From: Bartonella schoenbuchensis R1
Lineage (GTDB): Bacteria > Pseudomonadota > Alphaproteobacteria > Rhizobiales > Rhizobiaceae
DNA: 64,000 nt
Reading direction: 5' to 3'
Assembly (NCBI RefSeq): GCF_002022685.1
Contig: NZ_CP019789.1
Coordinates: 1,183,501-1,247,500 of the forward strand
A program made the position numbers and the translations under genes. Shown here piece by piece: positions 1 to 64,000 of the stretch (positions are counted from its first letter, which is position 1; each line of letters opens with the position of its first letter). The notes under the pieces were generated by a model. That model was not told the DNA's origin, ran no database searches, and saw only the letters and a program-made list of their open reading frames with translations.

Positions 1-278
1 ATGAAGATACAGCACCAGGTATTAAACGAGGTGGTGTTCTAAACATTGTTCGCCATGAAATTGAATGTACTGCACCAGCAAATGCTATTCCTGAAGCAAT
101 TAACATTGATCTTTCTAGTTATTCTATTGGTGACTCTATCCATATCTCAGCCGTGCAATTACCAAAAGGTGTAACTCCGGTTATTCAGGATCGAGACTTT
201 ACCATTGCAACCATCGCAGCTCCTGCTGGTACAAATGTGAACGATAACTCCGAACAAGAGAGTGATGAAAATAATTAA
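1..278 (+). CDS. rplY: 50S ribosomal protein L25 (CTC form), C-terminal part
   Basis: The reading frame is open from the first bases of the window and stops at TAA 276-278, so only about the last 91 residues are present and the start lies upstream. The translation matches the beta-rich C-terminal TL5/CTC domain of L25: a conserved [12 protein letters not shown] stretch, then [19 protein letters not shown], then [15 protein letters not shown]. It ends in an acidic, Asn/Glu-rich tail. L25 binds 5S rRNA in the large ribosomal subunit. Its position directly upstream of pth is the usual alphaproteobacterial order and supports the call. A hairpin lies 17 bases after the stop. Confidence 0.9.
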
Positions 279-294
279 AACTTTATAAATTTCA

Positions 295-319
295 GTAGGT
301 GGGGAGTTTTCCCACCTAC
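295..319 (+). terminator. Hairpin between rplY and pth
   Basis: A perfect 9-bp stem (GTAGGTGGG at 295-303 and CCCACCTAC at 311-319) encloses a 7-base loop. There is no clean run of T after it, so it may be a weak terminator, an attenuator, or an mRNA-stabilising element that lets some transcription into pth. Confidence 0.45.
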
Positions 320-369
320 ACCTATTTTGAAGTGTTTTGCTAATCATTTATACTTTATTGAAAGCGTAT

Positions 370-957
370 ATGTTGCTCATTGCTGGTCTTGGCAACCCTG
401 GTTTGTCCTACCAAAATAATCGTCATAATATTGGTTTCATGGCTGTTGATGCCATTCATAAGTCCTTTTCCTTTTCTCCATGGTCAAAAAAATTTCAAGC
501 TGAAATTTCTAATGGTCTTATAAATGGTGAAAAAATTCTTCTTATTAAACCTCAAACTTTTATGAATTTATCTGGTCAAGCCATCAGCCAAACCTTGCGA
601 TTTTATAAACTAGAATTAAATAATTTTATTGTTTTTTACGATGAATTAGATTTACCTCCTGGGAAAGTGCGCGTAAAAATTGGAGGAGGAAGTGGAGGAC
701 ACAACGGCATAAAATCTATCGATAGCCATTGTGGTAATAACTACTGCCGTGTACGTTTGGGGATTGGACATCCTGGTTCCAAAGAATTGGTTCATCAGCA
801 TGTTTTAGGAAACTTTACAAAATCTGATCAAGAATGGTTACCTACTTTATTAGATATAATCGCGGATAATATTGCTATTTTAATAAAGGGAGATGCTAAT
901 CAATTCATGAACAAAATTTCATTGGTAATGGAGGAAAAAACTCGCGATAAAATATAA
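370..957 (+). CDS. pth: Peptidyl-tRNA hydrolase
   Basis: Releases tRNA from peptidyl-tRNAs that drop off ribosomes. The 195-residue product has the family length. Visible motifs are GLGNPG near residues 6-11 with the substrate-binding Asn, the catalytic His in NNRHNIGF at about residue 19, the [10 protein letters not shown] segment carrying the catalytic Asp, and the [13 protein letters not shown] loop. An in-frame ATG lies at 337, but the family normally begins one or two residues before the beta-strand leading to GLGNPG, so 370 is preferred. It lies downstream of rplY on the same strand, and the two are probably cotranscribed past the hairpin at 295-319. Confidence 0.95.
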
Positions 958-1133
958 CCTCTTTTAAGTAGATGTAATAACGAATAATTTTTTAAAACCT
1001 TTACATATGATACACTCTCTTTAAGGAGAATATTAATATAAAATATTTATCAGATAAAACTGCTCAAACCTATATGGCCATTTGAAATTGCAAGAAGCCA
1101 TGTGATGAAAACTTATAATATATTTTACTATAG

Positions 1134-1793
1134 CTACAAAACCACCACACGTGAACCATTAGGAACACGGTCATAAAGATCAATAATATCTTGATTGAGC
1201 AAACGGATACACCCACTTGAAATAGCCTGGCCAATTGACCATTCTTCATATGAACCATGAATCCGGAAAAGCGTATCCTGACCATTTTTAAAGAGATATA
1301 ATGCCCGTGCACCTAATGGATTATCAGGCCCTGGCGGCATCCCTTTTCCTAAATGACCGTATCGTTCTGGTTCACGAGCCATCATCGCTGCAGTTGGAGC
1401 CCAAGACGGCCAGCGACGTTTATATTGTACAACTGCTTCACCTTTAAATTCTAAACCTTCTTTACCAACGCCAATGCCATAACGCATAGCTTTTCCATTT
1501 TCACCAACAAGATAAAGAAAGCACTCTTGAATATCTACAATCAGCGTACCAGCCGGATAAGAAGTATCGTAATCTACTTGTTTACGCAAAAATTTTGGAT
1601 CAATTTCCGCAAGATCAATTGCAGGTAATGAATAAGGCTCATTCGTTATAGGCCCATATAAAGCCCGTAATTCCTCTGGAATGACGCGAACTTGTTGAGA
1701 AGAAACAAAAGACTCACTTGGTTGATGTGTAGCGCAGCCAACCAATACCAGAGCAACAGCCATTAAAAAAGCACGACGAGACAACAATTCCAT
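1134..1793 (-). CDS. L,D-transpeptidase (YkuD family) lipoprotein
   Basis: Probable enzyme that forms 3-3 peptidoglycan cross-links or attaches proteins to peptidoglycan in the periplasm. The YkuD domain occupies roughly residues 80-219. The catalytic signature is clear: HGSYEEW with His at about 179, and SSGCIRLLNQD with the nucleophile Cys at about 195. The N-terminus combines an SRRAFL twin-arginine-like motif with a hydrophobic core and a lipobox LVGC (Cys20), so a Tat-exported lipoprotein is inferred. It is a single gene, convergent with pth and divergent from ychF. The substrate preference among Rhizobiales L,D-transpeptidases cannot be read from sequence. Confidence 0.9.
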   Translation of the reverse strand: MELLSRRAFLMAVALVLVGCATHQPSESFVSSQQVRVIPEELRALYGPITNEPYSLPAIDLAEIDPKFLRKQVDYDTSYPAGTLIVDIQECFLYLVGENGKAMRYGIGVGKEGLEFKGEAVVQYKRRWPSWAPTAAMMAREPERYGHLGKGMPPGPDNPLGARALYLFKNGQDTLFRIHGSYEEWSIGQAISSGCIRLLNQDIIDLYDRVPNGSRVVVL

Positions 1794-2098
1794 ATTCCCG
1801 CAATCATTTGATTTAATATAATTATTTAATTCTATAGTTTTCTATACTATAAAAAACTTAGCACACTGTTAACGTTAATCTATAATTTTATGATTATTAA
1901 AATAGGGAATGTTTAGGATTTGTCGATTAAAAAATGACAATTACTTGCTAAAATCGTCATAATTATTTCAGTTTATCTTTTTTATCACCACAAAAAGCTG
2001 AAGACTAGAACTCTTCTTCAAACATGCTATAAAAACGCCAATAAAGTATATCTTAGTCATTATAAATAAATCAAAAGTCTAATTAAGAGAGAGAACCT
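1794..2098. other. Divergent spacer between the L,D-transpeptidase and ychF
   Basis: About 305 AT-rich bases that must hold both divergent promoters. A purine-rich GAGAGAG ribosome binding site precedes ychF. I see no further ORF or hairpin that I would defend. Confidence 0.5.
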
Positions 2099-3202
2099 AT
2101 GGGTTTTAAATGTGGTATCGTCGGGCTGCCTAATGTCGGTAAATCAACCCTTTTTAACGCGTTAACAAAAACAGCTACAGCGCAAGCAGCTAACTATCCC
2201 TTTTGCACAATCGAGCCTAATACCGGTGAAGTTGCTGTGCCAGATCCACGAATGGAAAAAATCGCCTCTATTGTTGGTTCAAAAGAAATTATTCCTACAC
2301 GTATTAATTTTGTTGATATTGCAGGACTCGTCCGTGGAGCTTCAAAAGGTGAAGGTTTAGGCAATAAATTTTTAGCCAATATTCGTGAAGTCGATGCCAT
2401 TATCCATGTGCTACGGTGTTTTGAAAATGAAGACATTACCCATGTAGAAGGAAAGATTGATCCCGTTTCTGATGCTGTAACTGTCGATACAGAACTCATG
2501 CTTTCAGACCTTGAAAGTCTTGAACGACGAATTATACAAGTCCGTAAACGTGCAATCGGAAAAGACAAAGAAGCTTTGGCAATCCTCCCTACAATGGAAG
2601 CAGCATTAGAATTATTACAAAAAGGAGATCCTGTACGGTTATTACTTAAAAATATTTCCTCTGATGAACGACGTATTCTTCATGGTTTGAATCTTTTAAC
2701 CTCAAAGCCTGTGCTTTATGTTTGCAATGTCAGCGAAAATGAAATTGCTCATGGCAATGATTTTACTAAAGCGGTGGAGAAAATAGCTGCAGAGCAAAAT
2801 GCGCAAAGTATTATTATTTCTGTTTCCATTGAAGCTGAAATCGCTCAACTTTCTGATGAAGAAGCTATTGAATATCTCCAAGTCTTAGGATTATCTGAGC
2901 CTAGTTTGAATCGACTCATCCACGCTGGTTATCACCTGCTTGATTTAATTACTTATTTTACTTGTGGACCTAAGGAAACACGAGCTTGGACAATCACCCG
3001 GGGTACCAAAGCACCTCAAGCAGCGGGTGTCATTCACTCAGACTTTGAACGCGGCTTTATTCGTGCACAAACTATTAGCTATGAAGATTATATTACCTTA
3101 GGTGGGGAAAACGCAGCAAAAGAAGCAGGAAAAGCCCGTGATGAAGGTAAAGAATATATCGTACAAGATGGTGATGTTATGTTGTTTAAACACAATACTT
3201 AA
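2099..3202 (+). CDS. ychF: Redox-regulated ATPase/GTPase YchF (OLA1 family)
   Basis: Universal Obg-related P-loop NTPase that binds ribosomes and favours ATP. The 367 residues equal the family length. The P-loop GLPNVGKST lies at residues 9-17. Switch segments follow in NYPFCTIEPN and DIAGLVRGASKGEGLGNKFL, which also holds the glycine-rich G3 region. NVSE takes the place of the usual NKxD specificity motif, as is typical of YchF. The C-terminal TGS domain runs from about residue 280 and includes FTCGPKETRAWTI and the HSDFERGFIRAQ stretch. A GAGAGAG sequence sits before the ATG. It is the only gene on this strand before the terminator at 3281-3311. Confidence 0.96.
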   Translation: MGFKCGIVGLPNVGKSTLFNALTKTATAQAANYPFCTIEPNTGEVAVPDPRMEKIASIVGSKEIIPTRINFVDIAGLVRGASKGEGLGNKFLANIREVDAIIHVLRCFENEDITHVEGKIDPVSDAVTVDTELMLSDLESLERRIIQVRKRAIGKDKEALAILPTMEAALELLQKGDPVRLLLKNISSDERRILHGLNLLTSKPVLYVCNVSENEIAHGNDFTKAVEKIAAEQNAQSIIISVSIEAEIAQLSDEEAIEYLQVLGLSEPSLNRLIHAGYHLLDLITYFTCGPKETRAWTITRGTKAPQAAGVIHSDFERGFIRAQTISYEDYITLGGENAAKEAGKARDEGKEYIVQDGDVMLFKHNT

Positions 3203-3280
3203 ATATCATTACCTCTTTAATAACTTAAAACACTTTTTATATAAAACTGTTTCCATATTCTCAACGAGTACTATTTGACA

Positions 3281-3311
3281 AAAACAGCCGCACTATAAGA
3301 GCGACTGTTTT
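3281..3311. terminator. Bidirectional terminator between ychF and the PRC-barrel gene
   Basis: An 11-bp stem with one mismatch (AAAACAGCCGC and GCGACTGTTTT) encloses a 9-base loop. A-rich and T-rich flanks on opposite sides suit both convergent genes. Confidence 0.7.
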
Positions 3312-3337
3312 ATTCATTAAAGACATAAATACAAAAA

Positions 3338-3775
3338 CTAGCGTATCAAATAGTCTTTATATTTAAATTCTGGCATTTCTTTCAAAGCATTCTTTGTTAC
3401 ATTGACCATAAGCTTCCACTTACCATCATCAGCTTTCATCCGGACTTTTTCTGGAGAAACAACAACATAATGCTCACCCATACCTAAAAAACCGCCAACG
3501 CTAATAACAATCCCATCGATATTATTCTGACGTAAAATAATATCTTTTACCTCACCAATTTCTTCATCTTCTATATCGCATACATCTACACCAATAAAGT
3601 TTGAAGCAACGAAATTAGCTGTTGAAGGCGTAACATAACCTGCAACCATATCCGCCTTAACTCGTACAATACCTTCTGCCAAAATCTTTCCATTTTCAGA
3701 AGGCGATGAAAATTGGGCATAAGCACTAGAAACCATTAAAATTGACGCAAGAGCAGTGATAGCAATTTTTTTCAT
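3338..3775 (-). CDS. Secreted PRC-barrel domain protein
   Basis: A 145-residue protein with a classical signal peptide: a KK N-terminus, a hydrophobic core, and predicted cleavage after SSAYA near residue 20. A PRC-barrel fold covers roughly residues 45-125, seen in IGVDVCDIEDEEIGEVKDII and in GIVISVGGFLGMGEHYVVV, the usual strand pattern of periplasmic PRC-barrel proteins in Rhizobiales. The role is unknown; the family is often linked to envelope stress or RNA metabolism, but here it should be periplasmic. GGAG lies about 6 bases before the ATG. It is a single gene with its own terminator at 3281-3311. Confidence 0.85.
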   Translation of the reverse strand: MKKIAITALASILMVSSAYAQFSSPSENGKILAEGIVRVKADMVAGYVTPSTANFVASNFIGVDVCDIEDEEIGEVKDIILRQNNIDGIVISVGGFLGMGEHYVVVSPEKVRMKADDGKWKLMVNVTKNALKEMPEFKYKDYLIR

Positions 3776-4351
3776 TTTACATTCTCCATTTTTATTTTAC
3801 ATGCTCTCAATGCACGATAATTTGATTTGTTCCCTATGGGCTTTAAGATTGGCTTGTTCTATTTTTATGTGTTCCTTCAATTATGCGGTTTCTTTTTGAA
3901 AATTTTTATCTCAATCATGCTAAACTTAGCTTTTATAAGGTAAACAGCACCTAAAATATTGAAAAGTAAAATAATATGAGAACTGGTTATCTTAAGAAGA
4001 TCTACTTATGGATTATCAGCTCAAATTTTAAAATAGAGATATTATGTATGGATAATGTTTCGTTGTTTCTAAAATTCTACTTTAAAAAGAAATACCCAAG
4101 CATTTATCAAAGAAATGTATTTTCAATCAGTTGGATATACGTAATACCTTTATACTCTTTGAAACATAAATTTTATTGATTATATTAAGGATATACACTC
4201 TCTCTACTTATTGTATATAGATAAAAGCCCGTGTAAATAACCCTCTCTAAAATTTAGAACAAATAGTTATTAAATAAAAAAACAACGCTTCTATGAATAT
4301 ATTTCTATGAAGAGTTGTATAAATCTTCTACAGAGAAATATGTAAAACCAT
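3776..4351. other. Long AT-rich spacer upstream of trmL
   Basis: About 575 bases. It holds the promoter of the PRC-barrel gene on the left. A 67-codon open frame at 3976-4179 has biased, low-complexity composition and no recognisable family, so I do not call it a gene. A short sequence, GCACGATAATTTG, occurs at about 3813 and again near 6188. Confidence 0.4.
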
Positions 4352-4840
4352 ATGGAACAGCGTATGCCACTTCACATTGCTCTTTTTCAACCGGATATTG
4401 CTGGTAATACTGGAACAATTTTACGCCTTAGTGCCTGTCTTGGCGTACACGTACATATTATTGAACCAGCAGGTTTTAATTTATCAGACCGTAACCTTAA
4501 ACGAGCAGGTATGGATTATCTTGAACATGCCTTGTTGGAACGTCACATTGATTGGCAACATTTTATTGAAACTATGAGGCATTTTAACCGCCGTCTTTTG
4601 CTTTTGAGCACAAAAGCAAAAACATGTTATACAGATATACGCTACCAAAAAAATGATGTTTTACTTTTTGGCCGTGAATCAGCAGGTGTTCCTAATTACG
4701 TCTATGAAGCAGTTGATCATACATTAACAATTCCTATGCAACCACACGCACGCTCTTTAAATCTCGCAATGAGTGTAGCCATAACAACCGGTGAAGCTCT
4801 TCGCCAAATTGGTTACAATGAGATAGAAAATGTCTCATGA
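4352..4840 (+). CDS. trmL: tRNA (cytidine(34)-2'-O)-methyltransferase, SPOUT family
   Basis: Methylates the wobble ribose of tRNA-Leu isoacceptors using S-adenosylmethionine. The roughly 160-residue size is that of the minimal SpoU-type TrmL. The three SPOUT motifs are clear: NTGTILRLSACLG near residue 20, LLFGRESAGVPNYV near residue 110, and IPMQPHARSLNLAMSVAI near residue 130. The start may be 4352 or the Met at 4364, which has GGA eight bases upstream; family members usually begin close to the latter. It converges on cca with only a 34-base gap. Confidence 0.92.
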   Translation: MEQRMPLHIALFQPDIAGNTGTILRLSACLGVHVHIIEPAGFNLSDRNLKRAGMDYLEHALLERHIDWQHFIETMRHFNRRLLLLSTKAKTCYTDIRYQKNDVLLFGRESAGVPNYVYEAVDHTLTIPMQPHARSLNLAMSVAITTGEALRQIGYNEIENVS

Positions 4841-4874
4841 AAAAAGAAGCAGAGAGTTGCTCATAAAAACTTAG

Positions 4875-6131
4875 TTATTCCTGCTCAATTTTTTCTAATA
4901 ACTCATTACGATCCATTAAAAATCCGCTTTTAACCCAGATTTTTTCTAGCTCCTTAAGCTTTTGACCTAAAAGTGCTCCCTGAGTTAAGCCTTTTTTCAT
5001 CAAATCTCTGCCACTTATAGGAAAAGTTGGAATCTGCCATTGTTGAGCCAGGTGATAAAGTTGAAGATAATATTCTGTTTTTTCTAAAATTTCGTCTTCA
5101 TCTAAAATACCAGTACAGATAGATGCCAAAGACAAGGATAATTGATCTAAAACGGGTTGTCGACCATGAAAATAAATCAATTCTTTCACGCAAACATCTG
5201 AACAGCTTGGATTGATAATCCCCAATTTTGCCCATTCTTTCAATCGCTTTTTCTCTTCATTAGACAAACGCAAACGATGAGCCATATCATGAAGGCGTAC
5301 AGGATCAGGAGGTAGTAAACTTTCTAACCGCAGCAATGGATCTGCTTTCCAACCAAGGATACGCTCTATTTTCACAAGTGGGTGGATTGCATCAATACCC
5401 CATTTTTCTGTTTCAGGTAAAATGAGTGTTAAAATACCGCTTTGACGCATCCATAAAAGAGTACGTGTTGGATCTGAAGCAGTAAGAAGTTTTTTCATTT
5501 CTCCCCAAACACGTTCAGGTGAAAGTTTGTGCAGACCTTGTTTCAAAGAAATGCATGCTTTCAACCCCTGCGCATCAGGACGCCCTCCCCCATACCAAGC
5601 AAAAAAACGAAAAAAACGTAAAATACGTAAATAATCTTCACAAATACGATCCTTCGCGACACCTATAAAACGTATCGTTTTGCTTTCAATATCGTTCAAA
5701 CCTCCCACTTCATCATAAAGCTGACCAGATGCATCACAATAAAGTGCATTGATAGTAAAATCCCGTCGCTGAGCGTCCTTTTTCCAATCTCGACAAAAAG
5801 CAACTTTTGCATAGCGACCATCTGTTTCAATGTCAGAGCGAAGAGTTGTAACCTCATAGCAACATGACTCTATAACAACTGTCACTGTACCAAAGTCAAC
5901 ACCTGTAGGAATAGCTTTAAATCCTTCCTTTTCTACGCGCTTTATAACCTGCTGTGGCAAACAGGTCGTAGCAATATCAATATCGCTAATGGGCTGATTT
6001 AAAAGCTGATTACGTACTGCACCACCAACAATACGTGCCTCTTCACCATCCAACGATAAAATACGAAGAAGTGTTTGAATATGGCTGTGTTGCAACCAGT
6101 CAACTTTTCTGAAATTTTGTGGTATGCTCAT
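4875..6131 (-). CDS. cca: CCA tRNA nucleotidyltransferase / poly(A) polymerase family
   Basis: Adds or repairs the 3' CCA of tRNAs. The 418 residues carry the class II nucleotidyltransferase head: GGAVRNQLL then SDIDIATT with the metal-binding DxD at about residues 50-52, the RRDFTINALYCD motif near residue 125, and the RILRFFRFFAWYG segment that follows it. A helical C-terminal half covers the tRNA-binding neck and body. The tRNA genes with visible ends in this window (Met, Leu, fMet) encode CCA, so the enzyme may act mainly in repair. AAGG precedes the ATG. In databases the family is also labelled PcnB-like; the alphaproteobacterial members act as CCA enzymes. Confidence 0.92.
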   Translation of the reverse strand: MSIPQNFRKVDWLQHSHIQTLLRILSLDGEEARIVGGAVRNQLLNQPISDIDIATTCLPQQVIKRVEKEGFKAIPTGVDFGTVTVVIESCCYEVTTLRSDIETDGRYAKVAFCRDWKKDAQRRDFTINALYCDASGQLYDEVGGLNDIESKTIRFIGVAKDRICEDYLRILRFFRFFAWYGGGRPDAQGLKACISLKQGLHKLSPERVWGEMKKLLTASDPTRTLLWMRQSGILTLILPETEKWGIDAIHPLVKIERILGWKADPLLRLESLLPPDPVRLHDMAHRLRLSNEEKKRLKEWAKLGIINPSCSDVCVKELIYFHGRQPVLDQLSLSLASICTGILDEDEILEKTEYYLQLYHLAQQWQIPTFPISGRDLMKKGLTQGALLGQKLKELEKIWVKSGFLMDRNELLEKIEQE

Positions 6132-6378
6132 CCACTCAACCTTTTGAACAAATTCTTAATGTTTCCCTCCACTTAGGTAGTCTTATTGCACGATAATTTG
6201 TAATACATTTCTTATAAGTTATAATTCCTGCCTCATTAATGCACTTCTCCATCTGTGCACGAATTAAAAAAACAGCTTATCATGCTTCTTTTTTCTTCAT
6301 TTTCTGCTACAAATTATAAATATTTATTATCGTATAAAAGAAATTATTACTTTGCGACAACTGTTTTAAGGAAACAAT

Positions 6379-7410
6379 ATGAGTCAAGATGATACGTTAT
6401 CTAATACCATCAAAAAGACTAGTATAAATAAAGACAGCCAATCGATCGTTGATGATATTGATGCAGCGTATAAAGAATTAGCTACTCTGCAAAAAGCAAT
6501 CGACAAAGTTATTTTTGGTCAAAGCCACGTGATTGAATATACCTTAACGGCCATTTTGGCCGGGGGGCACGCCCTTCTTGTTGGCGTTCCAGGGCTTGCT
6601 AAAACACGTCTTGTTGAGACATTAAGCCTTGTTTTAGGGCTTGATGGAAAGCGCATCCAATTCACACCAGATTTAATGCCATCAGATATTATCGGTTCTG
6701 AAATTATGGACTTGGATAAAAATGGTAAACGCTTCTTCCGTTACATCCAAGGCCCTGTTTTTGCCCAACTTCTTATGGCAGATGAAATTAACCGTGCTTC
6801 ACCGCGCACTCAATCAGCTCTTTTGCAAGCCATGCAAGAATATCATGTCACTATTGCCGGCACTCGTTATGATTTGCCAAAACCTTTTCATGTATTTGCA
6901 ACACAAAATCCTCTCGAACAAGAAGGAACCTACCCACTTCCTGAAGCACAACTTGATCGTTTTTTGATGCAAATTGATATTGATTATCCCGATCTTACTA
7001 CAGAACGGCGTATTATTTTAGAAACAACAGGTCAAAAAAGCCAAACTGTAAAACCAGTTCTCTCGACCAAAAAACTACAAAAAATTCAAACAATCGTCCG
7101 CAAAATACCTATTTCTGAAAATGTTGTTGAAGCCATTTTGAAACTAGTGCGTTCGGCTCGTCCAAATGAAGATAATTCCTTTGCAAATACTTATATTGCT
7201 TGGGGACCTGGCCCTCGGGCATCACAAGCTCTTTCACTTTGTGCTCGCGCCCGAGCTCTTTATCACGGGCGTTTATCCCCCTCACTTGATGACGTTAAAG
7301 CGTTAGCTTATCCCGTATTACAACACCGCATGGCACTTAATTTTTCTGCACGTGCTGATAATATAACCACCAAAGATATTATCGCTAAGCTTGTGAAAGA
7401 TGCTCTTTAA
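6379..7410 (+). CDS. MoxR family AAA+ ATPase
   Basis: A 343-residue chaperone-like ATPase of the MoxR class. Walker A is GVPGLAKT at about residues 69-76. Walker B is LLMADEINRA. Sensor and arginine-finger segments follow in FATQNPLEQEGTYPLPEAQLDRF, and a C-terminal lid domain is present. MoxR proteins usually act with von Willebrand factor A (vWA) domain proteins encoded beside them, to mature or fold an envelope or metalloprotein target; the target here is not known. It begins a four-gene operon: its stop shares a base with the DUF58 start (TAATG), followed by the BatA/DUF4159 and vWA membrane genes. TAAGGA lies before the ATG. Confidence 0.93.
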   Translation: MSQDDTLSNTIKKTSINKDSQSIVDDIDAAYKELATLQKAIDKVIFGQSHVIEYTLTAILAGGHALLVGVPGLAKTRLVETLSLVLGLDGKRIQFTPDLMPSDIIGSEIMDLDKNGKRFFRYIQGPVFAQLLMADEINRASPRTQSALLQAMQEYHVTIAGTRYDLPKPFHVFATQNPLEQEGTYPLPEAQLDRFLMQIDIDYPDLTTERRIILETTGQKSQTVKPVLSTKKLQKIQTIVRKIPISENVVEAILKLVRSARPNEDNSFANTYIAWGPGPRASQALSLCARARALYHGRLSPSLDDVKALAYPVLQHRMALNFSARADNITTKDIIAKLVKDAL

Positions 7411-8321
7411 TGGCTATTGGCAAAAAAGTCTCTAAGAAAAATCCACTGTCGTTTATTGCAAAACTGCATAAAGACGTAGGAAATATGCCCGATCTTCTTT
7501 TACAAGCACGCCTCATTGCTAATACACTAATGGCTGGCTGCCATAATCAACGTAAACGTGGCAATGGAGATAATTTTTGGCAATTTCGTCTATATGTCGA
7601 AGGGGAATCTACAACACATATTGATTGGCGTCGTTCTGCACGTGATGAACACACTTACTTACGTGAACGCGAATGGGAAACAGCCCAAACAGTTTGGATC
7701 TGGCTTGATCAAAGTGCTTCCATGCACTATTGCTCACGCTTTTCCAAAATCTCTAAAGGTAATCATGCGATTATTCTTTCCCTTGCACTGGCGACACTTC
7801 TTGCACGAGATGGTCAATATATTGCTATTCCTAATTTAATGGCTCCCACTATGACATCTAATATAGCAGAACGCATGGCAATAGCTTTAACAAATCACCA
7901 AGCTGAAAATTCATTTCCAGATTTCTCGGCTATTACCCGCTTTTCACAAGTCATAATAATTAGTGATTTTCTTGATCAGCCTGAACAAATCATTCAACAT
8001 TTAAAAATTTTGCTAGCAAAACAGGTCAATGCACATCTAATTGAAATTGCCGACCCTGCAGAAGAGAGCTTTCCTTACAAAGGACATACAGAGTTCTTTG
8101 ATCCTGAAACCAAACAAAAGCTTCTCTTAGGAAAAGCAGAAAACCTCCGCAAACATTATTGCAAACTCTACCAAGAAAGACGGGAAGAATTAATAAATTT
8201 CTGTTTACATCAAGGATGGAGTTACCATGTGAGTACAACTGACCGACCTTTAAAAGAAACCATCTTGCAACTTACAAAGAGAATGAATGCCTCTTTACCT
8301 CATACAGGGAGGGCAATTTGA
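7410..8321 (+). CDS. DUF58 domain protein (vWA-like)
   Basis: A 303-residue protein with the DUF58 signature YVEGESTTHIDWRRSARD followed by TYLREREWE, near residues 62-90. A vWA-like fold follows, with VWIWLDQSASM giving a DxSxS metal-site pattern. DUF58 proteins are the regular partners of MoxR ATPases and probably present or recognise the ATPase substrate. It overlaps moxR by one base, and its stop overlaps the TTG start of the next gene in TTGA. No membrane segment is obvious, unlike some DUF58 proteins, so it is likely cytoplasmic. Function beyond the MoxR partnership is inference. Confidence 0.9.
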   Translation: MAIGKKVSKKNPLSFIAKLHKDVGNMPDLLLQARLIANTLMAGCHNQRKRGNGDNFWQFRLYVEGESTTHIDWRRSARDEHTYLREREWETAQTVWIWLDQSASMHYCSRFSKISKGNHAIILSLALATLLARDGQYIAIPNLMAPTMTSNIAERMAIALTNHQAENSFPDFSAITRFSQVIIISDFLDQPEQIIQHLKILLAKQVNAHLIEIADPAEESFPYKGHTEFFDPETKQKLLLGKAENLRKHYCKLYQERREELINFCLHQGWSYHVSTTDRPLKETILQLTKRMNASLPHTGRAI

Positions 8322-11121
8322 GTTTTGAAGCTCCCCTAGTTTTGCTCGGACTTTTGGCCTTACCAGTCATTTGGTGGTTGTTGCGCACAACACCTTCCAC
8401 GCCTCATAAAGAACCTTTTCCTCCCTTACGCTTCTTGCTTAAACGAACTAATCAGCAAGAAACAGCCAACCATACACCTTGGTGGTTGTTATTGCTACGG
8501 CTCTTTATGATAGCATTAATTACTATCGCCTTAGCGCGCCCTATATGGAACAAAAATCCTGTTATTTTTTCCGGATCTCAACCGCTAGCACTTATTATTG
8601 ACAATGGATGGGCTTCTGCTGAAGAATGGAAAAAACGTATTACTGTTGCAAAATCCTTACTTGTACAAGCAGAAAAACATAAAAAAGACATTTATTTACT
8701 TGCAACAGCTGAAAACAACACCCAAGAAATTGGCCCCTTTTCTGCAGAAGTTGTAAGACAACATTTAATACATTTGCAACCTCAACCCTGGCCTGTCAAT
8801 CGCTTGCAGGCATTTAAAAAACTTATTGAAAAAACTGGCGAAAAACCTCTTGATATTGCCTACTTAAGTGATGGCTTACAAACAAACGAAGATAAAGAAG
8901 TTCTCACTTTCATTGAACAATTAAAGCCTAAAACACTTTTATGGTATTCAGCTGATATTTCTCACTTGATTGGCATAACAGGCATAGTCAATAATGATGG
9001 AAATATCGCAGCACGTATTATTCGCGCAGCCACTTATGATAAGTCTACGACGACATTAAGCCTTTATGATTTCAAAAGTCAGCTTCTTGGGCGTTTTACA
9101 GCACACTTTCATGAAGGAGAAACAACAGCTCTTGTCCCCCTTAATTTACCGCTTGAATTACGCAATGACATTGCATGGATAAAAATTGATAACCATGCTC
9201 AAGCTGCCGCAACTTTTTTAATTGATAGCCGTAATCAAATAAGTCGCGTTGCTCTTTTATCACCAAGCGTTAATGAAATGGTGCAGCCTTTATTGTCTCC
9301 ACTTTACTATGTCATCAAAGCATTGCAGGAACATGCACAGATTATAACAGCTGGCGGAGGAGAGCTTTCAGTTGATATTGATCACTTACTCAAACAAAAC
9401 CCGTCTGTTTTCATTATGGGTGACATTGCTAATATGTCAAAAGCAGCAGAAAAAAAACTATCTAATTTTGTGAATAAAGGGGGAGTGCTCATTCGTTTTG
9501 CTGGGGAGAATTTGAGTTCTACAGAACAATATGACAGTTTACTACCTGTACCACTACGTTCTGGTGAACGTTATCTTGGAAGCACTATGTCATGGGCTAA
9601 ACCACAAAAATTAGCACCTTTTGCAAAAAATAGCTTTTTCTTTGACCTTCCTTTTCCAGAAGAAGTTACTGTTTCACGTCAAATCTTAGCAGAACCAAGC
9701 TCAGACCTTTTTGAAAAAACGTGGCTTAGTCTTGCTGATGGCACCCCCCTTCTCACAGCTGCTAACTATGGAAAAGGCATACTCATTTTTGTCCACATTG
9801 CGCCTGATCCTACATGGTCAAACCTTCCGCTTTCTGGATTTTTTGCACAAATGTTGCAAAAGCTTACCACGCTTGGTGTACATGACCAGGAAACCCCTAT
9901 ACAAACACAGGCAACAACGACACAAAGCCCTTGGCGAACATTAAATGCTGATGGTCAATTACAGATACCCTCCCCTCATATTGCACCACTTGTTATTAAT
10001 GTACAAAAACCACCCCTTCCATCCTATGATACCCCACCTGGATTTTACGGTTCTAAAAATAATCTTTATGCATTGAATTTATTAAATCATTCATCACGTT
10101 TAACAAAACAATCGCCATTACCTGCCTCCTCAGGCAATGACCCGTTATCTTATGATACACAAGAAAAACATTTTGCTGGACCACTTTTAGGGCTGGCTAG
10201 CCTATTCTTAGCGCTAGATAGTTTTTTAGTTTTATGGATGGGAGGAGCTTTTCTTTTTAATCGACGAAGTAATATGTTCCTCTTACTTCCCTTGATAGCA
10301 AGTTTTATCGTCTTATTGTCTTATCCACCAACCACTCATGCACAACCCCTAGAAAAGCATGATGAAATCATGGTGCAAGCAGCTGGTGCCACCCACCTTG
10401 CTTATGTTGTGACTCATAATCATGAAATTGATACAACAAGTAAAAGTGGCTTGGAAGCACTCAGTCAATTTATCTCAGAGCGCACAATGCTTTCACCCGG
10501 TTCTGTTGTAGCGCTTGATCTTGATAAAGATGAACTTTCTTTCTATCCTCTCATTTACTGGCCTATTGACGCTGATGGCCCCATGCCAACGCAAAAAATC
10601 CTTGAAAAAATAAATGCTTTTATGAAACATGGTGGTACAGTTTTATTTGACACCCGTGATCAAATAAGCGCCAATCTGAACCTTGAAGAAACTGCTACCC
10701 CAGCCACACAAAGATTGCGTGCCATTTTAAGCGGATTAAATATCCCAGCCATTGAGCCAGCATCAGCTGATCATGTTATTACTCGTTCTTTTTATATTAT
10801 GCCCGATTTTCCTGGACGCTATCGTGGCTCACCTTTATGGGTTGAAGCATCATCAATAAATAAAAAAATAAAAACTCTATTGCTACTGGCGATAATGTTA
10901 GTTCTCTTCTTATCACTGCCAATAACTTCGCTGGTGCTTGGGCGCTAGACGAGAAAGGTACATGGAAATACCCACTTGTCCCCAATGACCCTATGCAACG
11001 CCTATGGGCATTTCGTGCAGGACTGAATATTGTCATCTACATGCTCACAGGTAATTATAAAGCCGATCAGGTTCATGTTCCTGCATTGTTAGAGAGCTTT
11101 AACAGAAAAAAAAGTCAATGA
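8318..11121 (+). pseudogene. BatA / DUF4159 membrane protein, frameshifted near its end
   Basis: Starts at TTG 8318 behind a strong GGGAGGG site. The first 44 residues are the BatA N-terminal domain (a membrane helix then PFPPLRFLLKRT), followed by a second helix, a vWA-like region, a helix pair near residue 650, and a DUF4159 domain. The frame reads as 876 residues and ends abnormally in an A-rich tract (10862-10874). Adding one base there continues the other frame as SIATGDNVSSLLITANNFAG, then WALDEKGTWKYPLVPNDPMQ, and stops at TGA 11119-11121, giving about 934 residues. That stop overlaps the next ATG as ATGA, confirming the repaired end. Either a single-base sequence error or a real frameshift. 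Confidence 0.85.
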
Positions 11122-13212
11122 TACCATCGATCACTTTTCAGTCTCTTCTACCCATCCCTTGGCTTCTTTTTTTAGGAGGACTTCCCACCTTTTTTATTAT
11201 CATTGGCCTCATTACGAAGCGCCCTGGAGCTTTGTTGCGTCTTATAGCATTGAGCTCAATCATTCTTGCTTTGCTTAATCCAATGATAATAAAAGAAGAG
11301 CGCCAACCTGTTAAAAGCACTGTGGGTATTGTAATTGATCAAAGCGAAAGTCAAACATTTGGTACACGTGCAGACGATAGTCACAAAGCGCGCATACAAT
11401 TAACAAATGAACTATCCCGCTATCCACAATTTGAGCTGCGTTTTATTGAAGCTGGAAAACTTTCTGAAAACCATTATGCACCATCAACAAATTTATTTAA
11501 TGCTCTAACACAAGCTATAGCTGATATACCCCATCTCGCTATGCAGGAACAATTTTGATCACAGATGGACAAGTGCATGATATTCCAAAATTATCAGAAC
11601 TTCATGATAGTGCACCAATTAATGCTCTTATAACAGGGAGAGCCAATGAATTTGACCGTCAAATTAAATTTATTTCTCCTCCCCGCTTTGCTCTTATCAA
11701 TAAACCACAAGTACTTTCCATTTTGGTAGAAGATAAAGGCCAACCTCAAGAAGCTATACCAGCGCAAGCAAATATTTCTATAAGCGTTAATGGTCAAGAA
11801 GTTGGCCATTATTCTGTAACCCCTGGTACTATTTTTCAAACTGAAATCACTCTTCCTCATGCTGAAAAAAATATCATTCAAGCTACAACTGATACTTATG
11901 AAGGTGAATTAAGCTTTGATAATAATCGCGCCATTGCTGTTATTGAAGGAATTAGAGAAAATTTGCGTGTTCTTCTCATCTCGGGTGCACCTTACAATGG
12001 TGAACGTACATGGCGTGATCTTTTAAAAAGTGATTCTAATATTGATCTTGTTCATTTTACTATTTTGCGTCCACCTGAAAAAGCAGACAATACACCTTTG
12101 AGCCAATTGTCACTTGTGGTTTTTCCTACAACCCAGTTATTTGTTGAAGAAATCAATAATTTTGATCTTATCATTCTTGACGGCTTTCAACATTCCAATG
12201 TGTTACCATTGATTTATTATGATTATATTGCTCAATATGTACAAAAAGGTGGTGCATTACTCATAGTAACAGGGCCTGAATTTGCTAATGAACAGTCACT
12301 TGCTAAAACACCTTTAATAAGTGTTCTACCAGCATTGCCAAATGGTGCTATTATTCAAAAACCTTTCCGCCCTACATTAACCAAAGAAGGTGAACGCCAC
12401 CCTGTTACGCGAGGTCTTGCTACCCCTACCCACCCAGCTTCTCAATGGGGGAGATGGCTACGACAAATTGCAATTCAAAACACAAACAAAAGTATTCCTA
12501 TTATGAAAGGAGCTGATGAACAACCGCTTTTGCTTCTTTCACATACTGGTAAAGGTCGAGTAGGTATGTTGCTTTCTGATGAAAGTTGGCTGTGGGCACG
12601 AGGTTTTGAAGGGGGGGACCTTACGCTGCTCTTTATCGTCGCATTGCTCATTGGCTCATGAAAGAACCAGAACTTGAAGAAGAAAGATTAAGTGCTGTAA
12701 ATGATCATCATCATTTAACAATTCGTCGACAAACACTTAAAGAGCAGCCAGAGCCAGTCGAAGTAACCTTCCCCTCTGGCAAAAAACAAAAGATCATTCT
12801 CACAAAAGAACAAGAAGGTGTTTTTACAAGAACTGTAAATACTGATGAAACAGGAATTTTTACCATCCACAATGGTGATCAAACAGTGCTTTCTTCTATA
12901 GGTGCACTCGATAGTCTTGAATTTTCTGATTTAATTTCAACAGAAGAAAAACTAGCCCCTATCAGCCAACATACTGGTGGTCATGTAGTACGTTTGCATC
13001 ATGAGAAAAAAGATGGCATTCACCTTCCTCCCATTAAATTGATTCAAACGAAAACAAAATCAATATCTCCTCGTGCTCAATCAATTGTTCTGAAAGAAGC
13101 AACAGAAACCCGTTTGGTTAATGCCTCATATTTTCCAATCTTTTCTGGATTTTTAGCTCTGATCACCTGCTTTTTACTATTCAGCAGTATGTGGTATCGT
13201 GAAAATCACTAA
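11118..13212 (+). pseudogene. Large membrane protein with vWA and amidotransferase-like domains, two frameshifts
   Basis: Last gene of the MoxR operon, present as three pieces (11118-11558, 11555-12661, 12658-13212) that join into about 698 residues. Two N-terminal helices precede GIVIDQSESQ, a DxSxS vWA metal site. Break one is at C-run 11529-11532: one added C gives PPSRYAGTILITDGQ. Break two is at G-run 12611-12617: one added G gives EGGGPYAALYRRIAHWLMKE. The middle has a class I glutamine amidotransferase-like fold (LRVLLISGAPYNG, LIILDGFQHSN), and a C-terminal helix ends the protein. Related Rhizobiales proteins are continuous. Function is unknown, probably inner-membrane and working with MoxR/DUF58. 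Confidence 0.82.
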
Positions 13213-13278
13213 AAATTCTAAGCGATTTTTTTAAGCGTTTAAGATAATTTAAATCTATTTTACAGGAAAAATGTATAT

Positions 13279-13830
13279 TTAGCTACATGAACGATAACGT
13301 ACTTTACCATGTGCTGTTTTTAACGCATCTTCTTGTAATTCTAAGACTAATAATCGTTGGGGGTTCACTGGCGCAGGCATTTGTATTTGCCCATGTTGTA
13401 CATTTTTAAAATTGAAACGGCCATAGTAATCCTTATCCCCAATTAAAATGACCAAAGGAACATTACAATTTTCCGCCGCTTGTAATGCCATACGTACTAA
13501 TTTGCTTCCTACACCAATATTTTTATGGTCAGGCAGAACAACAAGAGGACCTAGCAGATAAGCAGTTTGTTCACCAATGTATATAGGAGTCATCCTCACA
13601 GAGCCAATAACATGGTCTTCCAAACAAGCAACAAAAGACAGCTGACGATCATGCTTACCATCTTCTCGCAGTAAATAACTTGCACGCACAAAACGACCCG
13701 GACCAAAAACTGTTTGATTAATTTGCTTAATTTGATCATCATGATCAATTATTTCAGGCCAATAACTTATCGTATTATCAGTTGCAGAAAAAGGAGCGCA
13801 AGATTGAGAAGTAGACGATGAGTTTATCAT
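13279..13830 (-). CDS. GNAT family N-acetyltransferase
   Basis: A 183-residue acetyl-CoA-dependent acetyltransferase. The GNAT core is visible: beta-strands around SFVACLEDHVIGSVRMTPIY, motif A in LGPLVVLPDHKNIGVGSKLVRMAL (the Q/RxxGxG/A acetyl-CoA loop appears here as NIGVGS), then VILIGDKDYYGRFNF. The last is typical of the YhbS-like subgroup. The substrate is unknown. It is a single gene, convergent with the MoxR operon. Confidence 0.85.
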   Translation of the reverse strand: MINSSSTSQSCAPFSATDNTISYWPEIIDHDDQIKQINQTVFGPGRFVRASYLLREDGKHDRQLSFVACLEDHVIGSVRMTPIYIGEQTAYLLGPLVVLPDHKNIGVGSKLVRMALQAAENCNVPLVILIGDKDYYGRFNFKNVQHGQIQMPAPVNPQRLLVLELQEDALKTAHGKVRYRSCS

Positions 13831-14088
13831 AGATCGTTCCTAAAAAATTAATATGCAAACAAAAAGTCAATTATTTCAGTTTAAAAAATTTTGTTTCATT
13901 ATCACTATTTTTTTTACACATTACCCATCCCATTTGAAAAAACTTGCTTTTAGCACTCTTTTCTAACACCGTAAATGCTTGCAAAGTTTTCTTAAAACTT
14001 TCTAGCAAACTGTTCCTACCTTATACCCCTCTACCGCTCCTAACAATAAACCGGCTATTTTTCTATTGCCTAAATTGTTTTCAGTACT

Positions 14089-14985
14089 ATGCTAATATTT
14101 ATGTTTTATCTTGCCCACATATCGGATGTGCACCTTTCACCTCTCCCACAACCTTCTTTGTCTGAGCTTTTTGGGAAGCGTCTTACTGGCTATTTTAATT
14201 GGCAAAAAAAACGCAAAAGCCAAATGACAACAAGTGTTTTAGACACTTTAATGCATGCCTTGAAAAAGGAAAAACCTAATCATCTTGTAATTTCTGGTGA
14301 TCTCGTCAATCTTTCTCTAGATAAAGAATTTGAACAAGCGTGCCGTTGGTTGTGCGCACAAGGCCATCCTGAAAATATTTCTTTAACGCTCGGTAATCAT
14401 GATGCTTATGTTCGTGGAGCATTTCAAAAAGCCTGTATCGCCTTTCAACCTTGGATCACAGGTGATATTCCTCAAAATAATGTTTTTCCTTATATGCGCG
14501 TTCGCGATAATGTGGCCATTATCAGTGCTTCTTCAGCCATCGCTACACCATTTTTCCAAGCTGCTGGCTATTTTGATAAAATGCAAGCACAGACTTTATC
14601 CCAACTTTTAAATGAAGCTGCAGCACGCGATCTCTTTCGTATTGTGATGATACATCACCCTCCTTTTCATAATGCAACTTCTTGGTATAAAAAATTATGG
14701 GGTATAGAAAAATTTCTAGACGTTATAAAACACCACGGTTGTGAGCTTATTCTTCACGGCCATACCCACCTACCTACATTAAACTTCATTGAAGGAAAAA
14801 TGAAAAAAGTTCCTATTGTCGGTGTTTCTTCTGCATCACAAGCTTTTGGGAGCAAGAAACCACCTGCCAATTTCAACTTGTTTGCTATTGAGCGCTCTCA
14901 TCAGCAATGGCACTGTCAATTACAACGTCATAGTATTATTACTCAAAACAATGAAATAATGTGTACTGAAAAAATTGATCTTTAG
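14089..14985 (+). CDS. Calcineurin-like metallophosphoesterase
   Basis: A 298-residue phosphoesterase with all metal-ligand motifs: SDVHL (DxH) near residue 10, SGDLVN (GD) near 67, LGNHDAY (GNHD) near 102, the HHPP histidine motif near 187, and HGHTHLP (GHxH) near 223. This is the class III cyclic nucleotide phosphodiesterase/Icc-like pattern. Whether the substrate is a cyclic nucleotide, a lipid A precursor or another phosphate ester cannot be told. No signal peptide is seen. The Met at 14101 is an alternative start that puts LAHISDVHL nearer the N-terminus. Confidence 0.9.
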   Translation: MLIFMFYLAHISDVHLSPLPQPSLSELFGKRLTGYFNWQKKRKSQMTTSVLDTLMHALKKEKPNHLVISGDLVNLSLDKEFEQACRWLCAQGHPENISLTLGNHDAYVRGAFQKACIAFQPWITGDIPQNNVFPYMRVRDNVAIISASSAIATPFFQAAGYFDKMQAQTLSQLLNEAAARDLFRIVMIHHPPFHNATSWYKKLWGIEKFLDVIKHHGCELILHGHTHLPTLNFIEGKMKKVPIVGVSSASQAFGSKKPPANFNLFAIERSHQQWHCQLQRHSIITQNNEIMCTEKIDL

Positions 14986-15262
14986 TATTTTAAACTATTA
15001 ACCCCAAAATATCCTGTGGCTCATACTTCTTAAAACATTATAATCAACTACAAAACTCAGAGTTACCGATATAACAACTATGATACCATTATCAATTATA
15101 ATGCCTCATATTTTGCCGATGCATTACTTTCATATAATATCCCACTATCATAGCCCCCCTTGCTAAAATAAATATCTACAATAATCCATGATCGCTATTT
15201 CTATAGCTATAAAAATTCGATTATGCATTGTGCATAGAAAAAACAAATAAAAAGGAAATTTC

Positions 15263-16177
15263 TCACAAAGAAGGAATAGTCATCGTACCAGGAGGAAACT
15301 TGGCTTCATTTTCAGGTTCTATATGAATAGTAATACGGGCATTTTTAAATTCAATTCTAATTGCTTCCTCAACTTTATTACAAATCTGATGTGCTTCTCC
15401 CACCTGCATTACAGTTGGTACAACTAAATGAAACTCTATAAAAGTAACCCTACCAGCAATACGCGTGCGTAAATCATGTATTTCAATGGCACCACATGCA
15501 TTTGCTAAAATAAGATCATTAATCCGCATGGTTTCATTTAATTCAACTCCAACATCCATTAATCCTTGAACAGAATTATGGATCACTTTCCAACCTTGCA
15601 CAAGAATATGAATAGCAACCATTATTGCCAAAATTGGATCTAAAATAGTCCATCCACTTATGAAAGCAGCAATAAGTCCTACTAAAATGCCAAAGGAAGT
15701 TAAAACATCCATCATTACATGTGCTCCATCAGCCTTAAGAGCTGGTGAATGATGAATTTTGCCTTGTCGAATAAGAATCAAACCCCAAAAATAATTTATG
15801 ATACAAACTGCAATATTAATACCAACCCATATTCCAGGCTGCTGCGGTAATTCAGCAGTCGAAAGAGCTAGCCATGCTTTTCTTAAAATCATAATTGCTG
15901 CAATAATGATCAATACACCTTCAAAAATAGCAGAAAAATATTCTGCCTTATGATGCCCAAAAGGATGCTTTTGATCAGCTGGCTTTAGACTTATTTTAAC
16001 AGCCCACCATGTTGCTAATGCAGCAATTATATTAACAATTGATTCCAAAGCATCAGAATAAAGTGCGACCGAACCGGTAATCTGATAAGCCCAATATTTC
16101 AAAGCAAAAACGATACAAGCCACTAAAATAGACCATAGTGTCAATCTTTGTATCTTTATCTTTGTACTCATAACCAC
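15263..16177 (-). CDS. Cation diffusion facilitator family transporter
   Basis: A 304-residue divalent metal/proton antiporter. Six membrane helices span about residues 10-210, followed by a cytoplasmic ferredoxin-like domain. Conserved pieces are SDALESIVNI in helix 2, the HPFGHHKAEYF loop, and ADGAHVMMDVLTSFGI in helix 5, which gives the HxxxD zinc-type site. The tail holds TFIEFHLVVP and ARITIHIEPE. The metal (Zn, Fe or Mn) cannot be assigned. The start may be residue 1 or the Met at residue 3. It is a single gene. Confidence 0.92.
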   Translation of the reverse strand: MVMSTKIKIQRLTLWSILVACIVFALKYWAYQITGSVALYSDALESIVNIIAALATWWAVKISLKPADQKHPFGHHKAEYFSAIFEGVLIIIAAIMILRKAWLALSTAELPQQPGIWVGINIAVCIINYFWGLILIRQGKIHHSPALKADGAHVMMDVLTSFGILVGLIAAFISGWTILDPILAIMVAIHILVQGWKVIHNSVQGLMDVGVELNETMRINDLILANACGAIEIHDLRTRIAGRVTFIEFHLVVPTVMQVGEAHQICNKVEEAIRIEFKNARITIHIEPENEAKFPPGTMTIPSL

Positions 16178-16774
16178 ACACCATTCTCTATTAAATGAGG
16201 CACAATATTTTGAGCAGCATACCTATAAACATTATTGATATGCCTTTACATTATTCCTCAATATCAGATAGCTTTAAAATAAAATAAAACAATTACCGTA
16301 AGCCTACTGTTCGTGCAAAAATGCCACATCACAAACCATACTCAATCAACTGTAACGACTTGAATTTCTCCCATAAAAAGAAGAGACAGCTCTTAAAACG
16401 ACACCAGATGTATCAACCCAACTGTTATAATTGCTTCTTGAATAGACTGAACACTCTTGTCGCCTTATAATTGAGAAACAATTTTCTTAAACACACTTTA
16501 TACTTACGTAATACTTACATATTTCTTATGACCATTTTCATTCAGCATAGCTGTTACTGCATAAAGCACAAAAAAGCCAGTTAATATTATTGTTGTGATT
16601 TTATTCCCAAATGCATTAAAACTTATGGTTGTTATAAATAATTCTACTTAAAGAAAAACCATAAAGTGGACAGAATATTCACCACAAAATTTTTATTTTG
16701 TGATCTATAGCGTGCAATTCAAAAAATTATTTTTAGCCCATAGAAAAAAGCATTTTTATAAATACCATCCCCAT

Positions 16775-16899
16775 AAAAAGAATCTGGGCATTGGGACCCA
16801 GATTCTTTTCCCCTAAAAAGGGACTACAGTCTTAGGAAATAGCGGGGACCTAAGACACTGTACCCGAATAAAACACTGTTGTGTGCTGCACTCGGTAGT
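16775..16899 (-). ncRNA. Candidate structured small RNA, about 125 nt
   Basis: Read on the minus strand, a consensus promoter (16906-16932) is followed after about seven bases by a compact, highly structured stretch. First comes a 5' hairpin region. Next is a stem of GTCTTAGG with CCTAAGAC (16849-16856 and 16829-16836), extended by TACAG/CTGTA around a bulge, with a C-rich TCCCC loop. A small CCC/GGG hairpin follows, then a 13-bp terminator. No ORF fits it. C-rich loops are common in small RNAs that pair with Shine-Dalgarno sequences. It could belong to a known Bartonella small RNA family, which I cannot check here. Confidence 0.6.
16776..16809 (-). terminator. Rho-independent terminator of the candidate small RNA
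   Basis: A perfect 13-bp stem (16797-16809 with 16776-16788, core AGAATCTGGG) and an 8-base loop, ending on the minus strand in TTTTTAT. The stem also carries T residues on the plus side, so it could work both ways. Confidence 0.8.
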
Positions 16900-16905
16900 T
16901 GTATT

Positions 16906-16932
16906 TTTATACTTATGGTTGTATTATGTCAA
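16906..16932 (-). promoter_or_regulatory. Promoter of the candidate small RNA
   Basis: On the minus strand, a perfect TTGACA -35 box (16927-16932) and a TATAAA -10 box (16906-16911) are separated by 15 bases. Start of transcription is expected near 16899. The spacing is short but both boxes are at or near consensus. Confidence 0.6.
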
Positions 16933-17048
16933 CATATATTCTACTTTAAATTTAAAAATAATACATCTTTTTTGTCTCCCTATTCAATCATGAAGACACA
17001 GCATTCACTACGCTGGTGATTTAGAAAAAATAATGTTAGAAGCTCTAT

Positions 17049-17864
17049 ATGACTTTAAATATCACAACAATCCACGAAACTGATGACCCACGCTTGGAAG
17101 CTTATCGCAATATTCGTGAAAAAGATCTCGTTGGACGGCAACATCAATTTATTGCTGAAGGCAAAGTAGTATTGTCAGCACTGCTGCATTCAAAAGATTT
17201 TTCTGCCTTGTCATTGCTTATTGTAGCAGCACGCCTTCTTGGAATTATGCCTATTTTAAAAGCAACAAAACCAACCTGTCCTATTTATTGTGTTCCGCAA
17301 AAAGTCATGGACGATATTGCTGGTTTTCATGTTCATCGTGGTATGCTTGGTATTGGTGAACGTAAAACTTTACCATCATTACAAGATTTTTTACAAAATC
17401 TTCCAGAAAAAACCTTGGTGCCAGTTTTATGTGGTATTTCTAATCATGATAATATGGGTGCTATTTTTCGCAATGCAGCCGCTTTTGCCAGCCATGGTAT
17501 TATTGTTGATAAAACTTCATGTGATCCGCTATATCGAAAAGCAATTAGAGTTTCTGTTGGTGCTGCTCTAAAAATACCTTACACACAAGGCGCTGATATT
17601 GATAGCATTATTGAAGCTTTAAATGATGCGGACTTTCATCTTTATGCCCTTTCCCCTTCTGCCCCACGCTATCTCAAAGAAGCAAAATCAACAAAACGCA
17701 CTGCAATTATTTTAGGAGCGGAAGGTGATGGTTTGCCAGCTCATATTCTACAAAAATCAGAGACCCTACGCATTCCTATGGCTTATGGTTTTGATAGCCT
17801 CAATGTTGCTACAGCATCAGGTATTGCATTAGCACATTTTGCTGATTTTGATAAACTCAACTAA
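17049..17864 (+). CDS. TrmH/SpoU family RNA 2'-O-ribose methyltransferase
   Basis: A 271-residue SPOUT methyltransferase of the TrmH type, acting on rRNA or tRNA. An N-terminal substrate-binding domain (residues 1-110) contains RQHQFIAEGKVVL. The C-terminal knot has VLCGISNHDNMGAIFRNAAA with the catalytic Asn/Arg motif, IILGAEGDGLPAHIL, and IPMAYGFDSLNVATASGIAL, the three SpoU motifs. It resembles RlmB-type enzymes, but target position cannot be set from sequence. It is convergent with mnmA across a 49-base gap. Confidence 0.9.
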   Translation: MTLNITTIHETDDPRLEAYRNIREKDLVGRQHQFIAEGKVVLSALLHSKDFSALSLLIVAARLLGIMPILKATKPTCPIYCVPQKVMDDIAGFHVHRGMLGIGERKTLPSLQDFLQNLPEKTLVPVLCGISNHDNMGAIFRNAAAFASHGIIVDKTSCDPLYRKAIRVSVGAALKIPYTQGADIDSIIEALNDADFHLYALSPSAPRYLKEAKSTKRTAIILGAEGDGLPAHILQKSETLRIPMAYGFDSLNVATASGIALAHFADFDKLN

Positions 17865-17913
17865 AAGTGAGAATATTTTAAACCGTAAATACCCATTTTA
17901 TTAGTTTACTATT

Positions 17914-19143
17914 TTATTTGCACGCAATAGCTTCTTTAGTCTGAGGGAAAGTAATAGTTTTTGTTTCTAAATTATGCAAAACTTGTTTCAACATTGCCTC
18001 AGCACCTGCAGAACGTTCTGAATGTGTAATAAACCCACCCCCAAGAACACGCGCCTCATTACTATTTTCATTATAAAAAACACAGGCTTGCCCAGGAGCA
18101 ACCCCACTTTCGCTTTCTAATAAATCAACAGAAAACACACCATTTTGATAATGCAAACGAGCTGGACGTGGAGGGCGCGTTGAACGAATTTTGACTACCA
18201 CATCAATACCATTAGGAGGAAAATTGTCTAATTGCTCATCACCAAGCCAATTTACATCACGCAAAAAAAGTTTATGCGTTTCTAACATCTCACGCGGACC
18301 AACAATAACGCGCGCATTTTCCGCATCGAGATAAACTACATAAAGCGCCTCACCAGTTGCAATCCCAATGCCGCGACGTTGACCAACAGTATAATTGATA
18401 ATTCCTGAATGTTCGCCCAAAATTTGCCCATTGATATGCATAATAATCCCAGGATTTGTAGATTCTGGGCGCAATTTTGTAATAACATCAGAATATTTTC
18501 CTTGTGGAACAAAGCAAATATCTTGGCTATCATGCTTATCGGCAACAACAAAACCCATTTCTGCTGCTATTTCACGAACACGTGCTTTTGGAAGATCTCC
18601 AAGTGGAAAACGCAAATAATCAATTTGCTCTTGCGTTGTGGCAAAAAGAAAATAGCTCTGATCACGCTCAGCATCAAGAGGGCGAAACAATGCTCGGTGT
18701 GCACCACAAGAACGACTGCGAATATAATGGCCTGTTGCCAAAGCATCTGCACCTAATTCACGTGCAGTTGCTAATAAATCAGAAAATTTAACAGTTTGAT
18801 TGCAAGCAACACATGGAACAGGGGTTTCTCCATGTGTATAACTTTCTGTAAAAGGATCAATTACAGCTTCGCGAAATCGCTCTTCGTAATCAAGAACATA
18901 ATGAGGTATATTCAATGTTTCTGCTATACGACGGGCATCTTCAATATCTTGTCCTGCACAACACGACCCCACACGATGCGTTGCAACACCATGATCATAA
19001 AGTTGCAAGGTAATTCCAACAACATCATAACCTTCTTTTTTTAAGAGGCCTGCCACAACAGACGAATCAACGCCTCCAGACATTGCAACAACAATACGAG
19101 AGTTTTCGGGCTGTCCTGGCAAATCAAGGCTATTTAAAGACAT
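17914..19143 (-). CDS. mnmA: tRNA-specific 2-thiouridylase
   Basis: Installs the 2-thio group on wobble U34 of tRNA-Lys, -Glu and -Gln. The 409 residues include the PP-loop [12 protein letters not shown] near residue 18, the catalytic Cys pair in [13 protein letters not shown] (near residue 112) and in [13 protein letters not shown] (near residue 210), and the [14 protein letters not shown] segment. The C-terminal barrel is present. Many open frames on the opposite strand (18395-19044) are shadows of this gene. GAGAA lies upstream of the ATG. Confidence 0.96.
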
Positions 19144-19498
19144 ATGCTTATTCTCTACTTAAAATATGCGCTAGTAAGTGGATTGTTTCAATATATATAC
19201 ACACTATCCATTATCTCTTTATATTGTTTTTTATCCTTCCTACAACTAATAGTATTAGATTTTTAAAGAAGCGATACAAAATGCAAAGGGAGAGATAAAA
19301 AACAAAGAAAACAGCTTTTTTCATTTTTTTTAATAAAAAACCTTATCGAGAATATCATAATGTACTGTTTTATTTATCTTTTATCTACCCCTTTGCATTT
19401 GAATCGATTTTATTAATTTTTTTTCAACGTGTTTAGTTCTTTTTTAAAGCTCACGCTTTACAAGCATCTCAGGTCCTTGAACAAAAGTAGAGAATACA
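19144..19498. other. Divergent spacer between mnmA and sciP
   Basis: About 355 AT-rich bases holding two divergent promoters. I see poly-T and poly-A runs but no convincing TTAA-N7-TTAA site and no ORF. AGAGAA lies just before the sciP ATG. Confidence 0.45.
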
Positions 19499-19774
19499 AT
19501 GACCGATTTGATAAAAACACAAATAAAATATGTGATTGGCCCGGATGGTAGTCCACTGACAATTACCGACCTGCCATCACCAACAACAAGGCGTTGGGTT
19601 ATTCGCCGTAAAGCTGAAGTTGTTGCTGCTGTCAGAGGTGGATTGTTAAGTCTTGATGAGGCGTGTCAACGCTATACTTTGACTGTAGAAGAATTTCTTT
19701 CATGGCAAAGTTCGATTGATGAACACGGCTTAGCTGGATTACGGACAACAAGAATCCAACAATACAGGCATTAA
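19499..19774 (+). CDS. sciP: CtrA inhibitor SciP (DUF1153 protein)
   Basis: A 91-residue protein of the DUF1153 family. In Caulobacter its orthologue SciP binds CtrA and blocks transcription of CtrA-activated genes in swarmer cells. The conserved core runs from YVIGPDGSPLTITDLPSP through TRRWVIRRKAEVVAAVRGGLLSLDEAC to TVEEFLSWQ, a helix-turn-helix-like fold. It lies about 1.1 kb from ctrA with fliJ between them. A strong terminator follows at 19815-19848, so it is monocistronic. Confidence 0.93.
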   Translation: MTDLIKTQIKYVIGPDGSPLTITDLPSPTTRRWVIRRKAEVVAAVRGGLLSLDEACQRYTLTVEEFLSWQSSIDEHGLAGLRTTRIQQYRH

Positions 19775-19814
19775 TTGCCATTGATAGTGATGGATTTTCA
19801 GGCCTTATACTTAA

Positions 19815-19848
19815 AAAATAGCCAGATTTTTTTAAATCTGGCTATTTT
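19815..19848 (+). terminator. Terminator of sciP
   Basis: A perfect 15-bp stem (19815-19829 with 19834-19848, core TAGCCAGATTT) around a TTTT loop, ending in TTTTCT. The A-rich left arm means it may also stop transcripts coming from fliJ on the minus strand. Confidence 0.85.
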
Positions 19849-19937
19849 CTATTATAATCCACAAACTAAAATTTATATCTAATCTACAGTTTGTATCATT
19901 CAATCATAAAGTGTGAGACTTTACCAAAACATGGTCA

Positions 19938-20288
19938 TTACTCACCCACTGCCCTTTCACTTTCTCGCACTTCAAGAACTTGCATACGTTGCAATTCCGT
20001 TTCAACTTCATGTAAAGTAATCTCAGCATTTGCTTTTTGAAGCTGTAAATCACGAATTGAATCTGTTAAATTATCGTGTCGCTTCCGCGCTGCACGAGCA
20101 ACAGTTGAATAAGCAAAATGATTAATATCATCATTTCCAGATTTACGTTCTTCACTGGCAATTTGTGCTTCTAATTCTAGCACCATTTGTTCAAATTCTT
20201 TGATCATTATTTCAAGCTGTGCAATTTCACGACGCTTCTCACGCACTTGAAACGTTTTTAATTTTACCATATTCTGCTGTGGCTTCAT
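19938..20288 (-). CDS. fliJ: FliJ-like flagellar export coiled-coil protein
   Basis: A roughly 116-residue, almost wholly helical, charged protein with coiled-coil periodicity (residues 15-60 and 75-110), matching the size and composition of FliJ, the stalk of the flagellar type III export ATPase. The family has little sequence conservation, so the call leans on shape and on its place beside ctrA, where Rhizobiales carry fliJ. The second Met (20288) is preferred because GGAG lies 8 bases upstream; the Met at 20294 is only 2 bases from it. No fliI is adjacent. With the flagellin at 47 kb, this supports a flagellated species. Confidence 0.65.
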   Translation of the reverse strand: MKPQQNMVKLKTFQVREKRREIAQLEIMIKEFEQMVLELEAQIASEERKSGNDDINHFAYSTVARAARKRHDNLTDSIRDLQLQKANAEITLHEVETELQRMQVLEVRESERAVGE

Positions 20289-20489
20289 ACTCATTACTCC
20301 TTGATTGCGCTAACAAAGAACGCACATTTCCCCTCTGACAACAGACTTCTAGTACCATCCTTTCAACAAAAAAGTAAACCGTTCTTTTTAAGTCGAAAAA
20401 TAACTCTTTTCTGCCTTTTTTAAAACACTTAATAAACACAATGTATTTACAAAGCATCAACTACTTATTCATTTTTCATTTCTATCATA

Positions 20490-20843
20490 GAATCAAAGAA
20501 ACTTAAAATACAAATAAATAAACCTCATAATTTTGAACAAAAAAATAATTGTAAATAATATATTATAAGATTTATTTTAAGTAAAAAATTAACAAAATAG
20601 GTAACTCATTTTTCTACTTAATTAAGAAAAATAAGATTCTTTCTAAAATATTTTATTAACCTCTTCCAAAAATGAAAATATTTTGTTAACCACTATCTCA
20701 GATAGTGGGGAGAAAATAGTGGTGATTGTTACGCGTACCACTGCATTATTTACAAACACTTTTAACAGTTAAGTGTTTGATGTTGTTATTTTTTATCAAT
20801 GGTAGTTTTACCAATTGTATAAATGAAGAGCTCTTCTTGATTC
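20490..20843 (+). promoter_or_regulatory. ctrA control region: repeats, palindromes and GANTC sites
   Basis: The 577-base spacer between fliJ and ctrA holds unusual order. A 17-base sequence ending TTAACC occurs at 20645-20661 and 20675-20691 with one mismatch, exactly 30 bases apart. It is followed at once by a perfect 9-bp palindrome (20690-20698 and 20700-20708). A second inverted repeat, AGTGGT/ACCACT, lies at 20718-20723 and 20737-20742. GANTC methylation sites lie at 20490-20494, 20635-20639 and 20839-20843. TTAACC is a CtrA half-site and GANTC is the CcrM target, so autoregulation and methylation-linked control are inferred. Confidence 0.55.
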
Positions 20844-20871
20844 GCAAGGAGCAAAGCGAGGAATTTTTAAA

Positions 20872-21573
20872 ATGCGCGTATTATTAATTGAAGACGATAA
20901 AACCACCTCTCAAAGCATTGAATTGATGCTAAAATCAGGAAACTTTAATGTATACATTACTGATTTAGGTGAAGAGGGCGTCGATTTAGGTAAGCTTTAT
21001 GATTATGATATTATTTTGCTTGATTTAAATTTACCTGATATGTCAGGTTATGATGTTTTGCGGACTTTACGATTAGCAAAAATAAAAACCCCCGTTCTTA
21101 TTCTTTCAGGTATGAGTAGCATTGAAGATAAGGTGCGCGGTTTTGGTTTTGGGGCTGACGATTATATGACTAAGCCTTTTCATAAAGAAGAGCTAATTGC
21201 GCGTATTCATGCTGTCGTGCGTCGTTCTAAAGGTCATGCACAATCAGTTATTGTCACAGGTGATCTTACTGTCAATCTTGACAATAAAACAGTTGAGATT
21301 GCGGGTCGTCCCGTTCATTTGACTGGTAAAGAATATCAGATGCTAGAGCTTCTTTCATTACGAAAAGGAACCACACTCACCAAAGAAATGTTTCTAAATC
21401 ATCTTTATGGTGGGATGGATGAACCAGAGCTTAAAATTATTGATGTCTTCATCTGCAAATTGCGTAAAAAATTGGATGCTGTATCATCGGGAGTTAATTA
21501 TATTGATACAGTTTGGGGGCGTGGCTATGTATTACGTGATCCATCTGAAGAAAATATACGCAAAACCGCTTAA
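20872..21573 (+). CDS. ctrA: Cell-cycle response regulator CtrA
   Basis: Essential alphaproteobacterial master regulator of the cell cycle, an OmpR-type response regulator. The 233-residue length is typical. The receiver has the acidic pair in IEDDK, the phosphoacceptor D51 in [16 protein letters not shown], and Lys in DDYMTKPF. The winged helix covers about residues 125-230, with [21 protein letters not shown] and [14 protein letters not shown]51 is exactly the CtrA position. Neighbours are sciP, which restrains it, and chpT, which phosphorylates it. GAGGAA lies 9 bases before the ATG. Confidence 0.98.
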
Positions 21574-21669
21574 ATGATAAAACGCATAAGTATGGTTTTG
21601 GAATGTTAAGTGTGACGTTTTATTTCTTAAATAAAGGTTTTACACAATGACTTCTTTTATACAAAAATG

Positions 21670-21717
21670 CTTGTGGGTTAGTTAAGAAAGGCTAAGGTCA
21701 CTCTATTAACCCACAAG
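21670..21717. repeat. Inverted repeat between ctrA and chpT
   Basis: Perfect 11-base arms, CTTGTGGGTTA at 21670-21680 and TAACCCACAAG at 21707-21717, separated by 26 bases. It lies between convergent ctrA and chpT and may be a terminator or mRNA end structure; the loop is long for an intrinsic terminator. Confidence 0.55.
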
Positions 21718-21753
21718 ATTAGGGTATTTTCAGCATAGTATAAACAATTTTAT

Positions 21754-22392
21754 TTAAAGCTTCTTTGTGCTTTCAAAAATAACATGACTATCAGTTTCAT
21801 ATATGTTTAGTGTCATACCTGTTAGCTCAGCCAATAATATTGTATAGTAAAATTGAATTGCGTGAGCATCAATTGTTTCTTCTAGTGCTTTTTTATTGTA
21901 TAATTCAACAAAACGAGGGGGAATACGTAAAATTTGACCGCAAATTTCAAATCGGAAAGAACGTGTATTGATATCTTGTGCAATCGTCACAACTATTTCA
22001 CCACCACGGGAAATGGTTGTATTTGCAATTAATAATAAATTCAGCAAAAGCTTAACTTCATTTTTTGGTAAAAGCAAAGTGGGAGCTTGCCATTTCAAAA
22101 TTGCCCTTTCTTCTGCCATATATTGCTGAGCAACCTGTTCAGCAAAACGCGTGTCTATCTGACTGTCCACTGATCCTGAAGCACCAAAAGCTAATCGGAA
22201 AAATTGTAAGCATGCAGAAGCTTTTGAAACAGACGAACGCACCAATTGCAAAGCATCTTCTTCAACTCCTCCTTCATCATAAAGTTCCATCGCATTTTGA
22301 ATGGCACCAATAGGTGAAATTAAATCATGGCAAATACGGCTACAAAGCAGCGCAGTAAGATCGGCAAACTTCAAAGAAACAGTTGACGTCAT
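21754..22392 (-). CDS. chpT: Histidine phosphotransferase ChpT
   Basis: Relays phosphate from the CckA kinase to CtrA and CpdR. The 212 residues start with the dimerisation/phosphotransfer helix containing the phospho-His at residue 22 (CSRICHDLISPIGAIQNAME), as in Caulobacter and Brucella ChpT. A degenerate Bergerat-like C-terminal domain lacks the full ATP-binding boxes. It is convergent with ctrA, giving kinase relay and regulator side by side. Confidence 0.93.
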   Translation of the reverse strand: MTSTVSLKFADLTALLCSRICHDLISPIGAIQNAMELYDEGGVEEDALQLVRSSVSKASACLQFFRLAFGASGSVDSQIDTRFAEQVAQQYMAEERAILKWQAPTLLLPKNEVKLLLNLLLIANTTISRGGEIVVTIAQDINTRSFRFEICGQILRIPPRFVELYNKKALEETIDAHAIQFYYTILLAELTGMTLNIYETDSHVIFESTKKL

Positions 22393-22601
22393 AATTTATT
22401 GATAACTCCCGAACTTAAAAATTTAAAACTCATTTTACGCTAGAACTTTTAACATTCAGTGCATATATGGAAATTAATAACTACATTAAAGAAATTTTGT
22501 GAGATAACTTTAAGGATTTAAACAGTTTTATGCCTTATTTTCTATTTAAATTGAATAAAAACTTTAACATCCTTTTATATGACAACTAAAAAGAAAATCC
22601 C

Positions 22602-23194
22602 ATGACTCTCTCTTTTTTATCACGCTGGACTGCAAATATTGCACTTTTGATAGCTCTTTTATTTGTAACGGTAGGTTCTGCAAACGCTGAACTTCAACCA
22701 ATGAACAAGAATAAATATTATTCAATGCAAGAAATTATCGGTTCTGGCCATAATTTTTTGGACAAACTACAAATAATCTAGCAACTGCAATTGAAAATAT
22801 CTTTTCGCGATACGGTCTTCCAAATGCTTATATTTTAGGAGAAGAAGCTTCTGGTGCTTTTTTTGCTGGATTAACTTATGGTGAAGGGCAAATCTTTACC
22901 AAAAATTATGGTCAGCATAAAGTCTTTTGGCAAGGGCCATCTGTAGGGTGGGACTTTGGCGGTCAAGGCTCTCGTTTAATGATTCTAATTTATGATCTCA
23001 ATGATATAAACAATTTATGGGGACGTTATGGCGGTATTTCAGGTTCAGCCTATTTAATTGCGGGAGTCGGTTTTCACGCTCTTAAACGTAATAATACTTT
23101 ATTGATTCCAGTACGTACAGGGGTTGGTGCACGTCTTGGCATTAATATGGGGTATTTAAAGTTAACCCCCATGCCAACATGGAATCCATTTTAA
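22602..23194 (+). pseudogene. eipA: DUF1134 periplasmic protein EipA, one frameshift
   Basis: DUF1134 family, named EipA in Brucella, where it supports envelope integrity and is reported to be activated by CtrA. A signal peptide ends in VGSANA near residue 29. The frame breaks in a six-T run (22754-22759): one added T converts the stop-bound HNFLDKLQII into HNFFGQTTNNLATAIENIFS. The rest follows to TAA 23194: GAFFAGLTYGEG, VFWQGPSVGWDFGGQGSR and RTGVGARLGINMGYLKLT, all DUF1134 landmarks. Repaired length is about 197 residues. It is divergent from chpT with about 209 bases between them. Confidence 0.85.
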
Positions 23195-23279
23195 ACAATT
23201 GCTATTGAAAAAAGAAATTATGCGAATTAAACAACTCTTCTTTTATTCCTAGCGTTTCTATTTTCCAGGTTTAAGAAGG

Positions 23280-23534
23280 ATGTGTCGTTCTTTATTATTT
23301 GGCAAAATACTTTTTGCCTTATACATCAATTTGTTTCTATAACAGCTCCGTTATCACTCAATGCAATACAAGAAAGCTATGATTTTTATGCTCAAGTATG
23401 CTATAAAACTGATATACAATGATAAAAATACAATTTTTTCAAAGGTAAAATTCAATTCAATCAAGCAAAAAGCAATTTTATCCGGTCGTCTCCATCCATA
23501 TAATGAGCTCCATATCCCTTTAAACAGGTGCTAA
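23280..23534 (+). pseudogene. Small exported protein, broken in two places (tentative)
   Basis: Pieces of three frames join into one plausible product. MCRSLLFGKILFALYINLFL resembles a signal peptide. One added base continues to ITAPLSLNAIQESYDFYAQ with a likely cleavage after LNA. A further frame change near 23418 leads to NDKNTIFSKVKFNSIKQKA and an end at TAA 23532-23534. About 85 residues in all. I do not recognise the family. The rest of the 400-base spacer shows nothing. Confidence 0.35.
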
Positions 23535-23594
23535 ATCACATAAAAACAAGCAATATATTCTTGTGGTAAATCTCTTATAACGGAAACTAACGCT

Positions 23595-23843
23595 ATGCGT
23601 AAAAAAATAGAAGATTTTCAACAACGCTTATTAAAAGTTCAAATCGACGACCTTAACAGTGATTCTAGCAATCAACTGCTCAATGAGCTGCGTAAAGAAA
23701 CAAAAGAATTAGCAGCTACATTAGCTGCCCAAATAGCCTTAAAAGAAGGTGAAAATTCACCCATCAATACATTGATCAAAAACTCTAAAAGTAAAAGTGA
23801 TCTCGCATCCTATATTCGCAAAAAAACAATTCGTACTACATAA
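23595..23843 (+). CDS. Small helical hypothetical protein
   Basis: An 82-residue hydrophilic protein predicted mostly helical, with Leu/Lys/Glu heptad-like spacing (KIEDFQQRLLKVQ, LLNELRKETKELAATLAAQ). No signal peptide, membrane segment or known motif. Composition and codon use fit a real gene, and a purine-rich ACGGAAA lies before the ATG. Function unknown. Confidence 0.6.
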   Translation: MRKKIEDFQQRLLKVQIDDLNSDSSNQLLNELRKETKELAATLAAQIALKEGENSPINTLIKNSKSKSDLASYIRKKTIRTT

Positions 23844-23963
23844 ATATTTTCGACATAAACTGTCTTTAAAAACAATATTAGCTAACGTTTATACATTAAG
23901 AAGTTACTGAAGCGATTAAATGGTGGTTGCAATTTCCTTCTTATGTTAAAAATTATACACCTT

Positions 23964-25079
23964 TTAAAGACAAAAATTTCTTATGTGTTGAATAATTACA
24001 TCCTGATCACTTTGCGATAAATAAGGATGCATAGGCAAACTTAAAACACAATCTGCTAAAGATTCAGAAACAGAAAGAGAACCCTTCACGTAGGGAAAGT
24101 GTTTATAAGCTGGTTGTAAATGCAATGGAGTATTATAATAAACCATTGTAGGAATACCGTTTTCTTGTAAATACATCTTTAATTGATCGCGATTTTTCAC
24201 CTTAATAGTATATTGCGCATAAGCACAACGAATATCTTCTCCCACTTCTGGAACTGTTACAATATCTTTTAAACCATTAGAATAACGCTGAGCAATTGCC
24301 ACACGCCTTTCCATCTCATCTTCAATGATTGCAAGTTTTTCTAATAAAATTGCAGCTTGAATTGTATCCAACCGTGAATTTAAACCAATACGAACATTAT
24401 CATATTGTGTTTTCCCTTTACCATGAAACAAAATTGAACGTAAAAGCGCTGCCAAATCACCATCATTGGTCATCATAGCGCCTCCGTCACCGTAACATCC
24501 TAATGGTTTTGCTGGATAAAAGCTTGTTGCTGCAACATCACCAAAAGCCCCACACATAACATTACCTATTTTACCACCTATCGCTTGAGCAGTATCTTCA
24601 ATAACAAAAAGATTTTCTCTCGCAGCTATGGCAGAAATTGTTTTATAATCAGCAGGTAGCCCAAACAAATCGACCGAAATAATTGCTTTTGGCTTAAGCT
24701 GCCCCTCTTTCTTTATCATTGTGATTGCTTCACCAAGTTTATCAACGTCAATATTGAACGTATCTGGCAAAACATCCACAAAAACAGGTTTTGCTCCTAC
24801 TAAAGCAACAACCTCAGCTGTAGCAGAAAACGTAAAGCTTGGGCAAAAAACAGCATCACCTGGCCCAATATTTTTAGCCATAAGGGGCATCATCAATGCA
24901 TCAGTTCCATTGGCACATGCAACCACATGTTTAACGCCAAGATAATCTGCTAATTTTTCTTCAAATTCCGTTACTTGCGGCCCTAAAACATATTGACCAC
25001 TGGCCACCACCTGCGCAATTGCGGCATTAATTTTCTCTTCAATGCGTGCGCGCTGCGCCCCAAGGTCGATAAATTTCAT
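23964..25079 (-). CDS. DegT/DnrJ/EryC1/StrS family sugar aminotransferase
   Basis: A PLP-dependent aminotransferase that converts a nucleotide-keto sugar to an amino sugar. 371 residues. Motifs are CANGTDALMMPLMA for cofactor phosphate contacts, VIEDTAQAIGG with the PLP-stacking Asp, and the Schiff-base Lys in SFYPAKPLGCYGDGGAM. GLNSRLDTIQAAIL follows, then HLQPAYKHFPYVKGSLSVSE. It resembles the WlbE/PglE-like enzymes. It follows the Gfo/Idh gene by 47 bases on the same strand, so the pair probably oxidises and then transaminates one sugar nucleotide. The product (a surface glycan precursor?) is inferred. Confidence 0.92.
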   Translation of the reverse strand: MKFIDLGAQRARIEEKINAAIAQVVASGQYVLGPQVTEFEEKLADYLGVKHVVACANGTDALMMPLMAKNIGPGDAVFCPSFTFSATAEVVALVGAKPVFVDVLPDTFNIDVDKLGEAITMIKKEGQLKPKAIISVDLFGLPADYKTISAIAARENLFVIEDTAQAIGGKIGNVMCGAFGDVAATSFYPAKPLGCYGDGGAMMTNDGDLAALLRSILFHGKGKTQYDNVRIGLNSRLDTIQAAILLEKLAIIEDEMERRVAIAQRYSNGLKDIVTVPEVGEDIRCAYAQYTIKVKNRDQLKMYLQENGIPTMVYYNTPLHLQPAYKHFPYVKGSLSVSESLADCVLSLPMHPYLSQSDQDVIIQHIRNFCL

Positions 25080-25126
25080 ATTAACTCCATTGATAATTAC
25101 AAGAACATGAAAATACTATCTATTTT

Positions 25127-26083
25127 TCATCTCCGATGATTGATATTAGCAGCGATTAAAGTTCGTAAAACAGCAAGAGCATCATCGCCATTTGTACGAG
25201 GTGTCTGACGCGTTTCAATACAATGAAGAAAATGCTGCAATTCATAAGTAAGCGGTAAACCTTCACAAATATCAATATAATTTAATTCATCAGAATGAAA
25301 AGCCCACTCTTTATTTTTTTGCCAAACAGAAAAGCGGCAAAATGCTAATTTACGATTCCACGGTTCCATATCATCAAATACAAGCATAGCTTTTGTACCA
25401 ACGACTGTTAAACGTCTTTCACGATAAGGACTAAGGCGTGAAGTAAAAAGGTGGCTGCGTATACCATTTGGAAACGCCATATGAATATGTGCAAAATCAG
25501 AAAGCTGATCAATCACTGCAGAACCCTCTCCCCGAATTTCAGAAGGTTCACACCCTGTCAACGCAAAAATCATTGAAAGATCATGAGGAGCAAGATCCCA
25601 TAGGGCATCACTTTGCATATGAAATTTTCCAAAACCTAATCGGTGAGAATAAATATAACGCATATCTCCCAATTCTTTATTCGCTACTAATTCACATATT
25701 TTTTCAAAAGCAGGATGAAAACGTAAAACATGGCCTACCATAAAAATCCGCCCATGTTCATTAGCCACATGAACTTGGCGCTCAGCATCAGCCATATTTA
25801 AAGCAATTGGTTTTTCAACCAAAATATCTTTACCATTTTTTAGAGCACGTAGTGCATTGTCTGTATGAAATTGTGGAGGGAGTGCTAATACAATTGCATC
25901 AATATCCCCATGAGTAAAAAGATCATCAGGCGCTATAGCTGCAACGTTATGCGCGTTTGCAAAACTCATAGCCCGATTAGAATCAATATCAGAAACTGCT
26001 GCTAAAGCTCCAAGACTTTGGAGTGTTCGTATATGATTCCCACCCCAATAACCGCATCCTAAAACCGCTACACGTGGTGTCAT
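25127..26083 (-). CDS. Gfo/Idh/MocA family oxidoreductase
   Basis: A 318-residue NAD(P)-dependent sugar dehydrogenase. The Rossmann start is VAVLGCGYWGGNHIRTL, and the EKPIALN motif with the catalytic Lys lies near residue 93. WDLAPHDLSMIFALTG carries the active-site Asp/His region. Similar to WlbA-type enzymes that oxidise the 3-position of UDP-sugars to feed a DegT aminotransferase. It is first in a two-gene unit with the aminotransferase at 23964-25079. Confidence 0.88.
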   Translation of the reverse strand: MTPRVAVLGCGYWGGNHIRTLQSLGALAAVSDIDSNRAMSFANAHNVAAIAPDDLFTHGDIDAIVLALPPQFHTDNALRALKNGKDILVEKPIALNMADAERQVHVANEHGRIFMVGHVLRFHPAFEKICELVANKELGDMRYIYSHRLGFGKFHMQSDALWDLAPHDLSMIFALTGCEPSEIRGEGSAVIDQLSDFAHIHMAFPNGIRSHLFTSRLSPYRERRLTVVGTKAMLVFDDMEPWNRKLAFCRFSVWQKNKEWAFHSDELNYIDICEGLPLTYELQHFLHCIETRQTPRTNGDDALAVLRTLIAANINHRR

Positions 26084-26250
26084 TTTTACACCTTATCTGC
26101 CTAACTCTATGAAAATTATATTTCCATTCATTCCATATCGGGGATGAAATAGAATGACAAGAGAAAAGCTTAAAAACGATGCTTGACATCTCACTATTCT
26201 ACCTCTTATATCCGCCAAAGATAAAATTGTTTGTAATATCTTTCTGTTTT

Positions 26251-26327
26251 GGCGGAGTAGCTCAGTAGGTTAGAGCAGAGGAATCATAATCCTTGTGTCG
26301 GGGGTTCAAATCCCTCCTCCGCTACCA
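26251..26327 (+). tRNA. tRNA-Met (anticodon CAT, elongator)
   Basis: 77 bases including an encoded CCA. The acceptor pairs GGCGGAG with CTCCGCT, the D arm is GCTC/GAGC, the anticodon loop is ATCATAA with CAT, and the T arm is GGGGG TTCAAAT CCCTC-like. The first-pair G-C and Met-like anticodon stem favour elongator tRNA-Met over the lysidine-modified Ile-CAT species, but this rests on resemblance. Confidence 0.88.
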
Positions 26328-26598
26328 GCGCTTTTTTATAGCACTTTTAAAAGAAATTCTGCACCATTGGTTTTTGGCGAATTCTATTAGATAATTATAA
26401 ACAACTTTTTAGAGAAGAATAATAGTACAACTTCTAAATCAACAAACAATTATATTGCTAAAATTTTAAGCACCAAGCCCATATTTATAAAATGTTTTTA
26501 TAATAAAGAGGCAAAAAAATCGAAAGATAGAGAGAATTTTTTATTTTAGCACAAAAGATCCAAAATAAAGAAAACCTCTCCCATTTTTGTAAAACCAA

Positions 26599-27381
26599 TT
26601 ATGCTCTCTCTTCTTCACAAGAAATTGGCTTAGTACTCGTTTTAAGAAACATTTTTGTATAATCATGTTGCGCACGCAAATGACGCAAATTACTATTACT
26701 TAACTCTTCCAAAATAACGCCTTGATGCATAATTCCAATACGCTCACATATATGCGCAACAACAGGAAGATCATGGGATACCATCAAATAGGTTAATTGT
26801 TTTTCTTCTCGTAATGATTTCAATAAATTCAAAATTTCAGCCTGCACAGATACATCCAGTGCAGATGTTGGCTCATCTAGCAACAAAACTTCTGGCTCAA
26901 TAATCAAAGCACGTGCAAGAGCAATACGCTGACGCTGCCCTCCTGACAACTCATGTGGATAACGGTAAAGAAATGAAGAATCTAAACCAACAGAATGCAA
27001 AACATCGTGCACCCTTTCCTTGTGATTATCCATGCCATGAATTGTAAGAGATTCCGAAAGAACCGTATGTACCATCTTCCTTGGATGAAGCGAAGCATAA
27101 GGATCTTGAAAGACCATTTGAATACGGCGTAAAAAAGTTTTGCTTTTTTTCTTTAATACTTCCTGTCCATCAAAGGTAAAATGCCCCCTACAATCGGGAA
27201 TAAGCCCAACTAATGCATTCAAAATGGTTGATTTTCCGCATCCTGATTCACCAATCAAACCATAAGATTCACCACGCTTAATATGAAAATTGACTTCCTT
27301 AACAACCTTTACCGCCTTGTGCCCACGCCCAAAGGTTACAGACAAATCAAAAACCTCAATAATATTTTTACAATTGGTCAT
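26599..27381 (-). CDS. Peptide-type ABC transporter ATP-binding protein (DppF-like)
   Basis: About 260 residues. Walker A GLIGESGCGKSTI, signature LSGGQRQRIALARAL, Walker B VLLLDEPTSALD and the H-loop MVSHDLP are intact. The family-specific VFQDPYASLHPRK segment places it with OppF/DppF. The start at 27381 (MTNCKNIIEVFDL) overlaps the preceding ATPase gene by 14 bases; an in-frame extension up to 27567 lies inside that gene and is not native. Last gene of the transporter operon. Confidence 0.92.
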   Translation of the reverse strand: MTNCKNIIEVFDLSVTFGRGHKAVKVVKEVNFHIKRGESYGLIGESGCGKSTILNALVGLIPDCRGHFTFDGQEVLKKKSKTFLRRIQMVFQDPYASLHPRKMVHTVLSESLTIHGMDNHKERVHDVLHSVGLDSSFLYRYPHELSGGQRQRIALARALIIEPEVLLLDEPTSALDVSVQAEILNLLKSLREEKQLTYLMVSHDLPVVAHICERIGIMHQGVILEELSNSNLRHLRAQHDYTKMFLKTSTKPISCEEERA

Positions 27382-28252
27382 GGTAAGTTCCTTCAACGCC
27401 ATTAACAATTGTTGGGCCATGTAGCCAATCAGGGTTCCGCTCAGGGACAGACAAAACACCAACCGGTTTATCAAGCTGTGGTAAACTTTGTAAAAGAGCT
27501 TTAGTATAGGGATGACATGCACGAGATAAATCACGTGCAGGCAACTCTTCCAAGATACGACCGGCATACATCACTAAAACACGATCACAAAAATCAGCAA
27601 TCAGATTTAAATCATGACTAATGAAAATAAGTCCCGCTCCAGACTTTGTTACAAGTTCATCCAATATTGCTAAAACCTTACATCTCACAGTGACATCCAG
27701 TGCAGATGTTGGCTCATCTGCAATAATCAAGTCAGGCTTAGGGATAAGCATCATAGCGATCATAACACGCTGCCCCATTCCACCTGATATTTCATGAGGA
27801 AATAACCGCATAATACGTTCAGGATCGCGAATATGAACAGATTCCAACACAGAAATTGTTCTTTCCCATGCCTCCATTTTTGAAACGCGATAATGAATAC
27901 GGTAAGCCTCCATAATCTGCTTCCCAATTCGCATTAATGGATTAAGTGAATATTTGGGATCTTGTAAAATCATCGAAATACGCTTTCCCCGAATAGAGCG
28001 CATCTGATGCTCACTAGCAGCCAATAAATCTATATCATTGAAGCACATTTTTTGAGCTTTGATAATTGCTGATCTTGGATTTAATTTTAAAATCGCACGC
28101 CCAGTTGTCGATTTTCCAGACCCAGATTCTCCAACAATTCCAATTTTCTCTTTTCCTACAGAAAAACTAACGCCACGTACAACCTCTAAAATACCACGCG
28201 TTGTAGGAAATGAAATGCGTAAATCTTTTATCTCTAATAATTTTTTATCCAT
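27368..28252 (-). CDS. Peptide-type ABC transporter ATP-binding protein (DppD-like)
   Basis: About 294 residues with Walker A GIVGESGSGKSTTG, the MILQDPKYSLNPLMRIGKQ segment, signature ISGGMGQRVMIAMML, Walker B LIIADEPTSALD and ISHDLNLI. The C-terminal HPYTKALLQSLPQ is the oligopeptide-transporter extension. Start 28252 (MDKKLLEIKDL) overlaps the upstream permease by eight bases, indicating translational coupling. Acts as a heterodimer with the DppF-like ATPase. Confidence 0.92.
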   Translation of the reverse strand: MDKKLLEIKDLRISFPTTRGILEVVRGVSFSVGKEKIGIVGESGSGKSTTGRAILKLNPRSAIIKAQKMCFNDIDLLAASEHQMRSIRGKRISMILQDPKYSLNPLMRIGKQIMEAYRIHYRVSKMEAWERTISVLESVHIRDPERIMRLFPHEISGGMGQRVMIAMMLIPKPDLIIADEPTSALDVTVRCKVLAILDELVTKSGAGLIFISHDLNLIADFCDRVLVMYAGRILEELPARDLSRACHPYTKALLQSLPQLDKPVGVLSVPERNPDWLHGPTIVNGVEGTYHDQL

Positions 28253-29174
28253 TGCGCGGATCCAATATATCACGAAGTCCATCACCTAAAAGATTGAAGG
28301 CAAGACTTGTAAGCAATATTGCACAACCTGGTACTGCTGCCAACCACCAACTTGTCATCATAAATTCACGACCAGTCGAAAGCATAACGCCCCATTCAGG
28401 AGTTGGTGGTTGAGCACCCAATCCCAAAAAACCAAGACCAGCAGCTGTTAAAATAATTGCAGACATATTTAATGTTAACCGTACAATCACTGAAGGAATA
28501 CACATTGGTGCTATATGAAACAAAACAATTCGCCACATTGATGCACCTTGCAGAAAAACTGCTGCAACATAATCAGATGAACGTATGGTCAAAGTTTCTG
28601 CACGCGCCAAACGTGCTATTGGTGGCCACGCTGCCATTGAAATTGCAATTGCTGCATTTTCAATACCTGGCCCTAAAGCTGCTGAAAAAGCAAGTGCTAA
28701 AATCAAACTTGGGAAAGCAAGAAAAATATCTACAATACGCATTAAAACCGTATCAACCCACCCCCCCATATAGCCAGATATAGTGCCTACAATCAGCCCT
28801 ATTGGGCCTACAATAATTGTCGTTAAAAAAACAATATAAAGGGTAATACGTGCACCAAAAATTAATCGACTAAAGATATCACGGCCTAACTCATCAGTCC
28901 CAAAATAATGTAGCATAGACGGTGGTTGCAATCGATGAGTAAGATCATTGCTGGCAATATCATAGGTAGCAATCCAAGGCGCAAAAATCGCGCACAAAAG
29001 AATAACGAGGATAATAGCCAATCCCAATACAGCTGAAAAATTACGAAAAAAAATGGTCAATGAGTAATAAAATTTTTGTATATTTGCCTGGGTTGTTGAC
29101 TGCGGAACAGATTCATTCAACCAACGACTCAAAGAAAATGACGATCGCGGATTATTATGATTACTTATTGTCAT
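28245..29174 (-). CDS. Peptide-type ABC transporter permease (DppC-like)
   Basis: About 309 residues with a cytoplasmic N-tail, a first helix (VLGLAIILVILLCAIFAPWI), the DLTHRLQPPSMLHYFGTDELGRD motif diagnostic of OppC/DppC, and five further helices. The coupling-helix EAA motif is around AAWPPIARLARAETLTIRSSDYV. Start 29174 follows the previous gene's stop by one base. Forms the membrane channel with the DppB-like permease. Confidence 0.92.
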   Translation of the reverse strand: MTISNHNNPRSSFSLSRWLNESVPQSTTQANIQKFYYSLTIFFRNFSAVLGLAIILVILLCAIFAPWIATYDIASNDLTHRLQPPSMLHYFGTDELGRDIFSRLIFGARITLYIVFLTTIIVGPIGLIVGTISGYMGGWVDTVLMRIVDIFLAFPSLILALAFSAALGPGIENAAIAISMAAWPPIARLARAETLTIRSSDYVAAVFLQGASMWRIVLFHIAPMCIPSVIVRLTLNMSAIILTAAGLGFLGLGAQPPTPEWGVMLSTGREFMMTSWWLAAVPGCAILLTSLAFNLLGDGLRDILDPRNG

Positions 29175-29175
29175 A

Positions 29176-30249
29176 TCAACGTGTCCTTGGATCAAAAAGC
29201 TGATAAAGCAAATCAGAAAATAAATTAATAGCGACAGAAAAACATCCTATAAGTAGCGTACAACCTACAACTGCGTTCATATCTCCTGCAAAAAGCGCAT
29301 TAGTCAAATAACGCCCGAAACCAGGCCAAGCAAAAACTGTTTCTGTCAACACAGCACCTTCTAGCAAAAACGCATAAGAAAGGCCAACCACAGTAATAAT
29401 CTGAACAGCAGAATTACGAAAAGCATGCCCCCAAACTGTTCTGGCCCATGACAATCCTTTAACACGTGCTGTAAGAATATATTCCTGATTAAGCTGTTCA
29501 ATCATAAACCCACGAGTCATACGGCTAATATAAGCCATAGCACCAAAAGCTAGAATTAAGGCAGGCATAATAATGTGACTAAAAACGTTGCCAAAAACTT
29601 CCCATTGACCCTGCATAGCAGAATCCCAAAGAAATAAACCTGTTTTGGGTTCGAAAGAATATTCATAAAGAAAATCAATACGCCCTGGCCCACCAATCCA
29701 GCCAAGTTTAGCGTAAAATACTAATAACGCCATCAAACAAAGCCAAAAAGCTGGTGTTGAATAACTTATCAACGTAAAAATACGAACGAAATAATCAATA
29801 AATGAATTACGATACATTGCTGCAAAGACCCCTAACGGAATACCCAAACTCGTGCCAATAATAACAGCAACCGTTGCAAGTTCCAGCGTTGCAGGAAACA
29901 CACGTAAAATATCTTCCAAAACAGGACGCCCCGAAGTCAAAGCATCCCCCAAATCAAACAGAAAAATATTTTGAAGATAATTCCAATATTGCACAATTAA
30001 TGGCTGATCGAGACCTAATTTATAGAACATTGTGTCATAAGCTTCCTGACTAATGTTATCACCCAGGATAGCAATAACAGGGTCTAAAGGTAAAAGACGA
30101 CCAATAAAAAAAGTAATTGTCACTAAACCCAATAATGTAATTAATATCGAAATTAACAGCTTAAATAACCTAAAGAAAAAGGACCATACATGCAGATTTC
30201 TCTGCTTTTGTGTTAGTGCCACATCAGCTTTTGAATCCGATAAAACCAT
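29176..30249 (-). CDS. Peptide-type ABC transporter permease (DppB-like)
   Basis: About 357 residues. The first helix (LLISILITLLGLVTITFFIG) is followed by the periplasmic LPLDPVIAILGDN loop, typical of OppB/DppB, then five more helices. An EAA-like motif is in YILTARVKGLSWARTVWGHAFRN. The Met at 30249 is preferred over 30267 because MVLSDSKAD gives the usual short tail; both are possible. It follows the binding-protein gene by about 115 bases. Confidence 0.9.
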   Translation of the reverse strand: MVLSDSKADVALTQKQRNLHVWSFFFRLFKLLISILITLLGLVTITFFIGRLLPLDPVIAILGDNISQEAYDTMFYKLGLDQPLIVQYWNYLQNIFLFDLGDALTSGRPVLEDILRVFPATLELATVAVIIGTSLGIPLGVFAAMYRNSFIDYFVRIFTLISYSTPAFWLCLMALLVFYAKLGWIGGPGRIDFLYEYSFEPKTGLFLWDSAMQGQWEVFGNVFSHIIMPALILAFGAMAYISRMTRGFMIEQLNQEYILTARVKGLSWARTVWGHAFRNSAVQIITVVGLSYAFLLEGAVLTETVFAWPGFGRYLTNALFAGDMNAVVGCTLLIGCFSVAINLFSDLLYQLFDPRTR

Positions 30250-30364
30250 TATGGTAATTCCCCACACATTTATAAAACCTATGCTTTGCGATCTTTCCTA
30301 GCTATATAAAAAATACCTCGCACGCGCACACTCATATGATCCTTATTCGTAACAGAATTGCAAC

Positions 30365-31965
30365 TTATTTCTCTGCTTCACTATAGCGAATTTCAAAACT
30401 ATTCCAAAACCATTTTTTGACCTTAGGCCCCATACCAATGATATAATAGGTTTGAAATAAATAAGCCATAGGACCATGATACAGAATATAATGCTGTAAA
30501 TTGCGATATTGTTCAATGAGTTTATTTTGATCTTTCTCAGATAAAGCATCCATCACCATTTTATTAACCTTTACATCATAATAGCCAGACCGCAAAGCTA
30601 AAGACATGCCTTTCTTTTCAGTAAATGTTGGATCAGGATTAAAAACTTGACGTATCGAAGACAAATATCCATCGGGAATTGTTGTATGCCAGGACATTAT
30701 AGCAATATCATAATTTCCTCCACGAACGCGGCTTAACAATTGAGTTTGTGTCATTTTTTCAATTGTAAGATCAACCCCGATTTTGCGCGCATTTTCCTGG
30801 ATAGACTGTGCAACAGATGACATATAGGAAAGACTACCAATTAAAAGATTTGCTTTAAATCCATCTGGATAACCTGCTTCACTTATTAATTGTTTTGCCT
30901 TTTTTAAATCCAACTCAAATGGCACTCCTTCTTTTTCATCCAAAGCGCCTGGCACACCTAATGGCATATAGCTTGCACGAGGAATTGCAATACCTTTCAA
31001 AACTGTTTTACCAAGATTGTCATAATCAATAAGATAGCGCATGGCCAAACGCACTTTTTCATTAGCAAAAATTTCTCTTCTATTATTCAACGATAGATAA
31101 ACAGATTGTGGACGCAAAATACGATTAATCTTGACAGGCCCTCCTTGTTTTTCAATATCTAAAACATCTTCTGAAGAAAGATCACGCGCTATATCCACAT
31201 CACCCTTTTCCAAAAGTAATCTCTGGCTTGCTGATTCAGCAACATGGAGAACCAAAATTTGTTGAATTTTTGGTTTCTCTCCCCAATAATGTTGGTTGGC
31301 TTGTAAAACAACCCGCTCCCCAGGGAGCCAACGAACCAATTTATAAGGACCAACACAAGCCGAATGAGTAGCTAAATACTTATTCCCCATATCCCCATTA
31401 ACACTATTTGTTTCAAGTGTTTTCCGGTCAAGCAAAGCAGCAGTATAAGTTTGCCCAATTGTAGCCAATATAAGATGAACAGGATAAGGCTTATCAAAGT
31501 CTAACTGCAAAGTTGTATCATCAAGAGCTTGAATATTGGTTTCAACATTTTCTTTGGTAAATCCAAAATCTTCTAAAGCTCGAGCAAAGCCCAGATTTAA
31601 TTTAATGATTCGCTGCATTGACCAAGCAAGATCTTTTGCAGTAGCCACCCTTCCATCATCAAATTTTAAATCATCACGAAGATGAAAAACAATTCTCTTC
31701 CCATCATTTAAAACATCCCAAGACCGAGCCATAGCAGGACGGATTTTTGTAGAATCATGTTTATCAAACTGCACTAAAGAACTACAAATATTACTTAATA
31801 ATTCACTTGTTACAATTTCAACAGATTGGGCAGGGTCAAAATTACTGATTGAATCAATGTTCCATGCCATTATTAATGTATTTTTAGGCGGCACACTTAG
31901 CGCTACTGGCATTAAACTACTGAAAAAACGATTAACCCTAATAAAGCACAAAAACCCTTAAGCAT
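30365..31965 (-). CDS. ABC transporter substrate-binding protein (family 5), frame break in signal peptide
   Basis: SBP_bac_5 protein of dipeptide/oligopeptide/heme systems, about 533 residues. The mature part is intact: TLIMAWNIDSISNFDPAQ, FHLRDDLKFDDGR and ACVGPYKLVRWLPGERV. The signal peptide lies in another frame: MLKGFCALLGLIVFSVV starts at ATG 31965 and runs into a stop, while the main frame lacks a proper leader. Adding one T at 31914-31916 joins them as FSVVLMPVALSVPP. It sits between its paralogue (32363-33984) and the permeases, and is probably the main binding protein. Confidence 0.87.
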
Positions 31966-32362
31966 TATTTTAAACTCCCTCTCATCCCTATTTTTATGAT
32001 ATTTTACTGTTTCCAGATAAAGTGATTGCAATTTCTTTATTGGCTTTTTTTCTTACAAAATATTTGTACGTACGTACTCACCTACTCTACTTATCTAACT
32101 TAAACTCAAAAATGTTCTTAGTCTCTTTCCACATACTTAAAGTTATAAATTACCCATAATAGATGAGCAAGTATACCAAGAAATATCACTTATCACATGT
32201 TATCAATATTGATCAAATACACACAAATCGAACTTTTATGAATGAGCTACCCTTTACCGTTTAATATTATAAATCACTAAAAGTTATTTTATGTAAGGGG
32301 CTATTGCTCATCACCAACCTTATAACTATTCACCCTTTGTATTTCTATTGTCTAAAATACGC
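31966..32362. other. Spacer between the two binding-protein genes
   Basis: About 396 AT-rich bases without a supportable ORF. A repeated GTACGTAC-like run lies near 32068-32078. It may hold a promoter for the downstream transporter genes. Confidence 0.35.
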
Positions 32363-33984
32363 TTATTTTTCAATTGAACTATAGAAAACACGTGGCGCAC
32401 TATTCCAAACCCATTTTTTAATAACAGGTGAAACGGCTACAGTATTATATTTTTGAAACAGAAAAGCATAAGGCCCTTTTTGCATAAGTTGACGCTGTAA
32501 ATCAGCATATCGTTGTGCTCGTTTTTCTAAATCCTTTTCAAATAGAGCGTCTTCAACTTGCTGATTCATATTTGCATCAAAATATCCTTGTTGCCAACTA
32601 GGATACGCCGTATTTTTAGCCTCAAAACGATTATCGGGGTTATAAACAATGCGCAAAGCCATCGTGTGAGGATCTGCAGACTCATTAACCCATCCTAAAA
32701 AAGCTGTATCAAAAGCACGTGCAGAAACTTTTGAAAACAATTGTGCTCCCGCTACACGTTCAATTTTAAGGTGCACACCCACCTTTTCTGCATTATCTTG
32801 AATAGACTGAACAATCGGTAAAGCATAAGGAGCCCCTCCCACAATGATATGCGCCTCAAATCCATTTGGATAACCTGCATCGATTAAAAGCTGTTTAGCT
32901 TTTTGAAGATCAAGTTTGAAAGGTAGCCCTTCTTTTTCATCCAAAGCGCCAAAAACGCCGATAGGTACAAAACTAGAACGTGGAATACCAATACCTTTCA
33001 AAACTGTTTTACCAAGATTGTCATAGTCAATAAGATAGCGCATGGCTAAACGCACTTTTTCATTAGCAAAAATAGGGTTTGTTATATTAAAACCCCAATA
33101 CATCATAGCTGGCTGTAATATTCTTTCAATCTTGACATCTGTTGTTTTCTCAAGATCTTCCAAAGCCTCAGGTGTTAAGTCACGCGCTACATCAATATCG
33201 TTTTTTTGCAATAATAAGCGTTGCGTACCAGATTCAGAAACATGACGAATTAGAACTTGTTTAAGTTTAGGTGCTTGCCCCAATAATTGGAATGAGAACG
33301 TAGTAAAATAGCTTCTCCAGGACGCCAACTGACCAACTGATAAGGGCCAACACAAGCAGCATGAGTTGCTAAATAGCGGTTTCCCATATCATTATCTTTT
33401 TCGTGTTTCATAATCGTTTCACGATCGAGCAACATAGCAACACGATTAGCAGCAACATTATTAAGAATAAGCTCTGCTGGATAAGGCTTATCAAATTTCA
33501 TTACTACAGTTTTCTCATCCGGCGCGTAAATAGCAGAATCAACTGTTTGCGCTGTAATACCATATTCATTAAGTGTTGCTGCATTAGCCATATTCAACTG
33601 AATAACACGCTTCATACTCCAAACAAGATCACTAGCACTGGCAGGTCGGCCATCAGCAAACTTTAAATTATCACGCAAATGAAAAGTAATCACCGTATTA
33701 TGATCACTTGTAACATCCCAACTTTTTGCTAAATGTGGAATCATTTTGGTTGCATCATTTGGATCAGTATCAACCAAACTATCACACATGTTGTGAATAA
33801 TTTCACTGCTGTAAGAATCATTGACTTGAGCAGGATCAAATGCATTAATCGCATCAAGATTCCAAGCCATTACGAGTGTATCGGCAGGTGTTTTTGCTGA
33901 CACTTGTTGCAACAGCATGCCTACAGCCATAAGAGCAGAAACAAAAGAACAGCTCGCCTTTAATATCTTCTTTTTCATATTCAT
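32363..33984 (-). pseudogene. Second ABC substrate-binding protein (family 5), one frameshift
   Basis: Paralogue of the neighbouring binding protein, about 540 residues after repair. It begins MKKKILKASCSFVSALMAVG with a signal peptide ending near QQVSA, then TLVMAWNLDAINAFDPAQV. The frame is lost in a four-base C/G run at 33278-33281: one added base gives YWGQAPKLKQVLIRHVSE and joins 33250-33984 to 32363-33355. An 85-base patch is almost identical to the paralogue. Likely same ligand class, and possibly a different specificity. Confidence 0.87.
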
Positions 33985-34890
33985 AGATCTTTCCCTTAAA
34001 CTCTTATTTTTAAATTAGTCATTTTAGCTGAGTAAGTTTATACCAGTAAAAACTGAATAAATATAATGCAAGTATTCTTTTAGATGGTCATTTCCTTCTT
34101 TATGCACTGAATTTATTTTTCAATTACATTTGAAAACATATAGCCATATTACTTTTATTCATTTTTTAATAATAGATACAACGGTTGCAACATTGTGATT
34201 TTAAAATGGGCTATAAAAGTTTGCTCTATAAATTCACACTTAAAAATAAATATCTCGTTTTTTCTATTCTTGTAAATTCTTCTCAAACAATACTTTTTAA
34301 CATAGTGGTTTATATTTGCACCAAAATACCATTTTCTTACAACCGATATAAGCCATAATTTCAACTTAAACTAGTTATCATAATTATCGACAATGCATGA
34401 GATTATTATACAAAACCGGCACAGCAACTTCTCCCACATCATGAACCTTTATCAAAAGCATATGCGCAAGCCTCTAAAAATAATCATATTATAAAATACA
34501 TTTAATTTTAAAAGTGCAGGTCTACTTCTGTTGTGTTATCTTGGAATAAAATTGGGTAATCAGTAAAATCAAAAGAATATTCCCGCATACTATTTACCTT
34601 TAAATATACCCAAATAATTTGCTCCAATATTTAACAATTCGCTTTATATTTTTAGCAGTTAAACGCTGGATTTTGATTTAAAATAAAGAAGATGAAATCT
34701 GTTAAATTAAAGTATTTTCCACTTAATAAGCACACAATAAAATCCCTATTTAAAGTGTCAATATATTATATAATCAATCTCTATATAACTCATGTTATCT
34801 TTAACTCCTTCTCTCAGAGATGTATTTTAGTTTGTCATGATCGTTTATAATCAAGAAACAAATAAGGTTATAAAATAAATCTTCGCAGTT
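33985..34890. other. 905-base gene-free spacer
   Basis: Very AT-rich. The 69-codon frame at 34155-34364 (minus) has no family resemblance or good start context. The promoter for the binding-protein genes must lie at the left end. I see no structured RNA or mobile element. Confidence 0.4.
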
Positions 34891-35517
34891 TCATCGACAA
34901 AAACACCCTTCAAGATGATCATTAACGATGCCTACTGCCTGCATAAAAGCATAACAAGTAGTGGGACCAACAAATGTCCAACCGCGTTTTTTTAAATCTG
35001 TAGAAAGACGAATAGAAGCGGCTGTTACAGGATTGTCCTGCCACATTTGAAAATCTATCTTTTCAGGACGCTCAGATGGTGGTGGTTGAAAAGACCAAAA
35101 ATAGTGGGATAAATTGCCCTGCTCTGCTATAATTTCTTGTGCCCTAAAAGCATTATTAACCACTGATCGGATTTTCCCACGATGGCGAACAATGCCTTTA
35201 TCTTGCATTAATATTTCGATTTTTGTTTCATCATAATGAACGATCTTTTCAAAATCAAAGTTATCAAAAGCACTGCGAAAATGGGATATTTTTTTCAAAA
35301 TTGTTAACCAAGAAAGCCCTGCTTGAAAACCTTCAAGACAAATTTTTTCAAATAAACGCAGATCATCAAAAACGGGCTTTCCCCATTCATGATCATGATA
35401 AGCGCAATAAAGCGGATCAGTTCCTGCCCAAAAACAACGAACTTTTCCATCCACCCCCATCAAAAGGCCTTCATTGAGTACAGAATCTACCGTATCAGAA
35501 GAGTGTTCCTTGATCAT
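34891..35517 (-). CDS. tag: DNA-3-methyladenine glycosylase I
   Basis: Removes 3-methyladenine from alkylated DNA. 208 residues. Family motifs are [60 protein letters not shown], and the C-terminal HLEGCFC that supplies His/Cys zinc ligands. The [16 protein letters not shown] stretch near the end is also typical. The N-terminus has about 27 extra residues; a Met at residue 20 is an alternative start. It overlaps the end of xseA by 23 bases, suggesting coexpression of two DNA-repair genes. Confidence 0.94.
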
Positions 35518-36908
35518 CTTTTTGCTGTTTTATCCGTTTGTTTTTTGAAGCACAATTAAGTGTTGAAACGTTAATTTCACCATCAAAAAAACGTAAACTC
35601 ATCCGACCTGTTTTAGGCAACTGCACTAATCGTTTAACCGGCTTATTATCTTGACCCAATGCCAAAACAAAACCCCGTTCTAAAATATTTTGATAAGAAG
35701 TGCTTTTTAAAAGCCTAAATGCCATCTCTGCTTGAGCACGTTGTTTTTCAACATTGCGTAAGAAAGCACGACGAAGATGTATCGTATATCCTTTTACATT
35801 GTATCGTGCTTTTTCACTATTTAACAAACGTGGAGAAAACCGAACACTAAGAGCACGAAAGTAAAAAAGTTTTTTCTCGTAGCTTATACAAAGAGCTCGT
35901 TGTAACCGGCTTGAAATTTCATCAAAACCACGACGTGGTAAAGCGAGTAATTGATCAGCAGTAAGCAAACCTCGTGAAATAGCACGCAATTTTTGTTGAT
36001 GAAAACTAAAATAACGCGTCAATCCCGCACGAAGACGTGCACCAAGTGACGCTAATTGTACTTCAAGATCAATTTTAACAGGAACAGCTCTTTCTGCTGC
36101 TCCCGTAGGGGTTGGTGCCCGCCAATCAGCAGCATAATCAATTAAAGTCCAGTCTGTTTCATGCCCAACTGCAGAAATAACAGGAATAGTCGATGCATGA
36201 ACAGCACGAACAACCGCCTCATCATTAAACCCCCATAAATCTTCTAAACTCCCTCCCCGCGTGCTACAATAATAAGATCAGGCTTTAATAAAACACCACC
36301 TAAAGGTAGGGCATTAAACCCCTCAATAGCACAAGCTACTTCTCGACCACTCGTTTCCCCCTGAACTCTTACAGGCCAAACCAAAATGTGCAAAGGAAAA
36401 CGATCTGATATACGATGAATAATATCGTGAATAACGGCTCCTGTCGGTGATGTCACAACCCCTATAATTTGAGGCATATAAGGCAGTGGCCTCTTTTTTG
36501 CTTCATCAAACAAGCCTTCATCTGCAAGCTTTTTCTTACGATTTTCCAAAAGTGTCATTAAAGCACCAACCCCTGTTGGCTCAAGAGCATCAATGACTAT
36601 TTGATATTTTGATGAACCTGGATAAGTAGTAAGTTTGCCTACAGCGATCACTTCCATTCCTTCTTCAGGAGGGAATTTAAGCTTTTCCATTAAGCTTCGC
36701 CAAATAACAGCCTCTAACCGAGCTTTATCATCTTTTAAAGCAAAATATGCATGACCTGAAGCATGAACACCACGATAACCAGATATCTCCCCCGGACCCG
36801 TATATAAGCAAATTTGTCTTCAATAATGCGTTTTAAAGCACTTGATACTTCAGAAACACTAAATTCTGCTACATTTGTTGCCACCGGTCGTGGACTAAAT
36901 AAATCCAT
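35495..36908 (-). pseudogene. xseA: Exodeoxyribonuclease VII large subunit, two frameshifts
   Basis: Degrades single-stranded DNA together with XseB. Three pieces join into about 471 residues, the family length. Start [20 protein letters not shown] at 36908, then the OB-fold. The first break is in a five-base run at 36789-36793; one added base gives [17 protein letters not shown]. The second is at 36255-36258; one added base gives [19 protein letters not shown], then [15 protein letters not shown], the catalytic-domain hallmarks. The C-terminal coiled coil ends in [11 protein letters not shown]. Because every repaired segment is conserved, sequence error is likely. Confidence 0.9.
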
Positions 36909-37301
36909 CGTATTTTTCAACTTTTTTAACCCTAAAAACACTCAACTCAAACTGTAACATAAATACATCTTTATGAAGATGAATAGTATCTCTATAAAGC
37001 GGAATCTCTTGAAACATATTCTATGTACAACATATTAACGCTTCCACAATAACATTATATTGAGAAATGCTCACCATCATCCAAGAGGTGAAAATTATTG
37101 GTAAAAATTGTCAATTAAACATGAAAGCAGTTCAAAAAAAACAGCTCAAATATTACACTAATATTTAAGGATGTAAAATTTGAGAGCAAAACCTAAAAAA
37201 CAAAGAGCAAATAAATAACGATAAAATCCGTCTTCTTCCTCCGTTATGTGTATATCATTTGCACTACATACATAGTTTAGTATATTTGAAGTCACGTCAA
37301 A
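36909..37301. other. Divergent spacer between xseA and the DUF6460 gene
   Basis: About 390 AT-rich bases that hold promoters in both directions. I see no ORF or strong hairpin. Confidence 0.35.
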
Positions 37302-37583
37302 ATGAAAAATAGAAAAAAATCACACAATTCTCTTCATTCATTTCTTGGTGGTACACCAGGGCGTATTGCTGTAAAATTGCTTATCCTTTCATTTTTTACT
37401 GGAATCGCAATAAACATCCTAGGGTGGACACCTATTGATCTTATTTGGGAAATAATAGACTTCCTTCAATCTCTATGGGAAACAGGGTTTATGACTTTTG
37501 TAAACCTCTTCCATGTGACCTTAGCTGGTGCAGTAATTGTTATGCCTGTTTTTCTTTTTTTACGCATCTTTCGTAGAAAATAA
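37302..37583 (+). CDS. Small membrane protein, DUF6460-like
   Basis: A 93-residue protein with a basic N-terminus, LGGTPGRIAVKLLILSFFTG as first membrane helix, an amphipathic WEIIDFLQSLWETGFMTFVN middle, and a second helix GAVIVMPVFLFLRIF. The pattern matches the short DUF6460 family found across Rhizobiales, of unknown function. Inner-membrane location is inferred. It is a single gene. Confidence 0.7.
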   Translation: MKNRKKSHNSLHSFLGGTPGRIAVKLLILSFFTGIAINILGWTPIDLIWEIIDFLQSLWETGFMTFVNLFHVTLAGAVIVMPVFLFLRIFRRK

Positions 37584-37719
37584 AGCGCTTTAAGACTCTC
37601 TCTTAAAAACAAATTTTCATAAAAGCTTTATAGTGACAAGAAAAAAGATCTTAGAGTTTTTTTAAAAAAAGCGCACATCAAGAAGCTTTAACTAAACGAC
37701 TAGGTAATTGAGTATTAAA

Positions 37720-37744
37720 AAGGCTTTCCTTTTTGAAAAGCCTT
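37720..37744 (-). terminator. Terminator of the 37865-38335 gene
   Basis: An 8-bp stem (AAGGCTTT at 37720-37727 and AAAGCCTT at 37737-37744); on the minus strand it ends in TTTTTAAT. Confidence 0.65.
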
Positions 37745-37864
37745 ACAGAATTTTATTAAGAAATGTCTCACAGCTTTTATTGGTAAAGAACTAAAACTAC
37801 TTTGTTAAGGTGAGTTCAATTGACTACTTTCTAGAAAATTGCGTTCTCTTAATGCACCAAATGT

Positions 37865-38335
37865 TTAATTTTCTTCACATGTCATATGAGCAAGATGATG
37901 CACAACAGAACTAATTGATTGTGCACGAGGAACACATTGCTTCATGACAGTTTCTTGTGAATTTTTCTTTTCATGAAGAAGCTTTTGAACAAGTTTTTCT
38001 ATCTGCTCCAAACGTTCAAAAAGCTTTTTTTGCGCTTGATCACGTGCAGAATGCTCAGCTAAAATTGCCCGACTAATCGTATCTAAATAAGATTTAATAT
38101 TATTATCTACAAAGCCCTGCATAATTAATTGATTAGGCACTTTTTTTATCTGCATTTGTGTGTAAACGTAGCGCAACTTAGTAGCAATATCGGACATAGT
38201 TATCTCGGCATGCTTTTCCGTTTTCTGCTTTTGTCCAACAACAAAAGTAGAAAATTGATTATGTGCAACCGGGTTTATAACATGACGTTTCATATTCACA
38301 GATGCATCCCTTTTCATCTTTTTCAAAGAAATCAT
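37865..38335 (-). CDS. Hypothetical coiled-coil protein
   Basis: A 156-residue basic, helical protein. A central SYLDTISRAILAEHSARDQA segment is followed by a coiled coil KKLFERLEQIEKLVQKLLHE (about residues 95-125) and a Cys/His-bearing tail. No signal peptide or known domain. It has its own terminator and reasonable coding composition. I do not recognise the family. Confidence 0.6.
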   Translation of the reverse strand: MISLKKMKRDASVNMKRHVINPVAHNQFSTFVVGQKQKTEKHAEITMSDIATKLRYVYTQMQIKKVPNQLIMQGFVDNNIKSYLDTISRAILAEHSARDQAQKKLFERLEQIEKLVQKLLHEKKNSQETVMKQCVPRAQSISSVVHHLAHMTCEEN

Positions 38336-38636
38336 ATTGATAATAGAGTGTGGCTCATTTTAGTAAATAGAGCTTTAAAACGGTAAGAGAAATTGAAAAT
38401 AATAATATAAGAACAGAGTTAACTAACAAAATTAATGGAGATGTTACTAATTTTCACCCCATTCAATTCCAACACAACACCTAACTGACCTGTTCTTACC
38501 ATTGACCAAAGGCTTATATCTTTATAGCAATATAGAAATGGTTTTTAAAACCAACTGTTGGCATCAATCTTAAATGATTTGGTTTCTTGTGGTTATTATT
38601 ATAAAATAGTGACTATATAAATTAAAGAGGATCATT
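38336..38636. other. Divergent spacer upstream of etfB
   Basis: About 300 bases holding promoters for the coiled-coil gene and the etf genes. AGAGGA lies before the etfB ATG. Nothing else is clear. Confidence 0.4.
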
Positions 38637-39383
38637 ATGAAAATAATTGTCGCTGTCAAACGTGTTGTTGATTATAATATCAAAATACGTGTTAAACCCG
38701 ATGGCACAGGTGTTGATCTATCCCATGTAAAAATGTCTATGAACCCTTTTGATGAAATCGCTGTAGAAGAAGCTATCCGGCAAAAAGAAGCTGGTAAAAT
38801 TTCAGAAGTTGTTCTTGTTTCAATTGGGCCAGAAGCAGCACAAGAGACCTTACGAGCAGGACTTGCAATGGGTGCTGACCGCGCCATCCTTGTCAAAACT
38901 GAAGAAGTGCTTGAACCTTTAGCAATTGCTAAAACTCTTAAAACAATCATTCTTGAAGAAAAACCAACTATGGTTTTTTTAGGCAAACAAGCAATTGATG
39001 ACGAAAGTAATCAAACCGGTCAAATGTTAGCAGCTCTGCTTGGTTGGGGGCAAGCAACATTTGCCTCACATTTAAACATAGAAAATCATCAAGCTATTAT
39101 TACTCGCGAAGTAGATGGTGGTACGCAAACCATTTGCTTACCTCTTCCTGTTGTTATGACTACTGATTTGCGATTAAATGAGCCGCGTTATACTTCTCTT
39201 CCTAATATTATAAAAGCTAAAAAGAAACCTATTGAACAAAAGGCACTTGCTGATTTATGCGTAGATACGCGAGCACGTTTAACAGTGCTTAACATTGAAG
39301 AGCCTCAATCCCGTCAAGCAGGAATTAAAGTAGAAAATGTAGCAGAGCTTGTTAGTGCGCTCAAAAAAACAAATTGTATTTAA
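38637..39383 (+). CDS. etfB: Electron transfer flavoprotein, beta subunit
   Basis: With EtfA it carries electrons from acyl-CoA and other dehydrogenases to ETF-quinone oxidoreductase. 248 residues. Motifs are [34 protein letters not shown], the [13 protein letters not shown]-binding segment, [17 protein letters not shown], and [20 protein letters not shown], the recognition-loop region. First of three genes (etfB, etfA, ETF-QO) on the same strand. A purine-rich site precedes the ATG. Confidence 0.96.
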
Positions 39384-39435
39384 AATACGATAACAGATAT
39401 ATCAAAAGTAACAATGCATAAAAAGGCAATAACTT

Positions 39436-40368
39436 ATGGCAATTCTCTTATTGGCCGAACATAATAATCATTCCTTATCAGAAGAAACTGCAAAAGCACT
39501 CACTGCTGCTCATTTAATTGGTGATGATGTTGATATTTTAGTCTGTGGAACAAAGGTTCAAGCGATTGCAGAAAATAGTGCCCAACTGGCTGGTGTTCGG
39601 CAAGTACTTGTTGCTGAAGCTGATTACCTAGCGCATCAATTAGCTGAACCTGTAGCAGCAACGATTATCGAGCTTGCCAATAACTATGATGTAATCATGG
39701 CAGCTTCCACAAGTATTGGCAAAAGTGTAATGCCGCGCGTAGCTGCTTTCCTTGACCTTATGCAAATTTCAGACATTATTGCTGTCGTTTCACCTGATAC
39801 CTTTAAACGACCAATTTACGCAGGTAATGCCATTGAAACTGTGCGTGCAAATGACCGCCAAAAGATTATAACAGTGCGTACAGCCTCTTTCACTCCAACT
39901 CTTCAAGGAAATTTAGCTCCCATTAAAACAATAACACCAGCTCCTAACCCAAACCTTTCTTCTTTCGTAACAGAAGAGGCTAACAAAAGTGATCGCCCTA
40001 ACCTTACATCAGCGCAAATTATTGTAGCAGGTGGACGTGGATTTGGCTCACAAGAGAAATTTATGGAACTACTTCTACCGCTCGCAAACAAACTAGGAGC
40101 TGCAGTGGGTGCTAGCCGTGCAGCAGTTGATGCAGGTTATGCTCCAAATGATTGGCAAATTGGACAAACAGGAAAAATCGTTGCTCCTCAACTCTATATT
40201 GCTATAGGCATCTCTGGTGCCATTCAGCATCTAGCAGGAATAATGGATGCACAAATCATTGTGGCTATTAATAAAGACGAAGAAGCCCCTATCATGCATA
40301 TTGCTGATTACGCCCTCGTAGGTGATCTTCACCATATCATTCCTGAGTTAGAGAAAGCTTTATTATGA
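39436..40368 (+). CDS. etfA: Electron transfer flavoprotein, alpha subunit
   Basis: 310 residues. The C-terminal FAD domain carries IIVAGGRGFGSQEKFMELL, GAAVGASRAAVDAGYAPNDW, QIGQTGKIVAPQLYIAIGIS and GAIQHLAGIMDAQIIVAINK, the ETF-alpha signature. The N-terminal domain is shorter and more variable. It lies 52 bases after etfB, and its stop overlaps the ETF-QO start by four bases (ATGA), so the subunits and their acceptor are coupled. Confidence 0.96.
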   Translation: MAILLLAEHNNHSLSEETAKALTAAHLIGDDVDILVCGTKVQAIAENSAQLAGVRQVLVAEADYLAHQLAEPVAATIIELANNYDVIMAASTSIGKSVMPRVAAFLDLMQISDIIAVVSPDTFKRPIYAGNAIETVRANDRQKIITVRTASFTPTLQGNLAPIKTITPAPNPNLSSFVTEEANKSDRPNLTSAQIIVAGGRGFGSQEKFMELLLPLANKLGAAVGASRAAVDAGYAPNDWQIGQTGKIVAPQLYIAIGISGAIQHLAGIMDAQIIVAINKDEEAPIMHIADYALVGDLHHIIPELEKALL

Positions 40369-42026
40369 ATGTACCTACACATCACCAACGTGAAAGTATG
40401 GAATTTGATGTAGTAATTGTAGGAGCAGGACCTGCAGGCCTTTCTGCCGCAATTCGTTTGAAACAAAACAACCCCAAGCTTTCTATTGTAATTCTCGAAA
40501 AAAGCTCAGAAATCGGTGCTCACATTCTATCAGGTGCAGTGGTTGATCCTATCGGCATAAATACACTTTTACCAGAATGGCAAAATGAACAAAATCATCC
40601 TTTCAAAACACCTGTCACTAGCGATCAATTTTTTCTACTGAAGCCAACAAGCACTAAAGTATTACCTAATATTTTTCTCCCAAAAATCTTATCAAATGAT
40701 GGTTGTTATATCGTTTCACTGGGGAATGTTTGCCGTTGGTTAAGTAAAAAAGCCGAAGCGCTTGGCGTTGAAATTTATCCCGGATTTGCCATATCTCAGG
40801 TCCTTTATAATGATAAAGGAGCTGTTATTGGTGTTCTCACAGGTGATATGGGTATTGAAAAAGAAGGAACACCTGGAAAAAATTATATTCCTGGCATGGC
40901 TTTACTAGCAAAATATACCCTCATTGCTGAAGGAGCGCGTGGCTCAATTGCTAAACAACTTATACAAAAATTCGATCTTAGCAAGGACCGTGAACCACAA
41001 AAATTTGGTCTTGGTCTTAAAGAACTTTGGGAAGTTGACTCCTCAAAGCATAAACCTGGTTTAGTTCAGCATTTCATCGGCTGGCCATTGGATAACAACA
41101 CTGGTGGTGGAGGTTTTCTTTATCATCAAGAAGACAATTTAATTTCTGTTGGCCTTGTTGTACACTTGGATTATAAAAATCCTTATCTCTCTCCTTTTGA
41201 AGAATTTCAACGTTTCAAAACACACCCCAAACTGTATGAACTTTTAAAGGGTGCAAAGCGCCTTGCTTATGGTGCACGTGTCATCAGCGAAGGTGGCTGG
41301 CAATCTGTACCAAAACTTACCTTTCCTGGTGGTGCACTCATTGGATGTTCTGCTGGCTTTGTTAATGTACCTCGTATAAAAGGCTCACATAATGCCATAT
41401 TATCCGGTATACTAGCAGCTGACAAAATAGCTGATGCCCTTGCTCAAAATCGTGCCCATGATGAAGTCAAAGAGATCGAAGATCATTGGCGCAAAGGCCC
41501 TATCGGAAAAGATCTTTATATAGCACGTAATGCTAAGCCACTCTGGGCAAAATATGGCACAAAATACGGAATTAAACTTGCTATATTTGATATATGGTGG
41601 CAACAGATTTTTGGCTTTTCTTTATTTAGAACACTTCCTCATGGAAAGCCAGACTATGCATATTTGGAACCAGCAGAAAAATTTCAACCTATAGCTTATC
41701 CCAAGCCAGATGGTATTGTGACTTTTGATTGCCTTTCCAGTGTAGCACTTTCCAATACGCATCATACGGAAAATCAACCTTGCCATTTAAAAATAGCCTC
41801 ACTGGAAAAACACAAGAACTCTGAATATGCAATCTATGGGGGACCTTCTACACGCTATTGCCCCGCTTGTGTCTATGAATGGCTAGACCATAATGATCAT
41901 AAAATTTATATCATTAACGCCTCAAACTGCATCCATTGTAAAACATGTGATATTAAAGACCCTAACCAAAATATCAATTGGACTTGCCCGCAAGGAAGTG
42001 AAGGACCTTTTTACCCAAATATGTAA
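40365..42026 (+). CDS. Electron transfer flavoprotein-ubiquinone oxidoreductase
   Basis: Passes electrons from reduced ETF to ubiquinone at the inner membrane. 553 residues. FAD binding is VVIVGAGPAGLSAAIRL near residue 15 and ILEKSSEIGAHILSGAV. The ubiquinone/membrane region includes GGWQSVPKLTFPGGALIGCS. The 4Fe-4S cluster Cys are in RYCPACVYEW and in NCIHCKTCDIKDPNQNINW, ending TCPQGSEGPFYPNM. Full-length and coupled to etfA. Confidence 0.95.
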   Translation: MNVPTHHQRESMEFDVVIVGAGPAGLSAAIRLKQNNPKLSIVILEKSSEIGAHILSGAVVDPIGINTLLPEWQNEQNHPFKTPVTSDQFFLLKPTSTKVLPNIFLPKILSNDGCYIVSLGNVCRWLSKKAEALGVEIYPGFAISQVLYNDKGAVIGVLTGDMGIEKEGTPGKNYIPGMALLAKYTLIAEGARGSIAKQLIQKFDLSKDREPQKFGLGLKELWEVDSSKHKPGLVQHFIGWPLDNNTGGGGFLYHQEDNLISVGLVVHLDYKNPYLSPFEEFQRFKTHPKLYELLKGAKRLAYGARVISEGGWQSVPKLTFPGGALIGCSAGFVNVPRIKGSHNAILSGILAADKIADALAQNRAHDEVKEIEDHWRKGPIGKDLYIARNAKPLWAKYGTKYGIKLAIFDIWWQQIFGFSLFRTLPHGKPDYAYLEPAEKFQPIAYPKPDGIVTFDCLSSVALSNTHHTENQPCHLKIASLEKHKNSEYAIYGGPSTRYCPACVYEWLDHNDHKIYIINASNCIHCKTCDIKDPNQNINWTCPQGSEGPFYPNM

Positions 42027-42628
42027 TGAGTGCCTTATTATCTTTTTCCGAAAAAAAATTTAAAATCCTCATGTTCTAATAAAAATACAATTTTTATCCA
42101 GGTAAAATCCTAATCTATACCACTGATATATACGCTTATAAAAGCACATCTGACCTCACCCCTTAACCCACCTTCCAACCAACAGGACTCTTCTCTTATC
42201 AGAAAATGAAGCATAATCCTATTGATGGTCACGTTTAAAAATATAGCGCAATAGGATAATTCGTAATTATTTTATTATGCTGCAAATGAATGATCAAAAA
42301 ATTGAAAATAGAGTAGAGAACGGCACATTATTTTATAATATTGACAGAATTTTTAAATTTTTGGTTATTTGCAGAAGTGTATAGAAAAATTCGTACAATG
42401 ATTAAAAATAAATATTTATAATAAAATTTTGCAATGCATTTTCTATTTTTAAATTTGTTGTATGGAATTGATTTTGTATCTTAAATTGGCATTTTGAAAG
42501 AGACACAATATATTAATATTACACTGAAATTTTGTAACTTTTAACGAAGGAAATACTAAGGTGATTGACGTGAATATTTTTTCTCTTTATTGCTGCATTA
42601 TCTAACATCTGTATAGAGAGGAAAGAGT
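42027..42628. other. 600-base spacer before apbC
   Basis: Very AT-rich with no supportable ORF. The last 90 bases contain a short purine-rich leader; the apbC start is GTG at 42629. No strong hairpin is seen. Confidence 0.4.
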
Positions 42629-43722
42629 GTGGTCCCTGTCACACGTGAAGCTATTCGTGAAGAACTGCGTAAAGTTAAAGGACCAAATTTTGAAAGCGAT
42701 ATTGTATCGCTTGGGTTGCTTTCAGAAATATTCATTACAGGTAGTAAGGTTTTCTTTTCCATTACGGTTCCCCGTGAACGCGCACAAGAATTAGAACCAT
42801 TACGCCGCACTGCTGAAAAAGTAGTGTGTGCTATGGATGGAGTTGAAGCAGTTGTTGTCACGCTTACGGAAGAAAAACAATCGCCGACATTTTTTCAAAC
42901 AGACAAAAATGCAGCTTTTTCTATGCAGAAGCGTAAAGCAAATGCATTGCCTATGAAAATGCCGATAGAAAATGTACGGCATATCATTGCTGTTGCTTCT
43001 GGAAAGGGGGAGTTGGTAAATCCACAATGGCAATAAATATTGCTTTGGCTTTACAAGATGCTGGTTTTAAAACGGGGTTGATGGATGCAGATATCTATGG
43101 CCCGTCTCTGCCACGTTTGACAGGGCTTGTAAATCAAAAACCACAATTGGTTGATGGCAAAAAAATTCAACCTCTTGAAAAGTTTGGCCTGAAATTAATG
43201 TCGATGGGCTTTTTAGTTGAAGAGGAAAAACCAATCGTGTGGCGTGGTCCTATGGTGATGGCAGCTGTAACTCAATTATTAAGAGATGTTTTATGGGGGC
43301 CTCTCGATGTTTTGGTAGTTGATATGCCACCTGGAACAGGGGATGCACAATTAACACTAGCCCAACAAGTGCCTTTAACGGGTGCGCTGATTGTTTCTAC
43401 TCCGCAAGATCTTGCGTTAGTTGATGCACGCAAAGCTGTAGAAATGTTTACAAAAGTCAAAGTCCCCATTCTGGGGCTTATTGAAAATATGAGCTACTTT
43501 ATTGCGCCTGATACGGGAAAACGCTATGATATTTTTGGCCATGGTACTGTGCGTGCAGAAGCAGAAAGCCGAGATATTTCCTTTTTGGCAGAAGTGCCAC
43601 TTGATGCAACTTTCCGATTTTCTTCAGATGGTGGAGTACCAATTTTTGTTGCTGAGCCAGAAGGTAGGCATGCCAATCTTTACCGTACAATTGTTCATCA
43701 AATAAAGGGAAGATTTTCTTAA
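42629..43722 (+). pseudogene. apbC: Mrp/ApbC iron-sulfur cluster carrier ATPase, one frameshift
   Basis: P-loop NTPase that delivers Fe-S clusters to apoproteins. About 364 residues after repair. GTG start, then a DUF59 (MIP18-like) domain: KVKGPNFESDIVSLGLLSEI. The frame fails in the five-G run at 43006-43010, exactly inside the deviant Walker A: one added G converts GKGELVNPQW into GKGGVGKSTMAINIALALQ. The rest is intact: GLMDADIYGPSLP, DMPPGTGDAQLTLAQ and GLIENMSYFI. The motif it restores is the active site, so a true break would abolish function; a sequence error is more likely. Confidence 0.9.
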
Positions 43723-43790
43723 TTTCATTGTTTTTTTGAGTAAAGTCTCACCCAAGGTAAAGTAATCCTAAAATATAAGGGAGTGTTTTA

Positions 43791-44492
43791 ATGGTAACTA
43801 TGATGCGTGAACGCCTGATTGTGGGGTTAGACGTTCCGGATATTAAACAAGCAGAAAAATTGATCACGCAATTGGGTGATTGTGTCAGCTGGTATAAAAT
43901 CGGTTATCAGTTGTTTTTTTCTGGTGGAATGGAATTAGCCAAAGATCTTATTCAAGCGCAAAAAAAAGTATTTTTCGATATGAAATTGTTAGATATCGAT
44001 CATACCGTTGCTAGAGCTGTAGAAAATATTGCAAAATTAGGTGTTTCAATGCTGACGATTCATGCATATCCAACAGCAATGAAAGCAGCTGTTACAGCGG
44101 CTAAAGGAAGTGATTTATGTTTGCTGGGGGTGACAGTCTTAACATCAATGGATGAGGCTGATTTAAAAAATGCTGGTTATAAAGACACTCCCCCAAAATT
44201 AGTGCTCAAAAGAGCTGAGCAAGCTCGAGAAGCAGGGATGGGTGGCATTGTTGCTTCAGCACTCGAAGCACAAGCTTTGCGAAGAGTTATTGGAACTGAT
44301 ATGGCATTAGTAACGCCGGGGATTCGCCCTCAGGGGAGTGATAAGAATGACCAAAAACGGGTTATGACACCAAGAAAAGCTTTGGATTCTGGTGCAAGCC
44401 ATCTTGTTGTGGCGCGGCCTATTATTCAAGCTGTTGATCCTTTGGCTGCAACAAAGAAAATTTTGGCAGAAATGTCTGACGATTGTTCATAA
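43791..44492 (+). CDS. pyrF: Orotidine 5'-phosphate decarboxylase
   Basis: Last step of UMP synthesis. 233 residues in a TIM barrel. The catalytic DxKxxD set is [21 protein letters not shown] is the first strand, and [20 protein letters not shown] plus LVVARPIIQ form the phosphate-binding end. Starts at 43791, or at the Met at 43800 ([11 protein letters not shown]), are both possible. Follows apbC by 68 bases. Confidence 0.95.
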
Positions 44493-44522
44493 GATTATTG
44501 CTAAAGTTTTGTAGAGAAAGCA

Positions 44523-45428
44523 TTGGATATGCAAAAGAGTATGAGTGAAAAAGTATATTTTATAGGTTCTCATGCCTTTTGTGCACCAGTTATAGAGCCA
44601 GCGCTTTATTTAGTGGCAACACCTATCGGAAATCTTGCAGATATAACTATTCGTGCTTTACAAGTTCTTGCACAAGTCGACATTTTAGCTTGTGAGGATA
44701 CGCGGGTAACACGTGTTTTGTTAGAACACTATGGTATTCAGAAAAAAACATTTCTTTATCATGAGCATAACGCACAAAAAGCAGGAGTAAAATTATTAGA
44801 AGCTTTAGCAGAAAATAAAACAGTAGCTCTTGTATCAGACGCTGGAACACCGCTTATTTCTGATCCAGGATTCAAATTAGTAAAAGAGGCGCGTAAAGCT
44901 GGTTACAAAATCGTTCCAATTCCCGGTGCATCAGCTCTTTTAGCTTCTATTATAACAACGGGGTTTCCTACAGATAGTTTTTTCTTTGCAGGTTTTTTAA
45001 GTGCGAAGAAAACGCAGCGCCAAAAACGGCTGGAACAATTAAAATCGATACCTACGACCTTAGTGTTTTATGAATCACCTCATCGTCTTGTAGAAACTTT
45101 GCAAGATATGGTTACTATTTTCACAGCCGACCGGTCAGCTGCAATATGCCGTGAATTAACAAAAAAATTTGAAACTATAGATGTCTCCAATTTAGGAAAT
45201 TTAGTTGAAAAGTATGGAAAACAAGCTCGTATTCGTGGAGAAATTGTTATACTCGTTGGAGAAGCAACAGCATCTTTAGAGAAAATGAGTACTCAAGAAA
45301 TTGATGCGATGTTACTAGAATTGCTTAAGATATATCCTGCAGCAAAGGCAGCTGCTTTAGTTGCAAAAAAAACAGGCTTGAAAAAACAAGAACTTTTCCA
45401 ACGATCAACCCTTTTAAAGGGAGGATGA
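44523..45428 (+). CDS. rsmI: 16S rRNA (cytidine(1402)-2'-O)-methyltransferase
   Basis: Tetrapyrrole-methylase-fold enzyme that modifies C1402 in the decoding centre. 301 residues. LYLVATPIGNLADITIRAL, ACEDTRVTRVLLEHYGI, LVSDAGTPLISDPGFKLV, PGASALLASIITTGFPTD and VFYESPHRLVETL are all RsmI landmarks. The N-terminus has about 25 extra residues before LYLVATP. The stop overlaps the start of yraN. Confidence 0.95.
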   Translation: MDMQKSMSEKVYFIGSHAFCAPVIEPALYLVATPIGNLADITIRALQVLAQVDILACEDTRVTRVLLEHYGIQKKTFLYHEHNAQKAGVKLLEALAENKTVALVSDAGTPLISDPGFKLVKEARKAGYKIVPIPGASALLASIITTGFPTDSFFFAGFLSAKKTQRQKRLEQLKSIPTTLVFYESPHRLVETLQDMVTIFTADRSAAICRELTKKFETIDVSNLGNLVEKYGKQARIRGEIVILVGEATASLEKMSTQEIDAMLLELLKIYPAAKAAALVAKKTGLKKQELFQRSTLLKGG

Positions 45429-45800
45429 GATTTATGCAAAAAAAGCATAAAAAAATTCTTTTATAAAGGTATTCGAGCGGAAAAATGGGCAGCTTGGTGG
45501 TTGCGTTTAAAAGGGTTTCATATTGCTGAAATGCGTTTTAAAACAAAATGTGGGGAAATTGATTTAATTGCACGGCGTGGAAATCTTGTTTTAATTGTTG
45601 AGGTGAAAGCACGTTCAACATTAACTGAAGCAATGACTGCAGTTTGTCAGGTAAATGAAAAACGCATTATATCGGCGGCTAATGTTTGGTTAGCACGACA
45701 AAAAGATTACCCTCTTTTATGTGTGCGCTTTGACCTAATTGCAATTTTACCGTGGCGTTGGCCACATCATATTTCAGCATTTATTGAGTCTCATAGATAA
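45425..45800 (+). pseudogene. YraN/UPF0102 family protein, frame error near start
   Basis: Endonuclease-fold UPF0102 family, usually next to rsmI in this group. The body is clear: GIRAEKWAAWWLRLKGFHIA, RFKTKCGEIDLIARRG with the PD-(D/E)xK-like E-I-D, and LVLIVEVKARSTL. The start is ATG 45425, overlapping the rsmI stop as ATGA, or ATG 45434. From either, the frame runs into a stop near 45464. The body frame is reached if one A is removed, or two are added, in the A runs at 45438-45444 or 45449-45455. Unlike the other breaks here, this is not a simple one-base loss. About 124 residues repaired. Confidence 0.85.
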
Positions 45801-46127
45801 AATCTTCTATGCTATTTTATTATATCAATCAAAAATATTTCTTTTTCGTATGCCTCTGTATTATATGAATGCTTCATAGTTTCATTGCTATAAAGAGCGA
45901 ATAGATTAAGCTTAAAATATTTTAGATTGATTATTCTCATATATTCTATGTGTTGCTTCTTTTTAACAGACTATTCTTTTATTAACCAAATGGTGCAATG
46001 GAGCTAAAATAACTTTACTTACATTGCGGGTAGCCTGCTGAAGTGTTTAAGAATATTTATTACCAACTATTCGTGAATCAATAACAGTAAAGTATGTTAA
46101 GAGCTGATTTGAGATCCACTTTAAATT
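45801..46127. other. Spacer upstream of the ProC-like gene
   Basis: About 330 AT-rich bases. No ORF, no convincing hairpin. Glutathione synthetase, which follows yraN in some relatives, is absent here. Confidence 0.35.
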
Positions 46128-46145
46128 GTGAAAATGAGGAACGGA

Positions 46146-46949
46146 ATGAAAGTTGGCTTTTTGGGAACGGGTACAATTAGCGCTGCAATGATTGATGGCT
46201 TAATGGCTAGCGCTTTTGAGGTGCATTCAATTATTGTTTCACCACGCAATACACAAATAGCAGGGCGCCTTTCCCGTGATTATGACAAGGTCATAATTGC
46301 TGAAAACAATCAAGCATTGCTAGACAGGTGCGATTGTGTTTTCCTTTGTCTGCGCAGCCAAGTTGCTGAAGAGATATTACGCCCTCTTCGTTTTTATCCA
46401 GAACAACTTGTTGTTTCTGTACTTGCAATGGCTAGAGCAGCAGATGTTGAGAAATGGATAAATCATAAAGTTTATCGTGCTATGCCTCTTCCTTTTGTAG
46501 CAGAATGCAAAAATTTAACACCAATCTATCCCGACCATCCATTTTTACGTGCCATGTTTGACAAATTAGGTGGCACATTGGCGCTTGAAAGCGAAGATCA
46601 GTTTAACCTTTTCATGACAGCTGGATCACTTATGGGGGTGTATTTTAATTTTATAGAAACAGCACATCAATGGTTGGTAACACAAGGAATAGAAAAACCT
46701 CAGTCAGCAGATTTTCTTAGCACGATGTTTGGAAATCTTGCTGATGAAATGCGCAAAACGACAAAAGCTCATTGTTCAACACCTATTGATTTTGCACTTC
46801 TTGAGAGAGAACTTTCAACCAAGGGAGGGACAAATGAACTTTTATCAAATTGTTTTTCTAACCAAGGCGGGCGGGCTGCTTTAATAACGGCCCTTAAAAC
46901 AACTCTACAAAGAATTGAATCTTTATCCACAGATCAAAAAAATGCTTGA
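46146..46949 (+). CDS. Pyrroline-5-carboxylate reductase-like protein
   Basis: About 267 residues from Met 46146 (MKVGFLGTGTISAAMIDGL), an NADP-binding Rossmann start. VFLCLRSQVAEEILRPLRF and VVSVLAMARAADVEKWI follow, and a helical C-terminal dimerisation domain is present. The pattern fits the ProC family, but the typical active-site segment near GSGPAY is altered (FMTAGSLMGVYF), so a proline role is not certain. Annotated in related genomes as ProC or an NADP oxidoreductase. Starts at 46128 and 46137 are also possible. Confidence 0.78.
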   Translation: MKVGFLGTGTISAAMIDGLMASAFEVHSIIVSPRNTQIAGRLSRDYDKVIIAENNQALLDRCDCVFLCLRSQVAEEILRPLRFYPEQLVVSVLAMARAADVEKWINHKVYRAMPLPFVAECKNLTPIYPDHPFLRAMFDKLGGTLALESEDQFNLFMTAGSLMGVYFNFIETAHQWLVTQGIEKPQSADFLSTMFGNLADEMRKTTKAHCSTPIDFALLERELSTKGGTNELLSNCFSNQGGRAALITALKTTLQRIESLSTDQKNA

Positions 46950-47083
46950 ATAATATTTTTTAGTCTGATAGCGTACATAGAGTGATAGGTCATATTACAT
47001 ATCTGACAGACATGATGTCGTTCTATCATTAGCTATAAAATAGCATGTCCCTTTTTATTTTTTTTCGTTATAGGGACGCGATT

Positions 47084-48301
47084 ATGGGTTCAAGTATACT
47101 TACTAATAGATCTGCGATGACTGCATTGCAGACACTTCGTGCAATTGATTCTAATTTAGACAAATCAAAAGACCGTATTTCAACAGGTCTGCGTATTAAC
47201 AACGCTGGTGATAACGTAGCTTACTGGTCCATTTCATCAATGATGAAGCATGACAGTAATACAATGAGCACTGTTATTGATGCCATTAATTTGGGTAAAG
47301 AACAGGTGAGCATTGCTGCTACAGCTGTTGACCTCACCAAAGAAGCGCTTGATAATATCCAACAGTCATTGGTTACTGTTAATGGAAAAGGCGAGGTTGA
47401 TGTTGCTAAGCTTCAAGATTCAATTAAAGCAAATATGACGAACATTTCGAATGCAGTTCAGTCTTCTTCATTTGCTGGTAAAAACATGCTTGCCAATGAT
47501 GGTCAAACTGCTAGCATAGCTGCTGGTTATCGTCGTGAAGGTACAGCTGTCTATGTTGATATGATTGAAGTTGGTGGTGCAGAACTGAACTTTGGTGTTA
47601 TGGGTGAAAATGGCATCATTGATATGTCAGAAGGTGTTTTGCAAAACATTTTTGGATTAGATGCAGAAAGTAATTTTGCTGGAGCCCTTGGAACTTTCAA
47701 TGGGGCGGAAGAAACTTACAACGGCTTGGTAAATGACCTTGCAAAGGCGAAAGCTGATTTGGCGAAATTGGTGGCCATATATGGTGCTGAACCTGAAGAA
47801 GAAGATCCAGGACATGACGAAATAGAAACAGCCCAAGGTAAAGTAGAAGAAGCTGAAACAGCGCTGTACGGTAATCCAGATGATGATGATGACTTAGGAG
47901 GAGTCGGAACATTCAATGAAGCAAAAGATGCTTTTAAATTCGAAGCTAGTAATGTCACCTTAGCTGAATTTGTTCAAATGGAGAATGTTGGTGCAATGTC
48001 TGCAGAAGCACAAAATATCCTTCTAGGCCGCCTTCAAAATAAAGTGCGCGATGCAGTTGATCTAACTCTTACTGCGGGTGCTAAGATCGGTTCTGCAGTT
48101 AACTTAATGAACACTCAGCTCGAATTTGTTAAAAGATTGCTGGACAATGTTGATGCAGGGATTGGTTCAATGATTGATGCTGACATGAATGCAGAATCTG
48201 CAAAATTATCTGCTTTGCAAGTTCAGCAACAGCTTGGTGTTCAGGCTCTTTCTATTGCAAACCAAGGTAGTCAGAACATTTTATTGTTGTTCCGTAATTA
48301 A
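47084..48301 (+). CDS. Flagellin
   Basis: Filament subunit, 405 residues. The N-terminal D0/D1 helices are typical: SSILTNRSAMTALQTLRAID, SKDRISTGLRINNAGDNVAY. The C-terminal D0/D1 ends in ALQVQQQLGVQALSIANQGS then QNILLLFRN. A highly acidic stretch with many Asp and Glu sits at about residues 235-272 in the surface-exposed middle. The start MGSSILTN is chosen because flagellins begin just there; an upstream Met at 47045 is unlikely. It stands alone between the ProC-like gene and rpmH, with no other flagellar gene adjacent, and has its own terminator. Confidence 0.95.
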   Translation: MGSSILTNRSAMTALQTLRAIDSNLDKSKDRISTGLRINNAGDNVAYWSISSMMKHDSNTMSTVIDAINLGKEQVSIAATAVDLTKEALDNIQQSLVTVNGKGEVDVAKLQDSIKANMTNISNAVQSSSFAGKNMLANDGQTASIAAGYRREGTAVYVDMIEVGGAELNFGVMGENGIIDMSEGVLQNIFGLDAESNFAGALGTFNGAEETYNGLVNDLAKAKADLAKLVAIYGAEPEEEDPGHDEIETAQGKVEEAETALYGNPDDDDDLGGVGTFNEAKDAFKFEASNVTLAEFVQMENVGAMSAEAQNILLGRLQNKVRDAVDLTLTAGAKIGSAVNLMNTQLEFVKRLLDNVDAGIGSMIDADMNAESAKLSALQVQQQLGVQALSIANQGSQNILLLFRN

Positions 48302-48321
48302 TTCCATAGAGTTTTTACGTG

Positions 48322-48352
48322 AAAAAGGCTGCGCACCCGCGTGGCCTTTTTT
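48322..48352 (+). terminator. Terminator of flagellin
   Basis: A 13-bp stem with two wobble pairs (AAAAAGGCTGCGC with GCGTGGCCTTTTT), a four-base loop and a run of T. Confidence 0.85.
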
Positions 48353-48563
48353 ATTAACTAATCGAATGATAAATATATTGCTTAAGTCAACAAACTTCTT
48401 GCACCTTTTAAAAATACGAAAAAATAATCTAAGATTGACTTTTTTATGCTTTTCCTTATAGGGTAGCATTTACCTTAGAATTATCTGATAGAATAAGATT
48501 ATTCATCGAGCATATTATTTGCTATAGAACTAAGAAGGGCCGCACACAACGGTATTTGAATAA

Positions 48564-48698
48564 ATGAAACGTACTTATCAACCCTCTAAACTTGTTCGTA
48601 AACGCCGCCATGGATTCCGTGCCCGTATGGCAACAGCTAGTGGGCGTAAAATCATTTCAGCTCGGCGTAATCGCGGACGGAAGCGGTTATCTGCTTGA
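48564..48698 (+). CDS. rpmH: 50S ribosomal protein L34
   Basis: A 44-residue very basic protein: [44 protein letters not shown]. This is the complete, canonical L34 sequence. The conserved rpmH-rnpA-yidC order follows. Its short length makes it easy to miss. A long leader with a possible promoter spans 48353-48563. Confidence 0.97.
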
Positions 48699-48759
48699 TT
48701 CTTTGAATTTTTATAACAGACTGCATGTTGTTAGTTATTTTTTCGTTATAAACCTTTGG

Positions 48760-48787
48760 TGCCTGTCTTTTCTGTAAAAGGCAGGCA
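48760..48787 (+). terminator. Hairpin between rpmH and rnpA
   Basis: A 12-bp stem with one G-T pair (TGCCTGTCTTTT and AAAAGGCAGGCA), four-base loop, then TTTAG. It lies 26 bases before rnpA, so it probably lowers rnpA expression relative to abundant rpmH mRNA. Confidence 0.65.
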
Positions 48788-48813
48788 TTTAGTAAAGCTA
48801 CGAAACGTCTTTC

Positions 48814-49185
48814 ATGAAGCAAAAACACCCCTGCCGCATTCGTAAAAGAGCAGATTTTTTGGCTGTACGCACAGGAGAAAAACGACGTGGTCCTTTATTT
48901 CTACTTGAAATTAAACCCCGCGAACAAACAGCAGAAATAAAACATCCTCTTGTTGCACGTGTAGGCTTTACTGTAACGCGTAAAAATGGCAATGCCGTCA
49001 AACGTAATCGCATTAAAAGGCGTCTGCGTGAAGCCGTTCGAGTTGGACTAAAAGATAACATAGAAGCAGGAACTGATTATGTCATTGTTGCTCATCCCGA
49101 TGCACTGCACGCACCGTTTTCATCTCTGATTAATGAATTAAACCGACGAATAAAGCCAAAAATTAAAAACCAGCAACGGCAATAG
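48814..49185 (+). CDS. rnpA: Ribonuclease P protein component
   Basis: Protein subunit of RNase P, which matures tRNA 5' ends. 123 residues. [20 protein letters not shown] opens the protein, and the RNR motif [18 protein letters not shown] lies near residue 55, followed by [10 protein letters not shown]. The family is poorly conserved outside these. It sits between rpmH and yidC as expected, with an 11-base gap to yidC. Confidence 0.95.
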
Positions 49186-49196
49186 GATAAGTACAA

Positions 49197-51032
49197 ATGG
49201 AATATAATCGTAATTTTTTTATCGCTATTGGATTGTCTCTTATTATTTTTGTTGCATGGCATTTTTTTTATGTTGCTCCCCAACAAGCAAAACTACAAGA
49301 AATGCAAATGGCACAGCAATTGTCAAAACAAAGTTCAGAAATTCCCTCAACTGATATGCATTTCTCTGATTCTGCTCAAATAAGTGGATCGGGATCTATA
49401 TCTGATCGCCCTATGACACCTGAAAATCGTAGTGCAGAATTAGCCAAAACAAACCGTATTGCAATTAAAACTGATGAATTGGAAGGTTCCATTAATCTTG
49501 TTGGTGCACAATTTGATGACCTTTTCCTTAAAAAATATCGCTTAACTGTAGATAAGGGATCACCGGAAATTGCTTTGCTCAATCCCAATGGATTTAATAC
49601 AACCTATCTTGCTGAATTTGGTTTTACGAGTTCATCTCTACCAGCAACAGCATTGCCACAATCTCACACACAGTGGCAAATAGAAGGTAAAAATACAACT
49701 CTAACCCCTTCAACACCTGTCACTTTAATCTACAACAATGGACAAGGACAAATTTTCCGTCGTACTCTCTCGATTGACAATCATTACATGTTCACTATTG
49801 AAGATTCTATCAAAAATGAAAGTGACAATCCTATATATCTTTCGCCTTATGCCCGAGTTGCACGTGCCGCTCCACCAGAATATACAAATGCAACTTATTT
49901 GCTCCATGAAGGTATGATTGGTATTGCGGGTGATTCACTCAAAACAGAAACATATAAAAATCTAGAAGAGCTCAACCCAAACCCTGAAAATGGTCAGAAA
50001 AGTATGATCTTCTCCAAAGTTACAGGAGGTTGGATTGGTATTACCGATAAATATTGGGCTGTAGTGGTTATTCCCCCACAAGATCAAGAATATACAAGCC
50101 GTTTTATTTATTTTAATCAACTAAATACCCACTATCAATCCGATTTACAAAGTTCTCTTTTAACAGTTGCCCCCAATGAAACAAAAACTATTACAAATCA
50201 CCTCTTTGCGGGTGCAAAACAAGTTGAGATCATTAACCGTTATCAAAACCAATTAAAGATTAGGAAATTTGGTCTTTTAATTGATTGGGGTTGGTTTGAT
50301 TTCATCACCAAACCAATGTTCGCTCTTATTGATATTTTTTATAAGCAAACAGGAAATTTTGGTATTGCCATTCTTCTTGTTACAGTGCTCTTGAAAGTAC
50401 TTCTATTCCCACTTGCTAACAAATCTTATAAATCTATGGCGCGCATGAAATTAGTGCAACCAATGATGCAAGAAATAAAAGAAAAATATGCAGATGACCG
50501 AGTTAAACAGCAACAAGCAGTGATAGCGTTGTACAAAACCCAAAAAATCAATCCCCTTGCGGGCTGCTGGCCAATGTTAGTTCAATTTCCAATATTTTTT
50601 GCTCTTTATAAGGTTCTTTATATTACCATTGAAATGCGACATGCACCTTTCTTTGGCTGGATTCAAGATTTGGCAGCGCCTGATCCCACGTCTATTTTTA
50701 ACCTATTTGGTTTATTACCCTATGAAGTGCCAACATTTCTTATCCTTGGTGCATGGCCTTTAATCATGGGAATAACAATGTTTCTGCAGATGCAGATGAA
50801 CCCAACTCCCCCAGACCCAACACAAGCTATGATTTTCACATGGATGCCTGTCATTTTTACCTTTATGTTAGCTTCCTTCCCTGCTGGTCTTGTTATTTAT
50901 TGGGCATGGAATAATACATTGTCAATTATTCAGCAAGGCATCATGATGAAACGTCAAGGCGTGAAAATTGAGCTTTTTAATAATCTTAAAGCCATGTTCC
51001 ATAAGAAATCTAAAAAAGAAGGACGTAAATGA
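49197..51032 (+). CDS. yidC: Membrane protein insertase YidC
   Basis: Inserts proteins into the inner membrane, alone or with Sec. 611 residues. An N-terminal helix ([20 protein letters not shown]), a large periplasmic P1 domain (about residues 60-340), then the conserved core: [60 protein letters not shown], and the last helices with [13 protein letters not shown]. Stop overlaps the engB start as ATGA. Confidence 0.97.
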
Positions 51033-51676
51033 CAAAACGTCCTACAACTTCTGGGATTTTTTTTTGCAATTGGATTTTCATTCGCAGTGTGCCTACAATA
51101 CAATGTCTTCCACCTGAAGGACCCCCAGAAATTGCATTTGTAGGACGCTCTAACGTTGGAAAATCTTCCCTAATCAATGCATTAGTGCAGCAAAAAGGTT
51201 TAGCACGCACTTCAAATACACCAGGACGTACTCAAGAACTTAATTACTTTATACCTGAAAACTTAAGTGATCAGAAAGAAGACTTTCCCCCTATAGCACT
51301 TGTCGATATGCCGGGTTATGGTTTTGCCAAAGCTCCCCCAAGTTGTATTGAAGCGTGGACACGTCTGATCTTTGATTATTTGCGGGGCCGTACAACGCTC
51401 AAACGTGCTTATGTTTTAATTGACTCACGTCATGGAATTAAAAAAAATGATACAGATGTCTTAGATCTTCTGGATAAAGCAGCAGTTTCTTATCAAATTG
51501 TTTTAACAAAAAGTGATAAAATCAAACCAAATGCACTTGAAACCTTAGTAACTGCTACAAAAAAAAATATTTTAAAACATCCAGCTGCTTACCCAGAGCT
51601 GCTAATCACCTCTTCACAAAAAGCTTTAGGGTTAGAAGAATTGCGTGCAGCTATCTTGCAAGCAATTACGCAATAA
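51029..51676 (+). CDS. engB: Ribosome biogenesis GTP-binding protein EngB/YsxC
   Basis: Essential small GTPase of 50S assembly. 215 residues. G1 [18 protein letters not shown]2 [15 protein letters not shown]3 [11 protein letters not shown]4 TKSDK and G5 near ITSSQKALG are all present. Translationally coupled to yidC by a four-base overlap. The extended N-terminus of about 34 residues is usual in this group. Confidence 0.95.
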
Positions 51677-51809
51677 GATGATATCTTCATTAAGAGATTA
51701 TTAAACATAACTGTTAGCAATTACTAATGATCTTGTTCTTTCAACAAAGCACCTTTATAAAAATCCTGTTATCTTAAATATCTATCGACTCTATTTAAGC
51801 ACGTAAATT

Positions 51810-52502
51810 ATGCTCACACTTTTTCATCATCCCCTATCTTCTGCCTCTCGTTTTATACGTCTTATTCTCGAAGAATATGGTATAGCAACCCACCTTATTG
51901 AAGAGAATGAATGGGCAAGAAAACCTGAGTTCCTTGCACTTAATCCAGCGGGGCATTTGCCCGTTTTCCTTGCTGAACATGAAATACCATTATCGGGCGT
52001 CACTGTAATTTATGAATATTTAGATGAAACTCGTGGTAGTTTACGACCAGATAAACAATTTTTTCCAGCAAACCCTTTAGAACGCGCAGAAGTACGCCGT
52101 CTTAATGATTGGTTTTTAAACAAACTTGAAAATGAAGTGACGCGTCATATTGTGCGAGAACGAATCTATAAACGTGAAATGCCGTTAGCTATTGGTGGTG
52201 GAGCTCCTAATTCGCAAATTTTACGCAATGCACGTGCTAATATTCCACCACATATGAATTACTTGAATTGGCTTTGCACATCTCGTGATTGGTTAGCTGG
52301 ATCTATACTCTCCTATGCAGATTTAGCAGCTGCAGCTTCTATTTCTATACTTGATTTTTTGGGAGAAATTGATTGGGAGCAATTTCCTTCTATTCGAGAA
52401 TGGTATATGCGGATCAAATCTCGCCCCTCTTTTCGCCCTCTTTTAAATGATCGGATCCGTGGAATTACGCCCAGCTCCCATTACGCTGATCTGGACTTCT
52501 GA
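51810..52502 (+). CDS. Glutathione S-transferase family protein
   Basis: 230 residues. A thioredoxin-fold N-terminal domain (MLTLFHHPLSSASRFIRLIL, then NPAGHLPVFLAEHEIPLSGV and VIYEYLDETRG) is followed by an all-helical C-terminal domain with YADLAAAASISILDFLGEID. The Ser in HHPLSS is a candidate catalytic residue as in other bacterial GSTs. Substrate unknown. Separated from engB by 133 bases. Confidence 0.88.
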   Translation: MLTLFHHPLSSASRFIRLILEEYGIATHLIEENEWARKPEFLALNPAGHLPVFLAEHEIPLSGVTVIYEYLDETRGSLRPDKQFFPANPLERAEVRRLNDWFLNKLENEVTRHIVRERIYKREMPLAIGGGAPNSQILRNARANIPPHMNYLNWLCTSRDWLAGSILSYADLAAAASISILDFLGEIDWEQFPSIREWYMRIKSRPSFRPLLNDRIRGITPSSHYADLDF

Positions 52503-52990
52503 TTTGTCAATGAATACTGTAATTTTTAGAACTATCTTATATTGACCAATAGAGAGCAATCTTAACTGGAATTTTTATCAAATTGTAAAAAAATCCCTGT
52601 ATATTATTAATATAGAAGCAAGCATTCAACTTTGCTCATATAACAACTATAAATAATATTATTGGAATAATTTACATATAGGTAAACAAAACGGCGTTCT
52701 TAATTTTACAATTAATATAATTATATAACAGAAAGTTATTATTTATTGTAGTGAAATACAAAAATTACAATGTAATCTAAGAAATATACTTTGAAAATAC
52801 TTCACCTACATTTTCAATATTTATTGTTATAATGATAAAAATATATTTCTTACAAAATTCTACATAAACAAGCCATCAGCTTAAACTGCTAAATGTGCTA
52901 AATTTAGCTTTATGTAAAAAAAAAGAATAGTTGGCAAAAAGAAAAGAATTTGCCTATAATCAAGGAGTAAAGTGTCATAAGGAGAAAAAC
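52503..52990. other. AT-rich spacer before dapB
   Basis: About 490 bases rich in A and T with no ORF I accept. It ends in AAGGAG about 8 bases before the dapB ATG. An in-frame upstream Met at 52931 is unlikely to be used. Confidence 0.45.
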
Positions 52991-53797
52991 ATGCGCCTTG
53001 CAGTTGTTGGTGCCAATGGGAGAATGGGGCGTGCGTTGATTACAGCTCTCCAACATAAAAAAGGCGTAGAACTTTGTGGTGTTCTTGTGCGCAAGGGATC
53101 ACCTTTTGTAGGGAAAGACGCCAGCGTATTGATTGGTTCAAACCTTCTTGGAATTCCAATCACTGATGATCCTGAAAAAGCCTTTTCTGACGCTGAAGGT
53201 ATTTTAGACTTTTCCCAGCCACAAGCCACTATTATCTATGCTGATTATGCGGCCCAAAAAGGCATTGTTCACATTATAGGAACAACAGGATTTACCAAAG
53301 AAGAAGAGGCACAAATTGCAATTTCTGCGATGCACACAACCATTGTCAAATCTGGAAATATGAGCCTTGGAATTAATCTTTTGGCTAACCTTGTAAAGAA
53401 AGCAGCTAAAACATTAACATCTGAAGATTTTGATATTGAAATTTCTGAAATGCATCATTCTGGCAAAGTTGATGCTCCTTCTGGAACAGCTCTTCTTCTT
53501 GGAAATGCAGCAGCAGAAGGCCGCAATGTTCAGTTCCAAGATGTCTATGTCAGCGAACGCAAAAGCTCTACAGGCGCACGCAAAAAAGGCACCATTGGTT
53601 TTGCCTGTTTACGGGGTGGAACAGTTGTCGGGGACCATAGTGTTATTTTTGCAGGTCCAAATGAACACATTGTTCTTTCACATTCAGCACAAGAACGTTC
53701 TATTTTTGCCAACGGTGCATTAAAAGCAGCTCTGTGGGCAAAAAATCATAAAAATGGTCTTTATTCAATGCTGGATGTTTTAAACCTAAACGATTAA
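52991..53797 (+). CDS. dapB: 4-hydroxy-tetrahydrodipicolinate reductase
   Basis: Lysine/diaminopimelate synthesis. 268 residues. [20 protein letters not shown] is the nucleotide-binding start, [19 protein letters not shown] and [12 protein letters not shown] follow, then [19 protein letters not shown] with the catalytic His/Lys, and [14 protein letters not shown]. Start 52991 is set by a good AAGGAG and by the family N-terminus; the longer frame from 52931 adds an unrelated leader. Next gene gpmA is 30 bases on. Confidence 0.96.
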
Positions 53798-53827
53798 CGT
53801 TAATCAATCAACTGCAGGAAATTTATA

Positions 53828-54448
53828 ATGGGACGTACACTCGTATTAATCCGTCATGGGCAAAGTGAATGGAACCTTAAAAATCTTTTCACGGGTTGGA
53901 AAGACCCAGATTTGACAGAAAAAGGTCACGCAGAAGCAATAAAAGCAGGAAAAAAATTAAAAGAATCCGGCTTAAAATTTGATGTTGCTTATACATCAGC
54001 CTTACAGCGTGCACAAAAAACTGCTCAGCATATTTTAAAACAAACAGAACAAACAGATTTGCAATTGATAAAAAATTCAGCATTGAATGAGCGCGATTAT
54101 GGTGATTTATCCGGCTTGAATAAAGATGATGCTTGTCAAAAATGGGGAAAAGAACAAGTGCATATATGGCGCCGTTCTTATGCCATTGCGCCACCTAATG
54201 GAGAAAGCCTGCGTGATACAGGTGCACGTGTCTGGCCTTATTATTTTTACCACATCCAACCCCATATTTTGCGCTCCCAAACTGTTTTAATTGTAGCACA
54301 TGGTAATTCTCTTCGTGCTCTTATTATGGCACTTGAAGGTCTAAGCAATGAAGAAATTGTATCTCAAGAATTAGCGACCGGTGTCCCTATTGTTTATGAC
54401 TTCAATTCTGATTCAACAATTTTATCAAAAAAAATCATTACGCCTTAA
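53828..54448 (+). CDS. gpmA: 2,3-bisphosphoglycerate-dependent phosphoglycerate mutase
   Basis: Glycolytic enzyme of 206 residues, the shorter alphaproteobacterial form. [20 protein letters not shown] carries the phospho-His, [20 protein letters not shown] follows, and [18 protein letters not shown] holds the second His. Lies just after dapB on the same strand with GCAGGAA upstream. Confidence 0.95.
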
Positions 54449-54553
54449 ATCATTATAATTATAGTTTATAGAGATAAACACTTTAACTCTAATATTTTTA
54501 GTAGACTAATGATCATTGACAGAGTTACTTCTCAAGCTTAGATAAATTCTATT

Positions 54554-54638
54554 GCCCAGATGGCGGAATTGGTAGACGCGCAGGTTTCAGGTACCTGTAC
54601 TGCAAGGTGTGGAGGTTCGAGTCCTCTTCTGGGCACCA
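54554..54638 (+). tRNA. tRNA-Leu (anticodon CAG)
   Basis: 85 bases including CCA. Acceptor GCCCAGA with TCTGGGC, a long variable arm (class II), anticodon loop TTCAGGT with CAG on a CAGGT/ACCTG stem, and T arm with GTTCGAGTC. It borders a phage recombination remnant. Confidence 0.93.
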
Positions 54639-55015
54639 TTTTTTGTCTTTAATATATCGGAATATATAGATTTTTATTTAATTTGATAATTTTTAGACCA
54701 TCTTTTAGTCTATCTTTTGCGGTTTATATAACTTTACCTAAATTGTTCCTATTTGCAGCTTATTTTATTTGAAAAAATAAGACTTTTTTTCTCCATCTTA
54801 CTGCTCTACCTAGCTTATATAGTTCGGGAAAAGCTTCTTGCATCACCCAATTCGAACTTGTTGTTGATACGTTAAAAATTATGTATATTTACGTGTTGTG
54901 ACATATCTATCGCCATCATTAAATATCATCTCGTTGCCTCTCTCTTTTTATATTACATAAACGGATGGTGGGAGCGCTCAAGAAGACATGTAAGTAAAAG
55001 AGCGCCCCCATAGCA
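54639..55015. other. Spacer between tRNA-Leu and the phage remnant
   Basis: About 377 AT-rich bases. It starts with a T run after the tRNA that may end its transcript. I looked for a copy of the tRNA 3' end as an att site and did not find one in the window. Confidence 0.4.
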
Positions 55016-55634
55016 TTAAGCAGCTTGTATAAAGATTTGCATTTCTTGTTTTATTTCTTCTAAAAATGTTTTGACAGCTTTATTGATACGTTCAATTTGT
55101 TCATCATCGCGTGAGATGCGTTGAATCTTTATACACAAATGAGTGTGTTGGCCTTTAACCAAGGATTATACTGACAAAATCACACCATTTTCGCCCTGTG
55201 CAAGCCATTTGGAATTGCATTTGTAAGATATATTCAGGCTTGATTTTACCATCTAACAAAAAACGTACATGCGTTGTTGGTTGAGAATATTTGACCTTTA
55301 TAAGGCCTCCATCCCCAATGAGACCATCAGGAATAGCGCTTGCCATTTCAATTGTAGGATGGGGAATAAATCCGCATCTGGTGACAGTAATCTCACGTTC
55401 GAGGCTGTACTTTTTAATTACCCTCTCTTTGCGTTTATTTCCCCATTTTATAGCTGGCATTTCATAAAATGATACTGTTTCACCTCTTAAACATTTTGTA
55501 ATAAATCTGAGTTTGTACTCTTCATATTTACTTGTCGGCAAATCTTTAGCTATTTTACCTACAAAGCTGTCAATGTTTGAAGCTGTAAATTTTCCTAAAT
55601 GAGCGTGAAACCATTCTGTTTGTATTTGTTTCAT
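55016..55634 (-). pseudogene. YqaJ-type phage exonuclease, decayed
   Basis: Lambda-exonuclease-like YqaJ recombinase, the 5'-3' exonuclease of a phage recombination pair. Visible: QTEWFHAHLGKFTASNID, AIPDGLIGDGG with Asp103, and MQFQMACTGRKWCDFVS. At about residue 159 the frame is lost; the C-terminal part (HLCIKIQRISRDDEQIERIN) lies in another frame ending at TAA 55016-55018, a net shift of two missing bases or one extra. In addition the catalytic ExK motif reads K113-V-K115, so the glutamate is gone. The two kinds of damage together indicate a true pseudogene. Confidence 0.8.
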
Positions 55635-55698
55635 TAACTCTTTGATTTACAAAAACAATTCAACAGATACCCTCTCGTTTTGGAGATTATAATTAGCC

Positions 55699-56253
55699 TC
55701 ATTTGTGGCAAATGATCTCGTGAATAAGATCAGCTACACCTTCTTCTTTATAAAAAGCTTCATCTTCTTCATAAAAAAAAGGACCAACAGAATCGAGGGC
55801 AAGACGTGCACATTGTTTAATTGCTTCATTCTGCAACATGCGAGCAGGATATTTCCGCCAATGTTCTGTGTCTTGTTTGCATTCTTTTAAATATTCGGAT
55901 ATTCTTATTGGATATTTAATGCCTTTCAAATACATAGCGCATGTAACAGAAAGCAGATTATCTTCATTATCGGTGTTTTTTTGAAGTTTTATATCATAGA
56001 GGTTAGGACTTGACTTAATCATCTTGATCCACCCAGCGGCAGTAGCAACTGGGATGATGCCATTTTTTTTAGGAACAGCATATATTTCTTTGTTTAGAGG
56101 GTTTAATCCATACCCATCGGCAAGATAAATAAAATCTTCAAAATCTTCCTCAGAAATATTGAAATTGATACATGTTTTGAAGAGTGCTTCACGAAATTCT
56201 TGTTCTGATAAATTATATTTTTGCGCTACTTTTGCTATGAAGGGAGTTTCCAT
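55699..56253 (-). CDS. Bet/RecT family phage single-strand annealing protein
   Basis: About 184 residues similar to lambda Bet: DGYGLNPLNKEIYAVPKKNG, IIPVATAAGWIKMIKSSPNL, and WRKYPARMLQNEAIKQCARL. The Met at 56253 is preferred because AAGGAAAA lies before it; the Met at 56280 has no such site. It is shorter than lambda Bet (about 260 residues) and lacks the C-terminal recruitment region, so it may be trimmed. It precedes the YqaJ exonuclease on the same strand, as in phage recombination operons. Confidence 0.85.
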   Translation of the reverse strand: METPFIAKVAQKYNLSEQEFREALFKTCINFNISEEDFEDFIYLADGYGLNPLNKEIYAVPKKNGIIPVATAAGWIKMIKSSPNLYDIKLQKNTDNEDNLLSVTCAMYLKGIKYPIRISEYLKECKQDTEHWRKYPARMLQNEAIKQCARLALDSVGPFFYEEDEAFYKEEGVADLIHEIICHK

Positions 56254-57428
56254 TATTATTTTCCTTAATTTTGGATACACCTTACTTGTGGCGTGAAAAA
56301 CGCGTGTATTGAAAAGGGTCGTGCTTTAATTGATATCTTTTTAATATGTGCACTGTCTTTGAATTTACTCCCTCAAGCATACTAATCCTTTGGCTGTGAT
56401 TTTTGCGCTAGAAACGGTCTTTTCTATTCCACTGGATATTTAAGATGCGGATTACAATCCATTAATTTTTTTATTAATTTTACTTTAATTATGATAATAA
56501 AAACCCTCTTGGAATACAAGAATAAACCCAATAATAAATGTAAAAATAACTAATAAATCTTTAGGCTCTAATTCTAATATTTTTGCTACTTGGATTAAAC
56601 TAAACAGTCTATAAAATCGTTAAACATTTAAGTTGTTCTGCCTTTAAGTTAACTCAGCAATGATATGATCCTTGCGCTCACTCACGTTAGCAAATATTTG
56701 TTTTAGGCTAATGAAGAATTCTAAAAGTTTAGGAGTAATTTTACTTATAATATTATTGTAAGGTAGGAAGTTTTATCTACAACACAAAAAAACAAGAAAT
56801 ATTAAGGGTAGTAGAAGATATTACTTATGCCGTTCCGTGAACAAAACATTTAAAACTTCAAGCTTCTTCTCATCTCCAGATGAAGCACAAGTTATACGCT
56901 TTATATCTTTATATCTTTCCCGGAAATGGTTAATCCAGTTATTATGTTATGATACTTATATTTCTGAGTGCATTAAGAATAGCCATCAATTTATCCACAA
57001 AAGATCTTTTCCTCCTTTTGGCAGCTTGTATTTATACACGAAAGAAAACAGGACAATCTTTTCATATTACAGCTATTTATAACATTAAGCATTGCTGAGT
57101 CAGAAGCTGGAAGAAGAGTAAGAATAACAATCCAAATAAAATGACTTGATGTCTGCATCAACGTATTGGAGGAGTGCTACCTAAACTGAAAGAGTGTGTT
57201 ATTGTACTCCCTCTTAAAGAAATTAAAAACAAAGTGATATATTGTTAAAATCGTTTTGATTATTTATATAAAAAACCGAAAACAAGCACATATAAGCTTA
57301 TCTTGCATAAAAAGCTTCGAAATATATTGTAAAGCATTGTTTTTAAGACAAAGAAAAAATCAACATTTTGTAAATTTTTTGATGTAAAAATAACATTACG
57401 TATTTAAATATTACCTTTGGAGAAAAAT
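56254..57428. other. 1.2-kb gene-poor spacer beside the phage remnant
   Basis: No full gene. A 32-codon minus-strand frame near 56286-56384 (MLEGVNSKTVHILKRYQLKH) has an AAGGA site and could be a tiny phage gene or fragment. An 81-codon frame at 56837-57082 is not convincing. The right end holds the promoter of the outer membrane protein gene. Confidence 0.35.
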
Positions 57429-58339
57429 ATGAATACAAAATGTTTAATAGCTACATCTATTTTCACTTTAGCTGCAATTTCTTTAGTACAAGCAGCAGAT
57501 AGTATAGTTTTTAAAGAAAATTATAAAATGGGTGTTTCACCAATTGTTAGACCACCTACTTTTTCTTGGAATGGTTTTTATATTGGGGGACAAGTTGGTG
57601 GTTTCTCAAGTAAGATTTCCGCGATGAGTCATGATAATGATATTCCCTTACTTCCTGATAAGAGTGGTAGACCTAAAAAATGGGTTCCAGTTAATGAAAA
57701 ATTTTTGCCTAAACTTTCTGGTTTCATAGGTGGTTTTTATGCAGGTTCCAATGTTGATCTCAGTAATGGTCTTATCCTAAGCATTGATACGGATATAATT
57801 CTATCTGCACGAAAAAATACAAACACTATCGTAATTACCCCCCATCTACAGACGATAATATGCCAGAAGAAAGTAACTTAATACCGAATCATGAGAATAG
57901 CCAATATCGACTGTCTAGAAGAGATGTCCAATTAAGAGAAAATACAATTGATATAGAAGAGGCAGAAAAAACTATCATAACATTTAAGTATACTTTAAAC
58001 CAAAAATGGACAGGTGCCACACGGATACGTATCGGTTTTGCTGCTGATCGTATTATGCCTTATATCGCTGGTGGTGTTGCTTATGGACAGTTCCAAAATA
58101 TTCTATCGCTATCAAGCACAGCAACACATGACAAAGAGCTTAATAATATGTCGGATGAAACAAAAACAATGATCGGTTATACTTTTGGTGCGGGTATTGA
58201 TTTTGCAATGACCGATGATATTATTTTGCGTGCAGAGTATCGTTATTCGGATTTCGGAAAAAAGAAATTTGCTAAAGATAGCTTTGAACTTCATTACAAG
58301 ACTAATGATTTTCGTGCTGGAGTATCTTATAAATTCTAA
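57429..58339 (+). pseudogene. Outer membrane beta-barrel protein (Omp25/hemin-binding type), one frameshift
   Basis: An eight-strand porin-like barrel of the Omp25/Omp31 family, which in Bartonella includes hemin-binding proteins. Start MNTKCLIATSIFTLAAISLV (57429, GGAG upstream), signal cleavage near VQA. FSWNGFYIGGQVGGFSSKI is the typical first strand. The six-C run at 57838-57843 breaks the frame; one added C gives VITPPSTDDNMPEESNLIPN. The barrel then ends with TRIRIGFAADRIMPYIAGGV, DIILRAEYRYSDFG and the terminal Phe of AGVSYKF. About 303 residues repaired. Whether it binds hemin is inference. Confidence 0.85.
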
Positions 58340-58368
58340 TTTCTTGTATGTTGTATAACTTAATCACT

Positions 58369-58397
58369 AAAAAGCCTTGTCTCTGACAAGGCTTTTT
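58369..58397 (+). terminator. Terminator of the outer membrane protein gene
   Basis: A perfect 13-bp stem (AAAAAGCCTTGTC and GACAAGGCTTTTT) with a three-base loop, ending in T residues. Confidence 0.9.
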
Positions 58398-59580
58398 ATT
58401 TGTAACATTTTTTCTATAAAAAATTATTATACAGTATAATTAAACTTGGCATAAGAAACATATTCCCATATATCGCAATAAATCAAACTTTGGAAAAAAT
58501 AAACAACTTCAGTTGTTTAACCAGCTATATTGATAGATTCAAAATATTTTTGAAACACTTATATATCAAAGCCAATAACTAAAAATTTATCAAACTATTC
58601 TTAGTATGAACATCGCATATCATTCTAATAAGGTAGAGTGTTGTTCAAAAAAAATCTTTCACATATAATTTTTTGCCACTGAATTCCATTGAACAAGCAA
58701 AAATAGTTTTAACAATCTCAAATACATTGATGTTATTTTTGCCATTCAGTTCCGTAAGTTTAGGTCAAAATTGTAATGGCGATAAGCTAAGTTACTAAGT
58801 TTTACATATTTCGCCATGCATTACTTACTCCTAATTACTAGTTTTTCTCTCTATTAAAGAACACTATTTTTGAGCCTCTCTTTCCCTCTTAATTTTTCTT
58901 TTTATAACCTGTAACACTAGTGCTTATTGGCGTTTTGTCTCAAACAAGTAAACACCATTAATAGAGCTTTTTTATTTCTAACGTGTATTCTTATCACGTT
59001 TGGACCATTGTGAGCACTCTTTCCAAAACAGTATAATTCTTATCTGCTCTATCAGCAAAAGCATCAATGTGCTCAAAAAAGATAAGAACAATATCATCGT
59101 TTATTGTTCTATAACTTTGATCAGCATCAGCAATTTATTTATAACCCCACAAAGCGGACATAACAAAAATTGCTCAATGCGGCCGCCAATAAAGAAAATA
59201 ATAATATATTCCTAGCACACCATAAATACTATAATATGCCCTCATCATCTTTACAGGCAAGAACAGTACAACCATTCACAAGAGCTCATCTTACAAAAGT
59301 TCCCAAACCTAAAATCACAATAAAAGGCCCCATTACACCGCTATAACACTGTACTATTCCTTAAAGATCATCACATTATTGACCCCTTTAGTAAATAGAT
59401 TATTATAAATGATCGTGGCAATGAGACGCTTTATTTTCAAGGTTTATTTAAAACGGATATAGCTCTCTAAAGACCTGGCATCATCAGGCGTACCCTTTCC
59501 TTCTATCAATATCTCCCTAGATTGAAACATAGACGCAGATCATGCGTTGTATATCAATACTCATAGAAGGAGATAAACAA
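58398..59580. other. 1.2-kb gene-poor spacer
   Basis: No full gene. A minus-strand stretch near 59000-59110 reads DDIVLIFFEHIDAFADRADK then NYTVLERVLTMVQT before stops, which could be the remains of a protein but is too short to name. The leader of the next gene occupies the right end. Confidence 0.35.
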
Positions 59581-60681
59581 ATGGAAACGCGCATTCCAAC
59601 AGACACATCATTAAATCCACATTTTTATGGAGAAAAAATTGTGGAACCTCAGCGTCCACTATTTCATAGGCCTCTTTCTTGGTCAGCTCTTTTTGCAGGA
59701 CTGATTACGGCTATTGCTACTTCAATTTGCTTTTCTTTTTTGCTTGCAGCTTTAGGTTTAGGACAAATTGACCTTTATTCTTCTGCACCTTTTGGAGGGG
59801 TTTTGATGTCTGTTGGCATCGGTTCCATTATTGTGATGTTTCTTAGTCTTGCTATTGGGGGCTTTGTTGCTGGATATTTTGCAAAACAAGCAGGAGCAGC
59901 ACATGGCTTCTTAACCTGGGCTCTTCTCATGCTTCTTATAACACTTCAGACAACTCTGTTCGTTTCCGGAGCAGCACACATGGGGGCTCAAACCCTCTCA
60001 AGCGTTGCATCTAGCTCTAAAAACGCTATTTCTAGCCTAGGAAAAGGGATTAGTACCCTCTTCTCATCTTCAGATTATGATTATTTTAACAAACTGTTGA
60101 GCGATAAAAATAGCCATAAAATTGATTTTGACAAACTAGGTAAAGATTTACGAACAGTACTTAATGAAAGTAATATTCCAGCTCTTAACCCTGAACGTTT
60201 GAATAGCGTTTATAAAGAAAGCTTAGATGATATACAGTCTGTCATCACAGCTTTGATGCATAATCCTACCGGTTATTCTGTATATCTTAAGAAATTAGGA
60301 AATCGTTTATCTAGCCGCCTTGAAACGATTACAGATAATATTGATCGCAAAGATGTCATCCGCGCTCTTACGAGCAATGGCATGACCCAGGCTGAAGCTG
60401 AACACACTGCAGACCGTGCAATCACTCTTTATCAAGAAGCACGGGTAAAAACTGAACAGGCAATCAAAAATTTCAACCAACAAGTCGACACACTGTCTCA
60501 TCACCTTGAAGAAACAGCAAAGAGCGCTCAAAGCTTTGCAGACAAAGCTATTGGAACAGCTTCTACAATTGGGTGGTGGAGTTTTTTAGGTAGCCTTATC
60601 GGAGCTGTCATTGCGACTGTATGTGGCTATTATGGTGCCAAAAGCCGTAAACATTGCTGCCTACTTAAAAGCTTTGCTTAA
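59581..60681 (+). CDS. Hypothetical membrane protein
   Basis: 366 residues. A short hydrophilic start, then helices at about residues 35-60, 70-100 and 105-130 (SALFAGLITAIATSICFSFL, GIGSIIVMFLSLAIGGFVAG, FLTWALLMLLITLQTTLFVS), a long helical, charged middle (residues 150-320, coiled-coil-like), and a final helix WWSFLGSLIGAVIATVCGYY. The layout resembles PhnA-like/YrzE-type membrane proteins of Rhizobiales. GGAG precedes the chosen start; an upstream Met at 59542 is less likely. Function unknown. Confidence 0.8.
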   Translation: METRIPTDTSLNPHFYGEKIVEPQRPLFHRPLSWSALFAGLITAIATSICFSFLLAALGLGQIDLYSSAPFGGVLMSVGIGSIIVMFLSLAIGGFVAGYFAKQAGAAHGFLTWALLMLLITLQTTLFVSGAAHMGAQTLSSVASSSKNAISSLGKGISTLFSSSDYDYFNKLLSDKNSHKIDFDKLGKDLRTVLNESNIPALNPERLNSVYKESLDDIQSVITALMHNPTGYSVYLKKLGNRLSSRLETITDNIDRKDVIRALTSNGMTQAEAEHTADRAITLYQEARVKTEQAIKNFNQQVDTLSHHLEETAKSAQSFADKAIGTASTIGWWSFLGSLIGAVIATVCGYYGAKSRKHCCLLKSFA

Positions 60682-60721
60682 AAAGCACTGCTGTAATGGA
60701 TCATAATTGATCATCACAACA

Positions 60722-60750
60722 AGAAAGCTGCTAACTCATAGCAGCTTTCT
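60722..60750 (+). terminator. Terminator of the membrane protein gene
   Basis: A 12-bp stem (AGAAAGCTGCTA and TAGCAGCTTTCT) with a five-base loop, then TTCTT. Confidence 0.85.
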
Positions 60751-60961
60751 TTCTTAAAAGGAGAAACAATTACCCTAGCATTTCGAAAAGATGGATAAGT
60801 ACATGCTTGAAACACCTACCAACTTATAAAAAATATAATACTTTATCATTAGAGAAGAGTTTATTAATAAGCTAATATTTTTGCATGCTAGATTTGTGAA
60901 TTAGCTAAAAATAGAGTGACTATACACATTACTTAAGCGTTGTAGCCAATTTTTCCATCTG

Positions 60962-61186
60962 TCAGAAACACAGGTAAGATCTGACAAGAAAGCCTTTTGC
61001 CTTTTTCACAAGTGTTTTTATTGTCCTAGTGTAATATGCACGATAACCAAAGGGATAAACGAAAATACAAAAGGATTCTTTGCAAAATGTATGACACTTT
61101 TTAAAAACTAAAGAAACACCACTGAGCTTAAATTGAATACCTATCAACATACCTATACCAACACTCACAAGCGACATCATAATCAT
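60962..61186 (-). CDS. Possible small membrane protein
   Basis: A 74-codon frame starting MIMMSLVSVGIGMLIGIQFK, a plausible membrane helix, with AAAAAGGAA upstream. The rest is basic and Cys/Phe-rich without a known domain. The composition is ambiguous, so it may be a fragment of a longer lost gene. Confidence 0.3.
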   Translation of the reverse strand: MIMMSLVSVGIGMLIGIQFKLSGVSLVFKKCHTFCKESFCIFVYPFGYRAYYTRTIKTLVKKAKGFLVRSYLCF

Positions 61187-61626
61187 TCCTTTTTACAAAA
61201 TGACCATATGACCTTTCTGGCCTTGAGCTTAAACAGATTATTGAGCACAGCAACAACATCTTTTACAATAATCATGCAGGAATAAGAACAAACGCTTTGA
61301 GCCTTATCATTTATATACCCTAGACATTTAAACGAAACAGATACACCCATTTACCGTCTGTATATAAAGGAACAACAGAAAGACAAACAGCCTCTCACCC
61401 CTTTTATAAAGACATGGCAGACATATAAGAACTGTGCAAACATAAGAACTATGTATTGTACTATGAAGAGAGAAGAAACTTGTAGAGAAACGGTCAAATA
61501 AAAATATTTTACGGCAGATATAAAAACTCTTAAAGCAAAATACACAAAAGCAATAAGAAGCAATTATTGATTTGCCACAGTGATGTTTTTCTGGGGAGAG
61601 AGTGCAAATTTTGTCAGGATTTTTTT
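61187..61626. other. Spacer downstream of the rRNA operon
   Basis: About 440 bases with no supportable gene. Small frames here are not convincing. Confidence 0.4.
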
Positions 61627-61703
<77 letters not shown>

Positions 61704-61812
61704 CCATTGCAGAGATCTTACAGTTATTGTGACGATGATGTTTGTAACAAAATCACTTGACTGCTAACCTCTATTGGAAACTGTTTGAGAAGACCATTGT
61801 ATGTTTTTAACA

Positions 61813-61931
61813 GACCTGGCAGTGACTTACTCTCCCGTGCCTTAAGACACAGTACCATCAGCGCTGGAACGTTTCACGGCCGAGTTCGGGATGGGGATCG
61901 GGTGCAGGCATTCCGCCATAACCACCAAGTC
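61813..61931 (-). rRNA. rrf: 5S ribosomal RNA
   Basis: Minus-strand sequence runs from GACTTGGTGGTTATGGCGG through CCCGATCCCCATCCCGAACT and ends CACTGCCAGGTC, a standard alphaproteobacterial 5S. End positions are accurate to a few bases. It lies about 105 bases from the 23S 3' end and is followed by tRNA-fMet. Confidence 0.95.
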
Positions 61932-61975
61932 AGCTAAGAACATATCAATGAACGAGAACTGGTTTTTTTGCTTAG

Positions 61976-62014
61976 TTTTTTTTTGAGTTTTTTGAGTTTT
62001 TTGAGTTTTTTTAG
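61976..62014 (-). repeat. Short tandem repeat in the 23S-5S spacer
   Basis: On the plus strand a 9-base unit TTTTTTGAG occurs two times exactly, flanked by a lengthened copy and a degenerate copy. In the transcript it would read as CUCAAAAAA units between 23S and 5S. Confidence 0.8.
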
Positions 62015-62035
62015 AATGAATATAGGGAATGGGAA

Positions 62036-64000
<1,965 letters not shown>

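What the first reader, a model, noticed from the sequence alone, without database searches (positions are those of the whole stretch)
8318..58339. Ten frame breaks, all fixed by adding one base to a short homopolymer
Breaks at 10862-10874, 11529-11532, 12611-12617, 22754-22759, 31914-31916, 33278-33281, 36255-36258, 36789-36793, 43006-43010 and 57838-57843 each need exactly one extra base in a run of 3-7 identical bases. Phase arithmetic agrees for each, and each repair restores conserved residues (for example GKGGVGKST in apbC). Genuine decay should also give insertions, substitutions to stop and larger deletions. A one-sided, homopolymer-only pattern in housekeeping genes suggests systematic under-calling in the sequence.
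Basis: partly seen in the sequence, partly recalled or inferred. Interest (0 to 1): 0.7.

Follow-up and report, generated by a model that had tools for sequence, protein, structure and literature searches.

The report
Homopolymer base-calling errors fake broken genes
Eight genes in this stretch of a Bartonella genome look broken, but the same kind of one-base shortfall also cuts essential genes elsewhere in the genome, so these are almost certainly sequencing mistakes and not real gene loss.

Summary
The ten breaks, in eight genes, are really in the sequence. Against three close relatives (97, 95 and 91% DNA identity over one 2.6 kb stretch), each is a one-base shortfall beside a run of one base, in a gene that relatives read in one frame. 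One coordinate is off (31914-31916 should be about 31921-31928), and one further break was missed (UPF0102 gene, 45425-45800, two bases short).

In 142 ORFs (130 kb, window plus sampled stretches elsewhere), I kept 19 one-base shortfalls and could confirm no insertion. The rate climbs with observed run length: G/C runs of 3, 4, 5 and 6 give 0.26, 1.1, 4.4 and 13%. Broken genes include single-copy ileS, and metG, parE and mutS. A cell without isoleucyl-tRNA synthetase would not live, so these breaks must be consensus errors.

"Systematic" needs a limit: most runs of 4-6 agree with relatives. The broken mutS suggested a real mutator, but mutS carries three such shortfalls while its substitutions sit mainly at third positions, and the lineage has no transition excess. 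Known artefact class; low interest.

The parts
8318..11121 (+). BatA N-terminal/DUF4159 protein gene, one frame break near 10862-10868; intact (934 aa) in G040, G029, G012
11118..13212 (+). GATase1-like protein gene (698 aa in relatives; family score just under Pfam's cut-off), two frame breaks, near 11529-11532 and 12611-12617
22602..23194 (+). EipA (envelope integrity protein A) gene, one frame break near 22754-22759; intact in three relatives
30365..31965 (-). family 5 solute-binding protein gene, frame break near 31921-31928 (not 31914-31916), affecting only about the first 13 codons
32363..33984 (-). second family 5 solute-binding protein gene, frame break near 33278-33281; open frame of 472 aa in G040 (G029 and G012 copies are cut by stretch ends and were checked only by local alignment)
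35495..36941 (-). xseA, exodeoxyribonuclease VII large subunit, two frame breaks near 36255-36258 and 36789-36793; found as one match in 69 of 71 genus genomes (partial in a few), as two in G000 and G041
42629..43722 (+). apbC/mrp, iron-sulfur carrier ATPase, frame break near 43006-43010 inside the nucleotide-binding loop (motif name recalled)
45425..45800 (+).
57417..58339 (+). outer-membrane beta-barrel (Porin_2/OMP_b-brl) gene, frame break near 57838-57843; a real on/off switch is least excluded here
61814..64000 (-). 5S and partial 23S rRNA genes, control: all gaps against G040 and G012 lie in spacers; against G029 there is one nine-base gap at about 63619 that the other two do not show

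Best explanation
The breaks are consensus errors in the assembly. When a run of identical bases was read, its length was sometimes called one base too short, more often for G/C runs and for longer runs, and later polishing did not correct it. Each such miscall shifts the frame of the gene on paper while the living cell's gene is intact. Shown here: the breaks, their direction, their run-length dependence, their presence elsewhere on the chromosome, and their presence in essential single-copy genes. Inferred: that the cause is a long-read base caller or consensus step (technology unknown), and, by my own arithmetic from 19 per 130 kb of ORFs, that the chromosome may hold roughly 110-290 of them.
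For: Ten of ten window breaks are one base short (p = 0.002). In 142 G012-intact ORFs (130,275 nt, window included): 20 of -1, 3 of +1, 1 of -2, 1 of +2. One -1 was dropped because G029 and G040 share it. Two +1 sit in a 102-aa ORF that also has stops here and is probably spurious; the third, and the +2, lie just upstream of the ORFs of this genome. Reverse control: 147 own-intact ORFs (127,974 nt) show 2 of -1 in G012. Essential genes broken: ileS, one match in G000, full length in one match in 66 of 71 genus genomes; metG, in two matches only in G000 and G011 and partial in G057 and G062; parE against G012 alone. Shortfalls per observed run: G/C 3, 4, 5, 6, 7 = 3/1167, 3/273, 4/90, 3/23, 1/5; A/T 3, 4, 5, 6, 7 = 0/3934, 1/1798, 0/714, 2/230, 2/77. 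Stop substitutions: 0 of 13,249 codons. mutS: three shortfalls, yet 23 of 30 lineage substitutions at third positions and no stop. Published long-read assemblies show this class: deletions beside runs of two to eight, 23.3% pseudogenes in one example, completeness scores overrating quality (PMC12007338, passages).
Against: Most runs of 4-6 agree with relatives. dnaE and rpoC are intact. In the ten genes flagged as broken, W-specific substitutions are at third positions in 96 of 171 against 202 of 309 in the others (p = 0.0498), a weak hint of relaxed constraint; two flagged genes are ambiguous (one search lists them). The +1 and +2 upstream of two ORFs could instead be real insertions that cost those genes their first codons. 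The grpE break lies near its end (nt 633 of 687). The rRNA genes show no shortfall against G040 and G012, but about 2 kb would give less than one. I had no raw reads and found no second assembly of this strain.
Confidence: 0.95

Rival explanations
1. A real mutator strain: mutS is truly broken, so slippage in homopolymers is not repaired and frameshifts accumulate across the genome.
For: mutS reads in four frame pieces in this genome and in one frame in 7 of 7 other genomes searched. Rate rises with run length, as real slippage does too (recalled).
Against: ileS and metG are broken in single copy. mutS has three separate one-base shortfalls while 23 of 30 of its lineage substitutions are at third positions. 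Transition/transversion in the W lineage is 3.95 against 7.53, 5.97 and 4.09 in relatives, so no transition excess of the kind I recall for mismatch-repair loss. No confirmed insertion.
Confidence: 0.02
2. Ordinary reductive gene decay in a host-restricted bacterium.
For: Several broken genes are dispensable in other bacteria (recalled): xseA, apbC, solute-binding proteins. Third-position fraction is slightly lower in flagged genes.
Against: No stop substitutions in W (0 of 13,249 codons), no W-only frame-changing gap longer than two bases well inside a gene (one of five bases lies at a gene end), and essential genes hit.
Confidence: 0.02
3. At least one site is a real phase-variable (contingency) run that switches a surface protein on and off, for example the outer-membrane barrel gene at 57417-58339. 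This can hold beside the error explanation for the rest.
For: Mononucleotide repeats of nine bases change an adhesin gene by frameshift in Bartonella (PMC11466379, passages). The barrel gene has a six-base run and variable surroundings.
Against: The window runs are 4-7 bases. That paper saw no mutations in the other A/T and G/C repeats of nine or more bases during its experiment. Most of the other genes are not surface proteins.
Confidence: 0.05
4. The frames are read through by transcriptional or ribosomal slippage, as in some insect endosymbionts.
For: Frame-rescuing slippage at homopolymers is described (search listing and starts of abstracts only).
Against: Observed runs are as short as 3-4 bases, 3 in ileS. 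Relatives keep open frames at the same sites, so the DNA of relatives shows no conserved need for slippage.
Confidence: 0.01

Closest known systems
Gene-fragmenting homopolymer deletion errors of long-read assemblies (Kastor, PMC12007338, passages seen)
   Same: One-base deletions beside short runs; many apparent pseudogenes; high completeness score all the same (99.98% here)
   Different: There A/T runs gave most errors; here G/C runs are hit at a higher rate per run. Technology of this assembly unknown
Nanopore systematic errors (Homopolish, PMC8011154, passages seen)
   Same: Indels in homopolymers left after polishing that shift reading frames and can be seen by comparison with related genomes
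   Different: No reads here to tie the errors to nanopore
Bartonella mononucleotide contingency loci (PMC11466379, passages seen)
   Same: Frameshifts in runs of one base in Bartonella
   Different: Those are nine-base repeats in an adhesin gene with both deletions and insertions; these are observed runs of 3-7 bases, mostly in housekeeping or motility genes, one way only

Membership tests
Homopolymer under-calling error of an assembly | Indels lie in or beside homopolymers and the rate rises with run length | tested here: met
Homopolymer under-calling error of an assembly | Deletions far exceed insertions | tested here: met
   19 kept shortfalls, no confirmed insertion; 3 of +1 and 1 of +2 seen and set aside for stated reasons
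Homopolymer under-calling error of an assembly | Hits regardless of gene importance, essential genes included | tested here: met
   ileS, metG, parE broken; dnaE and rpoC intact
Homopolymer under-calling error of an assembly | Reads or a second technology show the longer run | not testable with these tools
   no reads held
Genuine pseudogene | Mixed lesions: stops, insertions, larger deletions | tested here: not met
   0 stops in 13,249 codons; inside genes the breaks are one base short, apart from one two-base case
Genuine pseudogene | Loss of codon-position bias in lineage substitutions | tested here: inconclusive
   96 of 171 against 202 of 309 at third positions, p = 0.0498; mutS 23 of 30
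Mismatch-repair mutator strain | Excess of transitions in the lineage | tested here: not met
   Ti/Tv 3.95, lowest of four
Contingency locus | Long run (nine or more) in a surface gene | tested here: not met
   longest runs near the ten sites 4-7; one of eight genes looks like an outer-membrane barrel
Contingency locus | Run length varies among clones | not testable with these tools
   one assembly only

The most novel reading that the evidence does not exclude
A living Bartonella with a truly broken mutS has lost frame in very many homopolymers, and residual slippage in transcription or translation keeps enough IleS, MetG and ParE for growth.
Probability: 0.01. Interest if true: 0.9.

Novelty: not a real feature. 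Interest (0 to 1): 0.12.

Why it matters
As a warning. This genome scores 99.98% complete, yet 19 of 142 compared ORFs carry an isolated frame event (a few of those are not real breaks), so pseudogene counts, gene-loss claims and a mutator reading of it would be wrong. Single-copy essential genes with broken frames make a quick test of assembly quality. Other genus assemblies (G040, G041, G011) show similar signs in the few genes looked at.

Tried and rejected
Rejected: global under-calling of all runs; decay, mutator, contingency and slippage readings (see rivals). The rRNA test was uninformative: no gap inside 5S or 23S against G040 and G012, one nine-base gap against G029, and the second copy identical over the 1,319 nt that matched. 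The search of plasmid records with 20 kb of the second contig found nine records, the eight listed at 77-87% identity and at most 34% cover, so no independent copy. The protein search with G029's XseA returned clusters, so same-species strains could not be read apart. The first guesses for matching G012 stretches mostly missed and more were fetched where matches had been found. In one search the test of which run touches the gap gave zeros at many sites because of strand and gap placement; it was redone by local alignment. Dropped before counts: 15 of 64 chunks without four-way cover; 8 of 53 gene clusters and two rRNA-antisense ORFs of the 45 kept; one of 43 genes without four rows in the Ti/Tv count; events within 4% of ORF ends or within 60 nt of another event, and ORFs under 90% cover or 87% identity, which removed two further -1 events in diverged genes (L114, L138) and several near-start or compensated events; one metG site shared by relatives. 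The mutS region was looked at on purpose and is not in the 142.

Full report
The window is bases 1,183,501-1,247,500 of a 1,672,626-base chromosome contig in a two-contig genome of 1,728,387 bases. That it is a Bartonella follows from the named relatives.

Observation. Three genomes of the genus are close: G040 (97% over 39436-42026), G029 (95%) and G012 (91%). They are largely syntenic with the window. ORFs of at least 100 aa from each were compared with the window, and local alignments were made at each site. All ten sites show the window one base short beside a run of one base; at 57838-57843 G012 is too diverged to count, and for the gene at 33278 only G040 gave a whole ORF. The eight affected genes encode a BatA/DUF4159 protein, a GATase1-like protein (two breaks), EipA, two family 5 solute-binding proteins, XseA (two breaks), ApbC/Mrp and an outer-membrane barrel protein. 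One coordinate is off: the break given as 31914-31916 lies at about 31921-31928. One break was missed: a UPF0102 gene, 45425-45800, two bases short.

Controls inside the window. In 43 genes with aligned relatives, the window has 0 substituted stops in 13,249 codons; G040 has 3, G029 1 and G012 5, some at gene ends. In the same genes G040 has two frame breaks well inside genes and G029 one, besides differences near gene ends. Coding runs on which all three relatives agree are mostly right in the window: G/C runs of 4 and 5, 30 of 30 and 8 of 8; A/T runs of 5, 6, 7 and 8 or more, 134 of 134, 47 of 47, 18 of 19 and 2 of 3 (49 of 64 chunks). So the shortfall is not general; it strikes a minority of runs.

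Elsewhere on the chromosome. Ten own stretches were chosen by position before looking at them; five more were added where G012 matches had been found. All were compared with G012. With the window included, 142 ORFs (130,275 nt) intact in G012 gave 25 isolated frame events in this genome: 20 of -1, 3 of +1, 1 of -2 and 1 of +2. One -1 (metG, 5' end) is shared by G029 and G040 and was dropped. Two +1 lie in a short ORF that also has stops here and is probably spurious; the other +1 and the +2 lie just upstream of this genome's ORFs and could be start differences or real insertions. Nineteen -1 remain, seven in the window and twelve outside, with no confirmed insertion. The reverse comparison, 147 ORFs (127,974 nt) intact here, shows 2 of -1 in G012. 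By observed run length, the share of runs with a shortfall is 3 of 1167, 3 of 273, 4 of 90, 3 of 23 and 1 of 5 for G/C runs of 3, 4, 5, 6 and 7, and 0 of 3934, 1 of 1798, 0 of 714, 2 of 230 and 2 of 77 for A/T runs of 3, 4, 5, 6 and 7.

The deciding point is which genes are hit. ileS has one match in this genome, covering residues 116-978 only, while 66 of 71 genus genomes have it full length in one match (the other short or split ones are G040, G041, G045 and G062). Three relatives and two further genomes support the longer reading at the site. metG is in two matches here and in G011 (the G011 difference lies at another column), and partial in G057 and G062. parE is broken, and grpE near its end, against G012, the only genome compared for these two. 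That a cell without isoleucyl- or methionyl-tRNA synthetase cannot grow is established knowledge, not a result here. dnaE and rpoC are intact, which fits a random minority being hit.

The strongest rival came from a check meant to close it: mutS is in four frame pieces here and whole in 7 of 7 others, so a real mutator was possible. Its three breaks are again one-base shortfalls beside runs, 23 of 30 lineage substitutions in it are at third positions, and it has no stop. The lineage has Ti/Tv 3.95, the lowest of four. Together with ileS and metG, this puts mutS among the artefacts. Against the artefact reading stands a weak drop of third-position substitutions in flagged genes, 96 of 171 against 202 of 309, p = 0.0498.

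Known kind. Long-read assemblies are reported to carry deletions beside runs of two to eight bases, 23.3% pseudogenes in one example, and completeness scores that overrate them (PMC12007338, passages); nanopore systematic errors are mainly homopolymer indels that shift frames (PMC8011154, passages). Bartonella contingency repeats are nine bases long in an adhesin gene (PMC11466379, passages). A search for papers with Bartonella, homopolymer and frameshift listed five, of which I saw passages of one; I did not find this genome discussed, which is no proof that it is not. Rough extrapolation, by my own arithmetic: 19 per 130 kb over about 1.25 Mb of coding DNA (assumed) is about 180 such errors.

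Noticed in passing
G000:C1:117056-119698 (L160): mutS is in four frame pieces by three one-base shortfalls; whole in seven of seven other genomes searched.
   Followed up: yes
G041, G040, G011: Other Bartonella assemblies also have split conserved genes: rpoC and xseA in G041 (ileS short there), ileS in G040, metG in G011. The same kind of error may be present there.
   Followed up: partly
window 46908-48379 and about 42.1-42.5 kb: The three relatives appear to have a second, inverted copy matching the flagellin gene region near the place of window 42.1-42.5 kb, and in G040 the segment between lies inverted. The window seems to have one copy.
   Followed up: no
P0001: A protein 100% identical to G029's XseA over 99% of it is named as Helicobacter pylori in its source: probably a mislabelled or contaminated record.
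   Followed up: no
42 of 43 window genes: Lineage substitutions in the window have the lowest transition share of four genomes; extra transversions might be base-call substitutions.
   Followed up: no
window 327-967 and 37865-38358: Small length differences at gene ends, one of them a +1, that could be real variation in start or end.
   Followed up: partly
G000:C2 (55,761 bases; L128): The first 20 kb of the second contig matches parts of Bartonella plasmids, 77-87% identity in the eight listed records.
   Followed up: no
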